Under the pieces are notes generated by a model. The model ran no database searches. It worked only from the letters and a program-made list of their open reading frames with translations, and was not told where the DNA came from. A stretch of 64,000 nt of DNA from Limnephilus marmoratus (taxonomy: Eukaryota > Arthropoda > Insecta > Trichoptera > Limnephilidae): contig OU862919.1 in NCBI GenBank assembly GCA_917880885.1, positions 17,192,001 through 17,256,000 of the forward strand, read 5' to 3'. Of the stretch, positions 1 through 64,000 are shown one piece after another (position 1 is the stretch's first letter; each line of letters begins with the position of its first letter). Position numbers and translations under genes: made by a program.

Positions 1-1219
1 AACATTTTCGCGATTGGTGGCCGTCGGACTGGACTCGAGACACCAAACAGATGTAGTGTATACGGATTTTGCCAAGGCTTTTGATCGAGTTGATCATGAT
101 ATTTTACTACTTAAAATGTACAAACTTGGTTTCGATCAACAAACGCTTATATTCTTCGCGTCCTATTTAAAAGCCAGAAGTCAATATGTAATAATAAATG
201 GACATGAATCTAAACAATTCCCGGCGTTATCAGGTATTCCCCAAGGTTCAAACCTTGGTCCCTTGCTGTTCCTTATACTTATAGATGACATCCAGGTTTG
301 TGTAAAATATTGCAAATGTCTTCTATTTGCAGATGACCTCAAACTTTTGATGGAAATAATTTGTTACTATGACTGCTTAAAAATGCAATCTGACCTTGAT
401 GCTATTGCAGAATGGTCAGTAAAGAACAAATTAGAATTCAATATAAAAAAATGTGTAACTATGACATATACCCGCTCCGAGAAGCCCATAGTTTTTGAAT
501 ACAACATTAAAGGGCAAACATTATGCCGAGTCAACAGCTTTAAAGATCTCGGTATCGTCTTTGATCCCAAACTGACATTCTCGGATCATATATCACGGCT
601 CACTCCAGCTTGCTACAAACTCCTGGGTTTCATCATCAGAATATGTAAGCAATTTGATGACCCAGATGCAATGATAGCCATGTTTGATGGAGTCATAAGA
701 AGTAAGCTGGAGTATGCCAGTGGTGTGTGGACTCCGCACCAAGCGAAATATATTAATATGCTAGAACAAATTCAAAAAAAATTCCTTAGGTATGTCTATA
801 TGCGGATGCATGGAACGTACCCGAGATTCATGCACCATATGGAATTACTTGAGGCAACAAATAGATTTAGCTTGGAAACTAGACGTCATGCAAATCTTGC
901 AATTCTTAGTTTTAACATAATCCATAACCGTATTGACAGCCCATTCCTCTTGGAATGTTATGGCTTATACGTGCCTGAAAATTTCAGCCGTAGTCGTCGA
1001 CACGACTTGTTCAAAATACCATACGGCAGAACAGATGTTCTAGCACAGCATAGCATGACAAGAGGAATGGTGCTGATGAACGAAATATCGGAAACACTAG
1101 ATATATATAACTCTTCTTTAGATAGCCTTAAGATTTTTTTGTATAATAATCATCTTTCTAGGTGTTAAGACTGTCAAAATGAGATAATTGTACAGTAATT
1201 GGATAAAAATCTGTTGTAC

Positions 1220-1266
<47 letters not shown>
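1..1266 (+). mobile_element. Non-LTR retrotransposon (Jockey/CR1 group), 3' part
   Basis: The 3' portion of a LINE runs in from the left window edge. It comprises the RT coding region, a short 3' UTR (1169-1225) and a pure poly(A) tract of about 41 A at 1226-1266. No AATAAA is evident in the short UTR. The element abuts the end of a hAT-like MITE and probably inserted into it. The 5' end and left TSD lie outside the window. Confidence 0.9.
2..1168 (+). CDS. Reverse transcriptase C-terminal part of a LINE (partial at window edge)
   Basis: The frame is open to the window edge, so no true start is visible. The translation shows RT motif A (DFAKAFDRVDH), motif B (SGIPQGSNLGP) and the catalytic motif C FADDLKLL near codon 108. 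The 'thumb' and C-terminal LINE region follows, with LGFIIRICKQF, SKLEYASGVWTP and IQKKFLRY. It ends at TAA 1166-1168. This is the polymerase that copies the element's RNA at a nicked chromosomal site (family knowledge). The endonuclease domain would lie to the left. No frameshift is seen, so the visible half looks recent. Closest relatives within the window are the minus-strand RT pieces at 56.8-59.2 kb and 61.9-62.7 kb, which share the FADDLKLL and LGFI...LEYAS blocks. Clade within the Jockey/CR1 superfamily is not resolved. Confidence 0.9.
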   Translation, partial: TFSRLVAVGLDSRHQTDVVYTDFAKAFDRVDHDILLLKMYKLGFDQQTLIFFASYLKARSQYVIINGHESKQFPALSGIPQGSNLGPLLFLILIDDIQVCVKYCKCLLFADDLKLLMEIICYYDCLKMQSDLDAIAEWSVKNKLEFNIKKCVTMTYTRSEKPIVFEYNIKGQTLCRVNSFKDLGIVFDPKLTFSDHISRLTPACYKLLGFIIRICKQFDDPDAMIAMFDGVIRSKLEYASGVWTPHQAKYINMLEQIQKKFLRYVYMRMHGTYPRFMHHMELLEATNRFSLETRRHANLAILSFNIIHNRIDSPFLLECYGLYVPENFSRSRRHDLFKIPYGRTDVLAQHSMTRGMVLMNEISETLDIYNSSLDSLKIFLYNNHLSRC

Positions 1267-1269
<3 letters not shown>

Positions 1270-1402
1270 TTAAAATACTGTATTTTGTATTTCAAATACA
1301 CGACTTGAAAGTATTTTGTATTTCGTATTTAAAATACATGCGAAAAAGTATTTTGTAATTTGTATTTTAATTACAGTAATGCATGTATTTTGCCCAGCCC
1401 TG
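1267..1402 (+). mobile_element. hAT-like MITE, right half
   Basis: The stretch is rich in GTATTTTG/AAAATAC repeats and ends in TTTTGCCCAGCCCTG. On the minus strand that is CAGGGCTGGGCAAAATAC, the kind of terminus seen on non-autonomous hAT elements. The following 8 bases (CCTCTATG, 1403-1410) would be one TSD. The other half lies left of the window because the poly(A) LINE interrupts it. The hAT assignment is family knowledge. Confidence 0.5.
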
Positions 1403-1411
1403 CCTCTATGG

Positions 1412-1472
1412 CAAAGGTGTTGGTTATCCAATAATGGTTCTCGGGGCGGCGGTACACATATCCGCCTCCCAG
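1412..1472 (+). repeat. Dispersed repeat fragment (GGTGTTGGTT...GCCTCCC family)
   Basis: The segment from AAAGGTGTTGGTT to CCGCCTCCC recurs with few changes inside both hAT-like copies (16887-16940 and 57211-57270) and inverted at 25301-25365. Four occurrences in one window show it is a genomic repeat module. Confidence 0.65.
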
Positions 1473-2269
1473 ATGAATATTACCACCTAATCTAAACAAG
1501 TTAGCAATTAAAACCGAAAACCCAATTTAAGACTATTTATACAATGTAGACTTAACCACCTGTACAATGTTGGAGTTCATTTTTACAAATTCCTTCAACC
1601 AATTAAACAATAATGATTGTCTCTTTCTGATATATTTTTATTTCACACGACAAACAGAGACGGGTATAATTGGAGTGATGTTTCTAAAAATGGTAAATTC
1701 AATATTTTACCGGAAATGTCCCAGACGAAATCATCTAGTACCGGCACGCAAATATTTAAGCATTGTAAAAAGATCATATAAAATGCAAAGTGTAAGCGAA
1801 CGGGATGTAGTCCTTTCCATTAATAACTTAGAAATTGCTTATTATTGCTTGAATTGTCAAGTTACGCCAACGCCCATTTTCAACTTAAGTAAAGTAAAAA
1901 AGTAAAAGCGATATTAAGGAAGCTAGCGTGATTCAATTATTATGACACTTCCCTTTTTATTAAAATGCAACTATTACCGATCCGCTACCAGTCCGTGGAA
2001 TCTTCAGTTTGTAGGAACGGGGTAAAGCTATGCGATGCGTGGCGGAGGGGGGGGGGGGGGGAGTGCTACAGATACTTTGCCGGAATTTGATAGAAATTAT
2101 TTTATATTAAAAAAACTAGCAATGCAATGTACATTTTTAAAAACAGATCGATAACCAAATAGTTTTTCTATGATTACCAAAATTATTGAGTATATGGTGT
2201 AAAAGACAACTGAGATACAGAGTAAAACTGTTCTTAGTGTAATTATATTACCCCGGTCTAAAAAACTAT
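1473..2269. other. No gene recognised; contains a 15-bp G run
   Basis: This is AT-rich sequence. A 112-codon ORF (1567-1905, +) has no recognisable domain and I do not call it a gene. A homopolymer of about 15 G sits at 2047-2061. Confidence 0.5.
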
Positions 2270-2700
2270 CGAAGCTAGCCGTCCATAATGGAGTGCTGGT
2301 ACCTACCCTAATGCTTCGCTGTGAGGCTCGGAACTGGTAGAGAAATGATAAAAGTAGACCGAAATGAATAATAATGATCCGCACATAATGTAAGCCTGAT
2401 GTAAGCGTAACGAGTAAGATTAAGAAAGAGACGCTTAGATTGGTTGGGCATGTAAAGCAAATGAACGAGAAAAATAGTGTAAGGAGAATATATGATGACC
2501 CAAATGTGAATGCTAGAAGAAGTCGGGGACGCCCAAAGAAGACATGGCACGACCAAGTGAATCAGATACTTGAGTCGAGCTATTTCAAGAGCCAGAATAA
2601 TAAAAGAGCATGTATGAGACGAAGTATGCATGTGAACGAGGCAAGGAGTGTGTGCAAAGATCGAGTTGTTTGGCGGTCCGTCTCTATTTGTAAATTGTAA
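2270..2700 (+). pseudogene. RTE-type LINE 3' fragment with internal deletion
   Basis: The translation matches the C-terminal region of the better preserved copy at 59587-60095. First comes the block encoding HNGVLVPTLM (2283 onward). After a deletion of several tens of bases relative to that copy comes the block with RLVGHVKQM, GRPKKTWHDQVNQIL and VCKDRVVWRSV. The normal terminus (SAYPCGETA) is lost and replaced by other sequence after VWRSV. In RTE-like elements this region lies downstream of the RT domain and precedes a microsatellite 3' tail. It is dead, with frame disruptions and truncation at both ends. Confidence 0.75.
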
Positions 2701-2709
2701 AATATGATA
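2669..2709 (+). repeat. 41-bp direct repeat, copy 1
   Basis: A 41-bp segment (TTTGGCGGTCCG ... AATATGATA) is identical to 3394-3434. It consists of the end of an RTE coding region plus a unique tail. Copy 2 directly abuts the LINE inserted at 3435. Confidence 0.85.
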
Positions 2710-2951
2710 TCAACTAAGTATAATAATAATTTAATAATGAGCAAAATTAAGAAAGGGACCCTCAGATGGTTTAGAGATGGGCACGTAGAGCGAATGAGCG
2801 AAGAAAGTAGTGTAAAAAGAATATATGATGCAAATGTGAATGGTAGAAGAAGTCGGGGACGCCCGAGGAAGACATGGCACGATCAAGTGAATCAGATACT
2901 TGAGACGGGCCATGTCAAAAGTCAGAATAATAGAAGAGTATGTATGAGACG
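2710..2951 (+). pseudogene. RTE-type LINE 3' fragment
   Basis: It encodes the C-terminal block SKIKKGTLRWF...GRRSRGRPRKTWHDQVNQIL...NNRRVCMRR in one frame, with a small insertion after LRWF (RDG in place of GH). The first 63 bases (2710-2772) are nearly identical to 7272-7334, beyond the inserted LINE. So 2669-2772 and 3394-3434 plus 7266-7334 are two copies of one sequence. It stops abruptly at 2951, where an antisense RTE 3' end begins. Confidence 0.75.
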
Positions 2952-3157
2952 ACCATCACGCCGTTTCCCCGCAGGGGTAGGCAGAGAGGAAGGACCGCCA
3001 AACAACTCGGTCTTGGCACACACTCTTTGCCTCACTCACATTCATACATCGTCTCATACATTCTCTTCTATTATTCTGACTTTTGACATGACCCGACTCA
3101 AGTATCTGATTCACTTGATCGTGCCATGTCTTCCTCGGGCGTCCCCGACTTCTTCTA
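2952..3157 (-). pseudogene. RTE-type LINE 3' terminus, antisense
   Basis: Reading the minus strand from 3157 gives RRSRGRPRKTWHDQVNQIL..., then VCQDRVVWRS and the terminal SAYPCGETA followed by the stop at the ATCACGCCG end. The segment shares about 105 bp with 2847-2951 in opposite orientation, forming an inverted repeat with a spacer of about 97 bp. The usual (CTAA)n tail is missing at the junction with the sense fragment. Confidence 0.8.
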
Positions 3158-3393
3158 AGAGTATTATAATTGCTCTTGAAAAGAGAAACTTCTTCGCGGC
3201 CTATTTCATACAAAATTTAGTTCTGGATTTACGGTTAAGATACCAAATTATTTCATTACAGAACTTCCTCTTCTTCCTTTCCCTAAAAAAAACCCTCCAC
3301 ACAGCATCCCCAAAGATGACAAAGACACTGAGGGATTTATTATCAGGTGTGGTGCTAATGCGAGAAAAAATACATTTTAACCAATTAATATTA
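3158..3393 (+). repeat. Non-coding segment with a dispersed-repeat module
   Basis: Bases 3262-3345 carry the module ACCCTCCACACAGCATCCCC with its upstream CTTCCTCTTCTTCC stretch. The same module occurs at 19980-20010 and 25480-25545. Nothing else is recognised. Confidence 0.55.
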
Positions 3394-3434
3394 TTTGGCG
3401 GTCCGTCTCTATTTGTAAATTGTAAAATATGATA
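3394..3434 (+). repeat. 41-bp direct repeat, copy 2, ending in the LINE TSD
   Basis: Identical to 2669-2709. Its last six bases ATGATA (3429-3434) recur just after the poly(A) tail of the inserted LINE at 7266-7271. Confidence 0.85.
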
Positions 3435-3480
3435 ACATCAAAACCATTACAACCTACTATGCTTTATACAAACATTAAAA

Positions 3481-6400
3481 ATGGTAGATATAACTGATCA
3501 ATTGGACAATTTGTTCATAATTCCATGTACAGAGACAAACAGTCCTCTCGAAGTTCAAAAAATATTAACTCAACCTGCCCTAAAAATTTTCTCAATAAAT
3601 GTCAGAAGCATAAACCGTAATTTCAACGAACTATTGTTAGTTCTCACAGATCTGAATTCAGACTTTGACATAATCATTTTAACTGAATGCTGGATCAATG
3701 AAAACTACATTCCAAAAAACATAACAAACTACACCCACTACAACACACAGAATAACCTAACACAGAACGAAGGAGTTATCGTATTCATCAAAAATCATAT
3801 ATCTCACTCAGTGAACGAAATCATAATCAACGACTCAAATTGTCTCAAAATTCAAATAGAAAACCATGTAACCATATTTTCTATATATCGATCACCAAGC
3901 ACATCTAACATAACCCCATTTCTAAATTCACTTAATCAATCTCTATCATGTGTGAAAAATTGTGATAATATCCTTATTATCGGTGATCTCAATATAAATA
4001 TAATTAATTCCACACATCCTCAAGTCAATGAATATATAAACCTACTAACACTACAAGGTTTCGTCCCAGCCATTACAGCACCCACCAGGATATCTGGCTC
4101 GTCTGTGAGTTGCATTGATCATGTATTTTCAAAATGTAAATTAAAAACCAGATCTCTTGTATACCAATGCACTGTCACAGACCACTACGCTACCATAACA
4201 GCTCTGTCTCATAAAATACATAAACCACCGCAACACGTAATCACGCAAAAGAAAATATCTTACAATACACTTTTTGACTTGGTCTCTCAAGAAAATTGGT
4301 TAAATGTTTACAAACAGATTGATCCCAGTCTGGCCTGCAAATCTCTTGTTGACACACTACATATCCATCTAACCAACGCAACATCAGACACAACTCATAA
4401 ACCTAAACACCATGATTCTAAACTTAAGCCTTGGATAACTGTTGGTATCCTACACTCTATTCGTAAGCGCGATAAACTACACGCACTCTGTAAAAAAAAT
4501 CCCAACGACCATGATTCTCACCTGTTTTACAAGAAATACAGAAATGTGTGCAAAAAAATTACTTTAAAGGCCAGAGAAGATTACTACAAAAAACAAATAA
4601 ATAACGCAGAGAATGACAAGAAAAAAATATGGAATATCATTAAAGACATATCTTACACTAAAGTAACGACAACACCCATAAACAAGATTAACGTTGATGG
4701 TCATTTACTAACAAACACAGGTAATGAATCTGAAAAAATCGCAGATCATCTCAATGAGTTTTTCACCACAATTGGTTCTAACCTTTCCAATCATATTCTG
4801 ACAAGAAATAGTGTTTCGGAGCATGAACTCGCAAACGAAATATCCCTGACTCACCTGAGATATAGTCCTGTCCTTTTCACCCCCACTACAGAATTAGAAA
4901 TTATAGAAATCATATCAACTTTAAAAAATACTCACTCAACAGGAATAGATGAAATCTCTACTAAACTTACAAAACATTTAAAAATATTTATAGCCAAGCC
5001 TCTAGAGCATATTATAAACCTTAGCCTCCAATCCGGTATATTCCCAAACTCCCTTAAACATGCCTCAATCATCCCTATTTACAAATCAGGTGACAGATCT
5101 TCCGTAAATAGTTACAGGCCAATATCTCTACTGAGCACAATCTCCAAAATCATTGAAAATGTAGTAAAACTAAAACTGGTTAAGTTCCTTGAGAAAAATA
5201 AAATCCTTTCAAATAACCAGTATGGCTTTCGCAAAAACCGTAGTACTGATGATGCAATTGCAACCTTCACCAAACTGATATCCGATAACCTTGATAAGGG
5301 TAATAAACCTCTTGCTGTCTTTTTAGACTTATCTAAAGCCTTTGATACTATTTCACATCACATTCTCCTAAAAAAACTGCAACAGATTGGGATAGAAGGT
5401 ACTGCCCTAAAATGGTTTAAAAGCTATCTTACACAAAGATCGCAAACAACTGTCCTTCACGCAAATCGAGCATATAGAAGTAAATGTCTATCTATCTCCT
5501 ACGGTGTGCCCCAGGGAAGTGTTCTAGGTCCGCTCCTATTTCTCATATATATGAACTCCCTATTGAAACTGGACATTGATGGTAATATAATATCTTTCGC
5601 CGATGACACGGTTATCATATTCACCAGCAAAACATGGAATACATCAATAGAAAAGGCAAATTATGGTCTTAACAAAATTAAAAAATGGCTAGACTCCAAC
5701 CTCCTCACCCTAAATGTACAAAAAACACAATACATACACTTTTCAATCCGTAAATTCACACTCCCAGAAAACCTTCCTAAATTAATCATTCACACTTGCT
5801 CACAAAATCTAGACACATCTCCACAAACACCCAATAATAGCTGCTCATGCCCAAATCTTAAACCATCAAATGAAATAAAATACCTAGGTGTCATAATAGA
5901 TAACCAATTACGCTGGGAGGCCCATATTAACTCCATAACTAAGAGGCTCCGTAAGTTATGCCATATTTTTTATTCTCTACGATCAATCCTTGATATAAAC
6001 ACTCTAAGAACTGTATATTTTGCTCTATTTCAATCGATAGCAACGTATGGCATTATAGGATGGGGAGGTTGTGCAGCATCCATCCTCTACCCTCTAGTGA
6101 CCGTACAAAAACTTTTGCTAAGGGTCATCTTCAAATGTTCCCCCTCTCATCCATCAGAGCCACTTTTCAAGAAACTCACAGTCCTTGACATTCGCCAACT
6201 ATATATCAAGATAGCTCTTATCCATATCTGGAAAAATGGATTGATAAACTCTACGCAAACGGACATACATACACGCTACTCAAAGCGTGGAAAATGCATA
6301 ATTCCTGTAACAAAAACCACTTTTTCACAAAGGCAATACTCATACATCGCACCTAAAATATTCAACACGTTAAATAACGACATCAAAACATCAAAAACAC

Positions 6401-6489
6401 TTACTCACTTTGCAACCGGTGTGCATAAATGGATATCTGAAAAGGGGCGAAATTTCTTTAAGGAACATATGAACCTATACCACCAGTAA
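3481..6489 (+). CDS. LINE ORF2: AP-type endonuclease plus reverse transcriptase, intact
   Basis: A 1002-residue polyprotein. Residues about 33-240 form an apurinic-endonuclease-like domain with the expected catalytic landmarks: SINVRS (Asn40), LTECW (Glu69), GDLNIN (Asp169, Asn171), CIDHVF (Asp213) and the terminal TDHYAT (Asp234/His235). It nicks target DNA to prime reverse transcription. The RT domain has IIPIYKSGDRSSVNSYRPISLL, FLDLSKAFD (Asp616), YGVPQGSVLGPLLF and SFADDTVI (Asp708/Asp709). The C-terminal part has EIKYLGVIIDNQLRW and a Trp-rich thumb-like region. All catalytic residues are present and no stop interrupts the frame. ATG 3481 is chosen because it is the first in the frame and lies 46 bp from the element start. 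Its closest relative here is the broken minus-strand element at 10515-13508. Confidence 0.95.
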   Translation: MVDITDQLDNLFIIPCTETNSPLEVQKILTQPALKIFSINVRSINRNFNELLLVLTDLNSDFDIIILTECWINENYIPKNITNYTHYNTQNNLTQNEGVIVFIKNHISHSVNEIIINDSNCLKIQIENHVTIFSIYRSPSTSNITPFLNSLNQSLSCVKNCDNILIIGDLNINIINSTHPQVNEYINLLTLQGFVPAITAPTRISGSSVSCIDHVFSKCKLKTRSLVYQCTVTDHYATITALSHKIHKPPQHVITQKKISYNTLFDLVSQENWLNVYKQIDPSLACKSLVDTLHIHLTNATSDTTHKPKHHDSKLKPWITVGILHSIRKRDKLHALCKKNPNDHDSHLFYKKYRNVCKKITLKAREDYYKKQINNAENDKKKIWNIIKDISYTKVTTTPINKINVDGHLLTNTGNESEKIADHLNEFFTTIGSNLSNHILTRNSVSEHELANEISLTHLRYSPVLFTPTTELEIIEIISTLKNTHSTGIDEISTKLTKHLKIFIAKPLEHIINLSLQSGIFPNSLKHASIIPIYKSGDRSSVNSYRPISLLSTISKIIENVVKLKLVKFLEKNKILSNNQYGFRKNRSTDDAIATFTKLISDNLDKGNKPLAVFLDLSKAFDTISHHILLKKLQQIGIEGTALKWFKSYLTQRSQTTVLHANRAYRSKCLSISYGVPQGSVLGPLLFLIYMNSLLKLDIDGNIISFADDTVIIFTSKTWNTSIEKANYGLNKIKKWLDSNLLTLNVQKTQYIHFSIRKFTLPENLPKLIIHTCSQNLDTSPQTPNNSCSCPNLKPSNEIKYLGVIIDNQLRWEAHINSITKRLRKLCHIFYSLRSILDINTLRTVYFALFQSIATYGIIGWGGCAASILYPLVTVQKLLLRVIFKCSPSHPSEPLFKKLTVLDIRQLYIKIALIHIWKNGLINSTQTDIHTRYSKRGKCIIPVTKTTFSQRQYSYIAPKIFNTLNNDIKTSKTLTHFATGVHKWISEKGRNFFKEHMNLYHQ

Positions 6490-7237
6490 ATAATTTAAAC
6501 AACTTGTATATCGCAGAACAATATATTTCTCTTTCATACTCATCATTAAAAAATGTTTAACACTACTGACATGTTTCTTATACCCAAGTATTTATTACGA
6601 AAAATATTGTGAAAATAATTCCATATTTGAGTACATATTTTTAGCCTTAGCTCAAACGTGGATTTACACAAAAACTTCTGATATATATCTATATACCTAT
6701 GTTACCATAACACGCACATGCAAATCGCTCATCAAGATATAACTTATCCCTACTCTGTTACCAAATAGTACTTTCTGTGATTTTATATTGTATCTGTATT
6801 TTTTACAAACACACTTGCACTTAATGTACTTGTATTTTCATTACATTTTAATAGTATTTTAATTACACAAATGTACTTGTATTTTTTTATTTTTTTGATA
6901 CATGCTCCTTGTATTATTTTTAATTCAATAATACGTATTTTCTTTCATATACTTTTCATATTATTTTAAATTTTTCTGTTTTTCCATACTTATTTTTTAT
7001 ATTCATATATCTTAAACTTATGTAGATATTTTGCATTATTTTTAATTCCTTTATACATCATACTTGTTTTAGATGTATACATTTTTATTTTTTATTTTTA
7101 TATTATTTTGTTTTTCATTCAACTAATTTCAATTTGTATTATTATACTTTACATAAAATTGGCCACTACAACACGGGCATGTGCCTAGTGTGATGGCCAA
7201 AAAATTATCCATTTACTGTAATGTATAAACTTTACTG

Positions 7238-7243
7238 AATAAA
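7238..7243 (+). terminator. Poly(A) signal AATAAA of the LINE
   Basis: AATAAA lies 6 bases upstream of the A tail that begins at 7250, the normal arrangement for a polyadenylated LINE transcript. Confidence 0.8.
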
Positions 7244-7265
7244 GAACATAAAAAAAAAAAAAAAA

Positions 7266-7602
7266 ATGATAGCAACTAAGTATAATAATAATTTAATAAT
7301 GAGCAAAATTAAGAAAGGGACCCTCAGATGGTTTGGGCACGTAGAGCGAATGAGCGAAGAAAGTAGTGTAAAAAGAATATATGATGCAAATGTGAATGGT
7401 AGAAGAAGTCGGGGACGCCCGAGGAAGACATGGCACGATCAAGTGAATCAGATACTTGAGTCGGGCCGTGTCAAAAGTCAGAATAATAGAAGAGAATGTA
7501 TGAATGAGAGTGAGGCAAAGAGTGTGTGCCAAGACCGAGTTGTTTGGCGGTCCGTCCTCTCTGCCTACCCCTGCGGGGAAACGGCGTGATGGTTAGTTAG
7601 TT
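7266..7602 (+). pseudogene. RTE-type LINE 3' end with (TTAG)n tail
   Basis: One open frame (7266-7589) encodes the C-terminus from SKIKKGTLRWFGHVERM through GRPRKTWHDQVNQIL and CQDRVVWRSV to the terminal SAYPCGETA. A short deletion (CMRRCMNV reduced to CMN) is present. The stop is followed by GATGG and (TTAG)3, the microsatellite tail typical of RTE-like elements. Sequence upstream of 7266 is interrupted by the inserted LINE. Confidence 0.8.
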
Positions 7603-8272
7603 AGTTTCTTTTAGATCGATTTTATCCATATAGATCGGAGGTGACAACTTAAAGAAACGTACGAATCAATGAATAAAGTAAATTATGTAATATATTTCTA
7701 ATAAGTTTGTTCATAATTTTTCGAAAACACTACTAAAACTAAGATAAAATAATTATGTAGCAAATAAAAGAAACTACACCAATATGTATTTAAATAACAA
7801 ATTTTATTTATGATAATAATAAAATTAACCTTCACACAAAAAACAACAACCGTAAACACCAAATAAATAACAATATTAATTAGCAAATCATACTCCAATT
7901 TTAAAAAAACGCGCCAATAATCAAAAACGGCCGCTTGAAATAATAAATGTGTGAATAAGCAACATCCGACCTGTTCTGTTAACCTACCTTCATATGAACT
8001 ATATTGGTATGTATATGTAGCATTAAACTTGGCAACGTAGCGTGATGCGGTAAGTGTGTTCTTACAATAGATCAACCAATGCACGTTATTTTTAGATATT
8101 TTTTTTTAATAAATAAACATAATTTTTGATTACATATTATAGCTGACCATATTTTAAACAAAATTTAAAAGACAGCATGTTGGTACTTCATCTACGTAAG
8201 TATATATTACATGCGAAAGAATGAGCAACTTAAGTGGCTTCTTCTAAGATGAGCCACAAAATGTGGTATGAC

Positions 8273-8275
<3 letters not shown>
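7603..8275. other. No gene recognised; hydrophobic 128-codon minus ORF
   Basis: AT-rich sequence. A minus-strand ORF (8084-7698) encodes a Leu/Val/Ile/Phe/Tyr-rich protein with at least two membrane-like hydrophobic stretches. In AT-rich DNA such a composition arises easily and no family is recognised. Confidence 0.4.

Positions 8276-8335
<60 letters not shown>
8276..8335. repeat. (TA)n microsatellite
   Basis: About 29 uninterrupted TA dinucleotides. Confidence 0.95.
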
Positions 8336-8336
<1 letters not shown>

Positions 8337-9339
8337 CATAACTATTACCACACGATCCCAGCCACTACACTACAAATATTCGAGAATGATGAGAGTAGCA
8401 CCCGGATCCCCACACATTAGGGAATTTTTTATCGAAGCTCCCTGCGAAAAGTCTAGCGGGGGCGTAAATTAGGTTGACATCATGATAGTCAAATTCTTCG
8501 TATTTACATTTGTGTACTGTGATGTTATTTGTATTATTTCATTGTGTTCAAAATAATACCTATATTCAATATGTACTTATTTTTAAATTTATAATATTAA
8601 CGCCTTTCGGATATTACAAAATATGACAAAGTATCAAAACTACAACATGGAAACGATAGATCTAGTGAGCTTGTACCTCTCGTCCTAAAATGAGTTTTGT
8701 AACTAATCAGGATTGCTCTATCAAGAAATAAGAACATTAAAAAAATAAAACCCATTGTTCACGATAATGAAAAAAATGTTACTTTGGATTGAAAAATTAG
8801 AACGATTAATATATGTATAACTATTCTGTCTCACATTTATCAGGGCTTGAGTACACTGAAACTAGAAAAAAACTTATGATATTCCACGAATCATGTACAT
8901 ATTTTAACAAAATCATGTTCAGAAATCATATTACCGATATTGTCATTGCTTTATTCAGGTGCAGCTAAATCGTAGATAACTACCATTCGTTTTTCAGTTC
9001 GGATTAAACGCTTTGTACAGTGTTATTATTGGATAATATACTGAAAAAAAGTGCACTGAATAAAATTTAAAAAAAATACTCAGCTTGCTGTATTCATACG
9101 AGTAAGAAATTGGCAGATTTTAAACTCGAGCAGAAACCAGTTGGTAGATACCAGATAAGTTTGCCGGAGTGTCTGTGCCTGATTAAAACAAAGGACTCAG
9201 CCAAGTGACAAATGTGGGACAACCCGTCGTAACTCGAGAACAAGATGGCTGACCTATTTACGCAAATTCGTAGACAGATTTATTTTGTAATGTATCTATC
9301 AGTTTAAATTGAAAATTAAGATTCCGTTATCTTATGGAG
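8336..9339. other. No feature recognised
   Basis: AT-rich, no ORF of note, no clear repeat structure seen. Confidence 0.5.
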
Positions 9340-9990
9340 TGAGGTTTGACTAGGTCTCGCCGGCGGATGCGTTTGTCCATCTACTGCGGACTCCAGATAC
9401 GAATATCTACAGCCTGTATGTCTGACGAATATCTACAGCGCATATGTTTAACTAATATCTACGAACTTCAGAGTGTTGATTAATATCTACAGAGCGTAGG
9501 TTGAACTAATATCTACAGAGCGTAGGTTGGACTAATCAGCTAAATGTGCCCAATAGTCCGATATTAGGGATTTTTACATACATACTTACATAAATTAAGT
9601 TTTTTAAACTGCATACGCAATATTAGGTTATTCCAATATGCTATACATAAATGCAAATCCAACCTCTGCCAGTGCTGTAGATATTCGTCAACACTTTGGT
9701 TCTCATAGATATTAATCAACAGTTTGAGCTGTAGATATTCGTCAACACTTTGATTCTCATAGATATTAGTTCGATTTTTTCAGTTTTTGGAATTCCTGTA
9801 GATATTAGTAGACGCCTCCTCTACTGCGTGGTGAACCGAATCGGGAGATACTGGTAGAGGGAGAATTTCTCTACCCATCTCCTTGGACCGCAGTGGGATG
9901 GATGAATTCATACGTCCGTCACTCTTGGACATATTGACCCCCAAATTCCGACTCACCCCTTATACCCTTTTCCTTTCCAAAAATTTCTTT
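9340..9990 (+). repeat. Dispersed repeat (GGTCTCGCCGGCGGATG family), split by an insertion
   Basis: The left part (9345-9388), with AGGTCTCGCCGGCGGATGCG, and the right part (9829-9990), with GGACATATTGACCCCC...TTATACCCTTTTCC, resemble the contiguous copies at 19866-20020 and 25389-25560. The insertion between them is 9389-9819. Confidence 0.55.
9389..9819. mobile_element. 431-bp non-autonomous DNA element with 9-bp TSD and mirrored motifs
   Basis: It is flanked by TCTACTGCG at 9380-9388 and 9820-9828. The left third (9394-9535) contains about six copies of TAATATCTACAG or close variants in units of about 29 bp. The right third (9680-9810) contains about five copies of the reverse complement CTGTAGATATT. 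The centre (9540-9670) is unique AT-rich DNA. Motifs inverted at the two ends are typical of transposase-binding subterminal repeats. A 9-bp duplication would fit a Mutator-like element and an 8-bp reading would fit hAT. There is no coding capacity. Confidence 0.65.
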
Positions 9991-10127
9991 GGGGAAGTGA
10001 AGCAAATGTAAAAAATCCCAAATCTTCGGTGTGTTTGCCCAGAAGGTTTAATTTGAAATCTGAAAGAATCATGCCAGAGCTTTAGAAGGTCTGAATTTCT
10101 TGGATATTAATGAGCCAATTTTACGTC

Positions 10128-13100
10128 TGATTTTTTATTTTTATTTATTTATTTTTTTTTTATATCAAACGTTTATTGATTATAGCATATAAAATATAAT
10201 GTACATTTAGATGATGTATTAATTTGCTTACATGTTCATATTCAAATATGTTAATACCACTCTTCCATGGAAGCGTTAGCTTGTGTCTGGAAGAGTAGTG
10301 TACATTTTTTAATGCTATATTTAAGTTCTTAAATTACAATGTGAATGTAAAAAACAATAAGTTGTAAGTTCGGTGATATGTAATTATAAGTATTTATCTA
10401 CTATCAAAACAATTTTACTGTTTGGATAATGTGTCCAGAATTATTGTAATTAGTTGCTAAAAACAATACAAAATTTAACTTATTTGAAGAATGGAGTATC
10501 ACTTGGAAACTGAGTTATAAGTAGATTAGATTAGTCGGAAACTGTTTTTTTTTTTTGAGATTATCTTTAAAATATTTTTTTACAGTGTTTATTAATTGGA
10601 TTTTATCATTAATTTTTCTAATTTCATCCGGTAATCGGTTGAAAATAAGTCTTCCTTGATAAGTATAATAATTTTGTGCAAAGGAAGTGTTAAATTTTGG
10701 GCATGAAAAAATATATTTATGTCTAGTACGGTTTTCAGTTATAAATTGATATTTTTCTTTTTCTTTTATAATTTGAATCAATGCATTTCTATTGTATAGA
10801 TCTTTGAAAAATGGTACTTGAAATTCCTTAAATAATTGATCCGTTGGGTAGTCAGAAGGTTTTTTTAATATGATTTTAATTATTAGCCTCTGCACAACTT
10901 CAATTGGGGAAAGATTAGTTTTGTATGCGGATCCTCAGCTAATGATAGCATATTGTAAAGTTGATTGAACCAAAGCGTAATATATTAGATATAAGTTTTT
11001 TACAGATAAAAAATTTCTGATTCTTAAAAATATATAAATCAATTTTCTAATTTTTTTTACAACTTGACAAATTTGTTCCTTCCATTTCAAATTTTTATCG
11101 ATAATGACTCCTAAATATTTGATTGTGTTTGTTGTTTTTAATATTGTGCAGTTTTGGATACAATAATTTTTACTATGTGTTTTGGAATTATCATGGATGA
11201 TGATGTCAATGTTTTTAGGGGTATCATTTTTGTGTATTGCAAATGGAATTACAAATGTTTTATCACCATTTAGTGATAGTAAATTTACGTCGAAGAAATT
11301 CTTTAAAATATTTATGTCTTCGGTGGCTTTAAATGTTACTTTTTCCCAAGTTTTATCGCTAATTATTAGTACCGTATCATCGGCGTATGAAGTAATTTGG
11401 CCATGTAGTGGTTGAAAAAAAATGTCATTAACATATATGGTGAAAAGGATTGGTCCGATTACTGTACCTTGAGGGATTCCAAAGTCTGATATTTCTTTAT
11501 CGCTATTAATCTGATTTATTTTTACGACTTGCGGTCGATTTTTTAGGTAGTTCGAAATCCATTTAATTGCATTGTCTTTTATACCTATATTGTTTAGTTT
11601 TTTTAGTAGAATCTCATGGGATATACTATCAAAAGCTTTTCTGAGATCAATAAATATACCGGCACATTTTTCACCTTTATCCAATGATTCATTGATGTAT
11701 GAGGTTACATTAGCAATAGCATCTTGTGTGCTGAGTGACTTTATAAAACCAAATTGGTTTTGGTGAAGAATTTTATTACTTTCTAGGAAACCGACCAATT
11801 GGTTTTTCACAATTTTTTCAAAAATCTTTCCAATGTTTGAGATTAGACAAATTGGGCGGTAGTTAGTTACTTGTTGAGGATCTCCAGATTTATAAATAGG
11901 TGAAATAATTGTATTTTTATAGTTTGTCGGAAATATTCCCTCTGTTAAACTTAAGTTTATCAAATGAGTAATTGGTTTCACCAAATGAATTTTCATGGAT
12001 TTTAGAAAATGTACTGTAATAAGGTCAAATCCGGGAGACGAACCTCCTTTCATGCCTTCTATTATTTTTAAAACTTCACTTTCTGAGGTTGTTTCAAATT
12101 TTGATAAATTATTTTGATTTTGTACATTTTCAGTCGTTTGTTTTTTCGGGTTAAAAGATTTATTGATATTTTTCGCAAGATTTTTTCCTACATTAGCAAA
12201 AAAAGATGCAAACGCACATTGTTTAGGTTGAATATTAGCATCTATTATTTTATTTTCATGTTCAATGTATTTTATTTTTTGTGTTTTTTTAGTGTTATCC
12301 ATGGCTAAGTTGACTGTTTTCCATATTTGTTTATTGTTATTGTCTGTAGAAAGTATTTTATTTTTGAAATAGTCTTCTTTATTTTTTTTGATACAGTTTG
12401 TTAATTTATTTTTAAATTTTTTGTAAAAAGTGTATGCTTTTTCATTTAGAGGATTTTTCAATGCTGTTTTATAAAGTTTTTCTTTATTTCTAATTGATAT
12501 TATAAGTCCTTGTGTTATCCAAGGCTTTAAAATTCTTAGTTTAGATTTAATGCGGACTGTAGTTTCAGTAGTTGAATTTTTTATGTGTTGAGACAATATA
12601 TTTTCAAAGTTTTTTGAGCAAGTCTCGGTATCATAACTATTTAACACGTTGTTCCATTGTTCATTTCTTAGTTTTTTGGATAAAATAGTCATATTTGTGT
12701 AGGATTTTGTCTTTGTTAGTTTAAATTTTTTATGTTTAATTTTGTTATCATAGAGAAGAATGCATGCATGGTGGTCAGTTATATTCGTTTTCCAAACAAT
12801 TGATTTGATTTTGTCGATATCTTTAATATTTATGTTAGTCCATATATGGTCTTAACAAGATGGAGTGTGATTTTTTATCTCTCTCGTATTTTTATTAATG
12901 CACGATATGAAGTTAAATTCAGTCATACAATTAATATAATCATTTTTGAAATTATTTTCTACGTTTTCATTAATGTTTAAATTGAAGTCTCCTGCAATAA
13001 AGCAAAGTTTATTACTAAATTTTAACAGTATGTGTTTAAATTCATTTACAAATGACGAGATATTCGAACCGTGTGTTCTGTAAACAGCTATTATGTGGTA

Positions 13101-13508
13101 GTTTGTTTTGTCGAGTTTTAATTGTATTTCAATACAGTTTACTAGGTGTATAGGATGTTCAGTTATTTTGACAATACTAAATTTATCGTGAATGAATATG
13201 ACGAGACCACTATTTTTATTGATGTTTATTTTGGTTGTAACATAATTATATTCTGGTAAATGATAGGTGGGTGATTCGTCATTAGTAAAAGTTTCTGATA
13301 ATATTATGATGTCAGGTTTTTTATTTAGATTGTTTAATTTTAGAATTAATTCATCCCAATTTCGTTCCATACTTCGTATATTACTATGAAAAATGAAAAT
13401 ATTATTGAGATTCTTTGAGATTATGTCATTACATGAATCGGTGTATACACACTCATATTCTTGTATTTTAAAATTATTTTCTAATTCATTAGCTATGAAG
13501 TCATCCAT
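10128..13508 (-). mobile_element. LINE (Jockey/CR1 group), minus strand, inactivated
   Basis: Related to the intact element at 3435-7265 but a distinct family. It comprises the ORF2 region (13508-10515), a 3' UTR of about 370 bp, and an A/TAAA-rich tail at about 10128-10157 (T-rich on the plus strand), with AATAAA nearby. The 5' limit is uncertain because the ORF start is fused to a related degenerate endonuclease segment. Confidence 0.85.
10515..13508 (-). pseudogene. LINE ORF2 with two in-frame stops (998 codons)
   Basis: The open segments 13508-12852, 12692-10935 and 10895-10515 are all in one frame, so the ORF is broken only by nonsense codons. The first is TAA at 12852-12854 (codon 219), where the endonuclease motif SCIDH is expected. 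The second is TGA at 10935-10937 (codon 858), where Trp of an ISWG-like motif is expected. The endonuclease shows NIRSMERNWDEL, LSETF, GDFNLNI and, past the first stop, TDHHA. The RT shows FIDLRKAFDSIS, FGIPQGTVIGP and SYADDTVL. Without stops the length (998) equals that of the 1002-residue intact relative. No indels are needed, so inactivation looks recent. The 3' 126 codons encode the usual C-terminal region. Confidence 0.92.
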
Positions 13509-14265
13509 TTAGTAAAAATATTAATGTGATATTGATTTCTTTTAAATATGTAGAGTATTTTCAAAGTAGAGTGTGACATAGAGTTAGTAATACAAATACG
13601 GATTTTATAATGTGTAGAGATTGTTGAAGAATGTTCCGGTTTTTTATTGATCATATATTGATTCATCACATCTTTATCATTACTAGCATAATCATTTACA
13701 ATATTTAAATGCATATCTCGTAAAATAATATTATTTATATTTCTAAAATTCAATAAAGCGTTTTTTGATTCTACTATAAATTGTTGTACTGTAGACTTAT
13801 GTGTAGGATAAATAGCAATATAATGCGATAATTTATTTACGTCTTTAAATTTTATATTATTTATTTTATATTTTATATTAAATTTTATATTAATTTTATA
13901 TTAATTTTAACATCATAATCATTAATTACTTCATTAATATTGAGAACATTATACTGGTTGGAAATAGATATTCCAATATCAGAGTTTTTGTTTATTCTTA
14001 TTATTGTTACCTGGTACCCTGGAATGGAGTAATTAGTTTCGCCAGTAGAGTAGGTCTTTGTAAACCCAATCAAGCCCGGGAAAAAAAATTTTTCTTTTAA
14101 AGATATTATTAATTTTTCAAAAAAAATTTTTACGCTTTTAATATTTTTATGAAATTGAGTAAATCTTTTTTGAGTGCAAATAAAATAGAAATCTCTTATA
14201 GAGTGATATAAGTTTTCTTCAATACATATTTTTTTATCTAATGCGTTACATAAAAAATCATTCAT
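13509..14265 (-). pseudogene. Degenerate second LINE endonuclease domain, directly upstream
   Basis: Minus-strand segment 14265-13885 (126 codons) resembles the first part of the endonuclease at 13508: FHKNIKSVKIFFEKLI aligns with FHSNIRSMERNWDELI, and IRINKNSDIGISI aligns with ININKNSGLVIFI. The next segment (about 13850-13500) resembles the following part: IAIYPTHKSTVQQFI aligns with IAVYRTHGSNISSFV, and IILRDMHLNIV replaces the GDFNLNI motif. Catalytic residues are lost (Glu of LSETF, Gly-Asp of GDFN) and a stop and gap separate the pieces. It ends exactly where the better preserved ORF2 begins. Confidence 0.7.
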
Positions 14266-14603
14266 TGTTAATTTATAGATAAGAGTTTGAGGAAATGAAA
14301 ATTTACAATATTTATTCGTAGTTTTTAAAATAATAGTTCGATGTTTTTAAAATAATCATTTCAATTCTACTAGTAAATATTATTACAACTCTTGTAACAA
14401 GACAACATCGGCCACTGGAACTAAGTGACATCCACACTTGGATAATGATGTTTGAGGCTGATACAAGTGGGAAAGATAAATAAGAAAATAAAATTTGGTA
14501 GTACCTCTGCCAATTACGACGTTATTACTAGATGTAGCTAAAGCCATTTCAAGCAAGGCATCGATTGTTACTGATGTACTCGAACTTTCTACGAAACAAT
14601 ATA
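14266..14603. other. No gene recognised
   Basis: AT-rich flank of the LINE remnants. The last four bases (TATA, 14600-14603) are the apparent TSD of the adjacent MITE. Confidence 0.5.
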
Positions 14604-14917
14604 CAAGGTGTTATGGGACGTACTTGACTTACTTTAACCAGTGATACCTGACAATGTAAATAAAATTTAGTTTTCGGTGACATTTTTGAGTTTTTTTTCT
14701 ACAAACCCAAAAAAAGTAGGTATTGAACAGTTGGGGGCGGGTAAGAGGCTGGGCGGTTACTCGGCTGAGTGACCAATGACAACATGCGGAAGATTTTTTT
14801 TATTTGATTTTGAAAAAAACTCATCGAAAAAGTCAAACAACATTTCATTTACGACTATATTTTTTACTCCAAATAATGTCACGAATCACTGTTTAAAGTA
14901 TGTCCCTTAACAACCTG
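14604..14917. mobile_element. 314-bp MITE with imperfect terminal inverted repeats
   Basis: The left end CAAGGTGTTATGGGACGTAC pairs with the complement of the right end GTATGTCCCTTAACAACCTG over about 24 bp with a few mismatches. TATA flanks both ends (14600-14603 and 14918-14921). No coding capacity. Superfamily not assigned. Confidence 0.6.
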
Positions 14918-14921
14918 TATA

Positions 14922-15558
14922 ATTTTATTTAAGTTTAAGTTTAAAGAAAGTTCTATTTATATTAGCCACTATAAAATGGAATATTTTATGACATATAATC
15001 TCGCCATAAAGTTAAGCATTTTCGCAAATCAGATCTTGTCAGTATCCTAGAAATCGCTGCAGCTAAATTGCTAAATAGCATATATGGAGCAGCCACTAAA
15101 TTGGATGATCAACCAACAAAGGAGAAGAAGTAGGTACATACTGAAGTGGGCAAGGCGAGAGAGAAGGAGGTTGAGTAAGAAAGATGGACAGTGCTAAGAA
15201 CCGGTTGGACGGGTCAAGGGAACAGTATGCCGCCTCACATATTGGCAAGCCGACTGAAGTCTCCCTTTGTGCTACAAACATGTTGGTGTTTATTGCAATC
15301 TGCATTTCTTTCGGATATAAAGACAAAAAGAAAGTCACAGATGAATATAATATGATATCCAAGGATAAAATGGTAACTGGAATGTAATGTGCTGTTGTAG
15401 AAAAACATAAATTATTATTTATTGATGCCACTGAAATGCGCAAGCATTGGCGTGCTTTGTTTTTCATATAATTTTTCAAATCATGAAAACCCAACATCTT
15501 ACGAGCAGGTATTCCTGCAGCAGGTGATCTCTGTTGGATGTTGCGCAATTTCTACTCG
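14922..15558. other. No gene recognised
   Basis: Overlapping ORFs of 67 codons (15184-15387, +) and 150 codons (15548-15096, -) occur. Neither has a recognisable motif and I do not support either as a gene. Confidence 0.45.
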
Positions 15559-15705
15559 GGTGGGTTTCTTCATTTACCGAGAATGCTAAATGCAATGCTA
15601 ATTGTAAAAGTAAACGATCGAAATTTAAAAATTTCTATGCATTTCACCGTTTACTTTTACAATTAGCATTGCATTTAGCATTCTTGGTAAATGAAGAAAC
15701 CCACC
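15559..15705. repeat. Long hairpin: 58-bp inverted repeat, 31-bp spacer
   Basis: The left arm 15559-15616 (GGTGGGTTTCTTCATTTACC...) and right arm 15648-15705 are reverse complements with one visible mismatch. This could be a foldback MITE or, if transcribed, a long stem-loop. No clear TSD was found. Confidence 0.85.
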
Positions 15706-16429
15706 ATTATGTAGCTGTCAAAATTCACTATTTTATCGAAATTTATAAAATTCTGAACTATTCAAAACTGTGTTGTCACATTTTAACTGCGATTATTTTT
15801 AAACGGGCAACTTTATAAACAAAAAACAGTAAAAGTAGGTGCCTACTCAAAACTCAAAACCAAAGTCACTTCCCCTTCTTTTGTAAAAAATACTAACCTT
15901 AGAAATCTGAACAATTTTCGGGCTATTTTCCAAAGTTGATAACTTTGCGGCTTATTTTGACGCATGGTAAATTATTGTGTGAATCTTCACGAATCAAACA
16001 ACTAACTTGAAGAGAAAAAACGTTTACGGGACGAAGCGTTCAGGGCAGGTTGCGTCTTAAACATAGACATTTAAAGTAGGAAAATTTCCCAGGGTAGAAC
16101 GATTATGACACGAAATATTATCAGAAATCTTGTGGTAGGTACAGGGTTTTAACCAAGACGAGCTGCCCACACTGCTAAAAAGGAGCAAGACCTAAATAAC
16201 CACATAATAATTACTAAAAAACGAATTAAAAATAATATTTCTGTTACATACCGATATTATTTGTACTTTTATATTCTAACTACATTTTCTTATTTGCGAT
16301 CATTAAAAAAAGGAATTTATAATTTTTCAAATGATTACAGAAAATGTGTTATTTTTAACAGTTTATTGGATATTTCAGAGCTCTATAGCTGTGTGATAAA
16401 TGATATTGTGATTTGAAATATTTACTACA
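15706..16429. other. No gene recognised
   Basis: AT-rich unique-looking DNA without ORFs of note. Confidence 0.5.
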
Positions 16430-16632
16430 TAAGCAGGCCATTTGCCTCCTATTCTCTTTCGCGCAGTCAATCAATCTACTTCCGAGAAAAAAACAACACA
16501 AAATACATCGACGTTTGAAAGGAAATATGGCTAAAGTGCCAAACAAGTATGACATTGCAGATGAATTTACACAATAAGCTTTTTGTTTGTTTGTGCATGT
16601 GTTCATTAAATAAAGTTTTCTAGAGTTTCCCA
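16430..16632 (+). pseudogene. Left arm of an inverted duplication of a gene-like 3' end
   Basis: A short plus-strand frame reads RKKQHKIHRRLKGNMAKV, then PNKYDIADEFTQ and a TAA stop at about 16574. It is followed by a GT-rich stretch and TTAAATAAAG at about 16605-16615, like a 3' UTR with a poly(A) signal. The same C-terminus in diverged form (RRWKGRMTKAPYSGKIKDESTQ, stop) lies in opposite orientation in the right arm. I do not recognise the protein. Conservation of frame, stop and downstream sequence in both arms suggests a real coding end. Confidence 0.45.
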
Positions 16633-16704
16633 AGTATTCTGGGAAACTCTAGAAAAGTTGATTTGCTGAACACAAGCACAAACAAACAATGTAGCTTATT
16701 GTGT
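16569..16704. repeat. Core of the inverted duplication (palindrome centred at 16636)
   Basis: Left arm 16569-16632 and right arm 16640-16704 are imperfect reverse complements with a 7-base centre (AGTATTC). The innermost 12 bp (TAGAGTTTCCCA) and its complement are exact. Confidence 0.8.
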
Positions 16705-17129
16705 ATAGTGTAGGACACGATATCAGGATGAGTTTGTATGAGGTACTCAAATATTGAAATGAGGTGTTGAGGTGTCCCACCTCATTTGAGGTGAGGTGTT
16801 ACAAAATATTTTCGCTTACGGGGGGAGGGGGGGGGGGGGGGGGGGTGGCTGGTTTTTTTCCTTCAGCTTGATTTTCTTGGTTCAGAGGTGTTGGTTTTCT
16901 AATAAATACCGGGGTGGCGGTACCCATACCCGCCTCCCGTTTCTGTTATTTTTGTAATACGAAAAATGGATATCAAAAAGGCCTACCCCCTCCCCACCTT
17001 CACCACCTCTGATCCCCTCCCTGCACCCCCCCCTCTGATCCCCCCCCTTCACCCCCCCTCTTATCCCTTCCCCTCCTCAGCAACCCCCTCCACCTCATTT
17101 CAACACTGCCTCATCCTCCCTCCCTTGGC

Positions 17130-17490
17130 TGTTGGGGCTCTTGTGCGGTATTTACATAATATATAACAATAATTTAAAATAAAAATATATTAAAAAAAAA
17201 TATTTTTTTGGCACAGTTAATACTGTTGTGCGGTATTCACTTATCAATACATAATTTACAATAAAAAATATTTAGGATAAAAAAAAAATTTAAGCAGTTG
17301 GGACTCTTGTGCTCATAAATTATTGTTATGTGTATTCACATAACAATAATTTACAACAACAAAAATATTTTAAAAAATATCTTTTTTCGAGCAGTTGGTA
17401 CTCTTGTGCGGTATTCACTTAACAATAATTTAGAATAAAAAAATAAAAAATAAAAATTTCGGAGCAGTTGGGACGCTTCTGCAGTATTCA
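17130..17490. repeat. Tandem repeat of about 70-100 bp units inside hAT copy A
   Basis: About five units begin with GCAGTTGGGACTCTTGTGCG or variants, followed by GTATTCACATAACAATAATTT and an A-rich stretch. The array is longer in copy B (57440-57930). A lone unit lies just left of the LTR array at 28217-28256. Confidence 0.75.
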
Positions 17491-17559
17491 CAATATATGA
17501 ATTGGCTTACCCCATCACCACCTCACGGTTCTAATACAAAAATGTCATAGAATATACAA

Positions 17560-17800
17560 ACACTTCACGCCTCACCACCTCATACATTTGTCCCAAACTA
17601 TGCGTGACATGACATGTAGTTTAATACATCAACCACCTCACACCTCACCTCATATTTGTCCCATACGTGACAACGTGACATGACATGTAGTCCAATACAC
17701 CAACCACCTCACATCTCACCTCATATTTGTCCCGTACATGACATAAATGTAGTCCAACAAAACAAACCACCTCACACCTCATGTTTGTCCCTCCTTCATA
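17560..17800. repeat. Subterminal tandem repeats (CACCTCA...TTTGTCCC) of hAT copy A
   Basis: Roughly four units of about 65 bp with the pattern ACCACCTCACACCTCACCTC, TTTGTCCC, GTGACATGACATGTAGT and AATACA-CAAC. The equivalent array in copy B is at about 58000-58230. Confidence 0.75.
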
Positions 17801-17937
17801 TTTGTCCCCCCTTCATATTTGTAGTAATACAAAGAAAAAGAGTTGGTACAAATACATATTGTGAGGTGGGGGGACATTTTGTTTGTATGGGACATTTGAG
17901 GTGCCTCTTGTATGAGGTACTCAACACTAATTGTGTA

Positions 17938-18015
17938 GATTCATCTTTAATTTTACCGCTGTATGGAGCTTTAGTCATTCTTCCTTTCCAACGTCGACAT
18001 GATGCTTTCCTTCTT
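17938..18015 (-). pseudogene. Right arm of the inverted duplication, displaced by hAT copy A
   Basis: The minus strand reads RRWKGRMTKAPYSGKIKDESTQ into the ACACAAT that precedes the TSD, and continues across the hAT insertion into 16697-16640. Removing the hAT element and one TSD joins the arm to the palindrome core. Confidence 0.5.
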
Positions 18016-19137
18016 TACATATTAGTAGAATTAAGTTTTCTGGTTTCACAACTTTTCAGCAACTAATTTGTCAGCTGTGCTTACATTTATTCCTGTTCTC
18101 CAGCTTTGTAACATACACTCAGAATAATTCGCTTCGTATAGTACAACTATGTATTTATTTGACGTTGGTATTTTTTGCTGGAGGTATTTGACCCTGGGCG
18201 TGTTCGTGGTCGGGACGCGATCTCAATCCCCGGCTCGAGCAGACCAGCAGACTGCTGTAACCTGTTGTAATGCAGACTCAACCACACCACCGAACCACAA
18301 ACTGTGTTCCTGCTCGCAATATTAATGCAACTTTGTCTTTGTAATATTATGTAAATCTGCTTCGTTTTATAAATGAATGTCAATAACCGAATCAATATCA
18401 CAATTTTTTGAAGTGAAACTTCTTTATCACCGTTGTGATTTGAAACGCGATGAAACGGAAACGGGTGACACTAAAAAGAGGCAAACACACACATCTATAG
18501 GATTTAGCCTGCGAGAGAATGCGTCAGAATGAAACCTTACCTACGTACAGTACCTACGTCGCGTCGCGCTCTGTCAAGCTGCGCGCATTGACCGCTTTGA
18601 TTATGAGCTCACTTTTCAAGGGTCCTATTGGTTGAGATTGTGTGGGTGAAGGTTTTACTTCTACCCCGTCTGAAGGCATTATAAAACTGTTCAGAAAGCG
18701 AAACAGCTGTCACGTGTGGTAATAATTACATAGCAGAACTTGTTTATAAATAAACTGTTTTTATAAATTGAATAATAGTATTATTTAATATATTGAAAAA
18801 ATAAAAATTAAAATGGAGTTCTACAAATTAAATTTGATAACAATAAATAGATTCATCACAATATAACTATGGGTATGGATTTACAATCCTTGATTCATTC
18901 GAATTCGTACATTATCTCATAAATATTCATCTTGGATTTGTAGAAAAGTCAATAGATGTCGCATATTAAATAAAAATGGATTAATTTATACAAGCCACTA
19001 TCCAGAAAACATTTAGTTCCGCTTGAATCTTGCAATCATACATAGAGATAGCAGCCAATAAAAATATGCATTAAGAAAATGAAGATAATGTTGGTAATTC
19101 TTTGTCGTGAGTTAAATATGACCGAATCGGATAGGGA
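18016..19137. other. No gene recognised
   Basis: Intergenic sequence with a somewhat GC-richer patch at 18170-18300 and a CG-containing patch at 18540-18600. No ORF with a recognisable motif. Confidence 0.5.
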
Positions 19138-19175
19138 TACATTAGCTCAGTTGGTAGAGCACTGACCCGGCAGGA
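19138..19175 (+). repeat. tRNA-like 5' half (A box)
   Basis: TTAGCTCAGTTGGTAGAGCA is a textbook tRNA D-arm/A-box, followed by CTGACCCGGCAGG. No B box follows, so this is a truncated tRNA or tRNA-derived SINE head. A related fuller copy is at 55479-55551. Confidence 0.6.
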
Positions 19176-19865
19176 CACAGTTCTCTATTGTTTTGTATGT
19201 TCTTGTCAATTGACATCTATACCTGTATTTTCTCCTTAAGATGAATATACACGTGAAATCCTATTTAGATACTATTTTGATTAATCTTTACGACGAATCG
19301 GCTTACAGTATGAACATCAAAAAATATGCTACGGATAAATCGAAGCTTTTACTAGCTTTTCTATGTATTGGAATTACAATAAAATTATTATTTACGTAAC
19401 AAAAAATATAAGCGAAAACCACCAAAAAAATGTTTTTTCATGACTTAACTATGAAGTAATACAAGAAAGAATTTTTAAAAAATACCCCTTTATGGCTAAG
19501 ACTATTTTCGAGGTTTTCCGTGTTCTAACATATTTTCGTTCTTATAAAATTATGCAGAAAATAAATAAAAACCACTTTTTCGCTTACTTGCCTCGTGCAA
19601 AAAGACGTTCGATTTTAAAATTTTGCAGGCATGAGATTCGAAATATTTCTAGCGTTTATATTCCTCTTAACAAAAAAAAACCTTACGTTACATTGCAAAC
19701 GTTATTTTATATCTACTAAGTATTTATTGTTATGAATTTTAATTTGTAGTGCTACATACTATTTTTAGCTTTTTCTTTAAATATTCAATAATAATTAAAT
19801 TTGGGAAGCGGAGAAGGGTTCTGACAACCCTGGAACCATTAATTAGATCGCTGCGTTTGGTGACT
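19176..19865. other. No gene recognised
   Basis: AT-rich. A 75-codon ORF at 19492-19719 has no recognisable domain. Confidence 0.5.
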
Positions 19866-20020
19866 TAGCTCGGGGTCATGGCGCGAGGTTTTTCCAGGTC
19901 TCGGCGGCGGATCACCTGGACAAACTGAACCCCAGATTTTTACCTACACCTATTTTCACCGATCCTTCTCTCTTTCTTTTCCCTAAAAAGACCCTCCACA
20001 CAGCATCCCCAAATATGAAT
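19866..20020 (+). repeat. Dispersed repeat (CGGCGGATGACCTGGACA ... CCCTCCACACAGC)
   Basis: It matches 25389-25560 through GGTCT(C)GGCGGCGGAT-ACCTGGACA, CTGAACC-CAGATT and the terminal ACCCTCCACACAGCATCCCC. Confidence 0.7.
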
Positions 20021-23000
20021 ATTTAAAGAGGACAAATAATTTTCATTTTAGAACATTCCGTACACAGATCGCACTATTTGCAACCAGCCAGGGTATAATA
20101 ATTCATTGCATAAGGTTCTACCTACATTCGCGTAATGCCTTTCTAAGATAGAGCCAAGTTCTAATTAAATATTTTCCTATATATGTTAAACTAAAAAAAA
20201 TGCACGATAGTGAACTTCAAAATCAGAGATTGTTAAATAGATTATGAGAATTTGTCTTGCCAATATTGACACCCAGAACAAGGTAAGGTGAAGTTAGGAC
20301 CCCATCTAATCTAATCAACCCGATCAACTCAACTGTCAGATACAAACAAAATGGCAATTGCAAAAAGTTTAAAGTGATATTAGAATCTTGTAAAATAAAT
20401 GGAAGCCTTAAAAACTTGATGTTAGAACTTCGTCACACATCTACGGAAATATAACACAGACGGATCTGGAATTTACTTTGGTTATATAGAAATGACCAAA
20501 TGAAATGGTTTTGCATTCAAATGCTTTTTTTTTAAATGTCAGTTAGATCTTTGTCTAACTGAGGCGATGTTTTGCCAATTTCATGCTCCACTGCATTTTG
20601 GAACTTTGGAGGACCCACCACTTACCCGCACTGGTAACAGATGGTTACCCCTTCAAGGCTCTTGCAAGGACTCTAATTTTTTTGGTAAAAACGACTCTAC
20701 AATTGATAACGAAACTAGACCTCCAATGTCCCTACATACGTTGTTAGTAAGCAGTATGCAAGTGCTTAGCGGGAAATACAGATACAGTATGTGTTAGTAT
20801 GACAAAATATGGACAAGACAATGGGACAGGTTAGTGAAAGTCCACGAGGTGGCAAGCGCTGAGTGATTGTATCCAGCGTATCCTACAAGCACCTGTTTGG
20901 GAGGAAGACACAGTAGATAAGTAATAAGGGCATGGCAAATGGTTGGGAGTCCTCTCCAATCGATAGGCAGTCCCTGCAAGAATGCGCATGACGTTCGGTC
21001 TAGTCTTGAACCAAACTCAGCTTCCGCGCCCCTTAGCCTGTTCCTGGGTGACGCCTCAAAGAAAAGTAAATGGGAGATTGGGGGGAAATACCCGACGACC
21101 CTAAGGAATTCAGCGTCGAGTAGCCGGAGCATTTTGGAACTCTTATCATGGACCTGGTTTCTATTGAAAAAATTGGAGCGACTACTGCATTCAATCCTTC
21201 ATTTAAGATGTCTGTATTCATTCGCCTTTCTGTCAACGCCCTTAAAGATTATAAACATATCCGACTATTGCGCACGTACTAAACTTCCCACCTATACACA
21301 AACTCATCCACTTACTTCAAGGGTTCACCCATCACAACCATAGTACACAGTGTCTTCGTAAACTCTTCTTTTTACCACGCCTTTTGACTTTGAAATAATA
21401 TTCATAGACAATTCATTTAAAATCTTATTCATAATTCATCCTAGACATTAGAATAAATAAAATAAAAAAGTGGTTTTGCACATTTACCGATATGCACATA
21501 CCGCAAGAATTTATCTATAAAAAGCCGATTACAAAGGCAGCGCAAAATTTGTTGATTTTATAAATACAATGAATTAATATAGACGTATGACTAATAAATA
21601 ATATTTCTTCTACAAAGTAATCAATAAATTATTCATATTATCGCCCATAAAAAAAAAACATAACATATTATAAAATTGTTGAATGCATAATACCTATTAT
21701 AAAACTTCTCGCACTGAAAAAAGTTACTAAGACCATCATAAAAAGAAAAACTCATTCTTCGGAATACTTTCATTTCAAAAAGATAGAATCTATTAAATAA
21801 TTAAATTAATTAATTTAATAAAGAAATATTTTGGTTCGTTTAAAACATTTTAAAGCATCATGGTTGTCTTTTATACTTTCAACCCCCGAAGGCATTGGGC
21901 CACTGTCACCATCGAAAGTTCGAGAAAGTTTGTGTTTAAGCTTTATGCTCTCCTTACGTTAAAGCCACAAGAGTTCAACGTTTTTATTGCAAGCAAATCT
22001 TGTTTCGTAAGGTGTTAACTGCATGTGTATGGGATGCAGGCTCGGTTAAATCATCCTGCAGATTACGTCATGGATATCCTGCATCATTAAACTTTATATC
22101 GTCTTATTTTCAAAACAGAATGAATTGCCATACCATAGGGATATGCAGAACTTGTAGAGGGTTTTATGTACCTTCGGATAATATTATAATATTGTTGTTT
22201 AATATGTTTTTTCAGCCTCCTGTCTGATTTCTCTGTCTTTACGATTTCTTCTAACAATTTCAGAAAGTATGTTTTTTATTTCATCACTGATATTGGGTTC
22301 TATTGGGACAAAATCTTACTATAAAGAAGAAACTTTCCTAATCACATCGGGGTCACCAACATGAAAGTGTCAATCTTACCAAATCAACACTTTCATATGT
22401 GTCACGGGAATTAAATGATAAGATGGATTAATTATTAACAGAGATTCAATTTATTTTAAATTGTTGAATAATACAATGACGTGACACAAAATTAAATCAC
22501 AGAAAGTTGTCAGGCTAAATCTGAAAGCTGTACACACCAGGACACTTTGAACGAGAATGATTTTGGTGTTAGAAATTGGAACTAAACTATTGGTTGTCCG
22601 GTGTGACCAGCATTCAAAATTGCCAGTACGTAAAATATATTGTACATTAAACAGTACCTTGGCAAAGTATAAACAGAAAACGTGAACGGTCAGCTCCGGG
22701 GTTATTATTTTAACTTGCACAACTTTTTTGTATTCAATTTTAAGGTTTTCAAATCCAATTTCTTCCTGAACTTCGCAGCTTTAAAGTATTTAATCAATTT
22801 TTTTAACCCGTCAGGTGAATTTGTTCGCTTTTGGGAATAGAAATAGAAATTGTTGTTTCCCTTACCATAATAATGAGAAATATGGTTTAAGCGGTGTTAG
22901 AAAGAGAAAACAAAACAAGCTTTATAATCAAATCTAAAAGTTAACTACAAAAGAATTAAAATTTACACCTTTTTGAAACCAAAGTTTATAGGTAACCGTA

Positions 23001-24539
23001 ATTTGAAAAAAAAAACAAATTTTATACACTTTTAATTCATTATTCTTACATGAAACAACATGACAACGAGGACATAAAAACAAGGTGACGTTAACCTTTA
23101 AAACACATTTTTTAAATAAAATATTTGCGTGTTTTTATGTTTTTTCGGTATCCGTAATTTTCTTTAGAAAAAAAGTAAGATGAGCCGCTTTCAAAACTTT
23201 TTTATGTTTGTATGCAAAATTTTTAATTGTATTTCTTATTTCATAAATTAAATGTTTATTTCTAACAATAAAATTTGAGAATGTGTTTCATCACCTTTCA
23301 AAAACAGTTTTAGTTTTTCGTTTTGGGATATGTTTGGAAATGTTCCTTTTATTTGGATTTTATTGCAAAGCGGAAATAGTTTGACGGAATATGCCCGAGG
23401 GGAATTTATGAGGGGTTAAAAAGACACGTAACTTGATTCTTTGTTCTAAGCGGGGTCTTACGAGTGATTATTTTGAATTTTCTAGGAATACCGAATCTTT
23501 GGAAAACATATTTCATTGGGTTCCAATATTATCGTAGTCTAAATTAAATTGGATATTGGATAGATTTAGGTGTGTTAAAAAGCTTGAAAGTTAACAAATT
23601 TGTAAATTATCTGAACTAAAAATGCCTTACGGAATATCACATTACAATGACTAAAAAGTCATTCGATCGTTTTGCGTGGGTAAGTTTTTCATTAATAATA
23701 AATTTTATATTATCTCACTGTTTTGACAAAATATTAACATGGTTGCCAACTCACCTAAACACATAACCCCTTTAAAAATATTTTGTAATGTAAATAAAAT
23801 ACATGCCTGATTAATCGTCAACCTCTTGACATCTGTACCTATTATAAATAATTAGAATTAGTAACCTGACAAATTTTTAACGTAGTTACTCATCACGTGG
23901 GCTTTATAAATTGACCAGACAGAAATTAAACATAAACATCGTGTTATTTAATTAATTTAATTAATGATTACCACTATAATTCGAAAAAGATTGCTCTTAA
24001 AACAAACTGTGACGAATTGGGAAGAATTTTTAAGTGGGATGTAATTTTTATAAGAGTCTATTGTCGCTAATAGTAGTGGGTAAAATATCCATTAGTTATG
24101 ATTTCATAAAGACATCAAATATTCAGTATATTTTGAGTCGTATTTTCGTGTCAGTTCAGACACTTTTATTCTACCAGTTTGATTAATTCATTAATTGCAT
24201 TAAATAAACATATTAAATCAAAAAGGATGCTTTGTGATAAACCATTTTTATTGAATTGAAAGGAAACCCGGTCGCCGATAAATTTAAACAATAAGTATTT
24301 TATCAAACGTTGCTGTCACTGTCGGTCTTACTCCCCCGATTTCTGAGCGAAAGAGACAACTGCACCGCAGGCTGATAATACTTAAATGAAAATCGAGGTT
24401 TTGTATTCCCCATTTTTCTCCTCTAAAATTGGACTGATTTAATTTTTTTTACTAACTTTATTAGAAGAAAATACTCTGTACGTTTTAAATTAAAAAAAAT
24501 ACATATTTGTAAAAGCACTAACTTTGTGGCTCGCCATAA
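20021..24539. other. 4.5 kb without recognised genes
   Basis: Only short ORFs (about 75-134 codons) occur, several overlapping on opposite strands at 20794-21343 in a GC-richer patch. None shows a domain. No tRNA, rRNA or clear TIR element was seen by eye. Confidence 0.45.
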
Positions 24540-24591
24540 TTTACAATAAAAAACACATAAATTCGTTTAAGACCACTTTTATTTTAAAACA

Positions 24592-24629
24592 CTCTACCGG
24601 TTTCAGAAGCACCCTTCCTTCGTCAGGAG
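24592..24629 (-). ncRNA. Hammerhead-ribozyme-like motif (minus strand)
   Basis: Mirror image of the plus-strand motif. On the minus strand it reads CTC-CTGACGA, a stem-loop, GAAA, CCGGTA and GAG. Confidence 0.55.
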
Positions 24630-24650
24630 AATATTATAAGTTATAATATT

Positions 24651-24688
24651 CTCCTGACGAAGGAAGGGTGCTTCTGAAACCGGTAGAG
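24651..24688 (+). ncRNA. Hammerhead-ribozyme-like motif (plus strand)
   Basis: In order: stem I 5' strand CTC; core box CTGACGA (fits CUGANGA); stem II AGGAAG/GGTG/CTTCT (five pairs with one bulged G); core GAAA; a very short palindromic stem III (ACC/GGT sharing the last A of GAAA); the cleavage triplet GTA; stem I 3' strand GAG. All invariant core bases are present. Stem I is only three pairs before a mismatch. Minimal stem III is typical of Penelope-like and retrozyme hammerheads, which may act as dimers (family knowledge). Confidence 0.6.
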
Positions 24689-24740
24689 TGTTTTAAAATA
24701 AAAGTGGTCTTAAACAAATTTACTTGTTTTTTATTGTAAA

Positions 24741-24997
24741 AAAATACATTCTCTTGTTTGTATACTGAACATCTGTTGATGGCGTTCAAACCAGGCAATT
24801 TTAACAATTTTTGGAGGGTCCTAACTCCTGTAAGAAGTAACATATCAAAAAAGACAATGAGTACGGACACGCTAGTGGTCAATATCTACATTATATAATT
24901 TTGTTTGGAGCAATGTCAAAATCCAAAGAGGAAAATTGGGAACAAGTTTGTACGGACAAAACGCTGCCCGATTTTCTCTTAATAAATGCTAGCCAAT
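24741..24997. other. No gene recognised
   Basis: Short AT-rich spacer between two inverted-repeat elements. Confidence 0.5.
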
Positions 24998-25263
24998 CAG
25001 CCTAGCGATTCCGTATTTTTTGTGAGATCGTTAATGGATAACGGACGTAATTTCCTGTCAGATTTGTGTGATTTTTATGGCTGTTATTTGCGTTTTCTAT
25101 GTACAACGTACATTAAATGTGTAAATAATCATGCGTACTTGCAGGAATTCATGTTGAAATCGATCTAAACTAAAATATGTGACGTAAAAATCACACAAAT
25201 CTGACAGAAGACAACGTCCGTTATCCAATAACGATCTCACAAAAATACGGAATCGCTAAGCTG
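24998..25263. mobile_element. 266-bp MITE with TIRs of about 80 bp
   Basis: The left arm starting CAGCCTAGCGATTCCGTA and the right arm ending TACGGAATCGCTAAGCTG pair over about 80 bp, including TCACACAAATCTGACAG and CGTCCGTTATCC. The central 90 bp are unpaired and include TGTACAACGTACA. No TSD was identified. Confidence 0.75.
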
Positions 25264-25300
25264 GTTTCGCTTATCTCAAGCTTTATCTTTATTCAGTGGG

Positions 25301-25370
25301 CGAGAATGGGTGTCGCCGCCCCGGAACCATTTATTGGAAAACTAACACCTCTACCACAGGTCACCTCAGG
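25301..25370 (-). repeat. Dispersed repeat module (GGTGTTGG family), inverted
   Basis: The minus strand reads AGAGGTGTTAGTTTTCCAAT, then GGTTCCGGGGCGGCG, matching 1412-1472 and the hAT interiors. Confidence 0.65.
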
Positions 25371-25388
25371 TGTGGTTCTGTAATTATT

Positions 25389-25560
25389 AGTAGTGGGTTC
25401 AGGGTTTGTCTAGTTCTTGGCGGCGGATGACCTGGACACACTGAACCACAGATTACTACCCACCTCTCATACCTTTTACCTTCCCAGAACGTCCTCTTCT
25501 TCCCTTTCTTAAAAAGACCCTCCACACAGCATCCCCAAAGATGACAGGTCCTGAGGGCAA
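25389..25560 (+). repeat. Dispersed repeat (CGGCGGATGACCTGGACA ... CCCTCCACACAGC)
   Basis: The most complete copy in the window. It runs from GGGTTCAGGGTTTGTCTAG through GGCGGCGGATGACCTGGACA and TACCTTCCCAGAACG to GACCCTCCACACAGCATCCC. Partial relatives are at 3262-3345, 9345-9990 and 19866-20020. Confidence 0.7.
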
Positions 25561-28216
25561 TTATGAATGAGGAAATGACGAAAGAGTGTTACTTTTTAAT
25601 TTATTCACGAATTATGGACACATTGTTTGATTGCGAACCTATAAAATAATAGATTCATTTTAGGAATATGAAATATGAGATGGAGGAACACCACGAATTT
25701 TGTAAGAATTGAAAACAAAGGTTTGTTCAAGTTCTTCAACATTACGAAAATATTTTTTTTCCGATTGGATCGGATTTGGATCCTCTATAATAAATAATGG
25801 TCGCACAGTTCAGACCAGGCCCTTGCTTCAGATCGAACAACCCAAATAAACATTTTTTTTTCAATTTCACTGCTATAAACAACCTGTTATCTACTATGAA
25901 GACTAAAACGGTTGTCACCTCCCACCCTTTTAGCTACAACAATGCTAATTAATTTGGATGGGTAACCGAAGAAACATCATTATACCAGCATAATTATATT
26001 ATATCTGACACACGAGAAACATCACTACACCCAACACATTAAATCGATACAGTTCGGTTGGCAACATCATAGATTCTAGAATATTCGCAGCATCTCATAT
26101 AATAATAAGTCTCCGATGAGTCATTTATCACATCAAGAGAGTTGGGTATCTATGCCTGTTTTATCTGAGCAGTTCAAATTTCAAATATGGACAAGCCACC
26201 CATACCAGTCTTCGCAAGATGTCAACTCTTCAAATTAAACTTTCATGAGGAGGCAATATTGCAGAGATGTACGTGGGAATTTGGAATGTTACTGTAAATA
26301 AATATAATTTTAAAATTATTAGGAAAGAAATGTCACGTAGAAGATCGTCGGAAACTAAACAAGTTGGACTCCCGAAGGAAACATGCAAATTCTGCCTGTC
26401 TAAGTCTATTCTGTGGAGAAATGCAAAAATAAAATGGAAAAACATAATAAAATTGACCCAAAGGATAGATATTTGGAATTCAGAAAGATTGCGTAGTAGA
26501 TGGATAAAATCAAAGAGTGGACCAATACTAACATAAAAGAACAACTGTGTTAATACAGATTGTAGAAAAGAGTTGCAGAATTATGTTCGTCGTTTATGTT
26601 TTCATAGACCATTTTTATTTGCCTGAAAGTGTTGCAAATCGAAAACATTCAGTTTAATATGTCGTATTTGTCACCCCTCTATTCACTGGTGATTCATCAT
26701 CATATTACACCCCTGTTGAGATATATCCACGAACTTTTCTAAATATTTTGTAAATATTTTGGTGCAATTTAGTTGAAACGCGAATAACTTTCGGATTTGA
26801 ATCAGTCGAATGCTGTTTATATGCTAATCGAATAACTCTCGTCAATTTGTCAATGTCCATCGGTATTTGAGCTCGACCACCAATTACGACCAAAATAAGC
26901 TTAATAAATCTAATAAACTAAGCTTAATTGAACATAGTTTCATATTAAAATATAGCCCGTAGTCACCTGATCCTTTTATAGTTAGGTACCTCGCACCATT
27001 CACAAGTAAACACCTTCAAATTAGGCAATGGCAACACTGGTTGCCCACACAGATACATCCATCACGGATCTATCTGATATAAATCTTTCACTGCTGCAAA
27101 TAATATTGATTTGTATTTTTATTACTGGCAAGGTTCGGTCGCAGCTTCGGTGTAGGACCCCGCAGATTATGGAGTTGCCAATTAAGATTTAAATGCCTTT
27201 ATGTGTAATGGTAATGTCATTCATTATTTTCTGTGTTTTGTTTTTTGAATTGGGTTCCACTAATGGCTATTAGCCTCCAAACAAAGTATTATTAATTATT
27301 ATCTTGCTTTGTAGTATAATGCGCTTGTTTCCTAGGACGCCCTCTATACGTTAGGATATAATTAACTTAAAACTTCAAAAACTCCACTGAAGCAGTAAGA
27401 AAGTTCGACCAAAGTTATGGAATTTACTTAACGTTTTCTCTCTGAAATTTCTAGGTTAAAGCAATTGTTTTCAGCTGGAAACATCAATTCCAACGTGACC
27501 TATGACAAGATTTATACAAATGCTATTAATGTAAACTTTTCCGTCCGCAATTCTTTTTCTTCACTCGGAAAAAAATTGCAATCATAAAATACTAAAATAT
27601 TGTAAATAAATCTTGTGATGTGCTTTAGACTGACATGGTTCTTGCTCAAATTTTAATGTACGGCCACACCACATGGTAATACCTTCTTGACAAATAACAG
27701 CGCCGATCACGAATGCAATTCCTCAGCCAGTCAATGATTTAAATATATTTCCCACGGAGCAAGTTACACGATATTTGGCGAAGTCGCAATCACTCCTTGT
27801 TCGCTAAAATATACAAAGAAACATTGCGAAGAAAGATTTGCAAGTTAGCTGAAGATGTTTACTATGCCGATTGAGGTGACCACTTCTAGAAAGTTATTTG
27901 AAAAATTAACTTAATCAACTTTAAGAAATAATCAAATTTTAAGAAGAATCAACTCATCAACATTATCTTAAGACCAACGAGACTAACACACCAGCAAGAG
28001 TGTTATTTTACCCTAGAGAAATCTTGGGAGATACTTCTTCCAGACGTCAAACAAGTTCAGAATAAAACTTTGCTTGCTTGCCTCAGTCTTGTTTGATGAC
28101 CAGATCTGAATAGCCAGGTACTTCCTCACCTTTCTCTTTACGGTCTCCTCCCCCTCCCTACTACCTTTGCCCACACATTGGGGATGCCGTAGTATCCTGG
28201 CTCCTGACGGTTGGAT
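25561..28216. other. 2.6 kb without recognised genes
   Basis: Short ORFs only. Bases 26230-26544 carry overlapping ORFs on both strands and 26705-26893 a 62-codon minus ORF. None has a recognisable motif. The end (28110-28216) is CT-rich and contains a diverged inverted trace of the CAGCATCCCC module. Confidence 0.45.
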
Positions 28217-28260
28217 GCAGTTGGGACTCTTGTGCGGTATTCACATAAAAAATTTACCCG
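28217..28260 (+). repeat. Single unit of the hAT-internal tandem repeat, ending in CCCG
   Basis: GCAGTTGGGACTCTTGTGCG followed by GTATTCACATAA matches the array units at 17130-17490. The final CCCG (28257-28260) is the left TSD of the LTR array. Confidence 0.7.
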
Positions 28261-31200
28261 TGTGATGGGTCAACCCCCCCCTAATGGAAAACTTTAAAAT
28301 ATTTCTTCTTCTCGTGCGTTCAGATCTCCGGTTGGCAGATCTTACTCTCGTACCTACTGAATGATTCGCCATTAATCTTTTGAATCATGACTTATTTTTC
28401 CCACCCCTGTGACTGAACACAGTAAAAGGTAGTTTTCCGGGAAATTCTTACAATAAACCCTTTTCTCCACGTTGTGTGATTTTTTTTTTTCGGAGCACCT
28501 AGAACATCTAGGATAGGTATTTAATGTCTTTCGTGGTAACTTTCGGTTCTTTAGGTAAGGTGTGGAAGAATTACTCTGTATCTCTTAGACGTCTGAAGGA
28601 CACGCCCTGTCTAAACTATCCTAAATTTGTCTCACATAATGAGCACTGTTGTTATTACTCTCGCTAGGCTGTAAAATTGATCTCTCCCCCTCTACGTCCT
28701 AATAAGTTTTAATGTACGTACCTGGAATGTTTCATTTCATGTGGATAATTGGCGAATTCTCAGCACCGCTCTCCAAGGCTAGATGCTATACATAATCGTG
28801 ATAATATGTTCTGTTGTTAGTAAACACAAACTTATACCTAGGATGGAAGTATAAAGACGGGATAGAGGATAGAATGGATGGTGATGGAGAGGAAATTCTT
28901 TGCAAACTAGTACTGGCTCCTCCACTTGACCAAATTGACTAGGTGGTCAGCTCTCAGAACACGACCCTCCGACCAATGCATGATGAGGCTATACCCATGG
29001 CACCCGGAAAATCTCTTGACGATAAACCAGATACCCGGACCCCTCCATAACAAAAGAAGAACGGCATGCCTTCAAACCTTTCCCAGACAACTCCAGTATC
29101 GAACACCTCCGGAACTACTTTACTGGCTCTAGAAGGGGTAATCTATTTCGTCCCTTATCAAGACTCTATTCACGGTACAAGTGGGGTAAGCTTGTGACAG
29201 GCAGATCCGTCCTCCCACGTGACCGACCTAGCGTTACACTCCACCTCCAGGAGCTGACATAATCCTCACCTTGTGGGCATTACGTTTGCTTCTGGGTCGA
29301 CAGGACTAAAAAATGTGATGATGCTACAGGAACCCGTCCCACAGATGACCTGTTGGCGCATTTCCATACTACCTTGCAGGCAACGCGAGATGCTTTCGGC
29401 CAAACGCCTCCGTCTGCGAACCATGCCCTGTCTTACCATTGGCATCTCATTTCACACGACCCTGTTGCGCCCATTCGCTCGACATAGTCCCGCGAAAGGG
29501 AATTGCTTCCAGCACCTCGCGAGACCCGATCAGTCTATGGAGGGCAACCCTCCTCCTCCCTAACATGACAATGTGGGAAGGACCCTTACCACTCGACCAC
29601 CAATTTCTCACATAATGTGTAGTCTCGGTGTCACCAACACATTCGTCAATCGTGAAGAACTTAAAAAGCGTAATTCAAGAAGTAGGAATTTAGCAGAGTA
29701 CCTGTTGGTTTTATTTGTTTCATTTTTTATATCGTGATTCTGCTCTTCTGCTCCCTTGTCTAAAGATGTCTGTTCGGGTTGCAGGTAATCGCCTTCAATT
29801 TGATATGTCGTACTCTCGAGATGCTCCCCATTTGGTTGACTGTATTCTCTGTGTCAGGTTCATTTTTTGTGTCAGCTCGGCATCAGCCGTGTGCCGAGAA
29901 AAGGTCACTGTCCAGGGTGGTGGCTGGTAACATCTGTGAAATACGCCTAGTACCTATTCAGGGATAAATAGTACCTACATCAATCTACTCGATACAGACA
30001 CTCATGCAATTAATTGTCCAAGATTCGCGTTCTATTCACACCCCCGGCAATCAACAGGACCTGTAATTTATATAGATTCTTTAACTCACCCATACGTAAT
30101 TGTTTAATTCTCCGGTCGGGAAAACACGACCAATTGTATCTTAATTACGTATCCTGTAGACCTGTACCTATGGAGAAAACACAAAGGCCCCTCCCTACGA
30201 TTTCCTAAATTTTTGTACGACGAGGCCTAACGTAACCTTAGATTTACGATTAAATTTAACCCCTCCCCTTATAGTCTGAATTTGATTGGAGGTATCTTTA
30301 TCGCTTCAGTCTGACTATCTCGCAATTGTAATGTACTCCTGTTGTCCGATGTTTGAAGATTACTTCAAATATACCTATCGTCCCTCTTTAAATATGTGTG
30401 CTCTCTAAGGTTAAATTACCGCTTGTTACATCTTCGTATCGAAACCACTAGATTGAACGTTTTCATAGATTATTATTATTATTGTTTTATTTCTAACTAT
30501 TCGGAATACATTTTTTTTCCATTTCAAGAGAACGATTGTTTGATCGTAATTAAGATTTTTTTTTATATCCTATTATTATTTCTGATTTAAAACCCGCAAT
30601 TTTATTATTATCATTTATTTGTCGACACCGTTTAAATTGTAGTAATACTGAAGTTTTTATTATTAGATCACGCTTGTTTAAACCGAATTAATAACTGTTA
30701 TTACAACTCGATATTCTCACTGTTCTTAAATAATTTCACTAACTTTTTAAAGTTCCTAAAAGCTTTTCACCACTGGCTCGTACCCCTTTCCCTGAATCTA
30801 ATTGAATAACACCTTGCACAAAATCCACTGAAGTTAAAAAAAGAGAAAAATTCCCAAAACACTCCCCGGTTCGCGCGCTTTTGGTAAGCCTTTTCTTACG
30901 AGATCTCACAGTCAACTCCCCCCTCTTCCGTAAAACAGCCCTTTTTAATCCCCCACTTTCAAACTTAATTTTTACAATTTCAACCTTTAAAATGCACAAC
31001 CTTCATAGTTTCCAAATCTAGTATCGTATCCCGCGGTTTACGATCTTTCGTCCTGAACGGTGCTCCCAACACAAATTTCGTATTGCGAGAAGGCGCTATT
31101 TCGCTGCATCGGACAGGGGCGAACTCGGTAGATATCCATACGAAACTTCTGCAAGACTAGCGCCTACAAGGTATCATTTACCATGTGAATAATTAACTCT

Positions 31201-32735
31201 ACTTCCCTCGAAAATCTATCGTGTCCGTTCTACCATTTTTAAAATCGCTTCCAGGTACGGTGTATCCTGAACTTTCGATATACTTTCCATACTTTTCTCA
31301 GTAACCCCAAGTCTTAGCTCAAATCGGCAACCTACAACATTTTCCGACCGTCATCTACTATGCATCTTATTATTGCACAAATCGTATAACACGTCACCTT
31401 CTAGGTATTTCGTCACCTTAGCATTTAACTATGAACTTTCTAACAATTTTTGACTGAATACTCTTATTCAGACGTATCCCTTACGTGGACATGCGGCCGT
31501 GTTTGTTCCTGGCTATATGACGGTTTCCTGGGGTCCGCATACATTTTCTTAATATTTCCCGCGTTCGCAAATACCTAAGTACAATCTCTAGTCATTTGAC
31601 CCCTTCCTAACCAAGATCGCGACACTCGTAACGCCTTGTTTAGTAATAACCTAAACTTTTATGGTCTCGATTCTCCTTTTTACGGGCTGTGACCTCTACC
31701 AAAACCTAACTCCATACCTGCCTCCGAACGTTTTTTATCTGCATTTCTAGTTCCTCCTACCATATCCCATCTCCTTCTGGCGTAAAACCCAATAAATCTC
31801 CGTTGTTATGCGCCTAGCAATTAAGAAAAATACTTAAGAAATCAAATAATTTAAAATCCTGACAGGCCGTTAAATTTTATGGCTTTTCTTAATTCCCTAT
31901 TCCCTATATCTTGCGTATAACCTCGAGTGGTGATTCCGGCTTAATGAATATCCTAATTACTCAAAACTGTGTTAGATCTTTTCCACTTCAAACCACTTCA
32001 ATACGCAAGAGGTCGACAACATTTCCTCCCCTCTAAACCTATCGGATACAAAATTCACCCTGAATTGTTAGATTTTATTTGGTCGTTAACGTAATGGATT
32101 CCTTCCTGTCGACCCTGACATTATTAGCTTTTGTGTTTTGACTACCGTATTACGTTCCTCCCTAATACCTACATGCAAATCCCGCTGGAATTTTGTTTGG
32201 GAAAAGCGATATTGATTGTCAATGCCTACTCCCGTTTCTATTCTCATATAATTGAAATCGTTCGTTACTTCATGTTTAATTAACGCATGATTTTTGTCCT
32301 TTTAAAACCTCCGCCAACGAGATACTTGAAAAAACTCCCCGACCCCCGATGCGAAATCAACTGTTGTCAATTCCTTTGTGCCCCCATAAAAATGCGATTT
32401 ATGGCCAAATTAGAAGTGCCACTTCCACTTAAAATAACTATCTGCTTAGACCGTGGGACACTTTTGTGTCTCAATTTGGCACAACCCCCTCACACCACGC
32501 CCTGAGATGTGATTGGCTGATACGTGCCTAATGGCTTCAAATCATACTCTGATTTGCTAGTCGTTTTTTTCTTCCAAAATTTGTTGACACCCTTCGTAGC
32601 AGAAAAAATGTTCAATTATTACAGTTTCCCTTAATATTGCTTTCAAAATTAGCCAATAGATGTCGATAGTGTGATCATATTATCAATAAAAAAAAATATT
32701 ATTCGCTAACCATTCAACAAGGCAGGTTCATCACA
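28261..32735 (-). repeat. LTR1 (4475 bp)
   Basis: Bounded by TGTGATG and CATCACA. It carries the short variant at about 30829-30845 (AAAAAAAGAGAAAAA), GGCTCGTAC, and CTTTGTGCC near 32371. A hairpin CTCGGCA/TGCCGAG lies at 29877-29901. Short plus-strand ORFs here are antisense to the element and not credible. An 86-codon sense (minus) ORF at 30999-30739 encodes a Lys/Arg-rich peptide without a known domain. Confidence 0.88.
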
Positions 32736-32746
32736 GCCTCCCTATA
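32736..32746 (-). promoter_or_regulatory. Polypurine tract adjoining LTR1
   Basis: The sense (minus) strand reads ATAGGGAGGC immediately before TGTGATG of the 3' LTR, the expected position for priming plus-strand DNA synthesis. It is short and ends in C, so it is a modest match. The same sequence sits at 39870 and 47045. Confidence 0.55.
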
Positions 32747-33785
32747 GAAATTATCTCCAATGTCAAAGCGCTATTAGTGGTTGGTCAGTGGAGTCATTTC
32801 TAAATGCAGTTTTAGTTTGCTTCCCCCTCCCCTCCGTGTTTTCTCTTTCCCAAAATGTGTCGTACCTAAATGTTCTGTATCCCTTCCCCTCGCAGGTTAA
32901 CTGTCCGTTCTACCCCCTTCTCCTCCTCCGTTTTTCTTTCAACAATTTAACTTTACACAAACGTTCCACTGTCCCACATCCCGACGGTTACTGTATTTAA
33001 TTTATTTATTTTCTTTAAAATCTCAATCGACTCTCCCAATCCGGCCCCGCTGGCTGTTCCACTGCTAAGCGACCACCGGTACGCTCGTGTCTTACGAACT
33101 GCCACATGTCCTTGTTTTTTTTTCAAACCCCCTGCCCGCCAACAGTAATTTTTTTTTTCGCATTCTTTTAACCGTACTCCGACATAGGGTAGTGTATTTT
33201 TTTTGTTAATGTCTGTTATCTTAATTTTTTGTTATCTCGTGCGCAATTTTACGAGTATGACCGACCCTTTCTTTGTTTCTTGTCATATAACAACAAAATC
33301 TGGTGTGCTGATTAAAACTAAACTATCTTTTGTTTCATATTTTTATTTAATGAATTCTCAATATCTACAGGACTACGGAAGTTTAGCTGGAAAATTTTAT
33401 TTATTTATTTTTTTTTCTTTTTAAGCTGGTTTCGGTATCATTCGCTTAGAGGGAGACTAAAGATCACTATTATTTTATAACACCTTTCGTCACTCAATTT
33501 ACCAAAACTAAAAACACTTTCACTTAATTTTATAACACTTTTCGTTTAACAATAAATTAGTAATTTGGGTTATATATTTCGAACTTCGGGTTAAGTATTT
33601 TCCAGATTTCGGTTTTCCTCTGTGCTGAAACCATTTTTCAATTTACTTTTGTCTACTCAATGACCTATTTAAGACGACTAACTTACGTCAGTTGCTGTTC
33701 CTACTCTTTGTCCTACCACCTTAATATTCTTACTCCTATATATATATAAGGGTAAGAATTTATATATATAATATAATATCTTATA

Positions 33786-33789
<4 letters not shown>

Positions 33790-33843
<54 letters not shown>
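33790..33843. repeat. (TA)n microsatellite in int1
   Basis: TA run embedded in ATAATATAATAT. The equivalent runs at about 40924-40990 and 48101-48157 differ in length, accounting for part of the size variation between units. Confidence 0.9.
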
Positions 33844-33847
<4 letters not shown>

Positions 33848-34563
33848 CTTCCCGATCGAGACAGTTTCCAATCTTTGAATTTCCTTATTTATGTATATAT
33901 ATATATATTTTTTTTTTCCGCGATTCCAGAATTCCACACGAATTTTGCTCGCAGGAACAACTTAATGGCAACAGTGCATATATGTACATACACGCATTAC
34001 ACATATATGCACACATAAACACCCATTTTTTTTTTTTTTGATTGGGCTATCTCTACGGTCTCCCTTCAAAATAAACTAACCCTTTTTCCCATTGATAAAC
34101 TTAGAAAAGACATTATTACCTATCAATATAATTTTTTGTTTTTGTCGTGCGCTAGACCGTCTCCATTCAATATAACAATTAGTGTATGAACAGGACTACT
34201 CAATGTTGGCCCGATTGCATCATTGTTTCTACTGGTTTGTTGTCCGGTCACCCCAGTTTAAAGAAATTTCAAACCTTAGTGCAGGTCGACTAACCACTAT
34301 TATACTCGCTACGGTGAATCGATATTGAAATGGATCATCGAAGAACTATCTCCCCTAATACATGACACACTTTCTCGTTGCTTCTTATCGAAGGTTGGAT
34401 ACCACTAACTACTAACTACCCTGCTGATTATGTTCAAAATTTTAATTGACGTACGGCGCAACTCTCACTGATTCCCAACCCATTTGAATCAAAATCTCTC
34501 CTACCAGTGTGGTGTGACACGAACATGTCTAAATCCACTAAAGGCTTTTAGCTGATCACGTTT

Positions 34564-34875
34564 CCTCCCTAAGCCTAAAAAATCCTTTTGTCGCCTTTAA
34601 GCATGAATTTGTTCTAACCTAACCATGCTTGAATTTAATAACCAATCGATTGGTTCCGCCCCCTCCCTAAGCCATAAAAACTCCTTATTCCTTTAACATG
34701 AAATTTTTCTAAACTAAACACGTTGATTGTAGTAACCATTTGGTTGGTCTTATCCCCTCCCTAACCCACTAAAATCCCTTCTTCTTAGACATGAAATTTC
34801 CTAGCCTAAACACGCTTGAATGTAATAACTATTTGATTGGTCTCATCTCCTCCCTAATTCACTAAAACCTCTTAT
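34564..34875. repeat. Degenerate tandem repeat of about 94 bp in int1
   Basis: Units start with CCTCCCTAA at 34564, 34662, 34756 and 34849 (periods 98, 94, 93). Each carries ACATGAAATTT or a variant, CTAAAC-A-CACG and TTGATTGG/TTGGTTGG. The same array occurs in int2 and int3. Confidence 0.75.
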
Positions 34876-35374
34876 TGCAACGATTTAATTCTCTTCCAAG
34901 TGATTATTACAGTTATTTTAAGCTAGTGATTTGTTTACTTTCCGCCCTGGGTCATTAACCGAACCTTTTTTTTCGCCCCGGGTTGTTGCATTCCTGACCT
35001 AGTTACGATAGTCGAACGTAAAGTCATAAATCTTCGATCTTTATGATGTGTTCACTGAACCTTTTTTTGTTGCATCCCGGTTTTTTCCTTCTCCGCACCC
35101 TAACTTGAAAGGCAATTACCTACATTTAAACCGTTGGGGTCGTAAATCTTTGCTAATGGTTTTGTTTACTTTCCGTCTAAGGGGCAATGACCTACATCTG
35201 CAGATTTAAAACTCCTGGCTACTGATTTGTTTAAATACATTTTTGTTTTTTTTTTTCTATTCTTGCCTACTTATTTTTTTTTTTGAAAGCTTTTCTTCCC
35301 ACGTAATAATTCGTAACTGTCTTTCAAATTGCACTAAGATACATTGAAATTCCCCCAGCTTTTAAAACCTTACC

Positions 35375-35391
35375 TCCTGGTCACGGCACCA
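35375..35391 (-). promoter_or_regulatory. Primer-binding site for tRNA-His (int1)
   Basis: The minus strand reads TGGTGCCGTGACCAGGA starting 2 nt after the LTR end. Eukaryotic tRNA-His ends ...GTCACGGCACCA, so at least the first 12 bases are complementary. With the T-arm of insect tRNA-His as I recall it (CCTGG), the match extends to about 17. The position and the leading TGG are diagnostic and fix the orientation of the element. Confidence 0.85.
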
Positions 35392-35393
35392 CT

Positions 35394-38300
35394 TGTGATG
35401 GGTCAACCCCCCCCCTAATGGAAAACTTTAAAATATTTCTTCTTCTCGTGCGTTCAGATCTCCGGTTGGCAGATCTTACTCTCGTACCTACTGAATGATT
35501 CGCCATTAATCTTTTGAATCATGACTTATTTTTCCCACCCCTGTGACTGAACACAGTAAAAGGTAGTTTTCCGGGAAATTCTTACAATAAACCCTTTTCT
35601 CCACGTTGTGTGATTTTTTTTTTTCGGAGCACCTAGAACATCTAGGATAGGTATTTAATGTCTTTCGTGGTAACTTTCGGTTCTTTAGGTAAGGTGTGGA
35701 AGAATTACTCTGTATCTCTTAGACGTCTGAAGGACACGCCCTGTCTAAACTATCCTAAATTTGTCTCACATAATGAGCACTGTTGTTATTACTCTCGCTA
35801 GGCTGTAAAATTGATCTCTCCCCCTCTACGTCCTAATAAGTTTTAATGTACGTACCTGGAATGTTTCATTTCATGTGGATAATTGGCGAATTCTCAGCAC
35901 CGCTCTCCAAGGCTAGATGCTATACATAATCGTGATAATATGTTCTGTTGTTAGTAAACACAAACTTATACCTAGGATGGAAGTATAAAGACGGGATAGA
36001 GGATAGAATGGATGGTGATGGAGAGGAAATTCTTTGCAAACTAGTACTGGCTCCTCCACTTGACCAAATTGACTAGGTGGTCAGCTCTCAGAACACGACC
36101 CTCCGACCAATGCATGATGAGGCTATACCCATGGCACCCGGAAAATCTCTTGACGATAAACCAGATACCCGGACCCCTCCATAACAAAAGAAGAACGGCA
36201 TGCCTTCAAACCTTTCCCAGACAACTCCAGTATCGAACACCTCCGGAACTACTTTACTGGCTCTAGAAGGGGTAATCTATTTCGTCCCTTATCAAGACTC
36301 TATTCACGGTACAAGTGGGGTAAGCTTGTGATAGGCAGATCCGTCCTCCCACGTGACCGACCTAGCGTTACACTCCACCTCCAGGAGCTGACATAATCCT
36401 CACCTTGTGGGCATTACGTTTGCTTCTGGGTCGACAGGACTAAAAAATGTGATGATGCTACAGGAACCCGTCCCACAGATGACCTGTTGGCGCATTTCCA
36501 TACTACCTTGCAGGCAACGCGAGATGCTTTCGGCCAAACGCCTCCGTCTGCGAACCATGCCCTGTCTTACCATTGGCATCTCATTTCACACGACCCTGTT
36601 GCGCCCATTCGCTCGACATAGTCCCGCGAAAGGGAATTGCTTCCAGCACCTCGCGAGACCCGATCAGTCTATGGAGGGCAACCCTCCTCCTCCCTAACAT
36701 GACAATGTGGGAAGGACCCTTACCACTCGACCACCAATTTCTCACATAATGTGTAGTCTCGGTGTCACCAACACATTCGTCAATCGTGAAGAACTTAAAA
36801 AGCGTAATTCAAGAAGTAGGAATTTAGCAGAGTACCTGTTGGTTTTATTTGTTTCATTTTTTATATCGTGATTCTGCTCTTCTGCTCCCTTGTCTAAAGA
36901 TGTCTGTTCGGGTTGCAGGTAATCGCCTTCAATTTGATATGTCGTACTCTCGAGATGCTCCCCATTTGGTTGACTGTATTCTCTGTGTCAGGTTCATTTT
37001 TTGTGTCAGCTCGGCATCAGCCGTGTGCCGAGAAAAGGTCACTGTCCAGGGTGGTGGCTGGTAACATCTGTGAAATACGCCTAGTACCTATTCAGGGATA
37101 AATAGTACCTACATCAATCTACTCGATACAGACACTCATGCAATTAATTGTCCAAGATTCGCGTTCTATTCACACCCCCGGCAATCAACAGGACCTGTAA
37201 TTTATATAGATTCTTTAACTCACCCATACGTAATTGTTTAATTCTCCGGTCGGGAAAACACGACCAATTGTATCTTAATTACGTATCCTGTAGACCTGTA
37301 CCTATGGAGAAAACACAAAGGCCCCTCCCTACGATTTCCTAAATTTTTGTACGACGAGGCCTAACGTAACCTTAGATTTACGATTAAATTTAACCCCTCC
37401 CCTTATAGTCTGAATTTGATTGGAGGTATCTTTATCGCTTCAGTCTGACTATCTCGCAATTGTAATGTACTCCTGTTGTCCGATGTTTGAAGATTACTTC
37501 AAATATACCTATCGTCCCTCTTTAAATATGTGTGCTCTCTAAGGTTAAATTACCGCTTGTTACATCTTCGTATCGAAACCACTAGATTGAACGTTTTCAT
37601 AGATTATTATTATTATTGTTTTATTTCTAACTATTCGGAATACATTTTTTTTCCATTTCAAGAGAACGATTGTTTGATCGTAATTAAGATTTTTTTTTAT
37701 ATCCTATTATTATTTCTGATTTAAAACCCGCAATTTTATTATTATCATTTATTTGTCGACACCGTTTAAATTGTAGTAATACTGAAGTTTTTATTATTAG
37801 ATCACGCTTGTTTAAACCGAATTAATAACTGTTATTACAACTCGATATTCTCACTGTTCTTAAATAATTTCACTAACTTTTTAAAGTTCCTAAAAGCTTT
37901 TCACCACTGGCTCGTACCCCTTTCCCTGAATCTAATTGAATAACACCTTGCACAAAATCCACTGAAGTTAAAAAAAGAGAAAAATTCCCAAAACACTCCC
38001 CGGTTCGCGCGCTTTTGGTAAGCCTTTTCTTACGAGATCTCACAGTCAACTCCCCCCTCTTCCGTAAAACAGCCCTTTTTAATCCCCCACTTTCAAACTT
38101 AATTTTTACAATTTCAACCTTTAAAATGCACAACCTTCATAGTTTCCAAATCTAGTATCGTATCCCGCGGTTTACGATCTTTCGTCCTGAACGGTGCTCC
38201 CAACACAAATTTCGTATTGCGAGAAGGCGCTATTTCGCTGCATCGGACAGGGGCGAACTCGGTAGATATCCATACGAAACTTCTGCAAGACTAGCGCCTA

Positions 38301-39869
38301 CAAGGTATCATTTACCATGTGAATAATTAACTCTACTTCCCTCGAAAATCTATCGTGTCCGTTCTACCATTTTTAAAATCGCTTCCAGGTACGGTGTATC
38401 TTGAACTTTCGATATACTTTCCATACTTTTCTCAGTAACCCCAAGTCTTAGCTCAAATCGGCAACCTACAACATTTTCCGACCGTCATCTACTATGCATC
38501 TTATTATTGCACAAATCGTATAACACGTCACCTTCTAGGTATTTCGTCACCTTAGCATTTAACTATGAACTTTCTAACAATTTTTGACTGAATACTCTTA
38601 TTCAGACGTATCCCTTACGTGGACATGCGGCCGTGTTTGTTCCTGGCTATATGACGGTTTCCTGGGGTCCGCATACATTTTCTTAATATTTCCCGCGTTC
38701 GCAAATACCTAAGTACAATCTCTAGTCATTTGACCCCTTCCTAACCAAGATCGCGACACTCGTAACGCCTTGTTTAGTAATAACCTAAACTTTTATGGTC
38801 TCGATTCTCCTTTTTACGGGCTGTGACCTCTACCAAAACCTAACTCCATACCTGCCTCCGAACGTTTTTTATCTGCATTTCTAGTTCCTCCTACCATATC
38901 CCATCTCCTTCTGGCGTAAAACCCAATAAATCTCCGTTGTTATGCGCCTAGCAATTAAGAAAAATACTTAAGAAATCAAATAATTTAAAATCCTGACAGG
39001 CCGTTAAATTTTATGGCTTTTCTTAATTCCCTATTCCCTATATCTTGCGTATAACCTCGAGTGGTGATTCCGGCTTAATGAATATCCTAATTACTCAAAA
39101 CTGTGTTAGATCTTTTCCACTTCAAACCACTTCAATACGCAAGAGGTCGACAACATTTCCTCCCCTCTAAACCTATCGGATACAAAATTCACCCTGAATT
39201 GTTAGATTTTATTTGGTCGTTAACGTAATGGATTCCTTCCTGTCGACCCTGACATTATTAGCTTTTGTGTTTTGACTACCGTATTACGTTCCTCCCTAAT
39301 ACCTACATGCAAATCCCGCTGGAATTTTGTTTGGGAAAAGCGATATTGATTGTCAATGCCTACTCCCGTTTCTATTCTCATATAATTGAAATCGTTCGTT
39401 ACTTCATGTTTAATTAACGCATGATTTTTGTCCTTTTAAAACCTCCGCCAACGAGATACTTGAAAAAACTCCCCGACCCCCGATGCGAAATCAACTGTTG
39501 TCAATTCCTTTGTGCCCCCATAAAAATGCGATTTATGGCCAAATTAGAAGTGCCACTTCCACTTAAAATAACTATCTGCTTAGACCGTGGGACACTTTTG
39601 TGTCTCAATTTGGCACAACCCCCTCACACCACGCCCTGAGATGTGATTGGCTGATACGTGCCTAATGGCTTCAAATCATACTCTGATTTGCTAGTCGTTT
39701 TTTTCTTCCAAAATTTGTTGACACCCTTCGTAGCAGAAAAAATGTTCAATTATTACAGTTTCCCTTAATATTGCTTTCAAAATTAGCCAATAGATGTCGA
39801 TAGTGTGATCATATTATCAATAAAAAAAAATATTATTCGCTAACCATTCAACAAGGCAGGTTCATCACA
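35394..39869 (-). repeat. LTR2 (4476 bp)
   Basis: Nearly identical to LTR1, with the same short variant (about 37965-37985) and the same 86-codon minus ORF (38133-37873). Private or differing sites include GTGATAGGC (about 36328) and GTATCTTGAA (about 38396), and one extra C in the C run near its start. Confidence 0.88.
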
Positions 39870-40919
39870 GCCTCCCTATAGAAATTATCTCCAATGTCAA
39901 AGCGCTATTAGTGGTTGGTCAGTGGAGTCATTTCTAAATGCAGTTTTAGTTTGCTTCCCCCTCCCCTCCGTGTTTTCTCTTTCCCAAAATGTGTCGTACC
40001 TAAATGTTCTGTATCCCTTCCCCTCGCAGGTTAACTGTCCGTTCTACCCCCTTCTCCTCCTCCGTTTTTCTTTCAACAATTTAACTTTACACAAACGTTC
40101 CACTGTCCCACATCCCGACGGTTACTGTATTTAATTTATTTATTTTCTTTAAAATCTCAATCGACTCTCCCAATCCGGCCCCGCTGGCTGTTCCACTGCT
40201 AAGCGACCACCGGTACGCTCGTGTCTTACGAACTGCCACATGTCCTTGTTTTTTTTTCAAACCCCCTGCCCGCCAACAGTAATTTTTTTTTTCGCATTCT
40301 TTTAACCGTACTCCGACATAGGGTAGTGTATTTTTTTTGTTAATGTCTGTTATCTTAATTTTTTGTTATCTCGTGCGCAATTTTACGAGTATGACCGACC
40401 CTTTCTTTGTTTCTTGTCATATAACAACAAAATCTGGTGTGCTGATTAAAACTAAACTATCTTTTGTTTCATATTTTTATTTAATGAATTCTCAATATCT
40501 ACAGGACTACGGAAGTTTAGCTGGAAAATTTTATTTATTTATTTTTTTTTCTTTTTAAGCTGGTTTCGGTATCATTCGCTTAGAGGGAGACTAAAGATCA
40601 CTATTATTTTATAACACCTTTCGTCACTCAATTTACCAAAACTAAAAACACTTTCACTTAATTTTATAACACTTTTCGTTTAACAATAAATTAGTAATTT
40701 GGGTTATATATTTCGAACTTCGGGTTAAGTATTTTCCAGATTTCGGTTTTCCTCTGTGCTGAAACCATTTTTCAATTTACTTTTGTCTACTCAATGACCT
40801 ATTTAAGACGACTAACTTACGTCAGTTGCTGTTCCTACTCTTTGTCCTACCACCTTAATATTCTTACTCCTATATATATATAAGGGTAAGAATTTATATA
40901 TATAATATAATATCTTATA

Positions 40920-40993
<74 letters not shown>

Positions 40994-42538
40994 CTTCCCG
41001 ATCGAGACAGTTTCCAATCTTTGAATTTCCTTATTTATGTATATATATATATATTTTTTTTTTCCGCGATTCCAGAATTCCACACGAATTTTGCTCGCAG
41101 GAACAACTTAATGGCAACAGTGCATATATGTACATACACGCATTACACATATATGCACACATAAACACCCATTTTTTTTTTTTTGATTGGGCTATCTCTA
41201 CGGTCTCCCTTCAAAATAAACTAACCCTTTTTCCCATTGATAAACTTAGAAAAGACATTATTACCTATCAATATAATTTTTTGTTTTTGTCGTGCGCTAG
41301 ACCGTCTCCATTCAATATAACAATTAGTGTATGAACAGGACTACTCAATGTTGGCCCGATTGCATCATTGTTTCTACTGGTTTGTTGTCCGGTCACCCCA
41401 GTTTAAAGAAATTTCAAACCTTAGTGCAGGTCGACTAACCACTATTATACTCGCTACGGTGAATCGATATTGAAATGGATCATCGAATAACTATCTCCCC
41501 TAATACATGACACACTTTCTCGTTGCTTCTTATCGAAGGTTGGATACCACTAACTACTAACTACCCTGCTGATTATGTTCAAAATTTTAATTGACGTACG
41601 GCGCAACTCTCACTGATTCCCAACCCATTTGAATCAAAATCTCTCCTACCAGTGTGGTGTGACACGAACATGTCTAAATCCACTAAAGGCTTTTAGCTGA
41701 TCACGTTTCCTCCCTAAGCCTAAAAAATCCTTTTGTCGCCTTTAAGCATGAATTTGTTCTAACCTAACCATGCTTGAATTTAATAACCAATCGATTGGTT
41801 CCGCCCCCTCCCTAAGCCATAAAAACTCCTTATTCCTTTAACATGAAATTTTTCTAAACTAAACACGTTGATTGTAGTAACCATTTGGTTGGTCTTATCC
41901 CCTCCCTAACCCACTAAAATCCCTTCTTCTTAGACATGAAATTTCCTAGCCTAAACACGCTTGAATGTAATAACTATTTGATTGGTCTCATCTCCTCCCT
42001 AATTCACTAAAACCTCTTATTGCAACGATTTAATTCTCTTCCAAGTGATTATTACAGTTATTTTAAGCTAGTGATTTGTTTACTTTCCGCCCTGGGTCAT
42101 TAACCGAACCTTTTTTTTCGCCCCGGGTTGTTGCATTCCTGACCTAGTTACGATAGTCGAACGTAAAGTCATAAATCTTCGATCTTTATGATGTGTTCAC
42201 TGAACCTTTTTTTGTTGCATCCCGGTTTTTTCCTTCTCCGCACCCTAACTTGAAAGGCAATTACCTACATTTAAACCGTTGGGGTCGTAAATCTTTGCTA
42301 ATGGTTTTGTTTACTTTCCGTCTAAGGGGCAATGACCTACATCTGCAGATTTAAAACTCCTGGCTACTGATTTGTTTAAATACATTTTTGTTTTTTTTTT
42401 TCTATTCTTGCCTACTTATTTTTTTTTTTGAAAGCTTTTCTTCCCACGTAATAATTCGTAACTGTCTTTCAAATTGCACTAAGATACATTGAAATTCCCC
42501 CAGCTTTTAAAACCTTACCTCCTGGTCACGGCACCACT
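39870..42538 (-). mobile_element. Internal domain 2 (2669 bp), non-coding
   Basis: Same layout as int1. It differs by a longer (TA)n run and by GAATAACTATC where int1 and int3 have GAAGAACTATC (about 41485). The primer-binding site is at its right end (42520-42536, minus). Confidence 0.85.
42520..42536 (-). promoter_or_regulatory. Primer-binding site for tRNA-His (int2)
   Basis: Identical to the site in int1, 2 nt from LTR3. Confidence 0.85.
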
Positions 42539-45500
42539 TGTGATGGGTCAACCCCCCCCCTAATGGAAAACTTTAAAATATTTCTTCTTCTCGTGCGTTC
42601 AGATCTCCGGTTGGCAGATCTTACTCTCGTACCTACTGAATGATTCGCCATTAATCTTTTGAATCATGACTTATTTTTCCCACCCCTGTGACTGAACACA
42701 GTAAAAGGTAGTTTTCCGGGAAATTCTTACAATAAACCCTTTTCTCCACGTTGTGTGATTTTTTTTTTTCGGAGCACCTAGAACATCTAGGATAGGTATT
42801 TAATGTCTTTCGTGGTAACTTTCGGTTCTTTAGGTAAGGTGTGGAAGAATTACTCTGTATCTCTTAGACGTCTGAAGGACACGCCCTGTCTAAACTATCC
42901 TAAATTTGTCTCACATAATGAGCACTGTTGTTATTACTCTCGCTAGGCTGTAAAATTGATCTCTCCCCCTCTACGTCCTAATAAGTTTTAATGTACGTAC
43001 CTGGAATGTTTCATTTCATGTGGATAATTGGCGAATTCTCAGCACCGCTCTCCAAGGCTAGATGCTATACATAATCGTGATAATATGTTCTGTTGTTAGT
43101 AAACACAAACTTATACCTAGGATGGAAGTATAAAGACGGGATAGAGGATAGAATGGATGGTGATGGAGAGGAAATTCTTTGCAAACTAGTACTGGCTCCT
43201 CCACTTGACCAAATTGACTAGGTGGTCAGCTCTCAGAACACGACCCTCCGACCAATGCATGATGAGGCTATACCCATGGCACCCGGAAAATCTCTTGACG
43301 ATAAACCAGATACCCGGACCCCTCCATAACAAAAGAAGAACGGCATGCCTTCAAACCTTTCCCAGACAACTCCAGTATCGAACACCTCCGGAACTACTTT
43401 ACTGGCTCTAGAAGGGGTAATCTATTTCGTCCCTTATCAAGACTCTATTCACGGTACAAGTGGGGTAAGCTTGTGATAGGCAGATCCGTCCTCCCACGTG
43501 ACCGACCTAGCGTTACACTCCACCTCCAGGAGCTGACATAATCCTCACCTTGTGGGCATTACGTTTGCTTCTGGGTCGACAGGACTAAAAAATGTGATGA
43601 TGCTACAGGAACCCGTCCCACAGATGACCTGTTGGCGCATTTCCATACTACCTTGCAGGCAACGCGAGATGCTTTCGGCCAAACGCCTCCGTCTGCGAAC
43701 CATGCCCTGTCTTACCATTGGCATCTCATTTCACACGACCCTGTTGCGCCCATTCGCTCGACATAGTCCCGCGAAAGGGAATTGCTTCCAGCACCTCGCG
43801 AGACCCGATCAGTCTATGGAGGGCAACCCTCCTCCTCCCTAACATGACAATGTGGGAAGGACCCTTACCACTCGACCACCAATTTCTCACATAATGTGTA
43901 GTCTCGGTGTCACCAACACATTCGTCAATCGTGAAGAACTTAAAAAGCGTAATTCAAGAAGTAGGAATTTAGCAGAGTACCTGTTGGTTTTATTTGTTTC
44001 ATTTTTTATATCGTGATTCTGCTCTTCTGCTCCCTTGTCTAAAGATGTCTGTTCGGGTTGCAGGTAATCGCCTTCAATTTGATATGTCGTACTCTCGAGA
44101 TGCTCCCCATTTGGTTGACTGTATTCTCTGTGTCAGGTTCATTTTTTGTGTCAGCTCGGCATCAGCCGTGTGCCGAGAAAAGGTCACTGTCCAGGGTGGT
44201 GGCTGGTAACATCTGTGAAATACGCCTAGTACCTATTCAGGGATAAATAGTACCTACATCAATCTACTCGATACAGACACTCATGCAATTAATTGTCCAA
44301 GATTCGCGTTCTATTCACACCCCCGGCAATCAACAGGACCTGTAATTTATATAGATTCTTTAACTCACCCATACGTAATTGTTTAATTCTCCGGTCGGGA
44401 AAACACGACCAATTGTATCTTAATTACGTATCCTGTAGACCTGTACCTATGGAGAAAACACAAAGGCCCCTCCCTACGATTTCCTAAATTTTTGTACGAC
44501 GAGGCCTAACGTAACCTTAGATTTACGATTAAATTTAACCCCTCCCCTTATAGTCTGAATTTGATTGGAGGTATCTTTATCGCTTCAGTCTGACTATCTC
44601 GCAATTGTAATGTACTCCTGTTGTCCGATGTTTGAAGATTACTTCAAATATACCTATCGTCCCTCTTTAAATATGTGTGCTCTCTAAGGTTAAATTACCG
44701 CTTGTTACATCTTCGTATCGAAACCACTAGATTGAACGTTTTCATAGATTATTATTATTATTGTTTTATTTCTAACTATTCGGAATACATTTTTTTTCCA
44801 TTTCAAGAGAACGATTGTTTGATCGTAATTAAGATTTTTTTTTATATCCTATTATTATTTCTGATTTAAAACCCGCAATTTTATTATTATCATTTATTTG
44901 TCGACACCGTTTAAATTGTAGTAATACTGAAGTTTTTATTATTAGATCACGCTTGTTTAAACCGAATTAATAACTGTTATTACAACTCGATATTCTCACT
45001 GTTCTTAAATAATTTCACTAACTTTTTAAAGTTCCTAAAAGCTTTTCACCACTGGCTTGTACCCCTTTCCCTGAATCTAATTGAATAACACCTTGCACAA
45101 AATCCACTGAAGTTAGCTCGACAATCCACCGAACGTTTTTTCGCTAAGTCTTCGAAAAATTCCCAAAACACTCCCCGGTTCGCGCGCTTTTGGTAAGCCT
45201 TTTCTTACGAGATCTCACAGTCAACTCCCCCCTCTTCCGTAAAACAGCCCTTTTTAATCCCCCACTTTCAAACTTAATTTTTACAATTTCAACCTTTAAA
45301 ATGCACAACCTTCATAGTTTCCAAATCTAGTATCGTATCCCGCGGTTTACGATCTTTCGTCCTGAACGGTGCTCCCAACACAAATTTCGTATTGCGAGAA
45401 GGCGCTATTTCGCTGCATCGGACAGGGGCGAACTCGGTAGATATCCATACGAAACTTCTGCAAGACTAGCGCCTACAAGGTATCATTTACCATGTGAATA

Positions 45501-47044
45501 ATTAACTCTACTTCCCTCGAAAATCTATCGTGTCCGTTCTACCATTTTTAAAATCGCTTCCAGGTACGGTGTATCCTGAACTTTCGATATACTTTCCATA
45601 CTTTTCTCAGTAACCCCAAGTCTTAGCTCAAATCGGCAACCTACAACATTTTCCGACCGTCATCTACTATGCATCTTATTATTGCACAAATCGTATAACA
45701 CGTCACCTTCTAGGTATTTCGTCACCTTAGCATTTAACTATGAACTTTCTAACAATTTTTGACTGAATACTCTTATTCAGACGTATCCCTTACGTGGACA
45801 TGCGGCCGTGTTTGTTCCTGGCTATATGACGGTTTCCTGGGGTCCGCATACATTTTCTTAATATTTCCCGCGTTCGCAAATACCTAAGTACAATCTCTAG
45901 TCATTTGACCCCTTCCTAACCAAGATCGCGACACTCGTAACGCCTTGTTTAGTAATAACCTAAACTTTTATGGTCTCGATTCTCCTTTTTACGGGCTGTG
46001 ACCTCTACCAAAACCTAACTCCATACCTGCCTCCGAACGTTTTTTATCTGCATTTCTAGTTCCTCCTACCATATCCCATCTCCTTCTGGCGTAAAACCCA
46101 ATAAATCTCCGTTGTTATGCGCCTAGCAATTAAGAAAAATACTTAAGAAATCAAATAATTTAAAATCCTGACAGGCCGTTAAATTTTATGGCTTTTCTTA
46201 ATTCCCTATTCCCTATATCTTGCGTATAACCTCGAGTGGTGATTCCGGCTTAATGAATATCCTAATTACTCAAAACTGTGTTAGATCTTTTCCACTTCAA
46301 ACCACTTCAATACGCAAGAGGTCGACAACATTTCCTCCCCTCTAAACCTATCGGATACAAAATTCACCCTGAATTGTTAGATTTTATTTGGTCGTTAACG
46401 TAATGGATTCCTTCCTGTCGACCCTGACATTATTAGCTTTTGTGTTTTGACTACCGTATTACGTTCCTCCCTAATACCTACATGCAAATCCCGCTGGAAT
46501 TTTGTTTGGGAAAAGCGATATTGATTGTCAATGCCTACTCCCGTTTCTATTCTCATATAATTGAAATCGTTCGTTACTTCATGTTTAATTAACGCATGAT
46601 TTTTGTCCTTTTAAAACCTCCGCCAACGAGATACTTGAAAAAACTCCCCGACCCCCGATGCGAAATCAACTGTTGTCAATTCCTTCGTGCCCCCATAAAA
46701 ATGCGATTTATGGCCAAATTAGAAGTGCCACTTCCACTTAAAATAACTATCTGCTTAGACCGTGGGACACTTTTGTGTCTCAATTTGGCACAACCCCCTC
46801 ACACCACGCCCTGAGATGTGATTGGCTGATACGTGCCTAATGGCTTCAAATCATACTCTGATTTGCTAGTCGTTTTTTTCTTCCAAAATTTGTTGACACC
46901 CTTCGTAGCAGAAAAAATGTTCAATTATTACAGTTTCCCTTAATATTGCTTTCAAAATTAGCCAATAGATGTCGATAGTGTGATCATATTATCAATAAAA
47001 AAAAATATTATTCGCTAACCATTCAACAAGGCAGGTTCATCACA
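42539..47044 (-). repeat. LTR3 (4506 bp)
   Basis: Carries the long variant at about 45113-45155 (GCTCGACAATCCACCGAACG and following) where LTR1 and LTR2 have a short A-rich stretch. It also has GGCTTGTAC and CTTCGTGCC. The 86-codon minus ORF of LTR1/2 is not preserved because of this difference. Confidence 0.88.
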
Positions 47045-48094
47045 GCCTCCCTATAGAAATTATCTCCAATGTCAAAGCGCTATTAGTGGTTGGTCAGTGG
47101 AGTCATTTCTAAATGCAGTTTTAGTTTGCTTCCCCCTCCCCTCCGTGTTTTCTCTTTCCCAAAATGTGTCGTACCTAAATGTTCTGTATCCCTTCCCCTC
47201 GCAGGTTAACTGTCCGTTCTACCCCCTTCTCCTCCTCCGTTTTTCTTTCAACAATTTAACTTTACACAAACGTTCCACTGTCCCACATCCCGACGGTTAC
47301 TGTATTTAATTTATTTATTTTCTTTAAAATCTCAATCGACTCTCCCAATCCGGCCCCGCTGGCTGTTCCACTGCTAAGCGACCACCGGTACGCTCGTGTC
47401 TTACGAACTGCCACATGTCCTTGTTTTTTTTTCAAACCCCCTGCCCGCCAACAGTAATTTTTTTTTTCGCATTCTTTTAACCGTACTCCGACATAGGGTA
47501 GTGTATTTTTTTTGTTAATGTCTGTTATCTTAATTTTTTGTTATCTCGTGCGCAATTTTACGAGTATGACCGACCCTTTCTTTGTTTCTTGTCATATAAC
47601 AACAAAATCTGGTGTGCTGATTAAAACTAAACTATCTTTTGTTTCATATTTTTATTTAATGAATTCTCAATATCTACAGGACTACGGAAGTTTAGCTGGA
47701 AAATTTTATTTATTTATTTTTTTTTCTTTTTAAGCTGGTTTCGGTATCATTCGCTTAGAGGGAGACTAAAGATCACTATTATTTTATAACACCTTTCGTC
47801 ACTCAATTTACCAAAACTAAAAACACTTTCACTTAATTTTATAACACTTTTCGTTTAACAATAAATTAGTAATTTGGGTTATATATTTCGAACTTCGGGT
47901 TAAGTATTTTCCAGATTTCGGTTTTCCTCTGTGCTGAAACCATTTTTCAATTTACTTTTGTCTACTCAATGACCTATTTAAGACGACTAACTTACGTCAG
48001 TTGCTGTTCCTACTCTTTGTCCTACCACCTTAATATTCTTACTCCTATATATATATAAGGGTAAGAATTTATATATATAATATAATATCTTATA

Positions 48095-48160
<66 letters not shown>

Positions 48161-49706
48161 CTTCCCGATCGAGACAGTTTCCAATCTTTGAATTTCCTTA
48201 TTTATGTATATATATATATATTTTTTTTTTCCGCGATTCCAGAATTCCACACGAATTTTGCTCGCAGGAACAACTTAATGGCAACAGTGCATATATGTAC
48301 ATACACGCATTACACATATATGCACACATAAACACCCATTTTTTTTTTTTTTGATTGGGCTATCTCTACGGTCTCCCTTCAAAATAAACTAACCCTTTTT
48401 CCCATTGATAAACTTAGAAAAGACATTATTACCTATCAATATAATTTTTTGTTTTTGTCGTGCGCTAGACCGTCTCCATTCAATATAACAATTAGTGTAT
48501 GAACAGGACTACTCAATGTTGGCCCGATTGCATCATTGTTTCTACTGGTTTGTTGTCCGGTCACCCCAGTTTAAAGAAATTTCAAACCTTAGTGCAGGTC
48601 GACTAACCACTATTATACTCGCTACGGTGAATCGATATTGAAATGGATCATCGAAGAACTATCTCCCCTAATACATGACACACTTTCTCGTTGCTTCTTA
48701 TCGAAGGTTGGATACCACTAACTACTAACTACCCTGCTGATTATGTTCAAAATTTTAATTGACGTACGGCGCAACTCTCACTGATTCCCAACCCATTTGA
48801 ATCAAAATCTCTCCTACCAGTGTGGTGTGACACGAACATGTCTAAATCCACTAAAGGCTTTTAGCTGATCACGTTTCCTCCCTAAGCCTAAAAAATCCTT
48901 TTGTCGCCTTTAAGCATGAATTTGTTCTAACCTAACCATGCTTGAATTTAATAACCAATCGATTGGTTCCGCCCCCTCCCTAAGCCATAAAAACTCCTTA
49001 TTCCTTTAACATGAAATTTTTCTAAACTAAACACGTTGATTGTAGTAACCATTTGGTTGGTCTTATCCCCTCCCTAACCCACTAAAATCCCTTCTTCTTA
49101 GACATGAAATTTCCTAGCCTAAACACGCTTGAATGTAATAACTATTTGATTGGTCTCATCTCCTCCCTAATTCACTAAAACCTCTTATTGCAACGATTTA
49201 ATTCTCTTCCAAGTGATTATTACAGTTATTTTAAGCTAGTGATTTGTTTACTTTCCGCCCTGGGTCATTAACCGAACCTTTTTTTTCGCCCCGGGTTGTT
49301 GCATTCCTGACCTAGTTACGATAGTCGAACGTAAAGTCATAAATCTTCGATCTTTATGATGTGTTCACTGAACCTTTTTTTGTTGCATCCCGGTTTTTTC
49401 CTTCTCCGCACCCTAACTTGAAAGGCAATTACCTACATTTAAACCGTTGGGGTCGTAAATCTTTGCTAATGGTTTTGTTTACTTTCTGTCTAAGGGGCAA
49501 TGACCTACATCTGCAGATTTAAAACTCCTGGCTACTGATTTGTTTAAATACATTTTTTTTTTTTTTTTTCTATTCTTGCCTACTTATTTTTTTTTTTGAA
49601 AGCTTTTCTTCCCACGTAATAATTCGTAACTGTCTTTCAAATTGCACTAAGATACATTGAAATTCCCCCAGCTTTTAAAACCTTACCTCCTGGTCACGGC
49701 ACCACT
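47045..49706 (-). mobile_element. Internal domain 3 (2662 bp), non-coding
   Basis: Same layout as int1. It differs by TTTCTGTCTAAGG for TTTCCGTCTAAGG (about 49485) and by an uninterrupted T run near 49550. Primer-binding site at 49688-49704 (minus). Confidence 0.85.
49688..49704 (-). promoter_or_regulatory. Primer-binding site for tRNA-His (int3)
   Basis: Identical to the int1 site. In the sense orientation it follows LTR4, the outermost 5' LTR of the array. Confidence 0.85.
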
Positions 49707-52700
49707 TGTGATGGGTCAACCCCCCCCCTAATGGAAAACTTTAAAATATTTCTTCTTCTCGTGCGTTCAGATCTCCGGTTGGCAGATCTTACTCTCGTAC
49801 CTACTGAATGATTCGCCATTAATCTTTTGAATCATGACTTATTTTTCCCACCCCTGTGACTGAACACAGTAAAAGGTAGTTTTCCGGGAAATTCTTACAA
49901 TAAACCCTTTTCTCCACGTTGTGTGATTTTTTTTTTTCGGAGCACCTAGAACATCTAGGATAGGTATTTAATGTCTTTCGTGGTAACTTTCGGTTCTTTA
50001 GGTAAGGTGTGGAAGAATTACTCTGTATCTCTTAGACGTCTGAAGGACACGCCCTGTCTAAACTATCCTAAATTTGTCTCACATAATGAGCACTGTTGTT
50101 ATTACTCTCGCTAGGCTGTAAAATTGATCTCTCCCCCTCTACGTCCTAATAAGTTTTAATGTACGTACCTGGAATGTTTCATTTCATGTGGATAATTGGC
50201 GAATTCTCAGCACCGCTCTCCAAGGCTAGATGCTATACATAATCGTGATAATATGTTCTGTTGTTAGTAAACACAAACTTATACCTAGGATGGAAGTATA
50301 AAGACGGGATAGAGGATAGAATGGATGGTGATGGAGAGGAAATTCTTTGCAAACTAGTACTGGCTCCTCCACTTGACCAAATTGACTAGGTGGTCAGCTC
50401 TCAGAACACGACCCTCCGACCAATGCATGATGAGGCTATACCCATGGCACCCGGAAAATCTCTTGACGATAAACCAGATACCCGGACCCCTCCATAACAA
50501 AAGAAGAACGGCATGCCTTCAAACCTTTCCCAGACAACTCCAGTATCGAACACCTCCGGAACTACTTTACTGGCTCTAGAAGGGGTAATCTATTTCGTCC
50601 CTTATCAAGACTCTATTCACGGTACAAGTGGGGTAAGCTTGTGACAGGCAGATCCGTCCTCCCACGTGACCGACCTAGCGTTACACTCCACCTCCAGGAG
50701 CTGACATAATCCTCACCTTGTGGGCATTACGTTTGCTTCTGGGTCGACAGGACTAAAAAATGTGATGATGCTACAGGAACCCGTCCCACAGATGACCTGT
50801 TGGCGCATTTCCATACTACCTTGCAGGCAACGCGAGATGCTTTCGGCCAAACGCCTCCGTCTGCGAACCATGCCCTGTCTTACCATTGGCATCTCATTTC
50901 ACACGACCCTGTTGCGCCCATTCGCTCGACATAGTCCCGCGAAAGGGAATTGCTTCCAGCACCTCGCGAGACCCGATCAGTCTATGGAGGGCAACCCTCC
51001 TCCTCCCTAACATGACAATGTGGGAAGGACCCTTACCACTCGACCACCAATTTCTCACATAATGTGTAGTCTCGGTGTCACCAACACATTCGTCAATCGT
51101 GAAGAACTTAAAAAGCGTAATTCAAGAAGTAGGAATTTAGCAGAGTACCTGTTGGTTTTATTTGTTTCATTTTTTATATCGTGATTCTGCTCTTCTGCTC
51201 CCTTGTCTAAAGATGTCTGTTCGGGTTGCAGGTAATCGCCTTCAATTTGATATGTCGTACTCTCGAGATGCTCCCCATTTGGTTGACTGTATTCTCTGTG
51301 TCAGGTTCATTTTTTGTGTCAGCTCGGCATCAGCCGTGTGCCGAGAAAAGGTCACTGTCCAGGGTGGTGGCTGGTAACATCTGTGAAATACGCCTAGTAC
51401 CTATTCAGGGATAAATAGTACCTACATCAATCTACTCGATACAGACACTCATGCAATTAATTGTCCAAGATTCGCGTTCTATTCACACCCCCGGCAATCA
51501 ACAGGACCTGTAATTTATATAGATTCTTTAACTCACCCATACGTAATTGTTTAATTCTCCGGTCGGGAAAACACGACCAATTGTATCTTAATTACGTATC
51601 CTGTAGACCTGTACCTATGGAGAAAACACAAAGGCCCCTCCCTACGATTTCCTAAATTTTTGTACGACGAGGCCTAACGTAACCTTAGATTTACGATTAA
51701 ATTTAACCCCTCCCCTTATAGTCTGAATTTGATTGGAGGTATCTTTATCGCTTCAGTCTGACTATCTCGCAATTGTAATGTACTCCTGTTGTCCGATGTT
51801 TGAAGATTACTTCAAATATACCTATCGTCCCTCTTTAAATATGTGTGCTCTCTAAGGTTAAATTACCGCTTGTTACATCTTCGTATCGAAACCACTAGAT
51901 TGAACGTTTTCATAGATTATTATTATTATTGTTTTATTTCTAACTATTCGGAATACATTTTTTTTCCATTTCAAGAGAACGATTGTTTGATCGTAATTAA
52001 GATTTTTTTTTATATCCTATTATTATTTCTGATTTAAAACCCGCAATTTTATTATTATCATTTATTTGTCGACACCGTTTAAATTGTAGTAATACTGAAG
52101 TTTTTATTATTAGATCACGCTTGTTTAAACCGAATTAATAACTGTTATTACAACTCGATATTCTCACTGTTCTTAAATAATTTCACTAACTTTTTAAAGT
52201 TCCTAAAAGCTTTTCACCACTGGCTTGTACCCCTTTCCCTGAATCTAATTGAATAACACCTTGCACAAAATCCACTGAAGTTAGCTCGACAATCCACCGA
52301 ACGTTTTTTCGCTAAGTCTTCGAAAAATTCCCAAAACACTCCCCGGTTCGCGCGCTTTTGGTAAGCCTTTTCTTACGAGATCTCACAGTCAACTCCCCCC
52401 TCTTCCGTAAAACAGCCCTTTTTAATCCCCCACTTTCAAACTTAATTTTTACAATTTCAACCTTTAAAATGCACAACCTTCATAGTTTCCAAATCTAGTA
52501 TCGTATCCCGCGGTTTACGATCTTTCGTCCTGAACGGTGCTCCCAACACAAATTTCGTATTGCGAGAAGGCGCTATTTCGCTGCATCGGACAGGGGCGAA
52601 CTCGGTAGATATCCATACGAAACTTCTGCAAGACTAGCGCCTACAAGGTATCATTTACCATGTGAATAATTAACTCTACTTCCCTCGAAAATCTATCGTG

Positions 52701-54212
52701 TCCGTTCTACCATTTTTAAAATCGCTTCCAGGTACGGTGTATCCTGAACTTTCGATATACTTTCCATACTTTTCTCAGTAACCCCAAGTCTTAGCTCAAA
52801 TCGGCAACCTACAACATTTTCCGACCGTCATCTACTATGCATCTTATTATTGCACAAATCGTATAACACGTCACCTTCTAGGTATTTCGTCACCTTAGCA
52901 TTTAACTATGAACTTTCTAACAATTTTTGACTGAATACTCTTATTCAGACGTATCCCTTACGTGGACATGCGGCCGTGTTTGTTCCTGGCTATATGACGG
53001 TTTCCTGGGGTCCGCATACATTTTCTTAATATTTCCCGCGTTCGCAAATACCTAAGTACAATCTCTAGTCATTTGACCCCTTCCTAACCAAGATCGCGAC
53101 ACTCGTAACGCCTTGTTTAGTAATAACCTAAACTTTTATGGTCTCGATTCTCCTTTTTACGGGCTGTGACCTCTACCAAAACCTAACTCCATACCTGCCT
53201 CCGAACGTTTTTTATCTGCATTTCTAGTTCCTCCTACCATATCCCATCTCCTTCTGGCGTAAAACCCAATAAATCTCCGTTGTTATGCGCCTAGCAATTA
53301 AGAAAAATACTTAAGAAATCAAATAATTTAAAATCCTGACAGGCCGTTAAATTTTATGGCTTTTCTTAATTCCCTATTCCCTATATCTTGCGTATAACCT
53401 CGAGTGGTGATTCCGGCTTAATGAATATCCTAATTACTCAAAACTGTGTTAGATCTTTTCCACTTCAAACCACTTCAATACGCAAGAGGTCGACAACATT
53501 TCCTCCCCTCTAAACCTATCGGATACAAAATTCACCCTGAATTGTTAGATTTTATTTGGTCGTTAACGTAATGGATTCCTTCCTGTCGACCCTGACATTA
53601 TTAGCTTTTGTGTTTTGACTACCGTATTACGTTCCTCCCTAATACCTACATGCAAATCCCGCTGGAATTTTGTTTGGGAAAAGCGATATTGATTGTCAAT
53701 GCCTACTCCCGTTTCTATTCTCATATAATTGAAATCGTTCGTTACTTCATGTTTAATTAACGCATGATTTTTGTCCTTTTAAAACCTCCGCCAACGAGAT
53801 ACTTGAAAAAACTCCCCGACCCCCGATGCGAAATCAACTGTTGTCAATTCCTTCGTGCCCCCATAAAAATGCGATTTATGGCCAAATTAGAAGTGCCACT
53901 TCCACTTAAAATAACTATCTGCTTAGACCGTGGGACACTTTTGTGTCTCAATTTGGCACAACCCCCTCACACCACGCCCTGAGATGTGATTGGCTGATAC
54001 GTGCCTAATGGCTTCAAATCATACTCTGATTTGCTAGTCGTTTTTTTCTTCCAAAATTTGTTGACACCCTTCGTAGCAGAAAAAATGTTCAATTATTACA
54101 GTTTCCCTTAATATTGCTTTCAAAATTAGCCAATAGATGTCGATAGTGTGATCATATTATCAATAAAAAAAAATATTATTCGCTAACCATTCAACAAGGC
54201 AGGTTCATCACA
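49707..54212 (-). repeat. LTR4 (4506 bp), 5'-most LTR in the sense orientation
   Basis: Shares the long variant, GGCTTGTAC and CTTCGTGCC with LTR3, but has GTGACAGGC (about 50640) like LTR1. It ends GGTTCATCACA followed by the right TSD CCCG (54213-54216), with no purine-tract side beyond it. Confidence 0.88.
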
Positions 54213-54216
54213 CCCG

Positions 54217-54403
54217 TAGTATCTATTTAGGAGATATTTCGTATGATACGATACATCGTTTCGGATAGCCTAACAGATATCATCACCAAGACAGATGATA
54301 AACACTGCAAGAATCGATTACCTTAAATCGAGTTCGGGTAGACAAAGTCACTCCGTGCAGGTACTACCTACTGTGATTATTGATTATGTATTCTGATAGC
54401 CCC
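54217..54403. other. No gene recognised
   Basis: Flank between the LTR array and the next inverted-repeat element. Confidence 0.5.
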
Positions 54404-54817
54404 TCCAGACTCACGGCGAGAAGCCCCGAGAACACCCAAGAAGCGTGAATGTAATGAGTTTCTCGCATTCTCTTTCTCGGGCTCGCCTCTTCTCGGATCA
54501 CTGTCGGTAAATTTGGCCGCTTCAAAGAATTTCTCGGGCGAGAAGCGAGAAGACTACTACACTCACGTTTTGTCTCAGTATTGTTTAGTGAGCGGTTGAG
54601 AGTAGAAGTGCGTTATATTTTTGTTTTTGTTTCGAAAATTTTGTTTCCTCGTGTTAAAAATGTGGAACAATCAACAAGAGTTGCAATTTATCGCACAGAG
54701 CCAAACCTGCAGCATTTTGAATATCGTCTGTAATGTCGTCCGTACCGGATGGGAAACAGATCACGAGTGAGAAAAATGAGAATGTGTATAAGTGCTTGTT
54801 CTCGCCGTGAGTCTGGA
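54404..54817 (+). mobile_element. 414-bp element with 19-bp perfect TIRs
   Basis: TCCAGACTCACGGCGAGAA at 54404-54422 is the exact complement of 54799-54817. The interior has repeated GAGAAG/TTCTCG motifs and, from 54661, a short ORF starting MWNNQQELQFIAQ, which vaguely recalls the start of a MADF/Myb-type domain found with PIF/Harbinger elements. That resemblance is weak. No TSD was recognised. Confidence 0.65.
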
Positions 54818-55478
54818 ATCAGCATAAGGAATCCCGATTTGGAGAATTTTGTTTTTGAAAAGTTAGGTTTTGACACACCTGGTTATTCAGATCTAAATAT
54901 AGCTAAAACCGTTTCTAGCGATAAGTGCCATATATACTGGGTCGATCGATCTTCAACAAAGGGCAAAAATATGGAGGTATTTATTTTGTTCATGAGTATT
55001 CATTCAATACAATGTTTTTTGTGAAGAACACGAATCTTACCGAAGTATTTCAATGGTTATTGAAATTATTTGTTTATTTATTTCAAGAAAAAAAAAATTA
55101 CATTACAAATTATAACATTATGCAAAGTTATACAATAATTCATTATTATTCTACTATTCCATAAGTTGAGCTCTAGGAGCCCTTGTTTACGGGAGGAGTA
55201 TTTACAAGCAAAAAGAATAGCGTTTTAATGAAATGTGTAAACAATAATCAAAGAACTTATGAAATAAATACAAACATAATTTGACTTAGGTATTCGAGTA
55301 CAATTTAGCATGAAGACATAATTTGTCTCGATGCCACCTAGCAACGGATTTAACACTAACAGTGTCTCTCTCGCAAAAATAAAGTTGGTTGTTTTCAGGT
55401 GGAAAAAATATAATAAGCAGTAATTATTGTTGAATGAAACACTAGTATATATTGAATCATTTGGCGGGTATAAGATAA
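54818..55478. other. No gene recognised
   Basis: Short ORFs only (54749-55024 and 54925-55164, +), without known domains. Confidence 0.45.
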
Positions 55479-55551
55479 GCCGCCATAGCTCAATTGGGAG
55501 AGCCGCTGACCGGCAATCAGAAGGGCACGAGTTCAAGTCCCGTTGGCATCA
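55479..55551 (+). tRNA. tRNA-like sequence (probable pseudogene or SINE head)
   Basis: GCCGCCATAGCTCAATTGGG has a D-arm GCTC/GAGC with A box. An anticodon arm CTGA/TCAG surrounds a loop CCGGCAA (GGC at the anticodon position, but C rather than T at position 33). AGTTCAAGTCC is a good B box. The acceptor stem is imperfect (GCCGCCA against TTGGCAT), which argues against a functional tRNA. The 5' part resembles 19138-19175, suggesting a repeat family. Confidence 0.5.
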
Positions 55552-56582
55552 TGTATCTTTTCTCGGAAGATTTTTCAATGTGGATGAGTGTTTCAGGCTG
55601 ATAATTATTGCTTATAATAATTGTTACCCTTTGTGCTATGCATATAAATCTTGTCTTAAACGTTAGTTTAACAATTAAAAATAAAAATTAGTTATTGAAA
55701 GACAATATCAATAATTAAAAAAAAAAATTAAATATCACAGATTAAGTACGGGTAAATTATGGTTCACTACTAGTAATAACGTGTAGAATGACGACATTGT
55801 GTGTTTAATGGCTTTATTATATTTTTGTGAATGGCTTTCAATATGGTATCCATAGAACATCACGATTCTTCAGTGAGTGTAGTGGTATTTGCACGGACCG
55901 AATGGATACATCGCTAATATTAATGTATCTATCGTTGAAGAACAAATAATAATAAAATACAAGCTACCTTAAAAGGCGCGCAGACTGTTACAAATCTTTC
56001 TTTCTCTCGTCTGGTTGGTAAAAACAGCTAAACTTTATAATATATGGCAAACACATCCGATCCTCCTCCAAAAAAATAGTTTTATGGCAACGCCAAATGT
56101 TATTACAAGCCTGTCACTTAAGTTTTATTTGCTCCAGCCAAATAATGAATGAGGAGATTATTCTCAAGCGTAACGCAATACCATTATTTGAATACCTACG
56201 GAATACCGCAAGGATGTGATTTATGACCTGCATTGATTCATTGTTTGTTTAAAATATCATTACATTACTAAGCCATCCGTGTGCCTTCATATGAAAGGGC
56301 AAGATTGATAATTCACTAAAAGCTGATACACCTACGAGGCACTTATGGCTGATTATGCCGGTTAAAACAGAGCTAACCTTAGGTTACTAGGTGTTTAAAA
56401 GATTAACTTCTGCGGTAAACTTGGCAAACATGTAGGTAGGTACCCATAAAGATCAATTTAATTTAATGACTGAGCATTCACGCATTTCCAAAATAAAATA
56501 ATATTATACAAAACACCATTAATTTGATCCAAAAATATGTACTTGATATTTTATAACATTAAAAATAAAACAATTAAATTTT
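55552..56582. other. No gene recognised
   Basis: AT-rich sequence without ORFs of note. Confidence 0.5.
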
Positions 56583-56843
56583 TAAGTATTTATTTATTCA
56601 TTTATTTACGCCTATTTAGGCTTTTACATACATATATATAACAATATTAACAAAATTATACTGGTAAATAGTGCAGGAAACTACTGTTTAAAAAACTTGC
56701 ACAAAAATAAATACAAAGTAAAAATATTAGGTATTGAATTTAAACCACACAGTATGTAGGTACAAAATATAATTAATCTGAAATAGTTTTTTTTTCTTTC
56801 AGCCGACAAAATACTGCCAATGAATTAGACAATTTTAATAGCT

Positions 56844-57049
56844 TTATAAAAGTATTATTCCCTTATGTGATGAAAAAAACTTCAATAAGGTGCGCTTATA
56901 TAATAAAATTGATGTACTAAAGATATCAACAACTTCAGAGTATTTGTTTCCAAGCTGTTGAATCCGTCGCACAGGAGTATAATATTGATTTGTTGACTTA
57001 TAATTGCTGGAATAATATGGTAGGTACTGTCTTGTGACTGACCTGCCTG
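56844..57049 (-). pseudogene. LINE reverse transcriptase C-terminus beyond the hAT insertion
   Basis: In frame with the segment at 58384-59170 after removal of hAT copy B and one TSD. It reads PGRSVTRQYLPYYSSN..., EVVDIFSTSILLYKRTLLK and a stop at about 56844. It resembles the C-terminus of the LINE piece at 61949-62482 (ILSKVDIFNSEPIKYKGYIK). Confidence 0.75.
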
Positions 57050-58375
57050 CAGTGTTGGGTAGGACACGATATCAGGATGAGTTTGTATGAGGTACTCAAA
57101 TATTGAAATGAGGTGTTGAGGTGTCCCACCTCATTTGAGGTGAGGTGTTACAAAATATTTTCGCTTACGGGGGGGGGCTGGTTTTTTTCCTTCAGCTTGA
57201 TTTTCTTGGTTCAGAGGTGTTGGTTTTCTAATAAATACCGGGGTGGCGGTACCCATACCCGCCTCCCGTGTCTGTTATTTTTGTAATACGAAAAATGGAT
57301 ATAAAAAAGGCCTACCCCCTCCCCCCTTCACCACCTCTGATCCCCTCCCTGCACCCCCCTCTGATCCCCCCCTCTTATCCCCCCCTCCTCAGCAACCCCC
57401 TCCACCTCATCTTAACACTGCCTCATCCTCCCTCCCTTGGGAGCTGTTGGGACTCTTGTGCGGTATTTACATAACATATAACAATAAGTAAATAAATATA
57501 TTTTTTTTTGGATCAGTTGGTACTGTTGTGCGGTATTCACTTATCAATACATAAATTTACAATAAAAAATATTTAAAATAAAAAAAAAATTTAAGCAGTT
57601 GGGACTGTTGCGCTCATAAATTATTGTTTTGTGTATTCACATAACAATAATTTACAAAAATAAATATTTAAAAAAAAATTTTTTTTCCAGCAGTTGGGAC
57701 TCTTGTGCTCATAAATTATTGTTTTGTGTATTCACATAACAATAATTTATGCTCATAAATTATTGTAATGTGTATTCACATAACAATAATTTACAATAAA
57801 AAAATATTTAAAAAAAAAAAAATTTTTTGTAGCAGTTGGTACTCTTGTGCGGTATTCACTTAACAATAATTTAGAATAAATAAATAAAAAATAAAAATTT
57901 CGGAGCAGTTGGGACGCTTCTGCAGTATTCACAATATATGAATTGGCTTACCCCATCACCACCTCACGGTTCTAATACAAAAATGTCATAGAATATACAA
58001 ACACTTCAGGCCTCACAACCTCATACATTTGTCCCAAACTATGCGTGACATGACATGTAGTTTAATACATCAACCACTTCACACCTCACCTCGTATTTGT
58101 CCTATACGTGACAACGTGACATGACATGTAGTCCAATACACCAACCACCTCGAACCTCACCTCATATTTGTCCCGTACATGACATGAATGTAGTCCAACA
58201 AAACAAACCACCTCACACCTCATATTTTGTCCCTCCTTCATATTTGTAGTAATACAAATATGAAGGGGGGACAAAGAAAAAGAGTTGGTACAAATACATA
58301 TTGTGAGGTGGGGGGACATTTTACGTGTTTGTATGGGACATTTGAGGTGCCTCTTGTATGAGGTACTCAACACTA
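57050..58375. mobile_element. hAT-like non-autonomous element, copy B (TSD CCTGCCTG)
   Basis: A 1326-bp relative of copy A, flanked by CCTGCCTG at 57042-57049 and 58376-58383. The ends are CAGTGTTGGGTA... and ...GTACTCAACACTA (imperfect TIR of about 11 bp). The internal order is the same: GAGGTG-rich left end, GGTGTTGG module, CT-rich block, GCAGTTGGGACTCTTGTG tandem array (expanded here, 57440-57930), and CACCTC-rich right array. It lacks the long G run of copy A (16820-16845) and encodes no transposase. Confidence 0.88.
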
Positions 58376-58383
58376 CCTGCCTG

Positions 58384-59170
58384 GAGTATGAAAAGAGATT
58401 TCATATAATAAATCAGGGGTATCAAACATTGAATTAACGATTTTATACAAACAGGTTAAATCGGAAATGATTCTACGATCAGATAATTTTATTAAATTTA
58501 ATGAAGAAAGTACGTTATCGTAATTTAGGCATTCACTAGGAATGCCCATTTTAAAATTCACATATCTTAAAAAATTATTTTGGATTCTTTCAATCGCATG
58601 TGAATGAACCTCATAATTTGGGGACCAAACCGTGGAATTGTATTCTAGATGACTCCTTACGAGTGACATATATAATGTTTTTACAGTATTGACATTATTG
58701 AAATCACTAGATACCCTTAAAATAAATCCCAACATTTTCAAAGCTTTATTGGTTATTATTTCTATATGCTTGATAAAGTTGAGTTTCGTGTCAAACCAAA
58801 TACCTAAGTCATTAATTTCCGAGACAGATACTAACGACATATTGTTAATGGAATAATCGAAAAATATTGGAGTCTTTATTCGATAAAACCTCATAATTTG
58901 ACATTTGCTTATGTTAAGTCGCAAGCGGTTATCATGACACCATATAATAAATCTCAACAAGTTATTTGACAATATGTGGCAATCATTAATGTTTCTGATT
59001 GCTTTTAATAATTTCAGATCGTCTGCAAACATTAATACTTGAACATCGTTGAAAATATATAACACATCATTAACAAATAATAAAAACAGGATTGGACCTA
59101 AATGTGACCCCTGAGGAACACCACTCGTAGCAGTGAATTTGTACGAAAATGTACAAATTATTGTAAGCAA
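58384..59170 (-). pseudogene. LINE reverse transcriptase, first segment before the hAT insertion
   Basis: It starts just upstream of motif B. The motifs are TSGVPQGSHLGPILF, MFADDLKLLKAI (catalytic Asp pair), SEINDLGIWFDTKLNF, LGFILRVSSDF and RSHLEYNSTVWSP, ending with SFHTPGR at the hAT boundary. The RT N-terminal half, including motif A, is missing. The frame continues at 57049 if the hAT element and one TSD are discounted. Confidence 0.85.
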
Positions 59171-59189
59171 ATTTAAGATTTTGACCGGA

Positions 59190-59372
59190 CAACTCAGAAT
59201 GAAACCAACTCAGACGCACCTCAGAAAGGTCATTAAGAGTGACGATAAAAAATATTAAAAAATGGTTAAATAGGTTAAGTTAGGTTAGGGTTACCGGCTA
59301 TTTTAAAATGATTTTTTCATAGCTTTTAATAACCTTTCCGAGGTGTTTCTGAGTTGGTTTCATTCTGAGTTG
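59190..59372. mobile_element. 183-bp MITE with TIRs of about 45 bp
   Basis: CAACTCAGAATGAAACCAAC at the left is complementary to GTTGGTTTCATTCTGAGTTG at the right. Pairing extends with mismatches through ACCTCAGAAAGGTCATTAA and its mate. It contains TAGGTTAAGTTAGGTTAGGG. TSD not evident. Confidence 0.75.
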
Positions 59373-59416
59373 GCATGGAACCACCTTTAACAATTCATAA
59401 CTACGTAACTAACTAA

Positions 59417-59578
59417 GGGAACGTACCCATACTACGTGATCTGTTTAGGGGGGGGTCTTCAAAATACCACGCTTGGTACAAAGAGCGACGGGTTGCTTAG
59501 GTTTTTGGTCACCGGGAGGGGGGGGGGGGGGGGTTTAAAAATTGCAAAAAGTTGGTCACGTAGTATGGGTACGTTCCC
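59417..59578. mobile_element. PIF/Harbinger-like MITE (TSD TAA) inside an RTE tail
   Basis: The TIRs are GGGAACGTACCCATACTACG TGA and its complement, 23 bp, flanked by TAA at 59414-59416 and 59579-59581. The TWA-type duplication and G-rich TIR fit PIF/Harbinger (family knowledge). The interior carries a G run of about 15 at 59519-59533. The flanks CTAAC on both sides are the (CTAA)n tail of the adjacent minus-strand RTE, so the MITE inserted into that tail. Confidence 0.8.
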
Positions 59579-59586
59579 TAACTAAC

Positions 59587-60095
59587 CAACCATCACGCCG
59601 TTTCCCCGCAGGGGTAGGCAGAGAGGACGGACCGCCAAACAACTCGATCTTGGCACACACTCCTTGCCTCGTTCACATTCATACATCGTCTCATACATGC
59701 TCTTCTATTATTCCGACTTTTCACATGGTCCGACTCAAGTATCTGATTCACTTGGTCGTGCCATGTCTTCCTCGGGCTTCTTCTACCATTCACATTTGCG
59801 TCATATATTCTCCTTACACTCCTTTCCTCGTTCATTCGCTCTGCATACCCAAACCATCTTAGCGTCCCTTTCTTAATCTTACTCATTACGCTTACATCAG
59901 CCTTGCATTCTTCGCGGATCTCCACATTTCTCACACGATCGTACATGGTTTCACATACGTCTCAGGGATCTCATCTCTACAGCATTCAGTCTACTTTCAT
60001 TCTTCCTCTGCCAGTTCCATGCCTCACTGCCATACATCAGGGTAGGTACCAGCACTCCATTATGGATGGCTAACTTCGCTTCTTTGAACAGTTTT
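59587..60095 (-). pseudogene. RTE-type LINE 3' fragment, minus strand
   Basis: The best preserved RTE tail here. From the 5' side the minus strand encodes, with a frameshift, HNGVLVPTLMYGSEAWNWQR and NAVEMRSLRR. An open frame (59946-59593) then gives YDRVRNVEIREECKADVSVM, KIKKGTLRWFGYAERM, RKTWHDQVNQIL, CQDRVVWRSV and the terminus SAYPCGETA. The motif RRSRGRPRKTW is shortened to RRSPRKTW. It ends in ATGGTTGGTTAG, then the Harbinger MITE. It is 5'-truncated, with no RT domain. Confidence 0.82.
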
Positions 60096-60445
60096 TTTGT
60101 TTACGCCAACGGCGTTCAGTCCTCCATTAATGTATGCGAATTAATTTAAATAGATGTCTTGAAACCAGGTGAAAATTTCTGAGGAAGACGAATAGGTGAC
60201 AATGGAACCACAAGGTTTAAGATTCGAAGCTAACGTGACTCGAACAAGTGCAGTGAAGTAGTGCTGAGCCGCTTCTAAATATAGTATGCAGGTTGAAGAT
60301 TGCCCTGCTAATAGTATAGTCAACCCTAGAAGGATATGGCCCTAGAAGAAGAACAAAACGGTTTTTGCTGAAGTAAGAGGTGAAACCTTGCCATCGCATA
60401 AAATCGCATGTGCATAGATCGGCAAATGCCCGGAATACTAAGTGC
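60096..60445. other. No gene recognised
   Basis: Flank of the RTE fragment with short overlapping minus ORFs without domains. Confidence 0.45.
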
Positions 60446-60515
60446 AAAGTAGGCTAGCGGTTCCGTTTTCAGGCAGTGACATCACGCGTGCTGTGGGTTC
60501 ACCACCCACGCCGGA
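60446..60515 (+). repeat. tRNA-derived SINE-like head (A and B boxes)
   Basis: TAGGCTAGCGG (60450-60460) fits the Pol III A box. GGGTTCACCACCC (60495-60507) lies in a perfect T-arm-like stem GTGGG/CCCAC and resembles a B box. Spacing is about 45 bases. The 3' extent of the SINE is not clear. Confidence 0.5.
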
Positions 60516-61261
60516 TCAAGGAAAAGCGGAGGAGTGCACAGTATCTACTCCAGTCTTACCAGGCCCCTCTTATCGTGACATTTGCGTGAGTTAATAATCC
60601 TGTTGGCGATCTGGTCCGTGTCTCTAATAACTACTTGAGAGCTGATCTGTTGACATAATCAGTCTGCGAGTTGTCTTTTGCTACTGGACTATAATAATAT
60701 TTATTGAATTGTGTCACAGCCCAGTCAAATATTGTCTTGATAAAAAAAAACTATAATGATAAGAACGTGTTTTAAGGATTTTTTCAAATTGCCATAAATA
60801 ACAAACTTAATGATTATGGGACGAGATTCCCACCCAGATTGGCAGGTAAATCATTAATCTATCATTGTTTTAGATATCGTTTTGCAAGCTCAACACTCAG
60901 TTGTTGCTTAGGTTGTCCTATAAATTCTTCCATTCGCTAAGGTACTAATCCTTTCATCAATCAGGTTTTCATCATCAGAGGTTTCAAGATATTTCAGGTT
61001 TCGCATTATTAATTGGGTTGTGGTTTTCAGACACACTTAAGATTTTGTAGAAACTGGAATTCAAAAAATTGGATCGCTAGAAACATATTTCATCTAAATT
61101 GGATCACCGATCAAGCGTCTGAAGAATTCTTAAGTACCTGACTCCGCTAACTTGAAAATAAACTGTCAATAACAACTATACAACTAATAGATACCTACAT
61201 ATTTCATCCAAGAAGTTCTTTTGAGAATTCAGAAAAGCGATCAAGTACTTACCTAATCCTA
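60516..61261. other. No gene recognised
   Basis: AT-rich, no convincing ORF or element. Confidence 0.45.
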
Positions 61262-61560
61262 TCCTATTCCTATTAATATCATGAAGGCGAAAGTTTGTAT
61301 GGATGTAAGGGATGCATGGATATATGTTTGTTACTCATTCACGCAAAAAATACTGAATGGACTTTAAAAAATCTTTCACTAATAGAAAGCTACATTATTT
61401 GTGAGTAATACAGGCTGTTTATGTTGGTAAGCTCTGGCGTTGTGAAATTATTTATTAAACGTTTATTTTCCAGACGAAAAGCAAAGCGTTGCTTGGTAAC
61501 TATAAATTATTAATTATTTGACGTGCGCTGTCATTTTGTTATTTGTTTTGGTTACTATAG
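61262..61560 (+). mobile_element. Helitron-like 5' fragment
   Basis: TCCTATTCCTATTAATATCA followed by TGAAGGCGAAAGTTTGTATG resembles the 5' sequence of a very common lepidopteran repeat (TC..ACTAATATTATAAAGGCGAAAGTTTGTATGG type) that I believe is Helitron-related. This rests on memory of the repeat, not on a search. Confidence 0.4.
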
Positions 61561-61607
61561 AGATTCCTTTGATAGTTAATATTATACTAATCTCTACTAA
61601 TATTATA

Positions 61608-62690
61608 AATTTTATTTTATTTTATTTATTTATTTTCGGGAAATCAACAGTTTACATTTTTACAGTTTGTACATGTTTGTATAGCCAAAATAAAACCAAT
61701 TATGGATTTCCTCCATGTGACTTTACCTCTGATTAACAGCATAATAAAAAAAATTAAATAATAAATTTATAATAAAGCAGTATGAGATCAAAAATTTTAT
61801 AAAACAAAAGATTAAGTATATAAAACTAAAATTTACATAAAACATAAAATATCAATACATTGGTAACCATAAGAAGCCAGATTGTACATATTAATCAAAT
61901 CATAACAGAATTAAAGATAAACGATAGAAACATAGACACATAACATATTCATGAAACATCAGAGAAATACTCTTTTATGTACCCCTTATATTTGATAGGT
62001 TCGGAATTGAAAATGTCCACCTTGGATAATATGCTATTGTAACTATTGCATAGTCTGTTCAGACAAGAATTTTGCTTGCAGTTTGTCTTGCATTGATCAA
62101 CCCTGAACAGGACAGAAGAGCGTGTTGTACGCGCAGGTACATTAAATTGAATTTTATTTAGCAACTCTGGGCATTGAATATTATTGTTAACTAATTTATA
62201 CAGGAATATTGCATCCTTATGATGCCTTCGTACACTCAATGAATCAATTTTAAAGTATGAGGCTGCCTCTGCATAATTATTAAATCTTACATATGACTTG
62301 TAACAAAGATATTTGAGGAATTTGTTTTGAATTGCTTCAATTTTGTTCGTATGGATTTTATAAAATGGAGACCAAACAACTGACGCAAACTCCAAATGAC
62401 TTCGTACGTAGGCAAAGTAGAGTTGCTTAATGACGTTGATACTATTAAAAAGTTTTGTGTTTCTCATGATAAAACCTAACATTTTAGCAGCTTTATTTGT
62501 GATTTGTTGTATATGAAGGTTATATTGTAGTTTACTATCAAGGGTTATTCCAAGATCACGAATATCTGAGACTGTTGCAATGTTGTTGTTATTTATAGAA
62601 TAATTAAATAATGTTTTATTTTTATTTCATGAAAAGGTAATATGATGACATTTTGAGACATTTAGAAATAGTTGATTTTGTTGGCAATAA
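61608..62690 (-). pseudogene. LINE reverse transcriptase C-terminal fragment, minus strand
   Basis: From about 62690 the minus strand reads CQQNQLFLNVSKCHHITFS, a stop (near 62630), then in the same frame NYSINNNNIATVSDIRDLGI and the open segment 62482-61949. The latter has MLGFIMRNTKLFNSINVIKQ, RSHLEFASVVWSP, IQNKFLKYL and a C-terminus ending EYFSDVS. The 3' UTR leads to an AAATAAATAAAATAAAATAA-type tail at 61608-61635. The catalytic RT core is absent (5'-truncated). Related to the LINE pieces at 1-1266 and 56583-59189. Confidence 0.85.
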
Positions 62691-62751
62691 ATGGGTGTGT
62701 TTGATTGTTACGCTTTAATAGGTGGCACGCGAACTGTTTAAAAAAAATGAA

Positions 62752-62900
62752 TGTAACGGGAATGGAGGGGGTGGTGAGAGAGGGGGGAGGTGGGGGGGTA
62801 TAGGGGTGGGAGAGGTATGTAGAGGGGGTGGGGGGAGAGGGGGAAGGGGGAGGGGCAGAGGGGGGGGGGGAAGTGGAGTGGGGATGGGGAATGTGGAGGA
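62752..62900 (+). repeat. G-rich purine tract
   Basis: About 150 bases almost entirely G and A on the plus strand, with many runs of 4 to 9 G. The 66-codon ORF here is a Gly/Arg artefact of this composition. Confidence 0.9.
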
Positions 62901-62955
62901 GGCGAATTGGGAACCCCCCTAATACTATGCGAGCGAAGCCGGGGGCAAAAGCTGG

Positions 62956-63560
62956 TATTTAATATTTCTGACTTTTTTTGCCATTTTCAAAGCTGGAACT
63001 CATTTTGTTGAGAATTAGACTATCCATATTTTATCACTGATCTACGCAAGTAATCACATATTTCACTACTTGTTTTTTTTTTTATCTTCTTCGTATAATT
63101 TCACTGAACAAGCACAGAAAGCGTATATAATATCAAATACATACCTAAATGACCATTTCTAATGTCATAGGAAATAGTATACCTTCCGAAGTAATGCTCA
63201 AGACACGCACACACGTTTACTTGAGGCAATCATCTCGTTATAGATATGTGACTGATGAGATGACTGATTTGTTTGTAGATTGTCAAGTAGCGTTGACATC
63301 ACGGCCTCACATAATAAACACAGCTTGACATTAACTTATCAACGCGCGGTCATCAAATTGTGATTGATTTTAGAATATAAGTCATTTTATTATGATGGTC
63401 AGACGATTACTGTTTGACAAGAGATTTATCAGGGAATGATGACGATTTATGTGCAACGGAAGTGTAAATTATTGGAATGTCAAGAGTGACAAAAGTTGTT
63501 GAAATGAAATGACCTTCTTGAAATTTATGTGGAGTGATAATAATTATTTATCGGGCTGAG
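62956..63560. other. No gene recognised
   Basis: AT-rich unique-looking sequence, no ORF of note. Confidence 0.5.
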
Positions 63561-63710
63561 GAGAGGGGAGGGGGGGGGGGGGGGGGGGGAGGGGGGAGGG
63601 GGGAGGGGGGGAGGGGGGGAGGGGGAAAGGAACTCAGGAAGGGGGGTTAGCGGGACGGGGGAAGGGGAGAAGTGGAGTGGGGAGAGGGAGAGGGAACGCG
63701 AGAGGGGAAA
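63561..63710 (+). repeat. Second G-rich purine tract
   Basis: GAGGGGAGG followed by an interrupted run of more than 40 G and then AGGGGGG-type units. Strongly purine on the plus strand, like 62752-62900. Confidence 0.9.
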
Positions 63711-63712
63711 GG

Positions 63713-63776
63713 ATACGCAGGGAGAAACAATTTAGATCAAGGTATGGTATACGCAGGGAGAAACAATTTAGATCAA
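63713..63776 (+). repeat. 36-bp tandem duplication
   Basis: ATACGCAGGGAGAAACAATT and the following TAGATCAA (28 bp) occur at 63713-63740 and 63749-63776, separated by 8 bases. Confidence 0.9.
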
Positions 63777-63814
63777 TTCAGCTAATAAGTTGACAACAGT
63801 TTTTGATTCTGAGG

Positions 63815-63841
63815 CGGTACGAAGTTCGCCGGATCAGCTAG
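63815..63841 (+). mobile_element. Helitron-like 3' terminus
   Basis: TACGAAGTTCGCCGGATCAG followed by CTAG and then T is a common 3' end of moth repeats. The CTAG/T ending fits the CTRR rule. The 5' end was not identified. Confidence 0.4.
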
Positions 63842-64000
63842 TTTATTTATAAAGTCCGAGTTTACTATTCGGTACTCGAAGTGAAACCTTCAGAAAACTA
63901 AAGTAGACAAGAGTGGGAAGGCTACGAAGCACAAAGAGGAGACCGATTATACTGTCTCATTCTCTCGCTGGCAAAATCCTGTAGATGTATGTGTTTGTCT
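63842..64000. other. No feature recognised
   Basis: Short right-edge sequence without recognisable features. Confidence 0.5.

Follow-up and report, generated by a model that had tools for sequence, protein, structure and literature searches.

A tandem array of a coding-free LTR retroelement with 4.5-kb LTRs that probably grew by recombination between its LTRs

Our analysis of a 64 kb stretch of DNA (the window) suggests that one insertion of a coding-free LTR element, its enzymes supplied in trans, grew to a trimer by LTR-LTR recombination, a reading to which we assign a probability of roughly 0.7. The locus is an array of about 26 kb in which four LTRs are interleaved with three interiors, and the LTR lengths of 4475-4506 bp and interior lengths of 2658-2669 bp given in an earlier note on this DNA were confirmed to the base by self-BLAST and exact boundaries (Table 1). 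New beyond that reading are a tRNA-His-like primer-binding site (PBS), a minus-strand sense, a 93-bp interior minisatellite and mosaic LTR markers. The element we propose is coding-free and non-autonomous, an LTR retrotransposon in which LTRs of 4.5 kb enclose a 2.66-kb interior and priming is by tRNA-His. It would have inserted once at a CCCG site with mobilising enzymes presumably supplied in trans, after which its LTRs would have gained variants and copies misaligned between sister chromatids or homologues would have recombined LTR-to-LTR, probably twice, taking LTR-int-LTR to LTR-int-LTR-int-LTR-int-LTR. The number and order of these crossovers are what we infer, as are mobilisation in trans and the enzyme lineage responsible.

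Table 1. Features of the array, in window positions.
Feature	Position	Strand	Basis
Left target-site duplication copy, CCCG	28257..28260	.	flank comparison
LTR1, 4475 bp, marker haplotype C-A, 3' LTR in minus-strand sense	28261..32735	-	self-BLAST and exact boundaries
Interior 1, 2658 bp	32736..35393	-	exact boundaries
Short purine-tract-like stretch adjoining LTR1, sense TATAGGGAGGC	32736..32746, same at 39870 and 47045	-	sequence inspection
93-bp minisatellite, 3.3 copies	34564..34876 (interior 1), 41709-42021 and 48877-49189 (other interiors)	.	repeat detection
Primer-binding site, plus strand reads TCCTGGTCACGGCACCA, 2 nt from LTR2	35375..35391	-	tRNA-His-like 3' end
LTR2, 4476 bp, haplotype T-A	35394..39869	-	exact boundaries
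Interior 2, 2669 bp	39870..42538	-	exact boundaries
Primer-binding site, second copy	42520..42536	-	exact boundaries
LTR3, 4506 bp, haplotype T-B	42539..47044	-	exact boundaries
Interior 3, 2662 bp	47045..49706	-	exact boundaries
Primer-binding site, third copy	49688..49704	-	exact boundaries
LTR4, 4506 bp, haplotype C-B, 5' LTR in minus-strand sense	49707..54212	-	exact boundaries
Right target-site duplication copy, CCCG	54213..54216	.	flank comparison

Self-BLAST recovered a tandem period of 7.13-7.17 kb across 28261-54212, with overlapping copies of the array 99.2-99.65% identical. As had been noted, each of the four LTRs runs from TGTGATG to CATCACA, so that all have inverted ends with TG..CA termini, and the CCCG flank is found at the two outermost ends only, the inner junctions reading CACCACT|TGTGATG and CATCACA|GCCTCC. 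Two random 4-mers drawn from the flanks in the window agree with a probability of 0.0065, the per-position frequency of CCCG is 0.0011, and the common flank is therefore unlikely to be due to chance. Moreover, the left and right flanks (1.8 kb each) have no match to one another, which rules out the joining of two separate insertions. The outer-only CCCG and the alternation of LTRs and interiors thus support the proposal that this is one integration site carrying a multimer. The array is known from the assembly alone and its units are nearly identical, so the copy number could reflect extra units introduced during assembly or the joining of two haplotypes, an explanation that is compatible with a true LTR element. 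However, a few SNVs, one 38-to-8 bp replacement and (TA)n length distinguish the copies (single-base differences in homopolymer runs being possible sequencing errors), which argues against duplication of one unit by software, and the first and last LTRs also differ. Joined haplotypes would likewise yield differences between units, and overall we regard an assembly artefact as very unlikely.

The array has the features by which LTR retrotransposons are recognized, namely direct repeats with TG..CA ends, an outer target-site duplication (TSD) and a tRNA-complementary PBS beside the 5' LTR. In all three interiors a 17-nt PBS lies on the minus strand 2 nt from the LTR, from which it follows that the element reads from right to left, and presumably insect tRNA-His matches all 17 of its bases. 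At up to 4 mismatches the 64 kb window held no PBS copies besides these three, and ARAGORN found no tRNA genes (0). Compared with the human tRNA-His printed in PMC6675128, 15 of the 17 bases match, including the last 12. A tRNA-His fragment is treated in the accessible text of PMC9673407, our literature search for the string TGGTGCCGTGACC returned only a match that is unrelated by its title, and no literature was found on a tRNA-His PBS in insects. At the opposite end of the interior a purine tract, AGGGAGGC, directly abuts the LTR, although it is short and stands without a control comparison. The termini, the TSD and the PBS support assignment of the locus to the LTR retroelements, with minus as the probable sense strand and a putative tRNA-His PBS. 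They also bear on whether a satellite or segmental tandem duplication might only resemble such an element, as its head-to-tail units of near-constant length could suggest. In each interior a tRNA-His-like PBS begins only 2 nt within the repeat junction, and this, together with the TG..CA inverted ends, the outer TSD and the fact that the array begins and ends exactly at LTR ends, makes that reading extremely improbable; a plain satellite origin was rejected on the PBS, the TSD and the termini.

An indication of how the array grew comes from its LTRs, where two marker groups occur in all four possible combinations (CA, TA, TB and CB from LTR1 to LTR4), the A and B types being set apart by the 38-to-8 bp replacement and two SNVs. 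This pattern could hardly have arisen unless the LTRs exchanged sequence, and it points to such exchange after the variants arose, in agreement with the LTR-LTR recombination that had been suggested for this array. The interiors are uninformative on its history, since each difference among the three is either private to one or a change in length. We enumerated histories for the two marker groups, in which the linked markers at 2520, the block and 4148 formed one group with a cost of 3; the scoring did not use position 3038, the indel in the C run or the interiors. From a monomer start all eight of the cheapest histories take two unequal crossovers, the second of them placed between LTR positions 939 and 2520, at a total cost of 6 when a crossover is charged 1. 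At the same charge a dimer start costs 5, the lowest of the three starts, so a dimeric insertion could be the first step.

This low cost of a dimer start can also be read in favor of a multimer that arrived ready-made, in which either cDNA in concatemeric form or a tandem RNA produced by read-through integrated once and gene conversion later shuffled the LTR variants. The whole array has one TSD, as this route would give, and the accessible text of the 2025 rice study (PMC11899658) keeps both complex insertion and recombination as candidates. However, a 26-kb product would be long for a virus-like particle, and mutation alone from a concatemer of four identical LTRs costs 8, as compared to the 6 of the two-crossover route from a monomer at a charge of 1. 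Raising the crossover charge to 2 brings the monomer start to 8 as well, so that only our simulation of mutation alone separates the two. Mutation alone would need several recurrent shared sites, and in the simulation one shared derived site appeared in 0.0014 of runs and three in 0 of 200000. Because mutation alone is costlier at a charge of 1 and three such recurrent sites were never recovered, later LTR exchange would be needed even for a ready-made multimer; with two gene conversions a concatemer costs about 6 by a hand count. We consider this origin unlikely. Another route needs no integrase: extrachromosomal cDNA or one-LTR circles would recombine into an existing copy, unit by unit and perhaps with a B-block subfamily as donor. 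It has a precedent in yeast, where integrase-independent entry into pre-existing elements is reported (as told in the accessible part of PMC11899658), and the A/B difference could mark subfamilies. However, over 4.5 kb a difference of two SNVs and a single complex indel fits mutation after insertion as well, and the interiors, with differences that are private or changes in length, give no help, leaving this route quite unlikely.

Our tests for coding capacity agree with the absence of gag and pol reported earlier for the interior. None of 27 distinct frames of at least 60 aa from one unit had a Pfam match at E 1, and the longest open frames, 106 aa on the plus strand and 95 aa on the minus strand, were equaled or exceeded in 138 and 87 of 200 Markov-control simulations, respectively. 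These results support an array that is probably free of detectable coding, the Pfam and frame-length tests leaving room for shorter or decayed remnants. A 101-aa LTR frame had no homologue among 5.8 billion proteins. Rfam gave no family at the gathering score anywhere within the array, and at a relaxed threshold one unit gave two miRNA matches (E 0.27 and 0.75) far under that score; an LTR derived from a small RNA, either a Cassandra-type 5S or another small-RNA gene, was rejected for want of a match at the gathering score. An LTR assembled from repeats was also rejected, as none was listed within LTR3 at E 0.01 by a script that would filter out perfect self-palindromes. The LTR-terminus pattern had 0 matches in viral contigs and 0 in prokaryote genome contigs, where little was expected, the PBS/LTR junction pattern had 0 in viral contigs, and the first 4000 bp of LTR3 matched no phage record. 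Separately, a search with a neighbouring RT ORF of 1017 aa gave 468 proteins, and among the best 120 of these the only entry with a species name is one from Mythimna separata at 35% identity.

Arrays of this kind are already known, mostly from plants, and the present locus is a large example; it is set apart by an LTR of 4.5 kb, longer than the coding-free interior, in an insect-like genome. The comparisons here draw on the accessible parts of the papers cited. Similar to LARDs, of which Sukkula of grasses is a named example (PMC7215508), it is a large coding-free LTR element with a noncoding interior; unlike them its LTR is longer than its interior, its host is insect-like, and it is known here from one locus. 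The plant LARD concept proposed for it is partly supported: the element is large, apparently lacks gag and pol, and may be called LARD-like on the basis of this single locus, but the strict meaning of LARD, which implies a dispersed family that moves in trans, would go further than this locus shows. Tandem arrays of Cassandra (PMC7215508) and of Wukong (PMC4528315) also alternate LTR and interior and are coding-free, and among 89 intact Wukong elements three LTRs are found in eight, four in five, and six and seven in two, most multi-LTR copies having TSDs (PMC4528315). However, Cassandra and Wukong are plant TRIMs and far smaller, and Cassandra LTRs carry 5S sequences (PMC7215508), of which the present LTRs give no Rfam match at the gathering score. 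In rice and several further plants, tandem LTR elements have been linked to a single insertion with 4-5 bp TSDs, and at one locus the LTRs and interiors are 99% identical (PMC11899658). This 2025 survey left complex insertion or recombination undecided as their origin, whereas the markers in the present LTRs favor an exchange of sequence between them. Adjacent units also have LTRs in common in the kangaroo KERV megasatellite, a tandem LTR element that, unlike ours, has a provirus structure and is centromeric (as told in PMC11899658). Because the long LTRs of the present locus carry several markers and record LTR exchange within one insertion, the origin of such arrays can usefully be tested here in an animal-like genome. 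We can only suggest tentatively, and with more doubt than confidence, that it belongs to a coding-free giant-LTR family of an insect-like genome whose extra-long LTRs favor repeated unequal exchange, such that single insertions routinely grow megasatellite-like arrays. If true, Cassandra arrays and KERV megasatellites would have a coding-free animal counterpart, seen here at a stage of three units.

The accessible text on mosquito and fly LTR elements in PMC3212995 and PMC3630058 has nothing resembling the present array. A likeness is found in the insect Culex, whose cqUNK elements are coding-free with a PBS, mostly a TSD, internal minisatellites and no known master copy (PMC3286476). However, in the table of that paper their LTRs measure 125-931 bp and a tRNA-His PBS is absent, as compared to about 4.5 kb and a tRNA-His-like PBS here, and its accessible text mentions no multimer, whereas the present element is a trimer. 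The earlier impression of few insect examples therefore needs qualification: the LARD label has been used in whitefly (859 copies in six lineages) and in the honey bee genome paper, where a LARD-labelled row gives 301, 16,406 and 3.10%, which we read, the column heads being outside the accessible part, as families, copies and genome share, and Culex has its coding-free LTR elements (PMC3286476). The largest LTR in the Culex table is 931 bp, and the present array suggests that coding-free LTR elements in insect-like genomes can reach LTRs near 4.5 kb.

The self-comparison that the earlier note had proposed as a check recovers a single large tandem region at 28261-54212, whose period is 7.13-7.17 kb and whose copies are 99.2-99.65% identical to each other. 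Exact matching of the ends places the array, to the base, where it had been drawn, with the same four LTRs (4475, 4476, 4506 and 4506 bp) alternating with three interiors (2658, 2669 and 2662 bp), and bears out that the CCCG flank occurs at the two outer ends only. The interior contains a stretch of (TA)n and a minisatellite with 3.3 copies of a 93-bp unit, and no internal repeats were listed for LTR3 at E 0.01. In all three interiors the plus strand ends in TCCTGGTCACGGCACCA-CT before the next LTR begins, and read on the minus strand TCCTGGTCACGGCACCA forms a primer-binding site (PBS) 2 nt from the LTR. Its presence there in 3/3 interiors makes a satellite unlikely, and we read the array as a retroelement. 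No further PBS copy was found in the 64 kb beyond the three interiors with up to 4 mismatches allowed. Since the PBS lies on the minus strand, the element's sense runs right to left, which makes LTR4 the 5' LTR and LTR1 the 3' LTR. On the sense strand CTATAGGGAGGC, a short purine tract, adjoins the LTR at the opposite end of each interior, and A exceeds T and G exceeds C in both LTR and interior. All 17 PBS bases presumably match insect tRNA-His. Against the human tRNA-His 3' end as printed in PMC6675128, 15/17 bases match, the final 12 without a break.

Similarly, the claim that the array lacks coding capacity agrees with our scans, which detected none. One unit (LTR plus interior) holds 28 stop-to-stop frames of at least 60 aa, one of them a junction duplicate, and 0/27 distinct frames matched Pfam at E 1; as a control, the scan detected reverse transcriptase (RT) in 3/3 ORFs taken from elsewhere in the window. 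Frame lengths were as simulated, the longest plus-strand (106 aa) and minus-strand (95 aa) frames being equalled or exceeded in 138/200 and 87/200 simulated sequences, respectively; shorter or strongly decayed gag/pol pieces may remain. No Rfam family reached gathering score within the array, and at a relaxed threshold one unit returned two miRNA matches and nothing else, both falling far short of that score.

The LTRs differ at the markers in the table and at a single base in a C run. Position 939 occurs in all four combinations with the other marker group (2520, the replacement block and 4148), so that exchange or recurrent change is required. Mutation-only simulation (seven SNVs, 200000 runs) gave at least one shared derived site in 0.0014 of runs and three in 0/200000, and differences among the three interiors are length changes or private to one interior. 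We then enumerated histories over the two marker groups, scoring mutations and unequal crossovers. From a monomer, all 8 cheapest histories contain two unequal crossovers; in the second, LTR2 and LTR1 recombine somewhere between positions 939 and 2520. These histories cost 5, 6 or 8 at crossover charges of 0.5, 1 or 2, and a four-LTR concatemer changed by mutation only costs 8; a monomer start therefore beats mutation alone at the two lower charges and ties at 2. A dimer start costs 5 at charge 1, and by hand count a concatemer with two gene conversions about 6. LTR-LTR exchange is thus well supported by markers, simulation and enumeration, as the suggested amplification by LTR-LTR recombination would have it, but the array may have begun as a monomer, a dimer or a longer concatemer. 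Two separate insertions joined together are ruled out, since the left and right flanks (1.8 kb each) show no mutual match at E 0.01. Between the outer LTRs, LTR1 and LTR4, there are 2 SNVs over 4475 bp. Insect mutation rates are 2-5e-9 per site and generation; assuming these, the insertion would be about 45,000-112,000 generations old if conversion erased no older changes.

Tandem arrays of alternating LTRs and interiors are an already known design. Cassandra arrays reach at least 12 LTR repeats (PMC7215508), and in maize, where 89 Wukong elements are intact, eight of these carry three LTRs, five carry four, and two have six and seven (PMC4528315). Similar to our array, rice tandem LTR elements each carry a single target-site duplication (TSD) at their outer ends; their authors leave recombination versus complex insertion undecided, and point to further cases in kangaroo (KERV), yeast and Drosophila (PMC11899658). 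Culex elements are likewise coding-free with minisatellites, but their tabulated LTRs span 125-931 bp against 4475-4506 bp here, and that table has no tRNA-His PBS (PMC3286476). The earlier view that insect LARDs (large coding-free LTR retroelements, a concept from plants) are few holds in part: the label is used in the honey bee genome paper (a table row 301 / 16,406 / 3.10, taken to give the number of families, the number of copies and the percentage of the genome) and the whitefly genome paper (six lineages). Among the open-access titles and opening lines of abstracts that were listed, none pointed to an insect multimer built of coding-free elements whose LTRs reach this size, which is weak evidence of absence. 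We call the array LARD-like, a candidate LARD.

Features of the window and LTR markers (marker states in the order LTR1 to LTR4)
Feature	Position	Strand	Description
Marker	LTR 939		C, T, T, C
Marker	LTR 2520		C, C, T, T
Replacement block	LTR alignment columns 2578-2615		A, A, B, B (8 vs 38 bp)
Marker	LTR 3038		C, T, C, C
Marker	LTR 4148		T, T, C, C
Non-LTR retrotransposon	3436-6489	+	uninterrupted 1017-aa frame, endonuclease and RT domains
Second RT-bearing element	10935-13508	-	adjacent open pieces of 638 and 218 aa, stop between
Dispersed repeat	16710-17929, 57059-58375		related copies, 83-88% identity, 71-bp tandem subrepeats
Repeat motif	28217-28256		40 bp directly left of array, matches motif repeated in dispersed-repeat copies
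MITE-like	54404-54817		close to right end of array, 19-bp perfect inverted repeat enclosing about 414 bp
tRNA-like	55479-55551	+	Rfam 46.4 bits, no ARAGORN call
Foldback-like	2844-3157, 15559-15705, 24540-24740, 24995-25266		long, self-complementary, 76-97% identical to own reverse complement
Minisatellites	62821-62898, 63560-63626		G-rich

Among the matches listed for the 1017-aa frame, the closest relative shares 61% identity over 98% and one lepidopteran-named match 35%; the latter, with the neighbouring non-LTR ORFs, which we take to be jockey-like, suggests an arthropod genome. In the second element the RT domain lies in the 638-aa piece, the one scanned. Around the MITE-like sequence no target duplication was obvious by eye. 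The tRNA-like sequence is possibly a SINE or tRNA relic, and the G-rich minisatellites could form quadruplexes.
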